64,000 nt of DNA from Rhynchosporium graminicola. Its lineage: Eukaryota; Ascomycota; Leotiomycetes; Helotiales; Ploettnerulaceae. The DNA is taken from positions 248,001-312,000 of the forward strand of contig FJUW01000047.1 of assembly GCA_900074885.1 (NCBI GenBank). Reading direction: 5' to 3'. Shown in pieces: positions 1-64,000 of the stretch. The translations under genes and the position numbers were made by a program. The stretch's first letter is position 1, and each line of letters begins with the position of its first letter. The notes beneath the pieces were generated by a model that worked only from the letters and a program-made list of their open reading frames with translations, ran no database searches and was not told the DNA's origin.

Positions 1-654
1 GATTCGAGCTTGCGAACTCGAACCCACCTTGATCACTTTCATAGGTAATATTCCCGGCATCTTGGTCGTCGTGTGAACTTGTCTCGGACCTGAAGATATT
101 TCCGCAGGTATCCGGAGCAATCCACCTGATGGTTTAAGCTGTCGGATCGGAAGCCGCGGGGATTCCACGCGGGCACCGGTATCGAAACAAGAAGCTCATC
201 AACAGCTTCAAGAAGAAGTCATGTAAATAAAAATAGACCGCTTAACTGGAAGATGTTTCGTGAAAAGGTAGGCAAAGAGGGACTCGAAGAAGGGGTCGAA
301 GCGGACAGATGTGGGGATGACATTACTGGGGGAACATGACCATGACCATGACCATGACCCTGAGGGCTAAGGCTTAGGGACGCCTATCACGCCTATCACG
401 CCTATCAGAATTTGAAGAATTGAGTTTAGGGCCGATTATAGATACATGACTGACTGGCCTGAGGAAGCAACACCCACCCACCACACCACACCACCGACGA
501 GGAGGGCGCGACAACAGCTACAGAAAGAAGCAAGGCGAGGGCACAGGCAGGCAGGCAGGCAGGCTGGCTGGGATGGAAAGAGAAACAAACATTCTGTGAG
601 AAAAATGTCATGCCATGCCATGTAACACAATCTGGGGAAATTCGAGCCCAAGTG

Positions 655-712
655 TTCTTTCTTTTCCTTTCCTTTCCTCTCTTTTCCTTTCCTCTCCTCT
701 CCTCTCCTCTCC
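655..712. repeat. Polypyrimidine microsatellite (TTTCC/TCCTC)n
   Basis: Nearly pure C/T tract on the plus strand made of CTTTTCCTTT units that grade into TCCTC units. Simple-sequence DNA with no coding role visible. Confidence 0.8.
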
Positions 713-884
713 TTGTAAGTTCGAGAATCTCAAGGTCCATTCATTGGTCAACCCATCGAAATGTGCGATTGATTCCAGGAGAGGTCTGAGATATGTCTTT
801 ATTTCTATTAGAGACTTTTGACTCTAATACCAAGCTAACCTCCTGCAGCTTTAAGAAGAAAGACGGCCGGCATCGAGCCTGGTA

Positions 885-955
885 TGTGGTATGTGGTATC
901 TGGTATCTAGTATCTGGTATCTGGTATCTGGTATCTGGTATCTGGTATCTGGTAT
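885..955. repeat. GGTATCT heptamer minisatellite
   Basis: About ten head-to-tail copies of a 7-nt unit (TGGTATC with a few TGGTATG and TAGTATC variants). The 7-nt period shifts frame each unit, so an ORF across it is an artefact. Confidence 0.85.
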
Positions 956-2461
956 CCCTATCCCCATCCCGTCAGCTGCTGGTCTCGGGATGTCACTGTC
1001 GATCGAACATACTCGATAGGTACCTACCTACCTACCTAGTCAATTAAGGGAGTTACAGTAGTGCTGCAACTCAGCTTCGTTCGCCCAGACCCAGAACCAG
1101 ACCAGCCCGTCTTCCTGTGTTTGGCGCCGCCCGTCATCCTCCACATCCCCACGATCTTGAAGCTTGGCCTGGGCCTTGGCCTTGCGATAGTCAAATAACG
1201 CAGCCCTGGATCCGCAAATCAGACAGATCTTCGGTACGGGAATTGTGGGTAATGTACGATGCATCTATCTTCCTGGGTCGTGCTATCAGTGGCGACAACT
1301 TCACATCCCGTCCCCGTCCCCGTCCCCGTCTTGCATTGAGAATCCAATCGAGTGAGGTACCGGTAATAACTTGTATCTCCGATTCACCTCTCAACTTTGA
1401 TCCCAAGAGTCATTTATCCTGCCTGTGTCGAGTACAGATAGATGGTGGAGACCTCGACATGATTCAGGCTTAATGCCACGCGCCGTCGATACCGAGATCA
1501 TGTGAACAGAACGGTACTACCCTAAGTATAAACTAAGTCCGGTAGCGCAACCAGCCACCTCTTAAGCTCCCTTTTCGTGCTCTTGTGCTATTTGTCTTTC
1601 GCGGGGAAAGACAAGTCCAGACGCCTCTCTGACATGGTTGACTTGATTAGGTTGATGAAACGACATGTTCTGCTCGGATCTGGCCAATGATCGTGCTCTC
1701 CGTTTCTCTCCTGTTTTTGAAAATCGTCTTCCTCAATTAGAACTCCTCCAAGAGGCAACGATTGCAGCAGTCTCACCAGCCCAATAAAAGCTGAGCTGCG
1801 TTGGCTAGTGGGACGTGGTGCGTTAGATGATGCTTCTTGATGCCATCTAATGAATGAAACAAGTTACACCTGCCATCATCGAGGGGTACTGTTTTGGCGT
1901 GTCTGGATTGAAGTGAGAAACCAGCTCTCCGAGTTCTCTATTAGACCAGACGATCTGGGACGTCGCAGGCACATAGCTCCTCAGTAGTACCTCATAGAAA
2001 AACTCTCAAGGTTGAAGGCTTATCTTGACACTAAGTGAAGGTGAAATGGAAACTTGGCAGCATGCGCGATATGGGAGTTGTGAGTGTTCTGCAGCTCTAG
2101 AAAGAAGCAAGTATATGTAGAGTCTGCAGGAAGGCTGCAAGGGCCGCTAGGGCTGAATATTCGAACACTTCCAGAGGTCTTCGAGATTATAACCCTCTTC
2201 CCATTGCGAAGTCGCGTTACTTACTTCAGTGTAGATCTACATCTCGCTGTCTTCAAGTACAGATCAGCTACCCAATGTGACGTCAACGAGCCCAACCACA
2301 ACTACGTAAATTTGCCTCGGGGATTGTGCGTCCGCACCTTCACAAGGGTCCAAATATATGGGGACGGGAACGTTCCGTGGGGTACTATCAAGCATCGCGG
2401 GCAACCTGGAGTTGCATGAAAACCATGCAGCCGGGTACCAAGATACGGGCCTCAGACTCCT

Positions 2462-4095
2462 TCAACTAAAGTCTTCTTCTTCATTGGTCTCAACCTGTTC
2501 CGGTATCTTCTCGTCTTCCATTGATCCGAGATACCGGAAAATAACTTCACTTTTATGCAAGTTGGATTCCTGTAGCCTATCAGTAAGCACGCGACTCAAA
2601 GTAGAATAGGTTGTTCCGTAGTTCTCACCTCGTCTCTGATTGCGTCTAATGCTTGTTCAAGAAGCTTAGCCTCGCTGCTTCTCAACTGCATTGCACTGCT
2701 GTAGCGATCGTCGCTGACGACCGAGATAGTGAGTCCTGCATCCTCAGTCTCATCGAAGCTTTCAAGCTGTTGCCGGATCCGTTCCTGTAGAACGGAAATG
2801 GCACGCAGCCTGAACATATCCTTCAGTGGATGGTCACTCGTTAAGATTTCAAAGTTGTCTGTGGCACTTGTCACGTCTGACCCCACCCAAAATACTTTCA
2901 GCTGGCGAGAGCCATCATTTTCTTGTAAGACTTTGAACTCGACACCATCCTCTTCGTTAACGCACATGAAATGTACGAAAGGGCTTTCCCATTCTATTTT
3001 TCCATCTTTTTCGAAAATCCGGAGGGTGGTTGGCTTGGAAAATGCAACCGCTTTCGCCTTTCCAAGTGGATCATCTGGAAATGGCTCAAGTGATAATTTC
3101 AACCCTTTGACAGTGCTTTCCTCCTCGATAAAGCCGTAGCTAAAGAGCATCTCGGCTTCAGTTTTCAACGACCCATAGCTGATTGTGACTTCGGAGCCAG
3201 TCTCAACAATCATGTCTGGTCGAAGCAAAAGCACTAGGCTTCCGTCAGGCTTTCGCTCATAATATGAGTTGGCTTGTGAAGAGTGGTTGACCATGTCGAC
3301 GCATGGGATCATACATTCTCCTGAACTGGGAACTTCCAGACATCGCGATCTGTACCAGGCATCGAGCAGAAACCAGTCTTGGTAGTTCAACTCCTCGTTC
3401 TCCCACCAGCATTTCTGGCACCAAGAGATGTCGGTGGTTTTCTCCCGGAGATGCTCGAATTCATGCATAAGGGAATCCGTCTTTGCAGACACAGCTGACT
3501 AGGAGAAGCGTCAGAACAATCCGAGAACTATGAAATATAAAATGGCAACCGCGACACGTACCTCCAGAGAAGTCCCTTTGAGCATGAATTTTTCTTCCTC
3601 ACTCCACATCGTAGGCACAGGTATCTCACTAGGTAACATCGTGACATACTCTGTCCACGGATTCGAAACACCCACATTCAAACCATGATGTTTTGCCGCA
3701 ACAGTAATTTGCATCAAGAGAAACAGCATAATATCTCCTCTCGTGGACTAGGTTCAATCACATCAGCGCTGATCCCCATCGAATTTCACTCACAGGAAGG
3801 TAAACAAGCCAAGAAGCCCAATACGTACTTTCCCTCCAGCTTTTCCCAACAACTCCCTAAAGTGCGTATCCACCTTCGCCCACTCCTCTACAGCTTCGGC
3901 ACTCAGCACCAACTCCTTTGGAACGATCAACAACGTTGGCGCATCATAAACCTCCTTCGAGTTCAGGGCTCGCGAAGTCACAAGTCCGAAGCCCTTCGAT
4001 GAACCGAGATCTGAGACGTGAATGTCCAGGAAATCGACGTCGTTGAGTTTCGACCATGCGGGAAGTGCTGTGATAGGGTGGTGAGGAATTTTCAT
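2462..4095 (-). CDS. SET-domain lysine methyltransferase (Rubisco-LSMT/SETD-like)
   Basis: Predicted protein lysine methyltransferase of the split-SET class (Rubisco-LSMT/SETD3/SETD6 and yeast Rkm relatives); the substrate cannot be told from sequence. Four exons are proposed: 4095-3829, 3747-3562, 3498-2629 and 2569-2462, giving about 476 aa. The N-terminus has the SET-I opening (DLGSSKGFGLVTSRAL). Exon 3 carries the SET-C core (CVDMVNHSSQANSYYE, then TISYG and SYGF), which forms the S-adenosylmethionine and lysine pocket. The C-terminal half is the Rubisco-LSMT substrate-binding-like region. The uninterrupted frame would stop at 2596, but a donor at 2628, a branch site TTACTGAT and an acceptor CAG at 2570 lead to a 36-codon acidic tail, which I prefer. 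The neighbour at lower confidence is transcribed the same way. Confidence 0.85.
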
Positions 4096-4925
4096 CTTGG
4101 ATCTTGTGAAATTGTGTGCCTTGAGCTGAGTGTTGAGATGTGGCGTGGGTTTTTGAAATGTATGCTGATAGGGAAAGCTCGTTCGTTGTTGGAGGCCGAA
4201 TCGCGTAATGAAATGCGAATGTGGTAGCGATCACGTGCAGCGGCCCCAATATCTTATTTGTTTATTGGGGACCTCTTACTCGGGAATTGGCTGCAAGTAC
4301 CCTGTCGAGTATCATTTACAATGCAATGAGGCATTTGAAGGTTCTGATTGATCGTCCAGAGCTTGGGATTTGTCGGAGGAGGAAATTGGCTCTTCTTCGC
4401 TTACTTGTAGCTATTGAGCAGGCAAACTAACGTTTCATAAACTTCTCATTTCATACATAAACCAATACATAAGAGGTTGTCACACCTAATACATTTGAGT
4501 ACAGAATGGTGTCACAGATGATAGTACTTCCTCTTCATTCAATATTTAGAATTATCAAGTCTTCTTTATCCAAGCTCTTCCATCCCTTACCCTCGCCAAC
4601 CTGTCGTCCGCAGCTCTTAGCTCTTTATCCGAACTCCCTTTCTCAGACAGGCTTAAGCTTCTCTCTCTATCTGGATCTGGGAAGATCTGGGAGTCTCGAA
4701 AAGCGCTCTAGAACCATCTAAGGGAATCTTACTCAATAAAGCTTTCTGTTCATTCTGCACTGAATCTGCAGCTGTTCTACCCTAATCTGCGACTTGCCCG
4801 TTACAGACTCACCACAGCCACTTCCGTCAACAGAAGCGTTTGGCCCAGGAAGAACCCTGGACCAAGTCGTCAAGATGGTAGTATCACCGCCCCTTCCTCT
4901 GTCTTCTCCACTCAGAGTCTCTTTC
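4096..4925. other. Intergenic region, SET gene promoter and downstream gene 3' side
   Basis: Contains the upstream region of the SET-domain gene and the 3' flank of the CxxC protein gene. I find no ORF of coding character and no RNA gene. Confidence 0.4.
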
Positions 4926-5995
4926 TTATGACCCAACCAACCATCCTTCTTCCCACGGACCCGGCCCAATGATCCCCCTATAACTCTCAGCATATTCTTC
5001 GCTCGACATGACACCTTCAAGTTCCTTACCCATATCTCCCCCTAGGGAGTTTCGGTCTCGCTCCTCTTCTTGGCCTGGTTCTGTCCACGATGTCTGTGTT
5101 GTACTCCGGTACAAAGGTCGATGTCTAGCCTGCGCATCTCCAGGTGATTCCGTAACGTCTCTCCCCTTTGTTGTCCCCATGGTTTGAGACACACTTCGAG
5201 TAGGAGATCGTGCCTGAACATCAGAATGGTTGTCCATCTGATCCCGTATCTGCATCTGCATCTGCATCTGCATTTCTCTTTCTCTCTCCTTCCACCTCAG
5301 CGCAGCTTGTGCATGCGCTTCCTCCGTCCCATCTGCCTTTCCTTTCGCGGTCACTAGACCAACTACATCCCTCATACTGATCTTTTCCTCCCCTTTCTTC
5401 CCACCGCCCCCAAAACCCATACCCTCTACAATCCTCTTCAGCCCACCTTTCTTCTCTCTCTCCATTCCCTGACGAGCCACGACCGCACGCTCCACGACAG
5501 GCACGTTTCTCTCCCGGAATCCCTGCGCATCAACTCTCTCTTCCCTCCCATCCACGACCTTAATCCTGATTCCTGCTTCTCTAGCTTTATCAGCTTCAGA
5601 GTTTCCTCCCGACCGCACTCTCTGCATACCACGTTCCCTTATCGAAGCAGCAGCCTTCTTCGCATCCACATCTGTATCCACCCTCCCCACAGCCGCCGTC
5701 CGACTCCAGCCCCCTCCCGACCCAGCATGAGGACTCCATCCGGCCATCTGTGCTAACCTTCCTGTCTGTACAAGCCTCAACCTCGAGGTTGACTTTAGTT
5801 TTGCGATCGGGACAGTCGATGCTCTACACTTCGGACACAGCGAGAAGTATGTATCTCGCGCTTTGCTCTTCTCGCAATGTGTCCGCAGCTTGGTAAGGTA
5901 GGCTGTGCAGTGAAGCGTAGACGTGACGTTGTGGTTGCAGCAGATGTACGAGTTGTGGGTTTTAGTGTACGTGTATGTGCTTTCTTTGATAGGCT
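4926..5995 (-). CDS. Uncharacterised CxxC zinc-binding-like protein
   Basis: Not recognised. A frame of 284 codons (5780-4926) extends upstream without a stop to about 5995. The extension encodes a cysteine/histidine-rich N-terminus (YICCNHN, HCTAYLTKLRTHCEK, then FSLCPKC), which looks like a small zinc-binding module. The remainder is charged, low in hydrophobics and probably disordered, with a Met/Gln run from a CATCTG microsatellite (5250-5275) and an acidic tail ending in WEEGWLVGS. No ATG is found in frame for the 5' end; a splice acceptor near 5996-6000 (ATTATCCAG) suggests an additional 5' exon upstream that I cannot place. Alternative frames across 5795-6177 are also open but look like low-complexity shadows. 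Confidence 0.55.
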
Positions 5996-6417
5996 GCCCT
6001 GGATAATTTTGGTGCTGACGTCGATGTGGATGCTAATGCTGAAGATGAGGTTGAACTTGATACTGGGTGCGTTGTGTAGAGAGTAGAGGAACACGCTTTA
6101 GATTTGGCGTTTCCTCGAGTGAGTCTGTGGGTTGTAGATACTGGAAGGTGAGCTTCAAGCGTAAGGGACAGTGACATGCGAATTTGAACGGTACCTTGAA
6201 TAGGACATGGAGTGAATCAATACAAAGAAAGTGATAGGTAATCTTTCGATTCATTCACGCAAACCGTGTCTTTACTTGATGTAATACCTATGCCCGCCCA
6301 TGCTGGTATCCCATTCATCAATCATAATCATTCTAGGGTCATGCCCAGCCATCCAGCGCCACAATATGCGCCATCCTACTCTATTGTCCCCTTGCTGTCT
6401 ATGCCCTTCCCAGCAAT

Positions 6418-7634
6418 TCACTCAATCCGCTCATGATCGCGCATTCGTCCCCCGCCAACCAGAATATCCTGCTTCACCTTGCCCGTGCCCATCCTCGTCC
6501 CATATTTATACTTAACCAGCAAATGTAGGAACGGCACCATGAACTTGATCAATACAAACGTACTCCAACCCCTCAACGAAATGCCGACTTTCTCCCCATC
6601 ATAGCTGCGACATATCTCAAGGTACCGTTTCGGGTCATCGGTGATCACGCCGTCTACTCCTTTGCTGATTGACCACCGCATAGCATTATCGTCGTTGATT
6701 TTCCAGAGGAAGAGAGAGCGCCCTGCTTTCCGGACGTCTCTCATGAATTTCTCGCCGCCGGGTCCAATCATCATGCGTTGGAACATGTTGAAGGATATAC
6801 CGGGGATCTCGAGAAATTGTCGCGCGTATGGTATGTTCCACCCGATATGTGCTATGGGGAATTCGGTGAGGTGCTTGTTACAGAATGGGAGGTACTTGGC
6901 CTTGAAAATTGGTGGTTAGTCGGGACTTCGATCGGCCGGAGGCATAACTCACGTTCCAACAGCCCAGTAAGATCCTCTCAGCCCATCTCCTGGACGGTTT
7001 AACGCTTCTGATCGCAGCGGCTATACTTCCAAGTAAAGCATCTGGATCGTCTTCAAGCTTTCCAGATGTTAGTAATCTAGTCTTGAAGTCTCGTGCTGCA
7101 CACATGCCTTGATGTCTAACAGAATCCAAATATCCTCCAACCCAGGCGTTGTCAGGTATTCCAGAAGATCGACCAATCTCGGCATCGGCTGAGGAGGTTT
7201 TCTTACTGTCCTTAAAGTCTCGAGGTAAGACCAATCGCAATTGCCTACCTTCTCCTCCAATCCAAAGCAGCGCTTCAGCGTGGCGTCCTGTCGAAGTTCA
7301 GCTCGGTAGCATAAGTAATCCTTTCAAGCAATGATATCTTACGTGTGAAAGAACTACCACTCCATCTCTTGACAAATGAACGTCTGTTTCAATAGCATGG
7401 GCGCCAACTTCCACTGCCCCTTTGAATGCGCCCATACTGTTCTCTGGGTACATGGCTTTGTAACCTCGATGGGCAATTGCTTGAGGAATTCGGCCAACAG
7501 ATGTGTGAATTGCAGAAGTAACTTCGAAACGTCAGCATTGTCTCAGGAGAGCTATAACAGTATGACTTACAGGTCGGGGAGTCCATCTTCTCAGGTAACA
7601 ACGCATCAGTCTCGAAAGACCTTGATTTAGCCAT
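6418..7634 (-). CDS. Glycerophosphodiester phosphodiesterase family protein (Pgc1-like)
   Basis: GDPD-family enzyme, most like yeast phosphatidylglycerol phospholipase C Pgc1, which degrades phosphatidylglycerol. Five exons: 7634-7571, 7521-7343, 7287-7108, 7057-6953 and 6900-6418, about 336 aa. The catalytic region reads AIAHRGYKAMYPENSMGAF, then AIETDVHLSRDGVVVLSHD, giving the HRG, E-x-D and SHD metal and acid/base motifs of the family. Later blocks are WILLDIK, LFLWKIND and GVDGVITDDP. A hydrophobic segment near the C-terminus (FVLIKFMVPFLHLLV) resembles the tail membrane segment of Pgc1. The third intron begins with GC (GCATGT) and has branch site TTACTAAC; using the nearby GT instead would lose the conserved residues after DIK. 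Confidence 0.9.
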
Positions 7635-10600
7635 TTGGCTGGTGGTTGAAGGACAACACAATTATTCCAAGGAAATGCGAAGAGATCCTGTTGTGATCTA
7701 TACAATCCAGGCTCGAAGAAACAAATAGACAAGTGTCTACGCCAATAGTTCTAGTGTGTCCCTACTGTCCACTGTTGTCTTTCAGTACCTATGTCGCAAC
7801 CATGGTCTCCCTCACGTGCAAGGATGTGATAGTCGTTCGCCAACTCGAGAATCCAGGGAGCTGGAGCGCAGACGGATATTAGGCAAGCCAAGAGGGCGGG
7901 GGACTGAAAGTATCTACCTACTTGTATGTTTGAGAAGATCCCCTGGTAGGCGTAGGTTACTTTCTTCCCGTCTCTTCTCGGAATATTCCCGTAGCGTAGC
8001 GTAGCGTAGTGTATGTAGTGTTTTGTCTGTGACAGGTTTGGTTCGATGGTGGGGGACGCGGCCGCCTACACAGGAAATCCGTGGAGCAAATTCCTATATT
8101 CGACACTCTTCTATGGAAAACATTACAGTACCTGGCGGTCTTTGCAGCGGTGGACGAGACGGACGGGCGGGAGAAGATGAGGCGTTTCCGTTGTGGAGTC
8201 CTGTCGATCTTGACCCCGTGCAGGTGTAAAGGTGGGTACTTTGGCCCGGGAGTTGATTGGACAAGTGTATAATAAGATCAAGGTCTTCGAATGGATTCCA
8301 GACAACTAACTGTCTTACGGGGAAATTCACGGTGGCTCTACCGGCTGTACAGGGTCGAAAGATTTACAATAGCAAATCATCTCTTTATAGAGTCCTCTGT
8401 CGAGGATGCGAGTGATATATAGGTAGGTATTATATGGGTACGTATCTGGTAAGTACTAAGGATAGGTAGGTAAAGTTTGGTTATAGGTCAATATCGAAAA
8501 GTGCTTCAGGAACGGGTGATTTATAGTCATATAAAAGGACGGTTGTTTTGAAGTGGTTTTCATCAAGCTGAAGGATTCTCTTTCGGAAGCTTAAGTATAA
8601 GGTTAATTAAGGTTAGATACTATATGTAGTTATCCTATTCAGCCTAAACTAAAGTGATCGTGATTATTTGTGACTGAACTCGCAACTATAACTCTACTTA
8701 CCTCTGCTCGTAACCTGGAATCTCCTTAATATAAACAGGCAGCTAAATAATATCGAGCAGGATACCTCCGTAATAATATAGCGGGTGTCTAGAGATTTCT
8801 TTTTCACTTTTGCCCCTTCGGGACCAAGCCGGATCCTAGAACTCAAGAATGGCCTGTAATCAACGGTGAAAACACAATCTGAAACTACTTTCGTTCTTGA
8901 CAAGACACCTTTACATCACGTTCAAATTACCGTGGCTCGTCACGCGCAAACCCCGGTAGGGTGGGCAGACAATGGCGAGAGTGGTCTAGATTGAAGAAGC
9001 ATTCCCACTTTTTCCCCTAGAACTGTAACTCTTTACCCGAAAAGAATGGCGGGCGTCGAAAGAAAAAAGAAGCACGGGAATCCGCGCGGGAATGCTTCTA
9101 TCCGAACCATGGGGGCCGATCTTGGTGGTGCACCCGGAGCCTGCCGACAAATTAAGATCCAACGGTTGTTACTGTACTCCAAAGCCCTTTCGGGAAATCA
9201 CAACATCGATAGAGATCTCACCCGTCGATATTCAAGATAGGCAAAGAGGATCTGTACTTCCACGACATGTTACACCTGCTTCTCCATGGTTGTGGAAGCT
9301 TGACTACTACCCCTGCATGTACTTCGCAGGGACGCCAGTTTCTATTTAACAAGGATCCAGATTTGCAGCTCTAGACTGGGATGCTGAGCTGATGCTGATG
9401 TTCCAAATCGTGACAGGCGATCTTGCAATTGCATTGCTATCCCTCGTCCGTAGATCGGACATGCCATACATCTGGAACACTTCACCCCACTCCTATCAGG
9501 GAGGGATGTCTCAGATCATCGTAAGCCAGCTCAACTTCTGGGCTCATATTCGGGATGCAAGAACCTCTCATCGTAAATGAATGATCACATCGTGGAACAC
9601 CAACATGGGGATGGAATGCTATATTCGGGCGTACAAAGGAACTTGATGTGACGAACGATAAGTAGTATGCTGCATGATGCAACGGAACATTCACAGCTGT
9701 CACACAGCGTCGGAAGAGAATCCCGCGTTTCAAGATCATCACTTGTCAGATATTGAAGTGTCAACTCCTCACACATTTTTATCAGATCTCCAATCACTAA
9801 GAACAGAGAACTGTAGCATTCTGCTATCGTGTGTCACGGATGGGTAAAAAACCCGTTCCTATCTCTATAATTTGAGGGGAAACCACACATCCACAACGGC
9901 TCATTTCCAAATTATCTCCAACCTGTCACCCTAATCCCCTTACTCGTGTGACAAATGCAACCTACCCGTACAACAGTATCTAAACATCTCTCTTCTTTGA
10001 AGATCAAGCACTACATTAACCTCCTCGGAACAATACAAACAACGTGTCTGACCTTGCGCCCCAAATCTTCATCGAGAGAAACACTTCGTCCGAGACCGTT
10101 TGATATACACCATCCCGTTCAAATCATCATCCGAAAACCACTTGCTCCACAACACATCTTCTATTTCCGCCCTCTCCCCGCAATAGCATCCTCGGCTCCA
10201 TGAGCTTTCTTTCATGAAGCTCAGACACCGATATCAGATCCGGGTCCGGATCCGGAATTACGGCCAGTGACTTCGTTAGGTAGTGCTTATACACCAGAAT
10301 TACGGCCAGTGACTTCGTTAGGTACGTGCTTATACCAGTGAGGCGGTTTGATGGTCCCTAGGGCCAGGAGTCATATCTTGAGATCAAGAAACATGGTCCT
10401 CAGATCTGTTGCACTTTGTAGTTTACTGGTAAGAATTTCCATCTCTCGCCTTTTCTTTCCTTTCCTTGATAGTTGGGCCTGCGCAGGCGATTCTTGTTAG
10501 TGAAGGGTGATCGAGATGCTGTTTTTGGTTAATGATTACCATTTTAGTGGTAAACATTCTATTTTGTTGGAGTCTGCGCGGGATCTGTTCAAAAAGAGTG

Positions 10601-10779
10601 GACGCGGCCTTCGGAGGAGGAGGCCAGACAGAACAATAAACGAGTCGGGATAGCTTTGACGAATGTTCATATAATAGAAAAGTAAGGAAGAGAGCCAGAT
10701 AAGATAAGGATACGATTACTCTCCCCTTAGCCAAATACTAGGTACCCATAACAGCGCCAGCGCCCACCCTCAGCACAAT
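7635..10779. other. 3.1-kb intergenic region
   Basis: No convincing coding region or RNA gene. The part at 8380-8720 is AT-rich with TAGGTA and TTAAGGTTA runs. A short GTAGC run lies at about 7993-8010. An 82-codon frame at 9955-10203 has no recognisable domain. A near-perfect 46-bp tandem duplication lies at 10253-10340. Confidence 0.4.
10253..10340. repeat. Tandem duplication of about 46 bp
   Basis: The segment containing AATTACGGCCAGTGACTTCG and TTAGGTA-GTGCTTATAC occurs twice head to tail, with a 1-bp insertion in the second copy. It lies between genes. Confidence 0.8.
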
Positions 10780-12764
10780 CTACTTCCCGCCCCCTTCATC
10801 CTCACCACCATCTTTGATAACCTCCATTCCATACGAACTCACAATCCTCCTCGCCACATTCTCACCACTCCAATACGCACCCGTCACCGTCCCCAGCGCA
10901 ACAAATGGAGCAGTATGCTCGCCCGCAAACCAAACACTCCGACCGGGCAGACCTTCCCTCATAATCTCAATATCCTTATCCGCTTCCATCACCCCCGTTC
11001 GAATAGTAGTATAACTACCATTCCCTGCAAGGTCATCCAAGATCCACGTCGTTGCTAGACATTGTAACGGAGCGCAATCCACAGAGTCGGCATCGTAATG
11101 TGGGAGGAGGGAGTAATATGGTTTGAAGAAGCTGGCCAAGTATATATTTCGTTCTTCTTCTGTTGGTCTGGTAGAGAGTTCTTTCCCGAATGAGACCGAT
11201 TGAGTGCCATAGAGGTAGAAGAGGAGGGTTGGGTGGGCACAATTTCCAGGGAGCGTGGCTAGGTCAACGACTTCCTGATTCCAGCGTTCTGGATTCGTGG
11301 GACTTGTGTATGCAGGTGCGGTCCATTGCGTAAAGCCTGTATGTGGTTTTTCATCGGGGTGCCCTTCATTACCTAGCCAGAAGGCTCTGGGAAATGTGAT
11401 GTACACCTATACTGGTTAGTTCCAAGCAGTCCTAGGACTCGTCGGGTACGTGACTTTCACGAACCTTTTCCAGGGTACCATATCCAATAGCATCGATTGC
11501 TTGAGAAAATCGAGCCGGCAGTTCAGGATTGAAAACCTTCTTGTTCTTCTGAAGCCATCCAAGCGGGCAGGTGATGATGATTTCGCCAAACTCAAGGAAA
11601 TCTCCATTCTCAGTACTCACTATTATTCTGTTCGAGTGGGTCTCAACGGAAGTGACTTTGGTTGATAGCTTCATTTTGGAACCCGCCAGTGCAGACTTTG
11701 CGATCGTTCCCAGTATTTTCTGGTATGTTCCTGCACAGAATAAATTCTCTGATTCCGTCAGTATCGATGCGATGAAACTGGCCTTCCGAATTGAAGATGG
11801 GCAGTCTCTCGCCTGAAGTCTCCAGTGATGTGAATAAGAGGTACATACCACCATCAATACATTCCTCCAGCCAAAAGAACTTCAAGCTCTGCGTTTGTAC
11901 AGGGCTTCCAACAAAAGCACCCCACATTTCAGTCATTTGCATCATGATTTCGCGTTCCTTGGATTCATCTTTACTTGGGAAAATCCCTTGCACCTTCTCG
12001 AGAAAGAAATCGTACAGACTTTCTTTCGGGTCTATAGTGGCTGTGTTTTCAGCAGAATGCTTGAATGCCTGGACAATTATTCCCCACAAGGTATCATTCA
12101 TTTCTTTTCCGTCCTTGACGAGCTTCCCATCCTCGTCGAAGATATTGAAAGATTCGCCCCTGTTCTATGATCAACATTGTCTTCACGATTACAGTAGCTA
12201 TGATGGGCACGGACTGATATGGATCTGGACAGGATTAGGAGGTTTGAACTTACCAGTCATGCGTTGCAGTGTTGGTAGCTTTTGCAAGATCTAAGATAGG
12301 ATTCGACTCCGTACCATGAATCCAATTTGCTCCAAGATCTACCAGATGTCCAGTGGATAGCCTTTGCTGGGTGACACGACCGCCTATCCTGTCTCGGGCT
12401 TCAAGAATAGTGACATCGAAACCATTTTGGAGAAGAACATCCGCGCAACGAAGGCCTGATATTCCAGCACCTACGATGCAGATCGACGCTGGCTTTGCTA
12501 AGGAGTTCTTTTCGCGGAACTATATCTGTCAGTTGCAGTACCTAAGCCATGGGAAATCAATAAGCAAGAACCCCGTGCCGCAAATGAGGCAGGGATATGA
12601 CGAGCTTAGAAATCCCTTACCTTCATATCAGACTCCATGATAGGCTTTGGAACGGTGTCGTCTGAGTACTCCTGAAAAGTAGAACGGCAATATGCTAGAT
12701 CTTGGTAGATTCGAGATGAACTTCTGTGAGAGAGTAACGTGTGAGAAATCTTGTGGAAATCCAT
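10780..12764 (-). CDS. FAD-dependent amine oxidase (polyamine oxidase-like)
   Basis: Flavin-containing amine oxidase, probably oxidising a polyamine or other primary/secondary amine. Five exons: 12764-12621, 12519-12254, 12159-11849, 11748-11465 and 11406-10780, about 543 aa. The Rossmann FAD motif (VGAGISGLRCADVLLQNG, then ILEARDRIGGR) begins exon 2, followed by VDLGANWIHG, the substrate-pocket signature of polyamine oxidases. ITCPLGWLQ and, near the C-terminus, VWFAGEHTAPF..GTVTGAYWSGENVA complete the FAD-binding fold. The first 48 residues precede the flavin domain and are basic and Ser-rich; they might be a targeting sequence, which is inference. No LSD1-type SWIRM or tower domain is present, so a histone demethylase is unlikely. 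Confidence 0.92.
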
Positions 12765-13488
12765 GTTCGTACAGATGAGAGAGTAAAGTAATCAAGTTAA
12801 TATTGTATCAAGGGAAACGGAAGGAAATGAAAGTTTGTATAATCGGAGAAATGGTCGTGGAGGGGAGAATATTTATGGCCGTTCTTGATATATGAGTGGA
12901 CTTATTGACAGATTTAGACCACATTGGAGAGGCGTGGAATGCTGTTTAGGTAGGTATAGAATCACTGGCCAAGGCAGACTGGTGCGGGGGTTGCGCAAGC
13001 TGGTAAGTAGTTACAGTACCGTCAACACTGGAGATATCCCGATCGCGTGGGCGGATACAGTCTGCGTGACCAGGAAGACCAGACGCCTCTTATACTCCTT
13101 AGGTGCGAGCTGATGTATGGGGGAAGCCATGGTCAGATCTTTCAAGAGCCCAAATCTGTAGCTGCTTGGCTGAAAACCACATAATGCCTTGTGTTGATCC
13201 AGTTTGACACAAGAAGCTGATAAAACATACAGTGTGGTAACGGACCTTTGCGCAAGCTTAAATTTCTGCATCTAACTGCTGTGATCGCTCGGGGAAATAT
13301 GGCACGGTCACAAAGAGTTCGGAGATGGATCTCGACGTCTTTGACTCACGGGTCGGGCCGTCAATTGTTCAGGGGTATTGAACTCGCTATGTACCTGGCT
13401 ATGGATATTTCGAATCTAAGCTCAAAACCAAACAGGTTCCATTCCAATTCTACCTCCACATCCACGCATCTGCAGAGCCCCACCCAGC
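12765..13488. other. Divergent promoter region between amine oxidase and NTH1
   Basis: Shared 5' region of two divergently transcribed genes. I see no further ORF of coding character. Confidence 0.4.
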
Positions 13489-14685
13489 ATGCGGACTTCC
13501 AAAATCTCTCAAGAAACTTCAAAGCTTTTAAATGCAACCTCCCTCACCCCCCGACGAAGCACTCGAACCTCCATCTCACGATTCACCCACCCCGGTCCCA
13601 TCAAGAAAGAAGAGTCTGAAGAACCACTAGATATCGAAGATGTGATCCCCTCTCGAAAACGAAAGCGCGATGTCTCCCGAGCACCGACTAAGTCCTCCCC
13701 CTCCAGGACCACGATCAAGACCGAAACCACAGAAACTGTCACATTCTCCCCCACGAAAGAGCGTAAAGTCCGCAAGCCCGCTCGCAAAGTCAAGAACGAA
13801 CAGACGGGTGAAGTCGAGATCCATCCTCCCAATGACTGGGCCGAAGTTTATGCCGTGGTGAAGGAGATGCGTACGTCTGGTGCGGCGAGGAATGCTGCTG
13901 TGGATACGATGGGCTGTGAGAAGTTGGCGCAAGAGGTTGTAGAGCCGAAGGTGAAGAGGTATCATACTCTTACTGCGTTGATGTTGTCTTCGCAGACGAA
14001 AGATACGACAAATTTTCAGGCTATGAATCGTCTTTATACGGAGTTGCCGCCGTATCAAGAGGGTGCGCCTGGTGGTTTGAATTTAGAGAATATTCTGGCT
14101 GTTGATCCGAAGCTTTTGAATGAGTTGATTTGGGCAGTGGGGTTTCATAATAATAAGACGAAGTATATCAAAACTACGGCGGAGATCCTGCGGGATCAAT
14201 TTGCTGGTGACATTCCCGATACGATAGAGGGGTTGATGTCACTTCCTGGTGTTGGACCGAAGATGGGATATTTGTGTTTGAGTTCTGCTTGGGGGAAGCA
14301 TGAGGGAATTGGGGTGGATGTACACGTTCATCGTATTACGAATCTTTGGGGATGGCATACGACGAAGGGACCTGAGGAGTCAAGGTTGGCTTTGCAGGCT
14401 TGGTTGCCGAAGGAGCTGTGGCATGAGATCAATTGGGTATTGGTGGGATTGGGTCAGACTGTTTGTTTGCCTGTTGGAAGGAAGTGCGGGGATTGTGAGT
14501 TGGGATTGAGAGGACTTTGTAAGGCTGCGGAGAGGGGCAAGGTTACGATCGGGAGGAAGTTGAAGGAGGAGAGGATCAAGGAGAATGGGGAAGTGGTAAA
14601 GACGGAGGTGGTGAAGAGTGAGGTGACGGAGGAGGTTGCTGTACCAGACCCTGCGGTGGAAGTGAAGGGGGAGATGGATATATGA
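13489..14685 (+). CDS. NTH1: Endonuclease III homolog (bifunctional DNA glycosylase/AP lyase)
   Basis: Base-excision repair enzyme that removes oxidised pyrimidines and cuts abasic sites; fungal Nth1/Ntg acts in nucleus and mitochondrion. Single exon of 398 aa. Residues 1-110 are basic and Ser/Thr-rich with an RKRKR cluster, fitting a targeting extension. The catalytic domain has LMLSSQTKD, the helix-hairpin-helix LPGVGPKMG with the predicted Schiff-base lysine K258, and VDVHVHRI with the catalytic aspartate D277. The iron-sulfur cluster cysteines are C326, C333, C336 and C344, giving C-x6-C-x2-C-x7-C; the bacterial pattern is x6-x2-x5. The C-terminal tail is charged (many Glu, Lys, Val). The start is the first ATG in the open frame. 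Confidence 0.95.
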   Translation: MRTSKISQETSKLLNATSLTPRRSTRTSISRFTHPGPIKKEESEEPLDIEDVIPSRKRKRDVSRAPTKSSPSRTTIKTETTETVTFSPTKERKVRKPARKVKNEQTGEVEIHPPNDWAEVYAVVKEMRTSGAARNAAVDTMGCEKLAQEVVEPKVKRYHTLTALMLSSQTKDTTNFQAMNRLYTELPPYQEGAPGGLNLENILAVDPKLLNELIWAVGFHNNKTKYIKTTAEILRDQFAGDIPDTIEGLMSLPGVGPKMGYLCLSSAWGKHEGIGVDVHVHRITNLWGWHTTKGPEESRLALQAWLPKELWHEINWVLVGLGQTVCLPVGRKCGDCELGLRGLCKAAERGKVTIGRKLKEERIKENGEVVKTEVVKSEVTEEVAVPDPAVEVKGEMDI

Positions 14686-14807
14686 TGAGGGCATTCTAGC
14701 AGACGTACCGCCGGGAAGGAGACAAGATTCTGGAGCATTTGTAGATTATCTGTACTGGATAGGATTGAGGATATACGAGCCTTCTACTTCTATTTCACAC
14801 GTAAACT

Positions 14808-14845
14808 CTTCTTCGCTATCCTGGCAAGCCATAGTTTGCAATGAA
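14808..14845 (-). promoter_or_regulatory. Conserved downstream hairpin element of U2 copy 1
   Basis: A block just past stem-loop IV, conserved in all three U2 copies: TTCATTGC, a few variable bases, TGGCTTGCCA (a perfect small hairpin) and GAAGAAGA. Its position suggests a 3'-end formation or processing signal; that role is inferred. Confidence 0.5.
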
Positions 14846-14854
14846 GTTGTAGTG

Positions 14855-15242
14855 AAGTTCGCGTCAACGAGGAGCAGTGTAATACTCGTGACACGGTGGG
14901 AAACGACACTGGCAAGCCAGGCGGTCAATCCCCTCAAAGAAAAATGAGAATAATCAAAGTCTCATCCTTGAATGAGGACTGAGGATTCTGATAATTATTA
15001 GCAAGGACGCAAGTCAAATGACAGAGGGGATACCTACATGTCAGTCAGAACAGACTGCAGACTGTCAGCGAAACGAACCCGATGGGGTGCAGGAGTGTAC
15101 TCACTACTACCTAAAAGATTGTTAGTATATGGATGTTGGATAGTTGAGATTGAGAACTTACACTTGATCTAAGCCAATAGGCAAAGCTTCATGGGTGTTA
15201 GCAGGCGATCTTTGAGGGGGATTGGGAAAAACGGACAGAGCT
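14855..15242 (-). ncRNA. U2 spliceosomal snRNA gene, copy 1, interrupted by four predicted introns
   Basis: U2 snRNA pairs with the intron branch site in the spliceosome. Reading the minus strand, predicted introns are 15236-15187, 15161-15111, 15104-15055 and 15037-14988 (50, 51, 50 and 50 nt). Exons between them: 15186-15162 (CTTTGCC..GGCTTAGATCAAGT), 15110-15105 (GTAGTA only), 15054-15038 (TCTGTTCTGACTGACAT) and 14987 onward. Joined, they give the canonical GATCAAGT-GTAGTA-TCTGTTC. Stem-loop IIa is GACTGA/TCAGTC with the fourth intron in its loop; IIb is CTCAT/ATGAG; then an Sm-like ATTTTTC, an SLIII hairpin CTGGCTTGCCAG, and SLIV with stem GTGTCACGAG and loop TATTACACTGCTC, close to the vertebrate SLIV loop. 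Branch sites include a perfect TACTAAC. The 3' end at about 14855 is estimated and the 5' end lies in the exon before 15237. A single uninterrupted transcript would not be a functional U2. Confidence 0.9.
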
Positions 15243-15275
15243 TGGGCTGGTAGAGGGTCGAGGGGAAGCCTCTAA

Positions 15276-15281
15276 CTTATA
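15276..15281 (-). promoter_or_regulatory. TATA box of U2 copy 1
   Basis: TATAAG on the minus strand, 45 nt from its first base to the end of the AGCTCT block that precedes the first predicted intron. The same spacing (44-45 nt) occurs in copies 2 and 3. Confidence 0.6.
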
Positions 15282-15282
15282 G

Positions 15283-17957
15283 AAATTCATGCGGCACGCT
15301 AGTGGCTCGCTTCCGATGATGTTTGAGCTGTTTGCACGTTCCTAATCCAGCTTAGTGATGGTGTGTCGGCGGAGAATATGAGGACTCGCCAAGACTTTGT
15401 GATGCGGTAGAACTCACTGATGTGCTACAAATGGAAGGATTATGTGACGGCTTCGGTAATTGAGGTCCACAACACCAGTCCCGCACTCTCGGCTCGAGTA
15501 ATGTAGCATGTGAAGCTTGTCGTAAGGGGAAATGGAAGTCTTGCCCAGTGGCTTCAAAGTCAAACTTGAAATTAGTATTTACACCACCACTCGCTTAGCA
15601 ATGCCATCACCTAGGTTACCAACTTACATTCTTTTTGGAAAAGGAAATCTATACTTGAAGGCAGTTAATTCATGGTGAGAATTATGAATTCTTCGCTTCG
15701 ATTGTTCTTATATTTCTGCGGGGAAAGCTTGGTATGCAATCTCCCCCAGATAACTGTGATTCCAGACAGCCATCAAAGGTTACAAAGCGCCACACTCGCA
15801 ATCAGCACGCCACAAGTATATTGGCTCCCTTCTTGAAAACCGCTCTTCTCGCCTACTGCTTTGATGAAGCCGTTTGATTTTGCTCTTCTTTAGCCAGAAA
15901 TTTGGCCCGTTCGTATATCGCAAAAAGAATTCCAAGCTTCACCAGTGTCTCTATTTAAATCTGTCTTGTGACTAGTAATTAGCCTAGCCCATGCTTCAAA
16001 AAAAGCATACGTCTCCTTGTATAATTTCACCACAGATGTGACGGTTGAAAGGGGACGTCTCGCAATCGTATTATAGATGCACGAGGCTACAGGCATACCG
16101 ATGCCATATTCGCTGTCTAGAAAATGCTTCATTGTATAAGGACATCGAAGCTAAATGAACAAGTTCCGAATTGAAAGATCCATATAGCAGCGAATCTATT
16201 CAAGTTGAGCTTGCCATATCTGCGTTCCCCGGATGATGATGCTGGTGCGGACTGACTGCCGTCATCACTCATGTGTCCAAAATTCATTTACTTGCCGGTT
16301 GTATGGCTCCAGAAAACGTTTCATCACTGCGATCGGTCTCGGTCACGGTCATCGTATCTCAAAGCGATTCGATCACAAAGTTCATACCTAGTTCCTCCAA
16401 AGCCGGTTTTCCCCACCAGAAAATTGTCAATCTCGAAATTTGCCTCACTGAAAAAAATCAATATCACGTCACATAAAACGCGATCCTCGCCCTAAGCTTA
16501 ACAAGAAGAGATATGTAGTTCTACATCTGTATAAGCTATCGTGTGCTCTTGCCTACTGGTTTTCTCATATAAGCAAACCCCCAGATCACTAAATGGAGAG
16601 ACTAGTGATTTGAGTATCGAATCCGTATATATCAGCAGATACATTTGCAATATCTTTACCGATTCGAGAATTCTGATTGCGAAGCGGGGGAAGTCATTTT
16701 CGTCCTTGCTTCTTTATCTACTACCAGTTAGTGCTTGTCAAATCAGTTTACCTCTATCCACGGATGAAAATTTCCTTGACCGGACAGAGGTCTATTTTCC
16801 CAAGTTTCCACTCGCAAATGACTTAACATCTCTGTTAAGAATTTATGCTGTCATCACTAATCACCGGTTATAAGACAGGTCGTCTACTACAGTCCACATA
16901 TCAGGGTCGATGCAAGCATATTTACTTCCTATACTCTTTATATCCTCTCGCCCGGTCTGACATGCCCATTAGTTTCGTGATTCAAGTCTGCTCACCCCTG
17001 AAAATTGTAGCGTCAGTCAGAAAGTTTTATTCTTGCGATCTCATCCGTGACACCAAGATCCAGGCCATGGCCTTTCAAATACTTCAGGGTAAATTTCAAG
17101 CTCTTCTTGACCGTCATTTACAACACTTTAGCCAGCTCGTTTTCGTTACCTGCCTTTTACTACAAAAATCTCGTATCATTGAAAACCAGATGATTTAAGA
17201 CAAGCTAGCGTGGAAATTCGGCCGTGCAGCAAGCTAGTCTCGCAGTAAAGGCGAAAAAGCGAGCATTTGTCTGAGTACGGCCAGTTCTTTTGACGGGGAA
17301 TGTGGGTTTCCAAGTTCTCTTCGAGATGAAGACCTCCTCGGTCATTTTCTGCCTTGATCTCGTTGTTATATTCCTGAAGTTCTTGTTCTCACGATCAGGA
17401 TCAAGCTGACGCGCCTTCAACCTGGTATTGATATCCTCCTCCTGTCGGCTGTTGCTCACGTCCATTCTTTGCTCAACTCTCGTTATTGTAGGAGCAGGTG
17501 AAGTATCTCTCATGGGCACTGCAAGATGCAATGTCGATTTTCACGGGGACGACTCAGCTGACGGCTGAGGGATATTCTTGACGGAGGCGCTAGAGCGACG
17601 AATGGTGGTGTGTTGCTATGACGGGCTGCTCAATTGGTGTGGTATTATGACTTTCCTATTTGGCTAAAGTGAAAAGGGGATTAGTCGCTCGTTCTGAGGA
17701 AAAATTTGAGTCCCACAGCAGATTTTGTAAGTGGGCGAGCAGGCGAGCAGGCGAGCTCGGCGCTAGCGACCTGTTTACTCCTCGTCTAGCTAGCGCTGCG
17801 CAGAAAGTGCTGGCTCAGCCCGGAAAGCATACTTACGGAAGCAGTCTTAGCCTGTATTTAATATTTGTGTCGTATTCTAAATATCGCGAAGTGTTCTTGG
17901 ATGAACTTATCGCGCATCTCCGTGCACCACCATAAAATTGTCCATCCGCAGCCCAGC
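15283..17957. other. 2.7-kb gene-poor region
   Basis: No supported gene. Open frames at 15890-16132 (-, 80 codons) and 17205-17531 (-, about 108 codons) have no recognisable domain and no splicing context. A GGCGAGCA repeat lies at about 17735-17757. Confidence 0.4.
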
Positions 17958-19875
17958 ATGGCTGCCTCGTCTCACCACGATGACGGCGACCTTGAGACCG
18001 ACGCAACTGATCATCCCGCTGTGCCAACTAGGATACTGAAGAAGAAGCCCTCTGGTGTTGAAATTGGAAGTATTCGCAGGAAGAAAGCTGCTGAGAGAGT
18101 GGTTGTATCGAAGTCAAGCATTCGTTCGTCCCCATATAGCATGGTGCAAGATCATCTGTTTGATGCAGCGTTGGCGTCGGACGTACTAGATATCCAACAA
18201 GATCCCAGTGTTGTCGAGCCTATGAACGATAGCGTCACATCAGGAAATCCTTATAGTATGAGAGCTCAACACTACCATGCTATGTATGCCCATTTGAGCT
18301 CGCGATATTATTCGGTCGACGAGTCAAGCCACTAACACTGCCACAGGCAGAGAAGCTAGAGGATTTGAAGGGAGATGAGCCTGCCGAAGGCGAGGCCTGC
18401 TTGGTTTGACCAGAACTAGAGAACGACGAGCTGAGGGAGGACAAAAACGCATCGATGACTGGGATGAGAGTATGGAAAAGCCTATCGCCGCTTGTTACAT
18501 AGAGGTTGAAGACAACAAGACTTTACCTTATACTCTGGGCTCTTCTATCAATATTCTAGATTCTGTAAGTACTACTCTATTATCTCTTGAGATTAGTAGA
18601 CTTTCTTATAGAATATCGATACTTGATCTCCTCGAATCTTCAGATTATCTTAAGATGACTTCGAGAAAACTAATTCCGAAAATCTTTAGGTTTTTATATT
18701 ATCTCGATAAGGATTAAATTAAGAATGATTCTTAATTTCTTCGAATCTTTTTTGATATCTACTAACTTGAGAGTTTTCACAGGCGAGCGTTAACACTTCT
18801 CTCAACTACAATACGATAGCGAAGGACAAATAATCAACTCACTTGCGGGGTTTGACTATCGACAACTGGCGTTCAACTTTATTACCGCCGCAAGAGACAA
18901 CTCTATTGAAGCCTACCTCAGAAGACAAATACAGAGAGATCCTCGTTCAATGCTTTCGTAATGAAGGGCCCAAGACCGAGACTGAGAAAGGCATTTTCGA
19001 AGATTACAAGGGCTATCTCGAAGTTCGTGCTGACCCTTGGGGAGATCCAGCTTTCAAGAGCGTGCTAAAGAGATTGAGCCAAAATGCTGTCTTGGATGAC
19101 AATTCAATAAAGTGGGCTATGACATTTTTCGGTATCTGGGTGCAAGGAGTAATTCAAGAGCATACTGAAGCTATTGCCTCTGCTGCGCCTGAAATTCTCG
19201 AAACCTATATCCCATGCAAGCAGAAGAAGGTGAACTCACATGCTTTATTACTTTTTACCCTTGAGGCTTCAAATTACTAAATTCAAGTAAGGTACATCTC
19301 TTATCGCCATCAACATGAGAGACCGCATCTAGCACTATCTCTCAACATCGTCCAGAGGCCAAGAAGATCAAATACGGTGAATTTCCAGGTTTACCGGAGC
19401 GATACTTACAATTCCAGGAGGTGTGTCTATTCCAAACTCTGAACATCCCAAGTCTATACTCAAGATAACTAAACGATTAAAGATAACTGCCTTGATTCAA
19501 GGCTTTCGGCGTGCGGAAGCCTTCCTCAAGGGACCATACAAGGAGTCGTTCGACGTGAAGGCGCTTGGCGGTGCTATGGTGGATTTCAATGTCTTGAGAC
19601 AAACCCGTCGGAAGGATGGCCAGCTGGAATCTTTATCGGCGTGCGCAGGAAAGATGTTTATGCGAGTCTGCGAGGAGAATCAATTCATGGAACGAACTCG
19701 TGAGGGTCTGGAGATTATCCCAGAAGGTCAAGAGCTTGTCGTTGGAGATTCCACGACGTCCTCATTGAGTGGCATGTTGCCTATTCGCTCGACTTCTTCT
19801 ATGAGTGGTATCCTACCCCCGCCAGCACGAAATGCCGAGTCCGGAGGCAAGTTTCCATCCCCTCCACCCACGTAG
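17958..19875 (+). pseudogene. Hypothetical multi-exon gene, probably damaged
   Basis: Not recognised. Several blocks look coding: 17958-18310 (starts MAASSHHDDGD, with a basic RRKKAAERVV stretch), an exon after the acceptor at about 18346 (AEKLEDLKGDEPAEGEA), a block at about 18430-18565, a block at 18840-19230 (EDKYREILVQCFRNEG..), one at about 19360-19420 and one at 19502-19875 ending in a Pro/Ser-rich tail. Good introns separate some of them, for example GTGTGT at about 19421 to CAAG at 19501. Blocks cannot be joined in one frame: at 18780-18960 a second frame (LAGFDYRQLAFNFITAARDN) reads as coding and then shifts, and one junction carries a TAA. The 18566-18781 intron is about 216 nt and very AT-rich, unlike the 50-nt introns elsewhere. 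Either a frameshifted relic or an unusually spliced gene. Confidence 0.45.
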
Positions 19876-21915
19876 AAGTCGGAATCCACAAGTCTTTGAG
19901 GGTGGTCGGGTTATTGATTAGTTCGCGGCGTTGCTTTGGCTATTCAAAAGCCTACGATCGGGATTGGGTTTGCTAGACCATGTCAACATATGAATTAGTC
20001 TAGCATAAAAGAATGATTCCGTAGGTGACCCGAGCATTCCAATAGATGAGGTCTATATCAGCAATAAGTCTATAACACTGGGGTTAAGTGTCCTTACAGA
20101 AAACGTGATGAGAAATACTGAGATTTGATCTCCAATTGTGCCTGTGTCAAGTCTTCGCTGAGTAACAAGCGCGTGTTAGATCTCTGCCATGGTCGAGTGA
20201 CAAACCAGCTCCATCGACCCGTAACAAGTCATAAGCATCTGAGTAGTTGTCCTCATGCCTACGTAGACTCCACAAAGGAGAGTCTTAGTTCTGGACCACG
20301 TAGACGGTGGGGCGAATCTTTGGGCCGGTGTAAAATTCTGTGTAATGGAATAGATTTGATAACCAGATCTGACTCTCGTATTTGAAGTAACTTAGGTAAC
20401 TTGGAGAGCAGAGCGTGGGCTTCGTAAACTGAGTCCGTGGTAAGAGTTTCGAAGCTGCTGAGGTGAGGTTCAACAAAGGGATTACAAGGAATATGGAAAT
20501 CGAGTGAATTCGTGTGAAAGCTCCACGCCTTCTATATTGACTCAAGCCAAGCGATGGGATTTTTTCCATAAATTTATATCCTATCTCAGTATCTGTCCTG
20601 CGGCATCCTCGTGACTCCGAAATAGGCTCGAAGTACTTTTCTACAGCTACCGCCAGATTTCATATCAGAAATAGTAGAGTCTTTGTGTAATTCCAAAAGG
20701 TAAGGAACTCTTTGCCATGACTTCATCGATGAATTTAACGAGTGGCACTTTGCCTTTTCGCGGACCTCGACCTCATGAGTGTCAATCTACGCGCTCAAAC
20801 CCTGATACCGAAGATGAGGTTACAGGTTCTCCAAGAATACGGATGCATCATATGAGCGGATTCATATTCAATTACCTGAGTTCCGAATATCATGAGCAAC
20901 TGATCATTCTAAAAAAGTTGGTTGGTGATGCTGCTTATTAGGTTGACAACATTAGAGCGTGCGATGTTGGCGGAAAACCAATTAAATGTAATCTGCTCAG
21001 GAAGGATGTATGCCGGAGCTATATACTTGAAGAAGAGGGCTGTCAACACTTAGGTACACTTCACTCTTAGTCCTTCCAATGAAGTTCTATGAGCAAATTA
21101 AGGCATGGGTTCCCATTCTCCGAGGCATAGCTCCATTCCTCAAATGCCATCACTCTTTCAGGGTCGACGGCCTCGCCACCTATGATAATGCCGCGAGTCC
21201 CCATAGTCTAAGTTCAAGATCTCGATACCTTACATAGTTTTTCACATGTGACTGTGTTTGTGAGTACTGGAGAAACGAGTTCTATTGTCCCAACTGGCTT
21301 CATGATGTTCTAGAGGGTAAAGTCCAAAAGACATGCGAACTAATGTTGACGGTGGAGTAAAATAAGAGCGAAAATTGTCAAATCTAGGCACATATGTCTC
21401 GGGCGAAGTAATTTACAGAGTAGAACCGTGGTGGCAAAATCGAAATTTCTTGTCATTACATTCTTGTCGTCAGTGATTAGGTGGAATTACCTGTAAATAT
21501 CAATGTCCAGTCATCATACTGTGATATCGCCTTGCGAAACTGGAAAAGTAAGTCCAATTGTCTTTTGCTGAAGGTGAATCTACCTAAGCTCGAACATCAA
21601 ATAGGAATCGATTATTCAGCCAGCTCCAAGATTGCTTTTCCAGCTAGTAGACAAGCCTTTCCTTTGCTCCTACAGAAAGATACTCATATAGAAGTGACTT
21701 TGTATCCTTGGAGCATCGTATCGAACTTTACTTCTTCTTCATTCAATGGGTTCCAGCGCAAGGCCTCGAAGTCCCCCTACGTGCGGGCTACTTTTTCCTC
21801 AGTTGCCGCGCTAAGCTTAACTTAGTATAGAGTAAACAGATAGGTAGTCTGTGTCACGTGAGACCTGTCAAACACCGTCAAACATTCTCGCTTGGCAGCG
21901 GCCCACAATTATCTC
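19876..21915. other. 2-kb gene-poor region before U2 copy 2
   Basis: No supported gene. A 74-codon ATG frame at 20717-20941 and a 114-codon frame at 21481-21825 have no recognisable motif. Confidence 0.4.
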
Positions 21916-21921
21916 TATAAA
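21916..21921 (+). promoter_or_regulatory. TATA box of U2 copy 2
   Basis: TATAAA, 45 nt from its first base to the end of the AGCTCT block, matching copies 1 and 3. Confidence 0.65.
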
Positions 21922-21954
21922 GCACCGTGGTCTCTTCCTATGTTCGGGTGAGGC

Positions 21955-22345
21955 AGCTCTGTATGTTTTTTCACCCCCCCCTCAAAGATCGCCTGCTGAT
22001 ACCCACGAAGCTTTGCCAATTGGCTTAGGTACGCCTCCTCTTCAACACTCCTTTGACGATATTTGTTAACTTTCTCCGAGATCAAGTGTAGTGTAAGCAC
22101 TCCTCTTTCGCTTCCACATATCCACTAACCTGTTCCAGATCTGTTTTTTCTAGCTTGTGAGTATTCTCTTTATCCTTTCGGCTTGCAAATCTATACTGAT
22201 ATCGTCCAGAATCACTAGAATTCATCTAAGGATGAAACTTTGATTATTCCTATTTTTCTTCACGGAAATTGACCTCCTGGCTTGCCAGTGTCTCTTTCCA
22301 CTGTGTCACGGATACTACACTGCTTCTCGTCGACGCGAACACTTT
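21955..22345 (+). ncRNA. U2 spliceosomal snRNA gene, copy 2, interrupted by four predicted introns
   Basis: Predicted introns: 21961-22010 (starts GTATGT), 22029-22080, 22093-22138 and 22157-22209 (50, 52, 46 and 53 nt). Exons between them: 22011-22028 (CTTTGCCAATTGGCTTAG), 22081-22092 (ATCAAGTGTAGT, a 12-nt exon), 22139-22156 (ATCTGTTTTTTCTAGCTT) and 22210 onward. Joining restores GGCTTAG-ATCAAG and GTAGT-ATCTGTT of U2, with one change (TTC to TTT). Stem-loop IIa is TTCTAG/CTAGAA with loop CTTAATCA, and the fourth intron sits inside that loop after CTT, the same place as in copy 1. IIb is TTCAT/ATGAA; the Sm-like site is ATTTTTC; SLIV is GTGTC/GACGC with loop TACTACACTGCTTC. Branch sites include GTTAAC, CACTAAC and TACTGAT near the 3' ends. 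The transcript ends are estimated. Confidence 0.9.
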
Positions 22346-22382
22346 CATTGCGAATCTTGGCTTGCCAGGATTGTGAAGAAGA
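22344..22382 (+). promoter_or_regulatory. Conserved downstream hairpin element of U2 copy 2
   Basis: TTCATTGC, short variable part, TTGGCTTGCCAGG and GAAGAAGA, the same block found past SLIV in the other two U2 copies. Confidence 0.5.
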
Positions 22383-24326
22383 CGGTCTGTGTCTTCGTAG
22401 CCCCACTGGGAAAAGTTTCAACAAAACTACAGCTAAACGACGTTACATCGTGTCATCTTTACGTCGGTATGCCAAATCAGCATGCGTCTTCTAAGGGTCC
22501 TTGCTTTGTCACTTCGGCCAGATCGAACGCACTTCAGCCATTTTCAAATCCCAGCATGCGCACTCAAACATCGACCGAAAGATCCAAGCCAATCTCTTCG
22601 TAATATGATAAAGCGGGAGGGGGGTACAGCGGAGGAAAAATATAAGAAAAGCACGACGGGACGATGTACAGATTCGCGGATCAGATACTTTGCTCAGCGG
22701 GTGCAAGAATGGTCTATGAGTCAGCGCACAGATAAGGCATGGAACCAATACAGAGAGGCCATCTATCCATCGGCAGGAAGAATGCGCCTTATCCGCAGTT
22801 GCCATCCTATCGGGCAGAAATGAACGGGGGATGGGAAACAGCAGCTTTGTGCTTAAAACGTGCCCGAGTGACGAGAAGGAACGAAAGGTTAAATACAAAA
22901 AGCTGTTTGATGATGAATGACTTGGAAGCGTCAGATCGTGTGAGATTGAAATGACGGGTATGCTTTTGGAATTATAACAAGGGTTAGGTGCGGGCAATGG
23001 AATCCATTCATGTTACATATCTACAATTCTCCATACCTCCAGGTCCCTCTCATCCTCTCCGAATCCACCCTTTTGAGACTCTTTTATCGGCAGCTCTGAA
23101 GCCCATTGCACCTTCTGTTACCACCTCCTGCCACGACTTGCTGGTCCGCTCGTATTATCTCTACGGCCATTCTTTCGTCCACACCCTACCACACCAGCCT
23201 TCTAAATCCAAGCCCTACTCCCAAAATGATCACGTCCGATTTCGAAAAGCCAGCGTGTTTCGCATTCGCATGTGTCGTGGGCATAGTGGTACATTAATAG
23301 TTAGTAGTGTTTGATACGTTTGTGGGTAGTTCTGGCAGTCCAGGTAATTCAACGGTGGTGTTCTGGTGTCTCTCTCGGTATATCATTTCCTCGCACCAAT
23401 TACAAAAGAAAATTGAGACGAAGAGTAATGATATCGTCAGAAATCTAGACTTCACGCAATAATCTGTAGCATGAGCTTCCGTTCCACCGCTGATATCATA
23501 TGGGTCAGAAGAGACTACCGTTGTTTTGTCCAAGAAGACAAATCCGCAGTATCCATTCATGTATCGTTGATTAAGGTAAGAGTCATATGCTTCGGATGTT
23601 TGCTGAGACATCTCCAAATCTGAGAGAGTGGCCTGATTAGCTAGTAAGCAAACATTCAGTGACCGGATGGGAATTGACGTTGTGAAAGGCAAAGGCTCGC
23701 CTAAGCGTCGTGTTGGTGTAAGAACTGTTTCGCCAGCCAGCTAATATACGTCCGCCATTGCTTTAAGTTGATTTCTACTGGCGTACTCAAACGATTTTAT
23801 AATTAAATTAACAGGAGCCTTTGCATGTGCCCAAAAGATATGCTGTTTCTCTCCAACCTTTATTTACCTAGCAACGACTGTTGTGTAAATTCAACTACGG
23901 GCAGGAAGAGATTCCAAGTCCTAGCATGCCACAGCAGCAATCGCCGCTGAAATGGCAACATTTGTGGGCGAGAAGACTAACGCTTGCACTATAAGACGCA
24001 ATGGGGGGAACAAACGCAGAGACTTCAAAGAGGCCGCGGTGGAAAGCGATACAACTTCTGGCACGAGGCTGGTGACTCTGTTTGAAACGATCCTTCTGGG
24101 AAGTGAATTGCTTGTCTCTGATGTGGAATTGCTTGCAACAAGCCGATCTCTCAAAATGTCACTTCGGGATGGTGAATAGTTTGTCTACGACATGAGATTG
24201 CTTGAAACAATACTGCAAACGCGTGCACAGAAAGAAAAGTGAAATGACAAATACCACCATCTACAGAGTTGAAAATTAATCGGTCGTCCCCAAACCAACT
24301 TTCACTCCAAGTTCCATTCTAGAATT
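22383..24326. other. 1.9-kb region without a firm gene
   Basis: The best candidate is a minus-strand frame at 23294-23611 (ATG, about 105 aa: MSQQTSEAYDS.., one hydrophobic segment FLTISLLFVSIFF, Asn-rich tail), possibly a small membrane protein, but it has no relative I recognise. The rest shows nothing supported. Confidence 0.35.
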
Positions 24327-24933
24327 ATGGCGAAATCAGACCAAGGCAATGATGTCTTTCTCGAATGTATCGAAGGGACACCACTAGAGACTTCTCAAAC
24401 TCCGGGGTCTGAGCAGCCAGAGACTCATCGATCAAGTCCAGCTACAGTAAGTGGAGAAAGCACGAATGGTCTTGACAGCCCTCAGACGGCTCGTGATCAA
24501 ACCATAGAGGAGAAACATCAAGCTGTATGATCCACCTTCCAGATACGCTCAAGACGTTGCTCATGTTTCCCAGGCACTCGCAGAATATGAGAACAAGCAT
24601 TATGTTGCTTGCAGAGATAAATGCATGGAGCTCCTCCGAGACGGAAATTTACCGTCCATAACACGATGCCAGATACTTCAACTCTTCGCCTCTTGTTCCT
24701 ACTACTATGGAGCAAAGCATGCCTTGGAACAAGCTTTAATCATCGCCAGTAATGTGAGGTTTTTTCCTGCTTTGTACGGTCCGCATACTAATGAGGTTCA
24801 GTTGGAAAACTTGGACCCAAGCCACGTGTTGCAGAAGGATGTTGAGGATATGTTGGAGGATCTTGAGCAGTTTCGTCCGAAAGATGGTGCCCCGAGAGCC
24901 TATATCAAGGAATTCGAGTACGACGAGAACTGA
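24327..24933 (+). CDS. Small hypothetical protein with TPR-like C-terminal half
   Basis: Not recognised as a named family. Two exons, 24327-24524 and 24574-24933, joined in phase 0, about 185 aa; the intron has donor GTATGA and acceptor CCCAG. The first 66 residues are polar and Ser/Thr/Pro-rich, probably disordered. The second exon predicts helices with a repeat-like pattern (YENKHYVACRDKCMELLRDG, then YYYGAKHALEQALIIA), as in tetratricopeptide helices, and ends acidic (DVEDMLEDLEQF..EFEYDEN). A role as an adaptor would be inference only. Confidence 0.65.
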
Positions 24934-25894
24934 AATGCAGTACACTCAACATGCTTGGGATGAGTGAATGGATTGCACCAAACTTCTGGCTGATAGTGCA
25001 AAGCTTTACGGAGTGGAACTGTTCCATTCAGCTATGCAACGCCTATAAGGTTAGGAAACGAATGGCAACCATTTTAAAACACGTCGATTCCGACTCAGGA
25101 GCATTTGAGTGCCTTCATGGTTCCCGGAGTTTCTTTGCCAGAATATTCCGATTGCCAGCCAGTGCTTGACTCAAGTAGCTGAAACAAGACCATTTCTTTT
25201 AGGCCATCAGCAGACCTATCAGCAAACCTGGATCAACAGAATGAGCGCGAGAAAGCAAACATCTACCACTGAACACTTGTAATGTTGGAAAGTTTGTAGC
25301 AGAAGATTATGTGCACATGAGCATCATAGTTCAAACCTTATCAGTGCTTCATTACTGTGACATCGCATCGACATCGACATCGACTCGCCATCTCCAACTT
25401 ACCTTTCCCATCTTCCACTTCCAAGCGAGAAGCACTGACTTTACAAAATTGCTCGTGAAGCATTCGGAGAGATACCTAAGAAAAAGATGTAGAGCCTGAC
25501 GAGTAACACTTGAATGACACCTTCACTCGATCTCTAAGTGCTGAACCATCTTCTTCTATCGATTGTTAGCGGATGATGATGTTATGTTGCCTCCTTGGCT
25601 CCCAATCTTCTAAAGACATGACCTGTGCTTTCCCCAGATTTACAAATCTGGCTAGCTTATATTTACATACCTCGGCTTCTTTCACATGCACGTAAATCGA
25701 TCCGGGGAATGGAAGGGCTGGAGACCGAGTAATTGTTCGGGGAAGCACGAGCAAGTAAGTTAGCCAAATAACACTACAACATCACCTCATTTCTTGCTCA
25801 GACCGCAAGTTGCTTCTTCACTATATTAATCCTAACTCCTCCTTTACCAAGCCCTTTTGCAACCCGCCTTCATAATCCAACAACTGCATTCATC
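24934..25894. other. Intergenic region upstream of SCP2
   Basis: No supported gene. A CATCGA microsatellite lies at about 25365-25385. Confidence 0.4.
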
Positions 25895-26427
25895 ATGTCT
25901 CTCAAGAATGGTAAGTCTCTCTGCTTATGCATCCATTTTGTCATTCACGTATTGATGATTATTCTAGATAAGTTCCCTTCCTCCGAGTCTTTCGATGCCA
26001 TCAACGAAGCCCTTTCATCTGATGCCGAGCGCAAGGATGCCATCAAGCAAGGAAATGCCATATTCGCTTTCACATTGAAGAACAAGGCCGGAGAGACGGA
26101 AAGCTGGCACATAGACCTCAAGAACAAGGGCCAAGCTGCGAAAGGACTTGGAGAGAAACCCACAGGTGAACGATACCCGGGTTACATCGCAGATCCATGA
26201 ACGAGAATCGGACAATTTGCGACAGCTTTAGAAGGCTATGGCTAATACTTGTCCGCACAGTGACCCTCTCCCTCTCGGACGAAGAATTTGGCAAGCTGGT
26301 AGCTGGAAAGGCAAATGCACAACGGCTGTTCATGTCAGGAAAGCTGAAGGTTAAGGGAGATGTGATGAAAGCTACGAAGCTGGAAGGCGTCATGGCAAAG
26401 GCTCGGGGCCCTAAGGCGAAGCTGTAG
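25895..26427 (+). CDS. Sterol carrier protein 2 (SCP2), peroxisomal
   Basis: Small SCP2-fold lipid-binding protein, thought to bind fatty acyl-CoA or sterol in peroxisomes. Three exons: 25895-25910, 25968-26165 and 26261-26427, exactly 126 aa, the usual size of a stand-alone SCP2. Exon 1 gives only MSLKN. The body reads SESFDAINEALSSDAERKD, IFAFTLKNKAGETESWHIDLK, then VTLSLSDEEFGKLVAGKANAQRLFMSG and KLKVKGDVMKATKLEGV, the classic SCP2 blocks. The C-terminus is AKL, a variant of the PTS1 peroxisome signal. Introns have standard GTAAGT and GTGAAC donors. The adenosine deaminase gene follows on the same strand. Confidence 0.95.
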
Positions 26428-26867
26428 ATGTTGAGAATGTACAACACAACTGTTCTATACCTAACATAACAATCATGACAACCTTTATCCTCTTTTGCAT
26501 GTGAAATTCTCTTGGAGGATGGAAATAAACTGTGCCGCTCTGCAAAGTACATATTTCAAGGGGAACGATGAGACATCGGAGAATTGCCATAGCGTCGTCT
26601 GACATTAGGGTTTAATATCTGTGGTTATCGGCGAACCCCGCTGATGTTTGTGAGAAAACTGCAATAGTCATTTAAGAATGGGATCATTGATAATCTTGTT
26701 AAGGAAGGTGTCAGGTCAGAACTAGGCAAGGTTTGTGTCGAACAGGCGCGTTGTTATAAGTATATATAAGTAGGTACTACTCGCACATCCTCTAAGACAG
26801 TAGTTTTAAATGCTACTGAAATATAGCGCCGCAGTGCCCCTCTACCCCTCAAACCACAACACAAACC
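26428..26867. other. Promoter region of the adenosine deaminase gene
   Basis: 440 bp between two same-strand genes; nothing else supported. Confidence 0.4.
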
Positions 26868-28885
26868 ATGGCTCCAGGACGGGATATGACATGGCCGTCG
26901 CGTATGGACGAGGATGTTTGGGCAGAAATCTCACAAGATGTTCCTACTAAAGACGAGCCATTCATCAAGCAGTATCTTGATGGCCAAGAAGCATTGATCG
27001 CACAAGAGAAGAAGCAGAGAAGCGGTACGCCCACCCTTCCGATACTGCATTGCATGTACTGACAATCAAAGATCATGTATTCCGCGAGTCCCTATCCCCG
27101 ATGGCTAAGGAAGCCTGTTCGATCGTCAACAAACTTCGCGATGAGGAGCAACGTACAGTTTGGACGGCACAATTCGAGGACCATCTTGCCCAGGAAACAG
27201 GCGCGAATGTATATCCAGGAATGATGTTCTCCCTCGCAAAGGATAGGATGGAGAAGACAAAGCTATGGCAGATCATTCGCAAGATGCCCAAAGGAGCTCT
27301 TCTACATGCGCATTTGGATGCCATGGTGGATTTTGATTACTTGTATGACGTATTGCTGAAAACGCCGGGAATGCATATACAGAGTCCTGGACCTCTGGCC
27401 ACACCAAAAGCTCTGGAAAGTATTTTTTTCAAGTTCCGATTCTTCAAGGCGGAGAAGAGTAAGTACACGCACGCCTGGTTGTCCAGTGAGCTACTGCTAA
27501 AGTTTGCATTCAGAAACCGACAGCTCGATTTGGAGCTCTGAATATACCCCAAATACTCCAATTCTTCTCACTCAAGCCGCAGATGCTTTCCCAGATGGTG
27601 GTAGAAGTGGCTTTATATCCTGGTTGAAGGACCGCACAACAATCACTCATAATGAATCAATCGAGCACCATCATGGTGTCGATGCAGTCTGGCGGAAATT
27701 CCAATCTTGTTTCACGATCCTGAACTCGGTCATATTCTACGAGCCCATCTTCAAGCTTTTTATGAGGAGGATGATGCAGCAATTGGTAGCCGATGGTGTC
27801 AGATGGGTTGATTTGAGACTGGCCTTTGGCTTTTTCTACTATCGTGAGGGGTCGGAAGAACCGGAACCAACATATGATCGTTTGTTCAAGGTCTTTGGGG
27901 AAGAAGTCGAGAAATTCAAAGCCACTGAAGAAGGGAAGAACTTCTGGGGAACTCGAATGATCTGGACTGGTAAGTTTCCTTCAGCTGTAATCAGCATGCA
28001 AAAGTTAGCTGCTTGTTCACCAACAAATCTGTTATCTAGGTATCCGCGTACTCGATACCAGAAAAATCATCGAAGACATGGACGCTTGTATTGCCATCAA
28101 ACTTGCATACCCACATCTGGTCTCAGGTTATGATCTAGTAGGCCAAGAAGATCCAGGTCGGCCACTGAAAGACCTACTCCCAGAACTGTTTTGGTTCAAG
28201 AAGCAATGCGTTCAAGAGGGAATCGAGATTCCCTTCTTCTTTCATGCCGGAGAGACTCTCGGTGATGGGAGTGACACTGACCAGAACCTCTTTGACGCTG
28301 TTCTTCTCGGAACTAGAAGAATTGGCCATGGATTCTCCCTTTACAAGCATCCTCTTCTGATTGACAGTATGTTACCTCGCCATTTACCCTCTGATCTCGG
28401 AAAAATTTCCTTCTCCATCTCTTAAACCTTATTTTCAGAAATATTGCTAATTTCTACAAGTGGTTAAGGAGAAGAAGATCCTTGTCGAAAGCTGTCCTAT
28501 CTCTAACGAAATACTCCGTCTCTGCGCCTCAGTCAAATCCCACCCACTGCCCGCGCTTCTCTCTCGCGGTGTAGCTTGCTCCCTCTCCAATGACGATCCC
28601 GCCATCTTAGGCCAAGGTACAAATGGGATGACTCACGATTTCTGGCAAGCTCTTCAGGGCTGGGAAAACCTAGGATTGGCAGGTCTCGGCTCTCTAGCTG
28701 AGAATAGTGTTCGCTGGGCAGCTTTTGAGGATCAAACTCAAGCCGACTGGATCACCGGAATTAAGGAGGCTTCCATGGGAAGTAGTGTTAGAGCTGAGAG
28801 GATGAGGCAGTGGTCTGTTGAGTGGGAGAAATTCTGTTTGTGGATCGTGACTGAGTTTGGTGATGAGGGGGAGAGTTTGGTGTAA
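26868..28885 (+). CDS. Adenosine deaminase-related growth factor (ADGF/CECR1-like) deaminase
   Basis: Zinc-dependent adenosine deaminase of the ADGF/CECR1 branch, converting adenosine to inosine. Five exons: 26868-27024, 27072-27458, 27514-27969, 28040-28366 and 28461-28885, about 583 aa. Motifs in order: ALLHAHLDAMVD (first zinc HxH), VRWVDLR, IPFFFHAGETLGDG (third zinc His and the proton-shuttling Glu), RRIGHGFSLYKHP (catalytic His), ILVESCPISNE, and CSLSNDDPAI with the zinc and catalytic Asp pair. The N-terminal segment before the HxH is the ADGF-type extension. I see no signal peptide, whereas animal ADGFs are secreted, so a cytosolic enzyme is more likely. Introns are 47-94 nt. Confidence 0.93.
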
Positions 28886-29521
28886 GCATGCCTCGGGAGC
28901 CGAGCTTGATTGCTTATTACTAGGGCTTGTCTGGCTTGATTTGGTATGGTCAGGCGTTTCTGGGGTGCATTAAAATAGAGGGGAGTTGCTTTGGCCCTTA
29001 TGGTTTAGAAGTGTTTTGGAGAAAGAGGTCGGGTTTAGGTCCATCTGGTAGGATAGTCCATTCAAAGTCTTAACTTCAACATTAGAGGTAGTTCAACACT
29101 AAATATCGTAGCAGCAATGAGAAGTCTTGAGATCAGCCGATTTTCCTTCTTGAACCATAATTCCAATCTGAAATTGCTGTATTTGCATACTCGAAAAGCA
29201 CAAGACACACACCTAAGAATCCAAACCGGAAATTGAAGTTTGGTCAGAATCGTATTTATTTGAGGTTAAGTCCTACCGAGGTCAAAAACCTAGTATTACA
29301 TCTATAATACGTAAAAAGAAGAATCATCGCTATGCAACGCCAACCATGCAATCCTCCAAACCATTTTGCCTCCCATGGCAAGGGATTCACCCATTAACAT
29401 CCCAGAAAATGCACTTCCGCACATGAGAAATTTATCAAGCTAAAAGTCTAAACCCCAGATACGACGAATAGATCTTGACAGCGACTTGCTCTCTCTTCGC
29501 TCATGTATCCATGACCTTCCC
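28886..29521. other. Convergent 3' region between deaminase and nucleoporin genes
   Basis: 3' flanks of two tail-to-tail genes. No ORF or RNA gene supported. Confidence 0.4.
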
Positions 29522-32500
29522 TCATGATGACTTATTCTTCTCTAAGATATCAGCCAGTTCCTTCGCCGCTTCCTCGGTCTTGATTTGCAAAAGCCAAGTC
29601 TCTAATCCCTTTCCATCGTCTGCACTTGCCATAAGCTTGACTGTCTTTGCGGCGGCTTCGTACGACACACCGCTGAGAAGTGCCTTGTTCAAGACGATTG
29701 TGCCGAGCGGATCAGCACGAAGAAGGATTCGAACTGCCTTGGTGTCTTTGTTCTGGAGTACTCGAAGTGGTCCTAAGCCTTTCGTAATCCACGAATTGCC
29801 ATCCTCATCGGGTGTCGTGCTGTAAATGCGAGCCTTTGCGCGAACTTCATGCAGCACTTCCTCATCCTCCTCGCCAGGACCACCAGCGGTCAGGTTGATT
29901 TGCTCGTGTACCTCATCATCAGGATCTCCATCAACCCCACTGTCTGCGTCCGTTCCACCACCTGGTGAGGTTGCTCTTGACGTGTTTCTAGAGCCACCAG
30001 CAGATGGGAAAAGTGAAGAGGTCACGCTGGGAGCTCCGAAGCCAAAGCCTACACTTGCTGGAGACGGTCCCTTTGCACTGCTGGAATTGCCAAAGAGATT
30101 AGAGAAAGGCGTGGAGCTGGACGCAGGGTTAGAATCCTTGTTACCGAAGAGGCTAGAGCTTGGAGTCGATGTAGGTCCACCAAAGAGATTTGAAGGGTTG
30201 CCTGGTTTTGTTGGTGTAGCAGCGGTAATGTTGACTGTAGGTGCCGAGCTGTTATTACCGAATAGACTAGAGGTTGGCGTCGATGTAAAGCGACCGAAGA
30301 TACTTGCAGGACTATCTGCTTTAGTTGGGGTAGCCTCAGTAATGCTGACCGTGGGCGCTGAATTGCTAGACTCCCCAGATGTTCCGAACCGTATAGGGCT
30401 ATCTGGCTTCCACGTCTTGTCGGCTGGCAAACCAGTAGTTTTGTTGAAAGGGTTTTCAATCGGGCTGTCGACGGTCTTGAAGATGTTGGCTGTACTTGGC
30501 TGGGTGTTTTCCTTCTCCTCTGTGGAGATGTGTCGAACTGGATTGCCATTACTGTCTTTGGTGATTCTGTCGAAAAGACTGCGTCCAGGAGTTGAGGTTC
30601 CCCCTTGATCCTGATCCAAAGTGGTCTCTTTGCTTTCAACCCTTCCAAATAGGCCTCCACTGGGTGTAGTGGATCCAATCTGCTCGTGGGCTGCAGGAGG
30701 TTCTTTGCTGCCTACCCTACCAAATAGGCCTCCACTAGGTGTGGTAGTTCCACCGTGACCATTGGCTGCAGAAGGTTCTTTACTGCCTACCCTACCAAAA
30801 AGACCTCCGCTCGGAGTGCTGGAAGCTGTGCTACCTAATGGACTGGGTGCCTTGACTCCATAATTGCTGAAGAAGTTGCTCTTCTTGACAGAGGCAATTC
30901 CAGCCCCAGTCTCCGACGCAGGAGTGCCAGGCCCACTTGCATTGTCGTTTCCTGGCTGGTAATTAGGATCTCTATTCTCCTCGTCACCATCACTCTCTTC
31001 CTCTGCACTTTCGTCGTCATCATCGGCATCATTGCCTTTGCCGCTATCAGCATCGGAAAGATGAGCAAATATGTTGCCTGCAAAAGAGACTGGCTTAGTC
31101 GACGCCCCATCAAGAACAGAAGCAGAGTTGCTTCCCGAGGGGCCCGGTGTGGACGTTCTGGAGACATTCAACGAGCTGAAGACGCTGTTTCCGGAACCCT
31201 GAGTGGTGCTCTGACTGAAGAGTGACTTGGGAGCCATCTCGGTCGGGGCAGCGATTTTTTTTGAAGCTCCAGGTGTGGCAGCTGTAGACGCACCATCGAC
31301 CTTGTTATAAACAAAAGCGTTGCTCGTGTTTTTCGCAAGGTCTTCCAAGGCTTTCACCTCAGCTTTGCGCTTCTCGCGATACTTTTGCTTGAACTCCTCT
31401 AGGTCGTCTTCTGAATCATAATCCTCATCGATGGCCTTCTGCAAAAGCTTTTCCTCGTTGTCCTTCTTGTCCTCGGAAGCTTTCTTTCCAAATTGTGCTA
31501 AGAAATCCACGGGCCCACTGGTAAATACAGGAGGCTTAAAACTGCTTGTCGGCGGCGCACTACCATTGTTGGGTACAGCGGCAGGCTTTGATACGGGTGC
31601 AAGTGTACCTGTGGGTTTCGGAGTGAAGGTGTTCGAAGGAGCAGGAGAAGGCTTTGCGTTGAACAGATTGGATGCGCTCAGTGGCTTCGGTGTGAATCCA
31701 GTCGAGGCAGGGGCAGACGGTGACAGGGAGAAGGAGGGTTTGGAGGAGGAAGCAGGTAATGGCAATGTCCCAAATGGATTGACTCTAGGAGTGTCAATCT
31801 CGGACTCTGGGATCGAGACTGGCTTCTTCACTGGACTCAGAGGCTTTTTCGGACTACTCGACTTGGATGGCGAAGGACTGTCAAGGATGTTCTTGAAAAG
31901 GTTCGAGGTGTTAGAACCGATGGTCGTGCCATTCAATCTGGGTGTTTTGATTTGTCTGAGCGGGTTTGATTCCTCGGAGTCTTTTGTGATCTGAGATTCG
32001 GCTTTTCTCTTGTTCTTTATAGGTGATGGGGTGGCAACATTCGATGACGAGCTTCTATTGTCATAGGGAGCCGAGGGTCTGGAGATATTGGTCTCCTGCG
32101 AAGGCCTGCTGGTCCCAGGATGGCCAATGCCATTGACCTGAGGCTTGAACGGAGTAGAGGCCGTCGCGGCTGGGGCCTGTGCTTGGCTCGGTTGCTCCTT
32201 CGTACGCTTACTGGGATTCTCAGTTGTTTGGCCTTCATCTTCAACCATCTTTCGTTTATTTGGTGTCTGACTCAACGTCGCCGAACCGATGTTCCGGGAT
32301 TGATTCGGTGGAGCTTCGATCGCAAGCTGGACGACGTTTGCATTGCTCTGGAGGAATCGCGCCTGGAAAGCATTGTTCTCTTCTACCAACTGGACCCGAC
32401 GCTTCATGTAGCGCAACATCATAACCTTGGGTGAATGATTTGCAGGGAGGGTGTTAAACATGTCCGACATGGCTCGGTTCAATGACTCGATCTTGTACTT

Positions 32501-34519
32501 TGTGATCCAATTGACCCTTGACTGTGGGTCATTCTTTAGGCTGTCAGGCAAGACTTTAGCAATGTGCTCGTCGGTAATGTAGAAGGGGTCGGGCCCTGAG
32601 TTCAAAGCAACATGTCCCGCTGGAATAGGAGGCAACGCTACGAGATCGAGGTTGGGATCATCATGGACAGGTGATTCTGACCGAAAGATATTAGATTGAC
32701 TCATAGCTGATTTCATCAGACCGGAGAACATTCCGGGAGGTTGGCTGGCTGTCATTGGTGTATCGGTAGATTTCTTGGGGGAAGCAACCTTGGAAGTTTG
32801 TTGAGGAACAGATGGGTTTGAGGTAGACGGGGTATTTGCCTCAGTTCCTGTCGCACTAGTGCTCATATTGTTCTATGATGAGTTAGCGAGAACACTTTTG
32901 CATTGACTTTGGTTGCTATTGTGGACTGGGGTTCCACACGATTAAGCGAAGATATAAGGAAATTAGGAACATACCGAAGACGATGAATGACCAAACAGGG
33001 AGGAGGTAGGGGCCATCTTGAAAGGTGAACTGATCTCTGCCGTTGCAGTGGACCTATCATTACCATTGGCACCGGAGCCAATGCCGTTGTCGGATTTTTC
33101 ATGGTTTGCGGGCTCACTGGCTGGCTTGTTGACATTTCCGAAAAGGTCTGTCATTCCTGTAGATGACATCTTTCCAAATATGCTGTCGGGGATAGATGCT
33201 GTAGGGTGAGTGTTAAAAGGACCGTTTGTAGGTGCCGCCTTGCTCATAGTGCTATCAGAGGCTGGGCTGTCTCGCATCTCGAACAGACTGGGTATCGGAG
33301 GTGGCTCGTCAGATGCCGAAGAAACATTCGCTGTTCCATTGAATAAGTTGTTACTACTCGAGGAAGCATTGACTGGTCCAGCGAACAAGCTGTTGCTACT
33401 TCGTGCTGAGCTTTGCTTTTGGATCCCGAATGGACTAGGCGCCGGAGCTGGCTCAGTAGGCGCTGAGGGTGTATTGGTCGACCCACCGAAGAAGTTACCA
33501 GTCGGTGCTGGGACTTGCTTTTGACTTCCGAAGAGATTGTTCGTGGGCGGAGCGGCAGCATTCAGATCTCCAAATAGGTTATTGGTCGTAGGTTGGGCAG
33601 TAGGTAAGCCAAAAGCATTTCCGGTTTGAGCTGGCTGTACGGTCGAGGTTCCGAATATGTTGCTCGACGGAGGTGCAGTGGCAGTCGTTGAACCAAAGTT
33701 CACAGCAGAACCCGACGGGGCTGCCGAGCTCTGGCCAAACAAGAAAGGGGTTGCTGCTGGCTTATCTTGCGTGGTATTGGACCCAAATACAAAAGGGTTG
33801 TTGATGCTTTGCGGTGCCGTTGAGCCGAAGTTGAAGGCAGCTGTCGAACTTTGGATCGAGGGGGCTGCTTGCTGTGTCTGCGGCGCGGGAATGTTGAAGT
33901 TGAAAGAAGAACTACTAATGGCGGGAGGTTGTGCAGCTTGCTGGCCAAACTGGAATGGGCTGCTGGCTGGCTTAGTTTCGGCAACTCCAGAGCCAAAGCT
34001 GATACTGGTATTTGCAGCTTGTGGCTGCGAACCAAAGGAGAATGGATTGCTGGCCGGCATAGTTCCAGGATTCGGGTTTGAGAAAGGTGCTCCTGCTGAG
34101 TTCCCGAAAGGAAATATGCTACCGCCTGGTTGTTCTGTAGAGGCTCCGAATTGATTCCTAGGTGTTTGCCCAAAAGTACCAAGCTGCTGGGCTTGTTGCA
34201 TAGTAGATGGTCCCCCAAATTGTCTCTTCATAGCTCTGTTATCTCCTGCGAAACGTCCTTCGTTATCGGATACATCTGGAGATGAAGTTGCATTGCTACC
34301 AAAGGAAGGCGCAGCGAGATTCATTCCTCCAGGAGCAGCAAAATCAAAAGAGCCTGAGCTTTGTATGCTCCCACCGAACAAACCACCTCCATTCTGCGAT
34401 GGTTGAGCGAATTGTGGTGTAGAAGCATCGGGTCGCGGTCCCATACGGCCCCCCATTCGGCCCTTTGGCTTTGCCTTGATGCTTCTAGCAGCCATTTGCG
34501 CAGCGTTTGCACGCTCCAT
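29522..34519 (-). CDS. FG-repeat nucleoporin with C-terminal Ran-binding domain (Nup2/Nup61-like)
   Basis: Nuclear pore protein that binds Ran and transport receptors. Two exons, 34519-32975 and 32872-29522, give about 1631 aa; the 102-nt intron has donor GTATGT and an acceptor after GCTAACTCATCATAG, and the join is in frame (SSSS-NNMSTS). The N-terminus is basic (RSIKAKPKGRMGGRMGPRPD). Residues about 30-515 are dense in FG-type repeats (LFG, FGS, FGQ). Exon 2 has a helical block (RVNWITKYKIESLNRAMSDMFN), many SPxK sites, several basic KRK stretches, four copies of a TTPSGGLFGRV-SKE unit and more FG motifs. The last 130 residues form a RanBP1 domain (EVRAKARIYSTTPD, WITKGLGPLRVLQNKDTKAVRILLRAD). 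Length exceeds yeast Nup2 (720 aa). Confidence 0.92.
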
Positions 34520-35746
34520 CTTTATGGATTTGGTGGAAGTTTGTCTTGATGATCCCGAGATGCTCGTATGCGCGTCGGGTTCGAAGAACGTAGGGAGAAG
34601 GTGAGATACTCGACGAGGGCTGCTGCGTATTGGGACTCTTCTTGGCTGATATCGTGGTCCAAATCGAGAACAGGTTCAAGAGCGCAGATCCCTTGAAATT
34701 GCAATTCTACTCGGATGTTGAATATTGAAGGCGCATCGGGATACTCGAAATGTTGTTTCTCTCGAAGTGGACGCGACCTGATGGACAAGAATGATGCAAG
34801 AACCTGGTCAGAATTTGAGGCGAAAGCAACAATACGGAGCGCACGGACGTTTCAATTGTTTTGCTCGATACCTGATCACGTGAATCATCTTCGAGGTCTG
34901 ATATGCACACTTGTGGCTTCACAAGCTATTGACCCATCTCGAATCATCTATTCTGTTCTCACTTCATCTCCCTTCATGGACAGTCACTAAACGGGCTGTG
35001 CATTTCCATAACCTCGGGTTTTCATGCAGCTTGAACATTTTCGAGATCGCCCTAAGCATACAATTCACTACAACTCTTCACTTTACCAGGAGTTCCTACG
35101 AAGGTACAGATCCTTCATATATGGGCGGCTGGGTCAATTACACGAGAGCTGAGCTTCCAATTTTTAACAAACGAAAATCTGAATATAAATGAAATAAAAT
35201 GTTCGTAGCAGCGACTCGCCATCAGAGACCTCTATCCGCTGCGCTGCCATAAGAGTTGCATTGATCTTTGAACTCGCCAAGTCACTCTGTACTGTCTCGG
35301 GCGAAGTCAAGTCAACAACGAAGCAAAGTCATCAAATGATGACAAGACCCCTGAAGTTCCACCTTTGTAATATCTGCAGAAATATTGCGACGTTCACTCC
35401 AAGGTATCGGATATTTCATAGAATAATACTTTAAAGCTAATCCCCCCCCAAGACTGCAACCCTGGTGGCAGCGGACAGTCCTCAGATACGACCACGTATA
35501 AGTAAATATAAATTCAATCCCAAGTGTGGCACGGATCTCTATATGTCAAATTACTCAAAAATGTCCCAAGATGTTTTGGCTCTGTATTCGTAAACGAACA
35601 GCCGATGCTCAAAGTTCCATGCGACCTTCGACGAGGCGCACTACGAATCCTAGATTTGACTCTAGAATTTACTGCTATCATTTTGGCTTCATTGACCTCC
35701 TCTAGATTGACTGCCAATTCAGGGCCGGCCTTCATCGCTTTTTAAT
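34520..35746. other. Intergenic region upstream of the nucleoporin gene
   Basis: Contains the nucleoporin promoter side and the 3' flank of the acyl-CoA dehydrogenase gene. Overlapping frames at 35514-35745 on both strands have no recognisable motif. Confidence 0.4.
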
Positions 35747-37631
35747 TTATAACATACTCTTAGGCATATTTCGAACTGCCTGTCTGACACCCAGGTCACC
35801 GAGAATTTCTGTATGATTTGTTAGTGATCTATTGATGAGAGCAGCAATACTGTTTACCTTCTGCACCTCCTAGGATGGCATCGAATTTGTAGGTCCTTCA
35901 TTCAGTCAGCATCTCCATGTTAATGAATGGATGTTTCGAGATTTCAAGCTTCGAGGGTGCTCAGCCAATAACATACCTGTGGAACATCTCAATAGTCTTT
36001 CCCATACCAGTCTGTGTTAAAGCGCGTCCACCAAAGATCTGAACAGCTTCGTCGGCAATTTCGTGCGCAGAACGAGTGGCAAACATTTTTAGCAGGCCAA
36101 TAGGACCAGCAAGATGAGTAGCCTGTTGCTTATAAGGCATCGAATTCATCTGGTATGTGATATTCTCGAGCCATGCCTGGTTGGCTTCCACATGTGAGAT
36201 CATTTTTGCAAGCCTAAGGAGTCAGTTTCGGAAGAAATTAAATAGGGATGAGAGACTATACTTTTGACGGATGACTGGCTGGTCCATCAGAGTCTTCCCA
36301 AACACCAATCTCTGGTTACTCCATTTCATACACTCCTCGGTCACGAGCCTAGACATTCGGGTTACAGCACACACCATCATCCACCGCTCGTGGTTGAAGT
36401 TAGACAATATGACCTGGATACCCTTATTCTCGACACCAAGAAGATTCTCTACAGGTACTTTGACATTGTCAAATGTGATGTAGGTGGTCCCAGCCGCTGC
36501 CGAATAACTGGTTTTAATTGCCGATGTTTCCACTCCTTCGCCCTTCTCGATGACTATGACAGACAAGCCCTTGTCTGTCTTCACACCTGTGACAAAGTAG
36601 TCGCTGAATATTCCTACACGCAAGAGGGAATCAGCAAGTCCTTTTCTTCTCAGGAAGAGAATAGAATGTGTCTCATTCATTTCCAGAATATTGGAAAGAG
36701 AGACGCTAGGATGCCCTAACACTTACCATTTGTTATCCACTTTTTGGTGCCGTTGACAATATAGTGCTTTCCGTCTGGTGTCTTCTCGGCCGTAGTGCGT
36801 ATTCCAGCAACATCAGAACCAGCAAATGCCTCTGTGATGGCGAGACAAATCTTCTTCTTTCCTGAAAAGACTTCTTGGGCAATCTTGTTCTTCCAAGCGT
36901 CATCATTTGCCCATTGAAGAACTGCTGAAAGACTGATGGTCATGCCTGCCATATTTCCATCCTGAAATCCTCGAGCATTAGCGCGAACCATCTCCTGTGT
37001 TACGATTAGGTCATGGAAGTAGTCGAACTCCTCCCCTTTCACGGCACCACCTATCAACTCAACACCATGTAAATGCTTGCCAGGGCCGAGGCGCATATGC
37101 AGAATGCCGTTCTTGGCCATCTTGTCGACCATCTCCTGCGGGATGTGCTTGCCAGTCTTCTCGCATTCTTGCGCAACGGGATACAACTCTTCATCGGTGA
37201 AGATTCGCATGGCTTTCTGCAGTTTCCTGTGACTTTCGTTGAAGTATGGACTCTTAAATTGCGGAGTGAGCCATGTTGGCTCTGCGTAAGGAACAAGACT
37301 TAAGTCTCCTGCCTTATGTTCAATGACCTGCGACTTCTCGCCATCGATCGTTCCAATGCATAGAGTTGAATACTTCTGTAGGACCTCTTGTCGGTGGAGA
37401 TTGTAGAAAGCTTCAGTCGCATCGGTTCCAGCAACTATTATACTGTAAGCATCATGGCGCTAGTTTTGAGAAATTGAAATTTGACTGACCTTGCTTCAAC
37501 ACTGCTTCTCCGCCAGGATGCGCATCGACAAAATCAGTGACGTCGTAGACCTTGCTGTCGATCACAAACCAAAGGGAGTCTTCTGTGTTGTTTTTGGCCA
37601 CCTCGTTACGGGTGAGGGTCTTGTGAGGCAT
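35747..37631 (-). CDS. Cytochrome b5-acyl-CoA dehydrogenase fusion
   Basis: Acyl-CoA dehydrogenase with an N-terminal cytochrome b5 heme domain, a fungal architecture. Exons: 37631-37490, 37434-36727, 36614-36262, 36213-35977, then short exons at about 35909-35873 and 35812-35747. The b5 part shows VYDVTDFVDAHPGGEAVL with the HPGG heme ligand motif. The dehydrogenase part has an N-terminal helical domain (RIFTDEELYPVAQECEKTG), the FAD motif region (CLAITEAFAGSDVAGIRTTA, then KKWITNG), the middle beta domain, and the C-terminal helices (AVQIFGGRALTQTG.. and YKFDAILGGAEEILGDLGVRQ). The b5 domain may pass electrons to or from the flavin; that is inference. The segment ILGGAEEI aligns with the position where medium-chain enzymes have the catalytic Glu (IYEGTSQI), and here it is Gly, so the base may be elsewhere. 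Confidence 0.93.
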
Positions 37632-39282
37632 AGTATTGGTTTTAGGTTGGAACTGAAAAGTAAGGTTGCTTTCCTGGGCTCAGAGGATGGAATTTTGACT
37701 TTCGGGATTCAACAATCTGATATGTAAACCCAGAAAACAAAGATTCTATTCTGGACAGGATCGATCAGACAAAGTCCACTCCAAAAAGTAATCCGGGGTA
37801 AGGTGTTAAATCACATGCCGAGGTCCAAGGGAGGAGCCAATAGCTGCGTTCATATTATTACACATTAATCCCCGCAAACAGGGCCACTTGGCATAGGTTG
37901 TCAGGTCTCAGACACTCAGACACTCAGAGGTGAGAGCTGAGACTTGAGAGGCTGGCTTTTTTGTCCCCGGCTGGTGAAGGAAGCTCTATATGAAATCGAC
38001 ACACGACTTTACGTACGGCCAGAAAACGAGCCTGTTTATGGCTTTGTCTCAAGTGACAATGCACAGTCGCAAAATGCTTCAGGGCATGGAGAAGAAATAT
38101 ATTCCAGCCTGAGCTCGCTTTACCGGACCCGAATTTGGGTCGGCCTCACTGATAAAGTGTGTAAAGCGTACTCCTTGGCCATGAGACAACAAGCAAAAGA
38201 CACCTAGTTAGGTACCAGGTACCTTAGGTAGGTATGTCGTATCATCGATGAAATCTCCCTAGTCAAGCGAACCGTCTGTAAGTTACGAGGCAGATCCAAT
38301 CTTGACAGAGACCTTGCCTAGGCTAAACTGGTAGGGCAAAAGGCACAACTCGATATTGAGTCGCAAAAGGATTACCAGATGCCGCCTGGAGGAACTTTCA
38401 AGCCATACAGAACTTGTTGATGAAGCAAACTTTACTACATAGGCAGGTCGGCAGACGATGAGACAACCCTGAATGAGCCTACCAATGTTTTCTAAACCAC
38501 TTCGCTGGGATACCGGTGCCCAGCCAGATGGAATTAATATTAACAGGCATTACATTCGACTTACAACAGGCAGATTTTACCTTGGTAAGGTCGGTAGGTA
38601 TAAGTATCCATGTGGATGGGCAGCGACGGAGCTAAAAGTTGGTCTTGATCACAAGCACATCTTCTCGAGTCAGGTTCGAAGAATTGCCAACATGTGGCCT
38701 TCGCCAAAGATCTCCCTCACTTGATCAGAGTGCGTACTGTACTGCAAACATCAGCTTACTCTGTAAGTCTTATCTCGGCATCTTGCTCGTGTCTTCAATG
38801 GTCCGTTGGTGTCATAATACCTTCAATAATATCACCCCTTCAACCAACAGAGTGCATTGGAAAGATTCCGAGCTGCTGGGCCCTTCTCCGCCCCGCCCCG
38901 CCCCGCCCCATCCCGCTCTGATGCCGTTGGTGAGACTCTTATCGATAGCGCATCGCGTGGTTCAGTGACGACGAATCGTCAATATGTGCCAGCCACAACT
39001 CCGCGTTCTTGACTAAATCATGATCCCCAGGAGCTGTGTCCCGACGATGAAGTGACTGGACCAATACATATTTCCATATCCAGAAGGAGTGTATGTCTGA
39101 CAAAGCCAAACCACCCACAACATACCTGGCCCAGCTTCAATAACCATGAACGCCAGGCTATACATCCCGTTCGACATCACGAGGCGGTGATTTCCAGAAG
39201 GGCGTTTCGTCTGCCACTATCAGACGACTGATTCATTCTACATTTTATTTACTCCAGCTATACTCGATATCCATCCGCCATC
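37632..39282. other. Divergent intergenic region between acyl-CoA dehydrogenase and ATG2
   Basis: 1.65 kb with no supported gene. A CCCCGC tandem tract lies at about 38888-38907. Upstream regions of two divergent genes. Confidence 0.4.
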
Positions 39283-42200
39283 ATGGCGTCCTACTTCCAG
39301 TCGTATTTTCAAGCCTCCTCAATGCCGAAGCGCCTCCTTCAATATATATTGACAAGAATCGAGATCCTGGATACTGATGCCTTGGACTTGCAGAATCTGG
39401 ATATAGCATGGGGGAAGAATAGCGTATTCGAGTTTCGAGATGTCGCTTTGCGCTTGAGGGTAGGCTCTCAAGACTCTGTGCATTTGATACTTGCTAATCA
39501 CAATGCACTTCTAGAAATTAGAGAATCTACTCCAACTGCCCCCTTCACTCGAAGTTGCGAAGGCTCAGGTTCTGCTTTTACGGCTCACAATACCGGTTGA
39601 TATTTACAGTAGTCCTATAATCGTTGAAGTTGAGGGGGTTGAAAGCCTTCTACGCGTCAAGCCTAAAATGGAGACTGGCGCGGCGCATTCACAGTCTCGT
39701 ACAAACCATGATCGGATAAACAAGAGGCCATCTACACCACGTCCGAGCAAATCACCGAAGTCACGAAGGGAATCCGAAGGCATAGAAGAGGACGATGAGG
39801 AAGCCGGTCTCCCAACAGCAGTCGACCTTGCTGCATCATTCCTACAGACAGAACCGGAGGACGAGAGAGCGGAATTTGAGGCTGCAATACTGTCAGAAAC
39901 TCAAGAAATTGGAGCCTCTCCGATATTAAGTGACGATGAAGAAATTTCGGTAGGAACAGGAGCTGCACTATCTCTCCCAACGTTTATGGCAAGATTTATA
40001 CAAGGTATCGTGGACCGACTACAGGTCAGAGTTCGCGGTATCACTATCAACCTGGATGTCGAACTTCCTCCCGAGTCTCCAAAAAGACTAGCAGCCAATC
40101 AAGTGGATGCTGTTACCGTTCAGCTGAAGGTGGAGGACGTAGAGATTCAAGGCGTTACACGGGAATCGGGAACACTCAATGACAGCCACAGAGACCAGGC
40201 TCCGTTCATGGAAGGGAAGAGGCTCATCTCATTGTCGAGAATCAGGGGATTTTTGGTATCTGACGCCGGTTTCCTTTCGACCCTGGCTCGATCCTCCGCC
40301 ATGTCTTCCCCATCAGCCACGCATTCCAATACGTTCGAGGATAGTGTAGAGCCTGAGAGTAGCTCTGGGTTTCATGAGAGCACCGGGGCTTCTAAGTCAT
40401 ATTCTACGCCTGACGACGACTCCACTGTTTCCTCTAGTCCTCAATCCATGCCGTCAGTACACACAGGAGCTGCTATTTCAACATCAGTGTACAGCTCGAT
40501 TATCGCCAGTGATAGTGGGAGATTTGAGGACGCACCTGAAGATGATGAAGCGTCAAGCGTGTGTGATAGCCACGCTTCTCTCAGCGAGATCGGTGATAGC
40601 GTGTACGGAAATTCTGCGTACCTGAATCAGGTTACAAACAGCACACTTTTTCAAGAGGATCAATCTATGTCTCAACCATTATCAAGTAGCATCCATCCCA
40701 CATCCCCCTCATCTACGCCACGGGCATCGGTACATCTGCCGCTATCCGTCCCTCGAGTCGATTATCCAGTGCTTTCGGATTCTCTCTCTGGGGTCCATCC
40801 ACCTTCGATGTTACAATCGACCACGTTGCCCACAAGGTCACATCCAAGATTTTCACATGCTCGTGTCTCGCATTCTCAGCCATCACTGCACCCAACTGAT
40901 ACTTATCCCGCGAGAAATGAGTATTCTACAACCCAGGATCCTAGTATCGATCATGTTGCTGTAAATAGAGGCGAGGAAGATGACGAGTACGACAGCAGCA
41001 CACCTCTGCCTGAGGAGGATCTTTCCCAGTCTCAGCTTTTCAGCCATGAGGACGCTGAGAGTATGTACATGAGTGCCGTATCTCACACTTCCACAACGTC
41101 GAACATCCCAGGTGGCTGGATACGTTCGAGTAGCGAGAGCGAAGGGTCGCGGACTCAACCTGGTAGTCCTATTCTGTCACAAAATCCAGAGCAAGGATCT
41201 TCTTGTGATAACCTCGAACATGCTCGGCATGTCGCTCCCCACAAGCCAGATCCAGAATTGGCACAAGCTCCTACTATGCCATCCACGCCCAGGAGGCTAT
41301 CTTTATCTGCTGCGCAAACAGCCCCAAGCGTGCCACGGAATCCAAGCGACGTGTCGGAGCGATCAACGACGTCTTCCAATGGATACACCCGATTGACGAA
41401 GGAATTCTTCAATCTCGATCGCATTGTTGTTTATGTTCCGATGACTGACTCAGATATCGGCGCAGTCTCACCGTCCGTTGGGTCTTCAAACACAGCTGGA
41501 AGCAGTGTTTACTCGAGCCCAACTTTCATGTCACAGTCCACATTGATGAACGTACCCGGATCGTTCTCTACCCACCTACCTAGCCCACAGAAACCCACAG
41601 TCTCGGCAGCAACAACTGAAGAAGTGTATCATGAGCCAAAGGACAGGAATAGTGATGCCATTGAGATCGCAATTGGCAAGTTGCTTGTACAATTTGATGT
41701 TTCAATGGGCAAACTTATCTTCAAACTTATTAGCCAGCTGAGAGGCGTTATCGAAACCAAAGCACAGACGACCTCGCTCAGTACAGAACCCACTCTAGGC
41801 GATCAAAAGTTCGTCTTAGCAGCTCAAAACATTTCAGTGATGTTCTTGGAGCGTCTCGAAGACGTTATGGATCCCCCAGGTGTGCCCCTCTCAACTAGCC
41901 AATACACAGCGCTGCCATCGGCAGATGTTCTTTTACGTGTGGGCTTGAGCGGACTCGACGTCCAAACACATATGTTGGAGGAGAACACCAAGACCTCAAT
42001 CAAGCTCAAGAAGTTTGTCTTTGGCTATGCGCGTGAGAACATCGTCTCCTTTGATGCTGGGCTCCTCATTGGCGGCTCGGTAAGGGATCTCAAGGCCTCT
42101 GATGGCATAGATTTATCACTAAATATAACGCAAGCCGTCGACACCACGAGGTGTGAGATAGTCACTCTCCCATTGCATGTTTCCATTGATCTGCAGAGAC

Positions 42201-45200
42201 TCGATGAGACTTTCAGTTGGTTCGGAGGTCTCAGCAGCGTTTTGAATTTGGGCAGCTCCATGGCATCGAATGCAACTGTTACTGCCAACAGTGCCAGCAA
42301 GCCGAGACCACGAGGGGTACATTTTGAAACGCCCATTCGACCTGATGACAATTCCTTGGCCGCACAGAATAAGGTGGACATAAGAGTGGGAGGTTTTGTT
42401 CTTGACTTGGTGGGTACCGAGTGCAGTGTTGGAGTCGAGACATCTGCTGTCAAAGTAGTTAGTCGTGATGAGGGAATCGGAGTCTTCGTTCAGAAGATCA
42501 GATTGTCTGGTCCACATCTTAAGCGGGCCCATGAAGAACCCGCAATTAACGTGGAAATCACCTCAACGCGTGTTGAGTACCTCGCATCTCCAAAAGATGC
42601 TGATTTAGACCGCCTACTGTCCCTCATCACCCCATCTAAGGCCAAGTATGACCAAGATGACGATATTTTGCTAGATACACTCCTACGCCAGCGCAAACAA
42701 GGTGCTGTTGTGCGTCTCACCATCGAGGATTGCCAGGCCCGAATTGGAAGATTACATGAGTTCAGCTATCTCCCTGAGCTTGGCGAAGAGGTGTCTAGAT
42801 TGTCTACAGTCGCAAAGTATCTACCTGACGATGATCGGCCGGGTCTGCTCTCTTTGATTACGGTCCACACATTAAATGCCAATGTGGACATTGGGGAACC
42901 TCTTGGCACCGTCCGACTCTTGTCGACCGGCATCGAGATCGCTCAAATAAGTCTCCCATCCCTAATAGCACTCAGTGTCGCTGGTATTTCAGCTCGGCGG
43001 AATGCATCAGAAGAATTGATCGGGGCTGCCACTGAGCCAGAGCTGCGAGACCCACGAGCCAGAAGTCCCGCCGTGATGGCAAGAATGATCGGTGACGAGA
43101 TGGAACCTGTAGTAAAGATCAAGCTTTGGAACCTGAAAGTCGAATATCGTGTCACTACACTCATGACGATACTGGGTCTCACAGAAAATGCCACAGTTCA
43201 AGACATTTCTGCAAGCTTGACAGCGTCAGTAGCGACTTTGACAGAGTTCGCTCAAATCAAGCACGCTCGCAGCACCATGCCTCCGCCAGCTACGGGAAAA
43301 AGGTTCCATAGCTCAAAACCCTTGGCAGTTGATATCGTCCTACGGGACTGTATATTGGGAATGAACCCCTTGAGCTTGCCATCGAAGGTTTTAGTGGTTC
43401 TGACAGAAGCTCATGTCGAGGCAGTTCTACCCAAAGATCAGAATGCGAGTGCTATGATGGAGTTGAACAAAGCATCTATTTTAGTCATCGACAACGTAGC
43501 TCATCTCACACCCGAACAAGGCAGCACAGATCCTCGCAGAAACTCATTCGATGGAGGAAGTACACAAGTTGCCGATTTGTGCGCCACGGGATACGTCTCT
43601 GTCAGCTATATATCCTCCGCAAAAGCAATCATCCAGATGTCGACGAGCGAAGATGGGGAACAATCGCTTGACGTGGAACTTCGAGATGATCTATTCGTGC
43701 TCGAGTCATGCGCCGATTCCACGCAAACGCTCATTGCTGTCCTCGGTAACCTCTCACCTCCGATTCTTCCCACCAAGGAAACCAAATACCGCACGAAGGT
43801 CATTCCAGTACAAGATTTACTTGCATCCCTATCTGGAGACGCATTTGGTACTGCAGAGGGAGATTATAATTTCGATGATGACTTTGGGCTTGGCGAGGGG
43901 TTAGCAGAAGATTTCTCTGCTGAGGACGTCGACGACCTTGACTTTGACTCTCACTACTACCAGAGCGATACGGTCGAAGGCTACGATGAGGCGGTGTTAG
44001 AGGATGAGGACGGCTCTGTTGCTTCTACTCATGTTACAAGTCGCGACACCCACGATGGTGTCTTGCTGGATAGTATTGTCGAGCCCCAACAAGTTCTTGA
44101 GAATCAAGACTTAGAATTTCAAGATGATCATTTCGGCACAGGATCTGTCTTGGAAGGAACAGCACACAGATGGAATTCTGCCAAGAACACTTACGATCGA
44201 TCTAACGCGCACAAAATCAGAACAAGTCCGCTCAGAGTTTGTGTACGTGATGTTCACATTATATGGAATCTGTTCGATGGCTATGATTGGCAGCACACTC
44301 GAGATGCCATTTCACAGGCGGTTCAAGATGTCGAGTCAAAGGCAATCGAGAAACGGGCGCGAAACGAAAGGCGTCCAACGTTCGACCAGGATATTGACGA
44401 AGAGGAGACTGTTATTGGGGACTTCCTGTTCAATTCTATATATATCGGTATTCCAGCGAATCGTGATCCTCGTGAGTTAGCTGCAGCAATCAACCAGGAA
44501 CTCAACGATAACGCGACAGAGACCGAGTCAATTGCCACAACCTCGGTATCCTCTTCTCCCAGTAGACAAGGGGGTCCGCGCAAGACAAGGACTAAAAGGC
44601 TACGGTTACAGAGAAGCAAGCACCACAAGATTACCTTCGAGCTCGGTGGAGTTTCTGTAGACCTGGTTTCCTTTCCCCCTGGAAGTGGCGAAACTCAGAA
44701 TTCAGTTGACGTCCGAGTGCGTGACTTTGAGATCTTCGACCATGTCCCGACATCAACCTGGAGGAAATTTGCGACGTACATGCAAGATGCTGGCGAGAGA
44801 GAAACTGGCACGAACATGATACATATAGAAATCCTCAACGTCAAGCCGGTTCTTGAACTAGCTGCTGCTGAGATTGTTCTCAAGGCGACTATCCTTCCGC
44901 TCCGACTTCATGTCGATCAAGATGCTCTCGATTTCATAACCAGGTTCTTTGAATTCAAGGATGATACTACTCTCACTGAGCCCTCCCCGAGCGACTCCCC
45001 CTTCCTGCAACGAGTAGAGGTCAATTCAGTCCGAGTCAAATTAGACTTCAAGCCAAAGAGAGTAGATTACGCCGGTCTCAGATCTGGGCATACCACGGAA
45101 TTCATGAACTTCTTGATCTTGGACGAAGCGGATATGGTTCTTCGTCACACTATCATCTATGGTATATCCGGCTTTGAGAAGCTTGGGAAATGCTTGAACG

Positions 45201-45887
45201 ACATATGGATGCCAGACATTCAAAGGAACCAACTTCCTGGCATCCTAGCGGGATTGGCACCCGTCAGATCACTTGTGAACGTCGGCGGGGGCTTTAGACA
45301 ACTTGTCGTGGTTCCTATGCGCGAGTACAAGAAAGATGGACGGATTGTACGAGGCATTTCTAAAGGAGCGGCTGCCTTTGCCAAGACTACTGGCACCGAG
45401 TTGGTCAAACTTGGGGCTAAAGTTGCTGTTGGTGTGCAAACAGTCCTGCAGGGGGCAGAAACTATCCTCGGTCCAGCATCGGACTCCCCATCTTATACTC
45501 TGGAAGGTGATGATTCAGAGGAAGAAAACAAGCAGATAAGTCTTTACGCAAATCAACCGGTTGGCGTGCTTCAGGGTCTTCGTGGTGGATATGCTGGCCT
45601 GCAGCGAGATCTCATCCTAGCGCGGGATGCCATCATAGCCGTACCAGGTGAGGCGATGGAAGGTGGAAATGCAGCAGGGGTTCTGCGAGCAGTCAGGAAG
45701 CATGCTCCAACGGTGATCCTTCGGCCTGCCATTGGAGTTGCCAGGGCAGGTGGACAGATCTTGATGGGTGCCACAAATTCGCTGGACCCGGTCCATTTGC
45801 AGCGAGCTGAAGCGGTGAGCTTTAAGTCCATTTCCATTCCGTTTACCAAAATTACTAATTGTTCTGCAGAAATACAAGAGACATTAA
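39283..45887 (+). CDS. ATG2: Autophagy-related protein 2 (bridge-like lipid transfer protein)
   Basis: Rod-like lipid transfer protein that moves phospholipid from the ER to the growing autophagosome, working with Atg9 and Atg18. Exons: 39283-39459, 39515-45814 and 45870-45887, about 2164 aa, typical of fungal Atg2. The N-terminus ([20 protein letters not shown], then [24 protein letters not shown]) is the chorein/VPS13-type N-domain. Residues about 110-160 and 260-580 are low-complexity Ser/Pro/Asp-rich. The C-terminal third carries conserved Atg2 blocks ([68 protein letters not shown]). The unspliced frame would run to 45916, but removing 45815-45869 (donor GTGAGC, branch TACTAATT) gives a last exon of 18 nt, KYKRH-stop, the expected end of the family. 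Confidence 0.96.
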
Positions 45888-47759
45888 TGATGAACACGAT
45901 TTTGGAGCAAAGGTAGCGCGTTATGCATCAGATTGGAGCCGGTGTCTGGTATAATTGGGAGGCATGGCTTTCAGACCTGAGGAGTTTGTTTGGCTGGCAC
46001 AATATCACTTCACTGTTTTACTCGCATCATTTTCTTATAGAATGGACTCGAATAAGATTCGCTTTTCAAATTTGCGACCCGTGGTTGAACTTTTCAAAGC
46101 CTCCTTCGTGTGAGGCTTCGAAGTTCTGCCGACCCTCGCTCGCTAAAGTAGCCGAAATCTACCCGCTCGAAGTCAACAAAGGCTCATTGCTACCCCCGTT
46201 GGATCTGTATTATCCCGCGCAACTGAATTCGGCAGGTTGAAAGCAGTGGCTAGAGCTCTGAGCTTCTGAGCCTTGAGTGTCGCGGCGGGTTTCGCCGAAG
46301 AAAGCACTACTAGTCCTTGTCTAGACGGCATCCCCCTTCAAAACTTTAGACTCTGTCGATACATATCGACTATAGCTATCTATAATGCAGAGTACTTATC
46401 CCATAATAGAAGTTCCCATATGAGGGGAAACATTATTCACGATTACTACCTCGTTGCGAACCCAGATTTAGGTTCTAGACAACAAGTCATTCTGCCAACT
46501 GTCTTCTTTCCGGCCGGGGGAAAATGCTGCCAAGCCTCTCCAGGAGTTCGACTTGCCAAAAGAAGTCTAAGTAAGCTATTGGGATCCTGAAGATCTCCTT
46601 TTGCCATAGTGGACTAGTAGTCTAGTAATGGAAGGTATTAAGTTGGATGTTCACTATAGTGCTCTTCCCCGCTTGTGCTAGCTGCAGGGTTTCTCTCGTT
46701 CTTCCTCTCGCTTATTTCAGTAGGCATGACCGAGAGGGGTCTACTTGTTGAGTATGCTCTTTTGTTATTTGCTCCTTGAGACTTCGTAGACTACTGCTTA
46801 ATTCATGAGTATTATCAAGGCTAGAAGAGACGGTTATTAGACTTGAAAGGCGTTTGTATACCAGTCATATGATGGAACTAGTCCTCACACACCTCAAGAA
46901 GATTCATAATCTTAACTCCAGAGGGTAAGAAAATGTGATTCGGTGCGGGCCCTTACAAGTGCTGAGCATTTACACCAATGGTGGGATTATTTAAGAGATC
47001 TCAGCTGGACTCACGCAGCTTGAATGGGTGTGAGGAATGGAAGGGTAAGTGCAGTCGGATATGTGGCTGTGAGGCTGAAGACGACACGCTGTTGGTAGAA
47101 AGTCATGTCCTGAAATGTAACATATCTTCTTGATATTATCGTTTGTGTTAGAATATTCGAGGGGTAAATCGTCCCTCCCAAAGTCGTTGACTTGAAGGAT
47201 TTGCTCCCTCACTATTGATGAGGGAGAAAGTAAGGATGGCGCCTCAAAGACAGCTACCGGCAATCGCTTTCCGTATTCCTGAATAGTTTTATTCACCATC
47301 TCCCCTGCGGCAGCTCGTGGTTTCCCCGTACTCGACCATATGGCTGGGCATGACTAGAGAAGAGCTTTTTGTCAAGTTCTATACTTACTATAACACCTTT
47401 AACGTTCCTAAGCACCATAGCGCTTTTTGAAAATAGCTTTATTCTCGCGGCTCTTGCAATACGAGTGCCTTCGATTTCTGCACAGAGTGGTTCTCGAGAT
47501 CATTCACTATGCACGACCTATCTACCATCTTATCTAGACGAAGGTTCACACAGTTTCTACGATCTTTAGGCATAGTTGACGATCAGACAGCCTGAAAAAC
47601 AGGACAGTGATGGGAGGCAGCTTATGCCCCGGCAGATTCATTTGTCCAAAGTCTCACCTTGTAGGAGAAGGCTACGTTACTTACCAGAACTCTTCAATAT
47701 CCATGCATTGGTAAAAAAAGACATCCTTAGGCACCAGTCAATTGCTTCGACTGACTGAC
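45888..47759. other. 1.9-kb region with no supported gene
   Basis: Frames here are short and lack motifs. It lies between ATG2 and a GH3 pseudogene and may itself be degraded coding or repeat DNA, which I cannot identify. Confidence 0.4.
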
Positions 47760-49895
47760 GCTAGGTAACATTGCTCTGCATTCCTAGGTTGGCTTCCTAG
47801 GACTCTGTCTTCAGAATGGTTCGGCTTCCTTGAGACAAGCAACATTTGCGACAGTCTTTCCGCCTGGTCTGACCGCAGCCAGATCGGGTAAGTATTAGGG
47901 AAGCTTCTTTCATCTTCTTTCCAATATCTTGAAGCGTTCTGGAGCCGTATTCTATCCTACCCTATATATTTGCGAATGATAGATTGCTTACTTGAACTTG
48001 TGCAGTGGGACAGGGGACTCATGAATGACAGAGGTCTATGTTTAGGTGCTGAATTCAGAGCAAAAGGCGCACATATTGCTCTCGTGCCGGTATCCGGGCC
48101 AGTTGGACGCTCAGGTCTAGCTGGTTGTGGATGGCAAGGTACGCAATGCTGTTTTTTTTTTGGCCAATTCTGACCCGCACTGATAGGCTTTTCACCTGAT
48201 CCGTATCTTACGGGTGTTGCCATGGAAGATGCCATCTCTGGGATTCAAAAGAATTGTGTTCAAGTTGTTGCTAAGCGTCATCAGTTGTTTACCAAATTAT
48301 GAAATAGTGAAATGTTGGCATATTTGTAGACTGGATCGGAAACGAGCAGGAGACTCAGATAAACCCCTCGGGTTTGGGCCAATGGGTAATACCATCGAGG
48401 CTGTCTCTTCCAATATCGATGAACGGTAAGTGCAGCTTCTGAAAGCAGACTTATATTTTGCCCCTTTCCCGGAACGGACGACTTGAGTCTGAATGTCTCG
48501 AAATCTCATATTCTCAGTAGGAAATGAGTCATCTCTTAGACATTTCTACGCACGCAGCATCTGAGTGGAGTAATAGGACTACGCGCGAGCTATATATGGG
48601 GCCATTTGGCTATTCGACCCACGCTGGCATAGTCTCGATTATGTGCTCGTGCAATGGACTCGACGGCTCATATATACCTGCCAGAACTCTTAGGCGCCGA
48701 GCTTACTTCTCAAAGACGAGTTGCGGTTCCAGAGATACGTCATGAGTGATTAGGATTCTGTCCACGCTGGTGTGGATGGCGTCGGAGCTGTTTCAGGTAT
48801 GGATATGCCCGGCTCCTTGGGTTTTGGCTATAATGCTGGCGATATTACCAACTGTCTGTGTGTGCAAATTGGTAAGCCACCAAGATAATGAGCATGGCAC
48901 GTTTTCCTGAGAAGAGGACGCTCAGGGTGAGTTTTTCCAGAATCATACAAATTCAGTACCAATAATCGCGTAGTACCTAACATCGTAACCCCAGTAGATG
49001 CTCTCAAGGTTCGCACGAAGCAGGGTGGGTCACTTCTTGCACACCTGCTCAACAACACACTCATAGCCAGTTATCTAGCTATTGACTTTGCAGCATTAAT
49101 CTTTCGCTTCTCGATATCTGCATTTTCTTTTTGTAGACTTGAGCTGCCACGGGTGAGTGTTTGACATCACTAATGGCAGATTGGAATAGCACTGCGGTCT
49201 CAAGAACGTTGCTAGTTTTTGCATTAAGAATTTTGTCGTCATGACACTGAAGGTTCCATGAGCCAACGCAAACAACGTTACGGCGATCTTAGCGACCCAT
49301 TTCCCTGATCAAAAAAGCGGCAACTCAACTGTTGACATTCTCTACGGCAACTTGAATCCTAGTGGCAAACTTCCTTACACGATCGCCAACACGGGGGCTC
49401 AATACGCATTTCCTGAGATGATGAACTCCACCGAGTGCTGCCGGACTGAAGACCCTACCTAACACATGGCAAGCAGTTTTGATCGTGTGCCGCCATCTTG
49501 TCCACTACACCTAGTCAGTCCTTTACGAGCTTGGGTTCTGCTGCTTGTCGTATACGATCTTCTCGATGTCGGATTTGTTGATACGAGAACAGGTCATGGT
49601 AGTATTACTGCGAGTCCTCCTGTTGCCGATACAAAACCAGGTAGTAACCCTACACTTTACGATGTTCTTTTCTGAGCTACTGCCGCAATGGATCTCTCGC
49701 TGGAGCAACTGTTAGACAGCTGTATCTCGCGCCAATAATCTCTGGCGAGATTACTATCCAATTGACGTCCCTTCGTGGCTTCGAGGAGGTTTCTATGCAT
49801 ACAGGAGATAGCACACAGGTGTCCTTTGATCTCAAGCGAGAAGATATCAGTCATTGGGACGCCACAGCTCAAGAATAAGAAATTTGCGTACGTTT
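47760..49895 (+). pseudogene. Beta-glucosidase (glycoside hydrolase family 3) pseudogene
   Basis: Decayed copy of a secreted GH3 beta-glucosidase. Recognisable blocks in order but in different frames: GFLGLCLQNGSASLRQATFAT and VFPPGLTAA (47790-47880), LGAEFRAKGAHIALVPVSGP with GRSGL (48040-48120), FSPDPYLTGVAMEDAISGIQ (48190-48250), then SSNIDER..ELYMGPFG and SIMCSCNGLDGSY (48405-48680), DWGS/SVHAGVDGVGAVSGMDMPG (48745-48815), NSTVDILYGNLNPSGKLPYTIA (49325-49390) and, near the end, SLRGFEEVSMHTGDSTQVSF and EDISHWDATAQE of the fibronectin III-like tail (49770-49875). Frameshifts and stops (for example after ATAQE and inside the N-terminal block) rule out a functional enzyme. The catalytic SDW region is altered. 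Confidence 0.85.
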
Positions 49896-50519
49896 TGGGA
49901 TGCATCTTAGGTTGGGTAGCAGGGATGGGGTGGGGGTATCAAGCAAACTGGCTCTTTTTCTGCTTGGAAGGGAATGGATGGATAGACTCGGGGCAGGGTG
50001 CTTGTATTTGCGCCGATTTACTTGGTGACTTTGGCAACCGACAGACTTGAAACACGTTTTAATATAGTAAATATAGGAGAACTATTTTCTCGTTTACAAA
50101 ATGTAAGAAGGCCGCATTAAACCCCTCACACTGTCCGTCTATGATTCCGAATCATCGCCCAGCCGCGAAGTCACTGCTGTTAAGCACCCGTCAGAGCATA
50201 GTTATTTCTCCATACAATATGGGCAAAGACTAGCTTGCCGAGTTAGCCATCATCTGGCCTCTAAGGAATCCAGAGACAGAAGAAATTCTTTGCTTCTTGT
50301 TCTGAGTCTAGACAAAATTAAATCGAGTTCATCGTAGAAAGCTTCGAAGAACACTTCATGACAGCGACCAACTAGATATCACACAGAATTAGGGGAAGGT
50401 TGAAAATAAGTCCTTTATCATCGCGTCTGATTGGATATCGAAGACTATGGCCATCATCTGCGGTTGATCTCAGCCAGCGGCAGGCACAAATTCCGTAGGA
50501 AACATGGCGCCCAGCCAAT
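49896..50519. other. Intergenic region between GH3 relic and permease
   Basis: No gene or repeat recognised. Confidence 0.4.
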
Positions 50520-52726
50520 TTATGCGATCCAGAACCAGATCTTCTGGATTACGTTCTTCGGGACTAGATCTGGCCACTCACTGTCCTGAGCATCCAAAGC
50601 TGCCTTGCCTGAGGTAATATCGGCATCGGCAGCTTTGATGATAGGACTTCTCTTGAAAACCTTCCAGAACCCGTAGAGGGAGAAAAATATCGGAACCCCG
50701 ATGTATGCTGCAAGAAAATCTACCAAGGTGTTAGTGTCAAGAGAACGTTGGTTATGACAAGGTCAAGTTACCTGTCACATCCCAGTTCTGGTGGTGCTCG
50801 CCAATGAAGACATGGAAGCCATTGAACAAAATAATGATGGCGAAGTACACAAGTGCGGCATATGCTGTGTAAGGCTGAAAGTGCGATTTGAATACTAGAG
50901 TGTTCCGGTCGACACCTTGTGCTTCGAGAGCCTTGTGGAACTTGATGTACGCAATACAGATCGAGCACCAAGTGAACAGACTAGCGATGGTCGTCAAATT
51001 CTGGAACCAGTTGAACACTTGAGAAGGACCACCCGATTTGACCGACAGGTAGGTGAGCGAAGATATGGATGCGGTGATGGCAACACAATAGTAGGGAACA
51101 CCAGCCTTGTTGCAGCGAAGGAGAAACCGGGGGGCCTGTTTGTTCTGTGCGAGTGCAAATAAGTACCGCGATCCGCTGTAGAGGAAAGCATTGGCGCTTG
51201 AGGAAGCTGATGTCAGAATGACGGCATTGATGATGGATGGAAGGACAGGAATGCCAGCATTTTGGATACCGATGACCCACGGGCTTCGAGCAGCGCCTGC
51301 CAGTCCATCACTTTGGGCCTTCAGTAAATGGGGATCGTTCGAGGCAACAAGAACACCGATAGCCAATGAGCCGAGGACGTAAAAGAACAAGATACGCCAG
51401 AAGACTCTGCGAACGGCTTTCGGTATGTTCTTACGAGGATTTTCTGCTTCGCCAGCTGCAACTGCCACCAGCTCAACTCCTCCATATGAGAAAGCTGCAT
51501 TGACTAGAACGGAGAACAGACCAAGAAATCGACCCGTATTCCCAGTCGAAGCGTATTCCTTCATAGCTCCAGGGTTTTTCCCTGGAACACATTCGAGTCA
51601 GTAATTTCACACCATACGGAGTATTATGACAAAGACAGAAACATGTTCCTGAATGGCTATGAATATGTGGACTAGAAGCCCGAAACACTTACAATAGCGA
51701 AAACCCAGCCGATCATGCTTCGGCCCACCTCCTAAGTCAACAATAAATGCCATAATCAAAAGACCCACGATAGTAATGATCTTAATACTAGCAAAGACGA
51801 ATTCAGCTTCTCCATAGATTTGAACCGCGAATATGTTCAAGCAGATAACAAGGACAATGATTATGGAAATCCAGAGAGCTACGCTGATGTGCTCGGCCCC
51901 TTTCCTGTACGGAACCAGTGTCAGCAATCAGTCATTGAGCGTGATTTTTGTATCAGGATAGAAACTCTGGCCAGTAACGAGTGGAATACTGAGTGGAGGG
52001 AAGGCTAGTTTTCTATAGCATACCAATACTGTATCACGATGGCTGCTGCGGAGATTTCGGCGCATAGAGTGATCGATGCATTGTACCAATTCTAAAGTAG
52101 GCTTGTCAGTTCTGTGAAAGTAGATCATCGATTTCTCAAATGCGTCGGTGTCCTAATACTGCAACAGAAGGAAAGTCGGTGGGTTCTTACATTCCACCCT
52201 ACAGCAAATCCTAAAGCATCGTCCACATATCTGGCGCAGAACTGTGGAATGGATCCAGGAAGCGGCAACCAGGTTGCCATTTCTCCCAAGCATTGCATCA
52301 TACCTGAACATCATTAGACTCTGTACGTGGGATATCGACCTAAGTAATGTCTTCTCACCAAAAACCGCCAAACCGGTGAAAGTGTAGCCTAGAAGAACAG
52401 ACAGAGGACCAGCTCGAGTGAAAGCACTGCCGATACCAAGGAACAAGCCCGTTCCGATAGTACCACCTAGGGCGATAAATTGTATGTGTCGAGACTTTAG
52501 ACTAAGATTCCGAATTAGCAATAGGTCAATATGTTCGATCATCAGACTCGACAAACCCGCGAGTGACATAGCCATATTCTTCAGCTGTTTCAAGATCCCC
52601 ATAGATACCAGCAGCTTCATCTATGCGACCACTTTTGCTCTCAAGCCCAGTCACGGGGTCAACATAGGCATCGTGGTGGCCATTGGGAGTTGGCGACTCG
52701 TTGACAGCATAGTTCTCCTTGTCCAT
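50520..52726 (-). CDS. Amino-acid permease (YAT/APC family)
   Basis: Plasma-membrane amino-acid/proton symporter of the fungal YAT family. The start is the ATG at 52726 ([11 protein letters not shown]); an ORF opening 21 nt upstream has no ATG. At least six exons, with introns of about 50-90 nt; main blocks are about 52726-52545, 52500-52360, 52330-51930 (spliced), 51900-51690, 51565-50770 and 50725-50520, for about 550 aa. After a polar N-terminus come [24 protein letters not shown] (the family signature of TM1), then about 12 membrane segments. Other marks are [25 protein letters not shown] in TM6 region, [23 protein letters not shown] and a C-terminal polar tail ([21 protein letters not shown]). 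The first intron has a weak GTTTGT donor. Substrate range cannot be predicted. Confidence 0.92.
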
Positions 52727-54025
52727 GGTTGCTGGTCGTTCCGACAAGTAGTTGTTGATTGGAAGAGAAGGGGTTATGGGAGAGCTGAAGATCTTATAGG
52801 ATCCAGAAAGCAGGCTGGGTTACGGTAGCACTGCAGGGCTCATATCTGCCGAGGGGTGTGGGATTGTAGGTGCAAAAGCTACGGAGAAGTCGTGCGTGGC
52901 CGGGCGGTTGCAGATGCAGATGCAGACTGCTGCCAGACACTGAATATTAGAGTTTGTGACCTCCACCCTCCGCTTTCGATGTCTACATTCAATGGCCAAT
53001 GTGGGGAGGCTTGTAGCCCTTCCACCTAAGATTCGCTGAACCTGAACCTACGAGGCTGTCAACAGGCGCGTCTGGCTGCCAGTGCACATGGATTCGAACA
53101 TATCGACAGAGTTGTCATGGATCAAGGAAGTGAGGGGTCGTTAATGGAGAGCTCCAATCTAAACACTTGCATACACTTTGCCTGATACAGAGTTGCTGGG
53201 CGATCTGGCCAATGTACGATCTACGGAGTATCGTGATGGATCCAGGATTGTACGCCACCATGTATCTTGTCAAATAAATAGGCTTCACAACTCAATCAAG
53301 TGAGTTGCTGGGCTGCGCATTGACCGAGCCAGGGCTTCAGTCTGTCCCGTCCTTTCGTTTTACTGTAGCATTGTATACATGCCGGGCCTTTGAGTTCGCA
53401 ACTTGGACTCAAACCCTTCATCTTGTGGTACACGGTCGTGCAGGGAAGGATTTTGTGCTTCTGGAAATGCTCGAATCCTTCTGCGAGATGTCCAATTCGA
53501 TACCTCGCTTGTTTATTTCTGGAAGCGGGCGAATCCCGTGGAGCGGCTCGTTACGACTTGACGTAGCAACCGGTACATTATGTCAGCCTTCGTGGAGATT
53601 ACACATTGCCGGGCAGTTCAGCCAGCGATATGTACTGTTTGAGCAGGAGGATCCTGAAGGCTGAACCAGCATTGGTCAACATCTTCTCGCTCTCTTGAGA
53701 ATCGTAACTTCCCACACTCGGAGGGCGAAGTTTAGAAAAGCATCGCCTACGGAGTAGTTCCTCGGCGACACCGTTGGTAAGAAGCTTAAATGGCTGACTT
53801 CCCTTACGGAGAAAATTGGCGTACATGGGCAGGGTGCTTCAAGACTATCTTGAACCAATAATAAAAGTTGTCGAGAAAGGGCCGAGGCGATAAGCACCCA
53901 TGTAAATTCAAAGTGAAGCCATTTGCTGACAGGGCCCTGCATTAAGTTAGTTACTAAGTAGCTGTGTTTGGCAGAAAGTAGCCAACCTTTCTTTCACTAC
54001 TTCTGCATGAGGATGCTCGCGATCC
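52727..54025. other. 1.3-kb intergenic region
   Basis: Upstream of the permease; no supported gene. Frames at 53305-53664 and 53676-53942 show no motif. Confidence 0.4.
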
Positions 54026-54027
54026 TA

Positions 54028-55388
54028 CAGAGGTACAGCGGTGAAGTGTTGTAAGAGGGGCCGACCAGGGTTTAGAGCTAAACCTATATAGGTAATATTA
54101 CTAGAATAGCTATGGACACGTATTAGATAGTATCTTAGGAGTAATAAAGTGTTCAAAACATTATTAAGATATCAGAAGTCATAATTAAGGCTCCTATAGC
54201 TCTTACTAGATCGAAATATACGAAAGCTCCTGAGCTTACACGCGATCAGCGCCGTGATATTACTCTTCTTCACTTAATCAGCTGGTCTTATAATTAAATT
54301 TCGAGCTACTTACCTTTCACTCCTACGATACGATAAATCAACTATGTAATTAATACTCGAGCTACTCCGAAGAAAAAGCCAGGTCGACCTCCTATTCTTA
54401 CTTAAGCTCAAGTCGAAGAGCTAGTCGAATTCGTATGTGCCTCGAAGTAAAATAAGCGTATAAGCTATACTTAACTAGCTAACGCACTTGAATTTAGAGT
54501 TAAGAAGGATACTATTCGATCCGCCCTTCTACGAGAAGAGTTTCACTAACGATTAGCTATACGAAAACTACCTATTTCAGAGATAAATCGCAAGATCCGA
54601 CTAGCTTAGGCTAAGGAGCATAAGAATTAGACTCTCGATTAGTAGTATCGAATACTTTAGACAGACGAGACCTGGATTACCGGAGGAAGATATACTTATA
54701 CCTAGGTGACTCGAAGAGCCGGTAAAGAGTAGGACGAGACTTGTATCGTTAAGAGAGTTTAAAGGAAGAAAGGCTAGATATTCTAGGGATATTTTCACGG
54801 ATATACGAAAGGACTAGGTATCTTCTAGGAGAAGGATTAGGGCTCGATAGACTAAGATTCATACTATTAATATATAGTACTAGTGATCTATAGGTATATT
54901 AAGCTTATAAGGCGTTAAGGAAATCATCTAGTACTTATATAAGACTTAGCCCCGGGTTATACTGCCGGCGATACGAAGCAAGACCTTCAGGAGCGTAGAA
55001 TAGTAGTTATTTTCTGGCTTGCTTTCTCTCCTGATTTAAACCCAATCGAGAGAGTCTGGTATATTATGAAAAACTACCTTTAAGATCATTACCCTAATAA
55101 TATGTCCTATAGTCGGCTTCGAGAGGCTATAAAGGAAGCGTAGGAAAATATCGGAGAGTACGAATTCAGGGAATTAATCGAGAGTATACTAGCTCGATAT
55201 GAAGCAGTAGTTCAAGCGGAAGGAAGATTTATAAAATACTAATCATTTCTTAAATGATTTTTATATTTTTATATATATAAATAATCGTGAAATCTATATA
55301 AAGTGCATTTCTAAAATACTACCTGTTTAAGGAAAGCTTCCTGCCCCCTGTTCGGCCCCTCTTATAACACTTAACCGCTGTACCTCTG
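54028..55388. mobile_element. Tc1/mariner DNA transposon, RIP-degraded
   Basis: 1361-bp element flanked by TA on both sides (54026-54027 and 55389-55390), the target-site duplication of Tc1/mariner. Terminal inverted repeats of about 37 bp start CAGAGGTACAGCGG and end GAGGGGCCGA; the arms differ mainly at G/A and C/T positions. The interior is very AT-rich. Same-orientation transposase remains are visible: TRDQRRDI, KKKPGRPPILT, LWTDETWITGG, DLAPGYTAGDTKQ and FSPDLNPIERVWYIMK. Confidence 0.93.
54200..55243 (+). pseudogene. Tc1/mariner transposase relic
   Basis: Plus-strand frame inside the element with many TAA and TAG stops where Gln or Trp codons would be expected, the pattern of C-to-T change from RIP. 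The first catalytic Asp is in WTDETW, the third in SPDLNPIERVW; the second lies in a mutated segment near 54950. The last readable part is ENIGEYEFRELIESILARYEAVVQAEG. Nonfunctional as read. Confidence 0.9.
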
Positions 55389-55390
55389 TA

Positions 55391-57178
55391 AAGCTGAATT
55401 CAAGAGCTTTCGAGCAGATAGATCCGCTGTTAGTCAAATCCCACGAGGCCGGCCTTATCGAAGATGGCCTGGAGCTGGTAATGCCCTTGCTCACTCTGTG
55501 CCCTCTAGATCTCGAGAAAGGCCATGCAGCCTATATTCCAAGTTGTTTGACAGGATTCGTGATATTGGTGCTCCCATTAAAGCCGTCCATGATTGGGTAC
55601 TCATGTCAGCCCGTATCACCTCCCCGCCCCCGTCCCGGTATGAGCTTCTTAACTTTAAACATGTTATCTTCTGAACATGTCACAAGATAGCCCGTAAACA
55701 GAGTTAGAAGGACTAGAACCAAGAGTTTTTGGCCGATTATTTCCAATGCCTCGGAAAACAGTGGAACATTTTTCCATGGCTCAACCACCTAAAACAGGTA
55801 GCTAGCTGCTTTATGCTGGGCGATGTAAACCTGTAGGAATCACACAATCAGTATGGGCATAATCTGGTCACGAATTAAGGCAATATGGGTTTTGCGCTCA
55901 ACAGTCATGAGCTTCGGTACCAGATCCAGCAGGTAAGCAAGACGCGCTACAAGAGGTCGCTGATGGCGTACTAAAGAGACGCGAGTTTACTGACTAGACT
56001 TTACCGTAATAGTAGCTTCCTCGTCGATAGATGACCAATTACAGCGCGCGCGCCATCGACACTCTTTCTAGAAGAAACACATATACCTCACATATAAAGC
56101 CACGCTCTTCGCAACTCGTCGCTTCTACCTTACATATATAGCTTGATCGATTACGGCGCCTTTAAAGGCTCGCAAGCTATTGGATTTATCACCTATCTTC
56201 AAAGAGGTAAGGTGCACTTGCGAGGCCATCAGAATTAGGTCGTTTCAGGCTGATCAAGGAGGTGAAACCCGAGATCTATAAAGGGGTCTTTGCCTGCTAG
56301 CAGAGCATCGATTTGCGTAAGAGAGATAGTTGAGTCTGCTATAGTACTAACAGGTAATTATTGCTCGAATTTGGGTATTTGGCTATTCGGGATATACTGG
56401 TTATGTGATTGCTGTAGGTTTACATCGCCTGGCTTAAAGCAGTTACCTGTTTTAGGTGGTTGAGCCATGGAAAATAATGTTCCACTGTTTCCGAGGCATT
56501 GAAAATAATTCGCCAGAGTTTTGGGGCTTCCTTTCGTCCTCGATAAGGTATTCTTATCTTCAAGCTATAGATCGCAAGGGTGTAAGCACGCCAAAGCTGC
56601 ATTTAGTTGCGTGAGTTCGAATTTGGAACGCTTGCATATATGCCCGGAATAGGAAGGTGTCAACTCGCAGTGGCTGCTAAATCTTTACGATGGTAGGGGT
56701 ATCTTATCAGAGCTGACCTGGATCCGAGGTAGTCGTTGGGTTTGCACTCCTGGAGATCCGAAAGCACCCAACTATCCCGTTTCAAGTCCATCAGGGAAAA
56801 CTCTACATGTTATCTAATGCCTGCGCTCTGATCTTCTCGCATTGACAACAGACCTCGCCACGATTACACCTCCCTTGATAGAACTTGAAAAGTAGCTAAT
56901 GGAATATCATTTGACCCAGTTAAAATAGAAGATGACCCCTTTGGCACTAGTTCTGCGCAGAAACAGCTATATAGTGCTGGATTGCCTACTGTAAGGAAGC
57001 GGCACTTGACATTGCTCCGTTGGCATACAAATATCACTAGCTTGCTGATAAACAGGAAGAAGCGTCTGAGTTGACAAGCACCCAGAGAAAGCACAAGTAT
57101 CGTTAAGCACGCGGAATGAGCAGGCAATGACATGGCAGACATCTAAGTCTCGATAACAAGCTCCGAAAGCAGTGGGAT
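55391..57178. other. 1.8-kb region with an inverted duplication and no intact gene
   Basis: AT-rich DNA between the transposon and the GPI11 gene. It holds the inverted repeat listed separately at 55705-56545. Nothing else is recognisable. Confidence 0.4.
55705..56545. repeat. Inverted duplication with arms of about 150 bp
   Basis: Left arm about 55705-55870 and right arm about 56380-56545 match in opposite orientation, including TCCAATGCCTCGGAAA, CATGGCTCAACCACC, CTAAAACAGGTA and GGCGATGTAAACCT, with scattered mismatches and small indels. About 510 bp separate them. Read as protein the arms give WN/HYFPWLNHLKQV, so they may be copies of a coding fragment. Confidence 0.8.
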
Positions 57179-57514
57179 GTGATATGGTCAGTTCCCACTA
57201 GACTAAAAGGTACATTGAGGAATCAAAGCCCAGTACTACTGGATCGATCTGCCACCGAAATAAGGAAAGGGGCATATGCTACTGCAGAGAACTGGGCCCT
57301 CAGTCTGATAGAAAGAATAAAGCAAAATTGCTCCGCAGTCAGAAAGATTCCAACGAGGATCGACTGGAACTACCCAATAACTGCCACCGAGAAACAGCAA
57401 CCTAATCAGGAGTACGACTGGTCCAGTCTACTAGAGAAGACAATAGAGTTTCTGAAAGAAGGAATCGAGGGTTGTATTGGTCAAACGATTGAATATCCAC
57501 CATATGACGGATGA
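57179..57514 (+). other. Open frame of 111 codons, possible 3' exon
   Basis: A stop-free frame with protein-like composition (EIRKGAYATAENWALSLIERIKQN .. KTIEFLKEGIEGCIGQTIEYPPYDG), rich in Trp, Tyr and acidic residues. It has no ATG at its 5' end, so it would need an upstream exon, which I cannot place. It ends 5 bp from the stop of the convergent GPI11 gene. Unrecognised. Confidence 0.35.
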
Positions 57515-57519
57515 TTCTT

Positions 57520-58324
57520 CTAATCCAGCTCGATTCTCTTTCCCTTCAAACCCCAAGCTCCGATTGTCTTGCCCAACACATATCCAGCGTACGCACCGGC
57601 TACGATCGTGACCGGCCATTTCTGCCATTCCCTATCCCAATCCAACGGAATCGGCACTGCGCCAACCCAAGCTCCCAACAGGCATCCGACCGCACCACCA
57701 AACACCTCATCGATAGGACTATACAAGGAGACTACCTCCCTCCATTTCCTGGCGTCGGAGCCATGGACGTATATGAGAGGGAAAACGGTAAGAAGGGCGA
57801 CGTGCGCGGAGCAGAGGAGGGTGTGGGGCAGGTGAGTGGTGAGAGGGGCGCCAAAGAGGATTTGGAGGATGCTTAGGATTGGGATGGAGAATGTTGTGAA
57901 TAGGAGAGCGACGAATGAGGTCTACATTTCCAACACATTAGCATAATTCAGAAGCAGTAAGAAGTCAGTGCCATCTACTTACCAGTATCCTCGTGGCAGC
58001 AGCTCCTTGTGGCTTCTTGGATGCGTTGAGTTTCACTTTCTTCACAACTTTGGGACTTGAGCCCACAGCTGGCAAGCAGACAACTGCGTACAGTATCTGC
58101 ACGACTGCCAGGGGCAATAAGGAGCTAAGCAGCGTAGATGTTGGTTGTGCGACTAAAGCTGGAAATCGAAGGTAGAAAGCCGAAAGGAGAATCGCGGGAT
58201 GAATCTGAGAGAATATCCGCGCAATATCGTTTGGCAGAAGTTCAATTGGCGAAGAAGGTTTGACTGTGATGACTTGTGGTGATGCGCCTGCGCTTGACAT
58301 GGTTACGGGATCAACGAGAGGCAT
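57520..58324 (-). CDS. GPI11: GPI-anchor ethanolamine-phosphate transferase subunit (PIG-F/Gpi11)
   Basis: ER membrane protein of GPI-anchor synthesis that partners the Gpi13 and Gpi7 ethanolamine-phosphate transferases. Exons 58324-57983 and 57921-57520 join in phase 0, about 247 aa, the usual family size. After a polar N-terminus come hydrophobic segments (IHPAILLSAFYLRF, LLSSLLPLAVVQILYAVVCL, SFVALLFTTFSIPILSILQILFGAP, LCSAHVALLTVFPLIYVHG). The closing region SPIDEVFGGAVGCLLGAWVGAVPIPLDWDREWQKWPVTIVAGAYAGYVLG is the PIG-F signature. The start at 58324 (MPLVDPVTM) is the first ATG in the frame; the frame opens further upstream without one. Confidence 0.95.
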
Positions 58325-58714
58325 TGCTGGTATCGTTTGAGCATGTTGGGGTAAGAAGTGATGGGGGACACTTTCAAGCTTCAATTATTCGAGGTATCGG
58401 AGAAACAATGTTCCGTTAGCTACTCGAAACTTATTCGAGTTGGATTTGAAGGCATCTATCTACGCACAAGCTGCTAAATGTGATCTTGTTGCACTGCTGG
58501 ATGAATGCATGATCTTCAATAAGCTCCTCATTTTGCCACTGCGATTCAGATAGCTGCTGGGCCTTTGCGTTTCTGCAGTCAGACATGAGGGTGGCAGAAT
58601 CTGGCAGGCTGCCCCAAAGCTACCCATGAAGTGTTGACCATTGTAATGCAGATTCTTATAGCCATCCATGCCAAAATCTCATGAATCATTGTGACCTTTC
58701 TACACATCCCCCAA

Positions 58715-59532
58715 TCAAGCTCCGGCCCCAGCTTTCGGAACCAGGTTCCTCAAAGACAAATCGTAGACGATATCCTCAATTTTCTTGACATTGTATTTGA
58801 TGCTATCGCTCCTCCTTCTCAGTGAATCGTTCTTGAGGTTCAAAATTTGGAATCCAGCATGTAGATCCTTAACGAACTGGCTGATTTGCAGAGGTCGTTG
58901 GTAATCGCCGAGAGTGACCGAATTGATAGCAAGCCGTGAGAGCTCTTCGATGAGGGTAATTAGGGATTGGAGGTATTCTTCGATTGTGATATGGAAAGCG
59001 TCTTTGTCTTTCAGGTTAACAGGCACTGCAGATTTTTCAGTAGGGGCAGCACTTGGGTAGAAATGAATAGCATACCGTCGAGAATTGCACCAACTTCTTC
59101 GATTGTGAGGAGTTTGCCTTGTTCCGCCTTGATATATGTGCTCATCCCACCAAGCCATCCGCAGAAGAGGATGGAGAAGACGACATTTTGTACATCTCGA
59201 GTCCAAAGGCTATTGTATTTGTAGTATGGGGATGACGAGGAGATCGCAGCGAGCTTGCTAATACTCTCTATTTCTTCTTTGATAGAGGCTTCTGCAGCGA
59301 CAAGAACCGGTTCAACTGCGATGGTTAGGAGATGTGAGCCTGATGAGGGGTAATCCTTACCGTTGGCAGCTGGAGTTGAGTGCGCCCTTGAGAGGACGGA
59401 TTGTGCATTTCGGCCTTGTCGCTCCAGCGTTTGGGTGATAGCTCTGATTTGGTCTCTGACATCTGCATCGTCGTCGATTTTGGTCTGCAGTTGCTCGAAA
59501 ATTCGAGGGTCTACCATTCCAGAGCTCGACAT
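58715..59532 (-). CDS. Translin
   Basis: Single-strand RNA/DNA-binding protein, partner of TRAX in the C3PO endoribonuclease. Exons 59532-59361, 59315-59076 and 59025-58715, about 240 aa, near the 228 aa of human translin. Start at the ATG of MSSSGMVDPRIFEQ; three codons upstream there is only a TTG. Conserved blocks: YYKYNSLWTRDVQNVVFS, LTIEEVGAILD, FHITIEEYLQSLITLIEELSRLAINSVTLGDYQRPLQISQFV, and GFQILNLKNDSLRRRSDSIKYNVKKIEDIVYDLSLRNL, which follow human translin closely. Some fungi lack translin, so presence is informative. The gene is head-to-tail with GPI11. Confidence 0.95.
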
Positions 59533-60135
59533 GATGGGCAATATAGAGGGTGGTTGTTTGGAGGGAGATTTTTACTCAGGGCATGTTCTAGGCTGGAGAG
59601 GCTTCCGAATTGTTCACCGACAAAGTCAAGATTATGGCAGCACAGAAGGCGGGCACAACGAGGCTTACAACAGTCTTCCTCGTGCAATGGCTGGCTAATC
59701 CAAAGAATACAGTTTTTGGAGAATATGGCAAGTTATGGTATTCTACATAGTCCGGCCCAGAGTTTCATGGCCGTATTGATTCTACCAAGTCACATTTCTA
59801 TTGGCCATGAATATCAGCGCACAATATGAAGATTCGCAAAATTAAATATACTTATGGGGTACAATAGTTAACAGTCTCTGATATTCTACAATCCCCAACG
59901 ATAAACAGTCTCTAATATTCTACAAATCTCTCCTTACTTAATTTCATGTGCCACAATCCTGAAGTACACGGCAAAGTTACCCACGACCATATATTTCTAC
60001 ACAACATGACAGTTTGCAATGCTTCGTACATTTGCCGTCATCCACACATAAATTCCCTGCAATCGTTCAGTCAACCCTAGTCCGCGCACACACCGACATT
60101 GCGCAATTCAAACCACCTCCTCAATTACTACGTAT
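59533..60135. other. Intergenic region between translin and U2 copy 3
   Basis: No supported gene. Confidence 0.4.
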
Positions 60136-60174
60136 TCTTCTTCACAATACTGGCAAGCCAGAATCTGCAATGAA
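60136..60174 (-). promoter_or_regulatory. Conserved downstream hairpin element of U2 copy 3
   Basis: TTCATTGCAGATT, the hairpin CTGGCTTGCCAG and TGAAGAAGA, in the same position after SLIV as in copies 1 and 2. Confidence 0.5.
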
Positions 60175-60178
60175 AAAA

Positions 60179-60470
60179 GGTCGCGTCAACAGGAGGCAGT
60201 GTAAGACCTGTGACACAGTGCGAGAAAGCATAGGCAAGCCCAGAGACTATCTCACGGGAGACAAAAATAAGTATAATCAAAAATCTTTTCCATTGGAAAA
60301 GTTTCAGAGATTAAACTGAAAAGAACAGATCTACTACGGGTTAGTGAAAGTCTTTCAGAACTGAAGACAATTGTGCTTACACTACACTTGATCTAAGCCA
60401 ATAGGCAAAGCTGTAAAAGTATTAGCAAAAGTAATCTTTGAGGTAGAATTTGGGGAGACGTGCAGAGCTG
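60179..60470 (-). ncRNA. U2 spliceosomal snRNA gene, copy 3 (closest to canonical), two predicted introns
   Basis: Minus strand. Predicted introns 60463-60411 (53 nt, starts GC, ends TTTTACAG) and 60380-60331 (50 nt, GTAAGC, branch CACTAAC, ends GTAGTAG). The exon 60410-60381 has CTTTGCC..GGCTTAG and GATCAAGTGTAGT, and the next exon begins ATCTGTTCTTTTCAG, so the joined core is exactly canonical. Stem-loop IIa is TTTCAG/CTGAAA with loop TTTAATCT and no intron. IIb is CTTTTC/GAAAAG, and the Sm site is ATTTTTG, fully consensus. SLIII and SLIV follow, SLIV with stem GTGTCACAGG/CCTGTTGACGC. This looks like the main U2 gene. Ends are estimated. Confidence 0.95.
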
Positions 60471-60502
60471 GCCTTTTTGAAATTTGGGCAGCGGAGAGTT
60501 GT

Positions 60503-60509
60503 TTATATA
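60503..60509 (-). promoter_or_regulatory. TATA box of U2 copy 3
   Basis: TATATAA on the minus strand, 44-46 nt before the end of the AGCTCT block. Confidence 0.65.
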
Positions 60510-61750
60510 GGTCTGAGAAATCTCATTCTACGCTAATAAAGCACAGTCCAGTTTGTCTTGTTTGCTTTGGCCATAGAAACATCCAGAATTGAGGCCTGAC
60601 TTGGTTGTTGTGGCGGTGTTATTCCATTGTTTACATTCACTCGCTTCGGAATTTTAGCAGGACCCAATGACCTTCACTATAGAATTTTTTCACATTGTAT
60701 TCACTTGATGAAATTTAATATCTCGAGAGAACATGAATGTCTAATGTTCAAAATCTGGCATTCCGAGCCTGTTTGTGTCACAGCGGACTACCGGGGAAGA
60801 AGCCGGTAATTGGCATTTTTGGCGCACGGTTAGTACAACGCCAGCGCATCCCGGTCTCAGCCGGGTTCCCACATATCAAGATGATACCGTAATTGCGAGG
60901 CCAATCCAATTCGTGATGGCGAAATCAAAGCGAGGAAGATGAGGTCAAAAAGGCTCCAACTTTGACAGTATATATAAAATTCCTATGAATTTACAATCCA
61001 TTGATTTCAATGTAACAAGTAGATAGTAGCAGCTCTTTCCATCCGAAAAAGTTTTCTTGAATATTAGTCAGTGGTCCAGTACTAGATTGACGTTGAAGTT
61101 CAGTCATGTGCCAGCTCCTGGACTTCGCCGTAATGAATTGGATTTGCATCGTGCCACGAGATTCACACACTTGCAAAGGTTGCAAGTCGAGCACCTTTCT
61201 AGAAGGTCCGTTAGCATTTTGGGAATCTTGAATCGAGGAATGATGATCGTAACGAAAATCACCTTTCATCAGAGTTTGGTATGGTCGTTTCTGCACTCTT
61301 CCAAAGTGTGAGTGGATTGATTTCCAGAGATCTTTAAATGATTGGCTCGGAGTTTGTAGTCGGAAAGATAACGGGAAACCTCCCTAAAGCGTATTAGACC
61401 TGCTATTGTGCCCTGCCTCCATATGCCGAGGCCGAGAATTTCTACAGATGAAAGAATTAATCTGGTCATTGGCCCCGATGTTTTCAAGTGGAGTCAAAGC
61501 ATGACGGGATTACCGGACTTCAAGGTTGCGTAATGTTTAAGGCAATCCGCAATATGGCTGGTATATGAATCAGTCTGTTTCAATATTTCTGCCTAAAGAC
61601 ATAGAAATGCGATCTCCTGATAGGAAATGATTCGAATATAGCCATTTTTCATTAGTAATTCATGAGACCGAGAAAATCGAATGGGCCCTGAGCAATTTGC
61701 GATGTCTAAACAATCGTCTCAATTGAAATACCTTATATTCTGTAGTAGTA

Positions 61751-61906
61751 CTCGTGGTTGGGATAAATAAATCCCTACCCTGTTGCGGAGTTCTAGCAGG
61801 TTCTCCCTCATAATCAGACTAAAATGAGTTAAATGATTGGATGCTAGTTCTTGCGAGGCTCGTGCTTATAAAGACAGGGTAAGGGTTTATTTATCCCAAC
61901 CACGAG
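61751..61906. repeat. Inverted-repeat element with 33-bp arms (MITE-like)
   Basis: Left arm CTCGTGGTTGGGATAAATAA.. at 61751-61783; the right arm at 61874-61906 is its reverse complement with two mismatches. About 90 bp lie between. Size and structure fit a miniature inverted-repeat element. Confidence 0.8.
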
Positions 61907-62039
61907 TATACAAGCACCGAGGATTAGAAAGCAAATTTAGCTTCCTGATAACCCCCTCCTAGCCTTTGTAAACCCTTCCGAACGCATGATAGAACTCCAC
62001 ATTTTAACGCCGTCCTTCATATTCGGAATCGATTACCTT

Positions 62040-62525
62040 ACGAGGCAAGGGCAGGGGTAACGAAATGGTTCTGAATGGCAAAGAACTGTTAAGTGACGGT
62101 TTCTGCTCTGAACAGTTCTCCAGCTAAGGAATCACCAGGGGATGGTTCTCTGCTGGTTCTTAGGTAAGATCCCTCCTGCCTTCTAGTAGATCCCTTCCTA
62201 AGTAAGTACTTGAGAGCACAAAGACCTAGTTATACCTTAACTTCGGTATATATGCTAGCTTTATTAACCTTAACGTGAGACTTAAAATGAGTTAATATCC
62301 GGTCAGTTTAGCAAAAGTACACTCTACATTCATATCGAGCTGCCTCAGAGGCAATATCAGGGGTATGTGAATAGCACGGAATAGTTAAATGACAGTCAAA
62401 GGACAGTTCCGAGTCTAAATTGTCTAAGAGAGAAGGAATCACTTGGGGACGGGGAGGACGGGTCTCTGCCGATTCCTAAATAAGAGCTCTCCGATATAAG
62501 AGGTCCCTTCCTCTGTAGGTATTTA
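62040..62525. repeat. Pair of degenerate direct repeats
   Basis: Blocks at about 62040-62215 and 62340-62525 share, in order, GGCA..GGGGTA, ACTGTTAAGTGAC or AGTTAAATGAC, AGGAATCAC, GGGGA, TCTCTGC and TCCCTTCCT, with many differences. They look like decayed copies of one repeat, maybe LTR-derived. Confidence 0.5.
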
Positions 62526-63670
62526 TTGGGATAACCATATGCTTTAGGTTATTCCGGATTCAGTAAGCATTCCAAGCCAAGAGTTTGGTCGGGAGGAGCT
62601 GTGGGTAAGTTTTTGTCCTCTGAGTATTCTCTCTCTAAACTGTAATGTTTCATGAAATAAAAATGGGGCAAGGTGCTAGCAGCGATCAGACGTGAGAAAA
62701 AATCGAGGACTCTCTTAGCCCGCAGCAGGAAATTCAAGATTGCTACTTAGATGACTTTCAAAGCGCATTCACAGCCTGCTTGAGTCAAAATTTCGTTTTA
62801 GAAGCGCATGCGGCAGAGCGAAGCTCAGATATAATCGCTGTGTCAGCTAATAATACTGACAAAGTGCCGAACTCAAATCATGAACTCCACCGGTGAGCAA
62901 TTTGCCTAGGATCGACTTCACCTATACATTCGTCGACCAATCATTATTGCATCAAAGGACTGCGGCTTCCACAATTTCTCAGGACAGATGCGCTTATTTA
63001 TAATCTCTTTAAACGATATCTCTGACCTAGCCCAAGGTATCTTCACGTGCTACCTTTCAAGTATAACGCAATCCTCGAGCGTCAAGTAAAAAGGTAAATT
63101 GAGGACAGCAGGCTCCCTATGGTAAATTTTCTAGATACCCGCGGCAGAACTAGATGGTGAAGCTGAGCGCTCCATTTTGACGTCGCCAGATCCGACATCT
63201 GCCATCTCCGAGGACTGCGATGCCCCTTTGCTAATTTCTCAGCCTGAAACTTTTCTGCCATGGCCAGGACCGCCAATGCCCGCTTCCTGAGGACTGGCGT
63301 TGCTTTACTATCGGGAGTGGTCCATTCGATCTATGATTATCGGTCAGTGTATATAGATTACAGCTTGACTAGCCGCAGTTCTACTCACCCAATCGCAAAC
63401 CTTCAACGATTCCTTCAAATAATCCATCGTCAGGTAGTGACCTGAACAGGCAGCCAGAAGCTATAGTGCAAGGGCGCGAGTGACGTAAGGCAGAAACGCC
63501 TGCTCGAGAAGGTAGATGCATCTCTCCTTGAACTCGTCGTATTTTTGTTGAAACCGTGAATTGCCTACCTGGAAATGGTCAGCAGACTTGATGAGATCAC
63601 AGATTGGCTAGTTTGACCCACGTTATCGAGCCAGGCATTGTATTGTTACGCTCGCAGGCTGTAGAGGCTA

Positions 63671-64000
63671 TTAGAAGGCTGAATTCTGTGATTTGAGAAC
63701 GGGTCGGGGTTCGGATCTCCCGGCCACGTATTCCTCGGATCGTCTGTTTTCCGCACTCGATTCGCTCAACGAACCTTCACGCGATGCTCCGCCGTTGCTC
63801 TTGATACCTTCCTCGCCATGATAGTGGATGGAATCATTATTCTCGGCGACTCTGACGGTGATATTTAGACTGTAATTGTTATTGGTGCTGTTCTCGTCAC
63901 TTTCGTTTGCCTCGTGTGAGAAGATATCGTCAGCGTCAGGGACTATGACCTGGGAAAGGCTATGTGAAGTGGAAGGGTCCGGGACCGGAGCTGAAGCTGA
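63671..64000 (-). CDS. Partial open frame at right edge (C-terminus of unknown protein)
   Basis: A minus-strand frame of 110 codons runs from the window edge to a stop at 63671-63673 without an ATG, so it would be the 3' end of a gene. The product is polar and Ser/Asn/Glu-rich (SQVIVPDADDIFSHEANESD, NNNYSLNITVRVAENND, SESSAENRRSEEYVAG), probably disordered. Codon use looks gene-like. No domain is recognised. Confidence 0.5.
   Translation of the reverse strand, partial: SASAPVPDPSTSHSLSQVIVPDADDIFSHEANESDENSTNNNYSLNITVRVAENNDSIHYHGEEGIKSNGGASREGSLSESSAENRRSEEYVAGRSEPRPVLKSQNSAF

Follow-up and report, generated by a model that had tools for sequence, protein, structure and literature searches.

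Three diverged U2 snRNA genes in a Rhynchosporium-type ascomycete, each apparently interrupted by short spliceosomal introns

We identified three U2 snRNA genes (U2-A, U2-B, and U2-C) that are diverged and appear intact in a plant-associated, Rhynchosporium-type ascomycete; their sequences point, with a probability of about 0.9, to splicing of their transcripts by ordinary U2-type splicing. The genes, their intron signals, the restored U2 core, the paired changes in stem IIa, and the failure to find an intronless copy in the assembly are all observed; from these we infer that the introns are actually removed. A whole-genome search with the Rfam U2 model, which scored 46 of its 1554 first-look candidates, yielded three U2 loci at E ≤ 0.001, every one within the window, i.e., the whole stretch of 64,000 nucleotides that was analyzed (Table 1). 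These are the three places at which a first-pass annotation had reported U2 repeats. An NTH1-like reading frame is found no more than about 200 bases from U2-A. As unspliced genomic DNA, U2-A (53.5 bits) and U2-C (98.1 bits) score above the RF00004 gathering score of 46 bits and U2-B (43.9 bits) slightly below it; because one of the three falls short of the Rfam cut-off, genes of this kind can escape standard annotation of snRNAs.

Table 1. Coordinates of the three U2 loci, their presumed exons and introns, and flanking elements, numbered within the window.
Gene	Feature	Coordinates	Strand	Details
U2-A	Locus	15242-c.14852	-	Rfam U2 match
U2-A	TATA	15278..15281	-	39 nt upstream of exon 1
U2-A	Exon 1	15237..15242	-	AGCTCT, 6 nt; presumed 5' end, placed by TATA spacing and U6 pairing
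U2-A	Intron I0	15187..15236	-	50 nt; GTCCGT..CTAAC..GAAG; weak donor; probable
U2-A	Exon 2	15162..15186	-	25 nt; stem I to GATCAAGT
U2-A	Intron I1b	15111..15161	-	51 nt; GTAAGT..ACTAAC..TTTTAG
U2-A	Exon 3	15105..15110	-	GTAGTA, 6-nt microexon; equals the branch-site recognition sequence
U2-A	Intron I2s	15055..15104	-	50 nt; GTGAGT..CTGAC..GCAG
U2-A	Exon 4	15038..15054	-	17 nt; TCTGTTCT and 5' strand of stem IIa
U2-A	Intron I3	14988..15037	-	50 nt; stem IIa loop; GTAGGT..CTAAT..ATCAG; placed differently by alignment
U2-A	Last exon	14852..14987	-	IIa 3' strand, IIb, Sm-like ATTTTTC, stems III and IV; 3' end approximate
U2-A	Downstream GAAGAAGA	14807..14814	-	
U2-B	Locus	21955-c.22345	+	Rfam U2 match
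U2-B	TATA	21916..21919	+	39 nt upstream of exon 1
U2-B	Exon 1	21955..21960	+	AGCTCT; presumed 5' end
U2-B	Intron I0	21961..22010	+	50 nt; GTATGT..CTGAT..GAAG; probable
U2-B	Exon 2	22011..22028	+	18 nt
U2-B	Intron I1	22029..22080	+	52 nt; GTACGC..TTAAC..CGAG
U2-B	Exon 3	22081..22092	+	12 nt; ATCAAGTGTAGT
U2-B	Intron I2	22093..22138	+	46 nt; GTAAGC..CTAAC..TTCCAG
U2-B	Exon 4	22139..22156	+	18 nt; ends in stem IIa loop
U2-B	Intron I3	22157..22209	+	53 nt; position as I3 of U2-A; GTGAGT..CTGAT..TCCAG
U2-B	Last exon	22210..22345	+	3' end approximate
U2-B	Downstream GAAGAAGA	22375..22382	+	
U2-C	Locus	60469-c.60175	-	Rfam U2 match
U2-C	TATA	60506..60509	-	40 nt upstream of exon 1
U2-C	Exon 1	60464..60469	-	AGCTCT; presumed 5' end
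U2-C	Intron I0	60411..60463	-	53 nt; GCACGT..CTAAT..TTTTACAG; GC donor, weak; probable
U2-C	Exon 2	60381..60410	-	30 nt
U2-C	Intron I2	60331..60380	-	50 nt; GTAAGC..CTAAC..GTAG
U2-C	Last exon	60175..60330	-	3' end approximate
U2-C	Downstream GAAGAAGA	60136..60143	-	

By our count, U2-A, U2-B, and U2-C contain four, four, and two introns, respectively, at six positions, or three, three, and one if the first intron, I0 (discussed later), is set aside. The first-pass annotation, which gave no counts, had spoken of several introns per gene; this description suits U2-A and U2-B, but U2-C only weakly. The introns are 46-53 nt long and interrupt the nearly invariant 5' domain of every gene, all six positions falling inside the first 54 nt of mature U2. 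Each of the seven introns other than I0 starts with GT, ends with AG, and carries a YTRAY branch site whose A lies 10-11 bases from the acceptor, and the pairing energy of their donors with the 5' end of U1 ranges from -4.7 to -7.4 kcal/mol. Among random window segments of matched lengths, taken in three registers, the probability of GT..AG was 0.0105 and that of the full pattern 0.00027; the former is the fairer figure per intron, because the branch pattern was chosen after the introns were seen. In a cheap-deletion alignment, solutions without GT-AG outscored those with it (116 vs 97 for U2-A; 102 vs 93 for U2-B), and an alignment with GT/GC-AG enforced recovered six of the seven introns, putting I3 of U2-A elsewhere. 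Self-splicing introns of groups I and II, which have a ribozyme core of hundreds of bases, were rejected on the basis of both the short length of the interruptions and the lack of any such Rfam match in the window. The earlier proposal that the interruptions are spliceosomal introns agrees with their style, which they share with the introns that we read in the genome's own U6 and U3.

Removal of the introns restores the U2 core, as had been claimed: the joined exons read AGCTCTCTTTGCC[T/A]ATTGGCTTAGATCAAGTGTAGTATCTGTT, with 42 of these first 43 columns identical across the three genes, although the first six columns depend on the less certain I0. The Rfam branch-site recognition block GATCAAGTGTAGTATCTGTTCT is matched after joining at 22/22 positions in U2-A and U2-C and 21/22 in U2-B. 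In stem IIa, whose strands sit on separate exons in U2-A and U2-B, all six pairs have changed on both sides among the three genes and all cells pair; slid partners gave zero to one such pair, and 2 of 500 shuffles reached the observed value. Pairs were counted across the three sequences in stems I, IIa, and lower IV, with IIb, III, and upper IV left out. Stem I, in which all cells pair in the three genes with zero variation, is uninformative for that reason, and it is absent from the minimum-energy fold of joined U2-B. Lower stem IV is paired in 3/3 genes with little variation, stem III is present in predicted folds (a result of folding, not of a covariation count), and Sm-like sites were found by eye (ATTTTTC in U2-A and U2-B, ATTTTTG in U2-C).

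The TATA spacing of 39-40 nt in the three U2 genes compares with 40 nt before ATACTTACC in all four U1 genes, and GAAGAAGA is likewise found downstream of 4/4 U1 genes; U2 transcription would start from a TATA promoter spaced as in U1. A regular expression written for a common 3' element did not hold in 7 of 11 rows. Genome-wide, a doubled CAAAC plus TATA pattern (23 + 20 matches) was not commoner than its reversed control (21 + 24) and is therefore unusable alone for finding snRNA promoters.

The presence of I0 in each gene is probable. In all three genes a branch site and AG stand directly before CTTTGCC, the donor never varies at positions +1, +5, and +6, and the TATA spacing puts the start at AGCTCT. 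The mature 5' end would read AGCUCUCUUUGCC after removal of I0, and its predicted pairing with this genome's U6 (helix II) is then -13.6, -15.2, and -13.4 kcal/mol in U2-A, U2-B, and U2-C, compared with -6.0 to -6.2 kcal/mol if I0 is retained; the I0 junction is the best GT/GC junction in 3/3 genes and the best of all tried in two. These observations weigh against the rather unlikely alternative that I0 does not exist and that U2 either retains some 50 nt more at its 5' end or begins immediately before CTTTGCC, with introns numbering three, three, and one. In favor of that alternative are the weak I0 donors, which are GT in two genes and GC in U2-C and pair poorly with U1 (+0.5, -1.9, and +0.5 kcal/mol in U2-A, U2-B, and U2-C), and a 10-base block inside I0, CCTCAAAGAT, whose identity in all three genes a plain intron does not explain. 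In addition, about 0.8% of random 9-mers from the window, when joined to CTTTGCC, match the -13.4 kcal/mol with U6. The exact first intron is accordingly given in Table 1 as a probable one.

An intact intronless U2 gene elsewhere, which the first-pass annotation had named as evidence that would speak against its reading, was sought in the assembly with the U2 model and two words, and was not found. Perfect genome matches to the exon-2 word TTTGCCNNTTGGCTTAG number exactly three, all in the window, and the spliced word AGATCAAGTGTAGTATCTGTT has zero genome matches with fewer than three mismatches. Seven one-mismatch matches to the exon-2 word lie outside the window (the reversed control pattern has one match overall), and on reading, U2 context was absent around all seven. 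The spliced word has three matches at three mismatches (control, one), and the two that were read, L025 and L026, are devoid of U2 context; L025 contains 17 consecutive letters of spliced U2 and gave zero Rfam matches at E ≤ 0.01. An exon-intron word had six matches in viral contigs, none with U2 context, and zero in prokaryote contigs. On the candidates scored with the model and the word matches read, an intronless U2 elsewhere in the assembly was rejected. The Rhynchosporium assembly consists of 121 contigs; it may be incomplete and could lack a U2 copy.

Such incompleteness, together with the score of unspliced U2-B below the Rfam cut-off, would allow the three loci to be dead U2 copies and a working intronless gene to be missing from the assembly. 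We regard this as very improbable, because the agreement of the exons, the paired changes in 6/6 stem IIa pairs, and the retention of TATA spacing and downstream GAAGAAGA in 3/3 genes are not expected of dead copies; among the intron pairs compared, by contrast, clear likeness was seen only between I0 of U2-A and I0 of U2-B. A separate matter is the origin of the introns, for which reverse splicing into U2 near the active site of the spliceosome, rather than ordinary gain and 3'-biased loss, seems to us a doubtful explanation. It fits the confinement of all six positions to the start of the RNA, in the region of helices II and I, the branch-pairing sequence, and loop IIa, and it fits the two introns read in the sole U6 gene above the cut-off in the genome, while no intron is apparent in the four U1 matches, U4, or U5. 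Both U3 genes in the genome, however, read as having one intron, and since U3 lies outside the spliceosome, introns are not limited to the catalytic core. Nor were intron copies found elsewhere, beyond the likeness between the two I0 introns, with I1b-I2s of U2-A and the four introns of U2-B as queries (I0 and I3 of U2-A and both introns of U2-C were left out). Finally, section 3.2 of PMC5832005 places 133 of 138 introns of fungal U3 in the 5' half, so that a 5' bias calls for no active-site story.

If the three genes are indeed spliced in the ordinary U2-type manner, pre-U2 RNAs would carry four, four, and two short spliceosomal introns (or the smaller numbers without I0), and U2-containing spliceosomes would excise them, so that new U2 would depend on old U2. 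Such a dependence of U2 supply on U2 follows only if no U2 gene is missing from the assembly. An extension of this idea, which we consider quite unlikely, is a fungus without any intronless U2, in which introns arrived separately by reverse splicing into U2 where it touches U6 and the branch site, and in which the weak I0 or the GUAGUA exon tunes U2 supply to splicing capacity. The splicing machinery would then be bootstrapped, each U2 molecule being made by an earlier U2, and a U2 from which the six-base GUAGUA exon had been skipped could not pair with branch sites. If all U2 must be spliced by U2, a central splicing component has zero intron-free fallback. Two old questions become testable: (i) how introns enter the spliceosome's own RNAs, and (ii) whether splicing feeds back on the supply of snRNAs. 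Three paralogs with differing intron sets constitute a ready-made natural experiment, and an exon of six bases, identical to the branch-pairing sequence, puts the lower limit of exon size to an extreme test.

The U2 gene of Rhodotorula hasegawae, a single basidiomycete gene, reportedly has one intron, located just after the branch-site recognition sequence, the position that I2 occupies here. Both cases present an mRNA-type intron in a fungal U2, but here there are up to four introns per gene, at six positions, in three paralogs of an ascomycete. The first-pass annotation had called the arrangement unusual, which is right, although it is not unprecedented, an mRNA-type intron in the R. hasegawae U2 snRNA gene being known (Takahashi et al. 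1993). No report of multi-intron U2 genes was recognized among the literature matches listed, which mostly do not extend to subscription papers, and this constitutes weak evidence of absence. With fungal U6, including that of S. pombe, the genes described here share spliceosomal introns in a catalytic-core snRNA, a likeness that extends to this genome's own U6. Introns in U6 are well known: according to PMC5832005, U3 and U6 are the sole small structured RNAs in which interruption by an intron is known to be frequent, and U2 is not among them. Fungal U3 snoRNA is likewise a capped small RNA whose short spliceosomal introns sit toward the 5' end; in that paper, 4 of 310 fungal U3 genes have two introns. 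As U3 is outside the spliceosome, the self-dependence that would follow for U2 is absent there.

Searching the genome (55.3 Mb, 121 contigs) with the Rfam U2 model gave three loci at E <= 0.001, all inside the window (of 1554 first-look candidates, 46 were taken on to scoring), confirming the first-pass annotation of three diverged U2 genes. Unspliced, U2-C, U2-A and U2-B scored 98.1, 53.5 and 43.9 bits, respectively (cut-off 46). As also proposed there, removing the introns recovered the U2 core: among the first 43 columns of the joined exons, 42 are identical in A, B and C. Beyond these conserved 5' columns the genes have diverged, and most of the last exon of U2-C, used as a DNA query, matched only itself. 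An NTH1-like protein encoded in the window is 99% identical to that of R. secalis and 98% to that of R. agropyri (among the best 120 of 3117 matches), which points to a Rhynchosporium or a near relative; Rhynchosporium belongs to the Ploettnerulaceae (Leotiomycetes, Helotiales).

Coordinates of U2 genes, their probable first introns (I0) and other features (window positions unless a locus or contig is named)
Feature	Position	Strand	Detail
U2-A	15242-c.14852	-	introns after RNA positions 6, 31, 37, 54
U2-B	21955-c.22345	+	introns after RNA positions 6, 24, 36, 54
U2-C	60469-c.60175	-	introns after RNA positions 6, 36
I0 of A	15187-15236	-	donor GTCCGT
I0 of B	21961-22010	+	donor GTATGT
I0 of C	60411-60463	-	donor GCACGT
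U6 gene	L004:1447-1660, G000:C66		two spliceosomal introns, 56 nt after ACATTTGGT, 53 nt after AAGGATGA
U3 gene	L035:1447-1508
U3 gene	L036	reverse
Partial U4 match (L013)	G000:C116:812637-812716	-	26.7 bits
NTH1-like protein	13489-14685
Cobalamin riboswitch match	42844-43089	+	21.8 bits

The predicted introns, read by eye and from an Rfam consensus alignment, number ten at six positions and measure 46-53 nt (four each in A and B, two in C, including I0), in agreement with the first-pass annotation of spliceosomal introns in all three genes. All seven outside the first position begin with GT, end with AG and carry YTRAY, whose A is followed by 10 or 11 further bases. In random window segments (same lengths, three registers) the probability of GT..AG was 0.0105 and that of the full pattern 0.00027, the former being the fairer per-intron figure because the pattern was chosen after the introns were seen. 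When GT/GC-AG ends were imposed on the deletions, aligning the genes to the Rfam consensus found six of these seven and misplaced I3 of A (the intron in the loop of stem IIa); without the GT-AG rule, other, higher-scoring deletions were preferred in A and B, not in C. The predicted I3 of A rests on stem IIa and on a position shared with I3 of B. Judged from sequence, U2 genes with several introns in this fungus are well supported.

Selection appears to act on the spliced RNA. Stem IIa reads GACUGA/UCAGUC in A, UUCUAG/CUAGAA in B and UUUCAG/CUGAAA in C, so that, in three sequences, all six pairs show two-sided changes and pairing holds in every cell; slid partners gave 0-1 such pairs, and 2 of 500 shuffles reached the value (the count covered stems I, IIa and lower IV). 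In A and B the two strands lie on different exons, with I3 between them in the loop; this co-variation argues against the three loci being dead copies, and for the junctions.

The first intron, between AGCTCT and CTTTGCC, is a quite probable but less secure case, resting on motif spacing and predicted pairing. A less probable reading, in which I0 is no intron, draws support from its donors, which pair poorly with U1 (+0.5, -1.9 and +0.5 kcal/mol in A, B and C; -4.7 to -7.4 for the remaining U2 donors), although their positions +1, +5 and +6 are invariant, and by a 10-base block inside I0, CCTCAAAGAT, kept identical in all three genes. Within this block, CAAAG could base-pair with CUUUG in the following exon, in the manner of U6, but the resulting hairpin is absent from the minimum-energy folds. 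Against that reading, a branch site and AG immediately precede CTTTGCC in every gene, and the distance from TATA down to AGCTCT is 39, 39 and 40 nt for A, B and C, all four U1 genes having TATA 40 nt upstream of ATACTTACC. Joining AGCTCT to CTTTGCC also gives pairing with the 3' part of the genome's U6 of -13.6, -15.2 and -13.4 kcal/mol (about -6 for the unspliced end; 0.8% of random window 9-mers pair as well as -13.4). Of all junctions tried (36, 36 and 40), this one ranked second in B and first in the other two genes; of GT/GC junctions (4, 6 and 5), it came first in each gene. Because the genes are related, the three results are not independent. The 5' end formed by this junction also resembles that of S. 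pombe U2.

An intact intronless U2 gene elsewhere, named in the first-pass annotation as one half of the contrary evidence, was sought in the assembly with the Rfam model and two search words and not found. The exon-2 word had three perfect matches, all in the window, and U2 context was absent at all seven one-mismatch matches elsewhere; the spliced core word, spanning joined exons, had no genome match with 0-2 mismatches and three with 3 mismatches, of which the two inspected lacked U2 context. The assembly may still lack a U2 copy. We envisage that a capped pre-U2 would be made from the TATA promoter, presumably by RNA polymerase II, that pre-existing spliceosomes would excise its introns, and that exons down to six bases, GTAGTA of gene A among them, would be joined. 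If no other U2 gene exists, U2 would depend on U2 for its own supply, a dependency through which, we conjecture, regulation could act. The GTAGTA microexon is exactly the branch-site-pairing sequence, and skipping it would strip U2 of that sequence. In U2-A (15099-15116, -), GTAGTAGTGAGT lies directly 3' of the acceptor TTTTAG; the microexon therefore opens like a donor (AG/GTAGTA), resembling a recursive splice site.

Among other small RNAs, one U6 gene exceeded its cut-off (two further matches, at 16 bits, are chance-like), as did one U4 and one U5, both matched end to end without intron-sized insertions. Four matches at 36-42 bits, all below the curated cut-off of 69.5, covered the whole U1 model over 134-147 nt and are read as putative uninterrupted U1 genes. 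By the patterns used, a doubled CAAAC element lies upstream of TATA in three of these four (L007-L010) and in all three U2 genes, and GAAGAAGA lies downstream of all seven; the 3' sequence of the U3 genes seems similar by eye. Of two weak partial U4 matches, L013 corresponds to the 3' part, below cut-off, and is either a fragment or chance. A cobalamin riboswitch match within the ATG2 reading frame (cut-off 31.5) is probably chance. Two U3 genes exceeded the cut-off, each with one apparent intron (62 and 63 nt) at a different position (exon ends by eye); introns are therefore not confined to the catalytic-centre snRNAs U2 and U6. A possible origin of the U2 introns by reverse splicing agrees with the position of their sites, but fungal U3 introns have a similar 5' bias (133 of 138; PMC5832005, section 3.2).

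The intron past the branch-recognition sequence follows GUAGUA in A (15104, -), one base downstream of its place after GUAGU in B (22093, +) and C (60380, -), an offset that could reflect intron sliding or separate insertion. The U2 intron of Rhodotorula hasegawae reportedly also lies directly past this sequence. Among the titles listed in our literature searches, none reported multi-intron U2 genes. A U2 intron as such is already known, from Rhodotorula hasegawae (by the title of a 1993 paper cited in PMC2586383).
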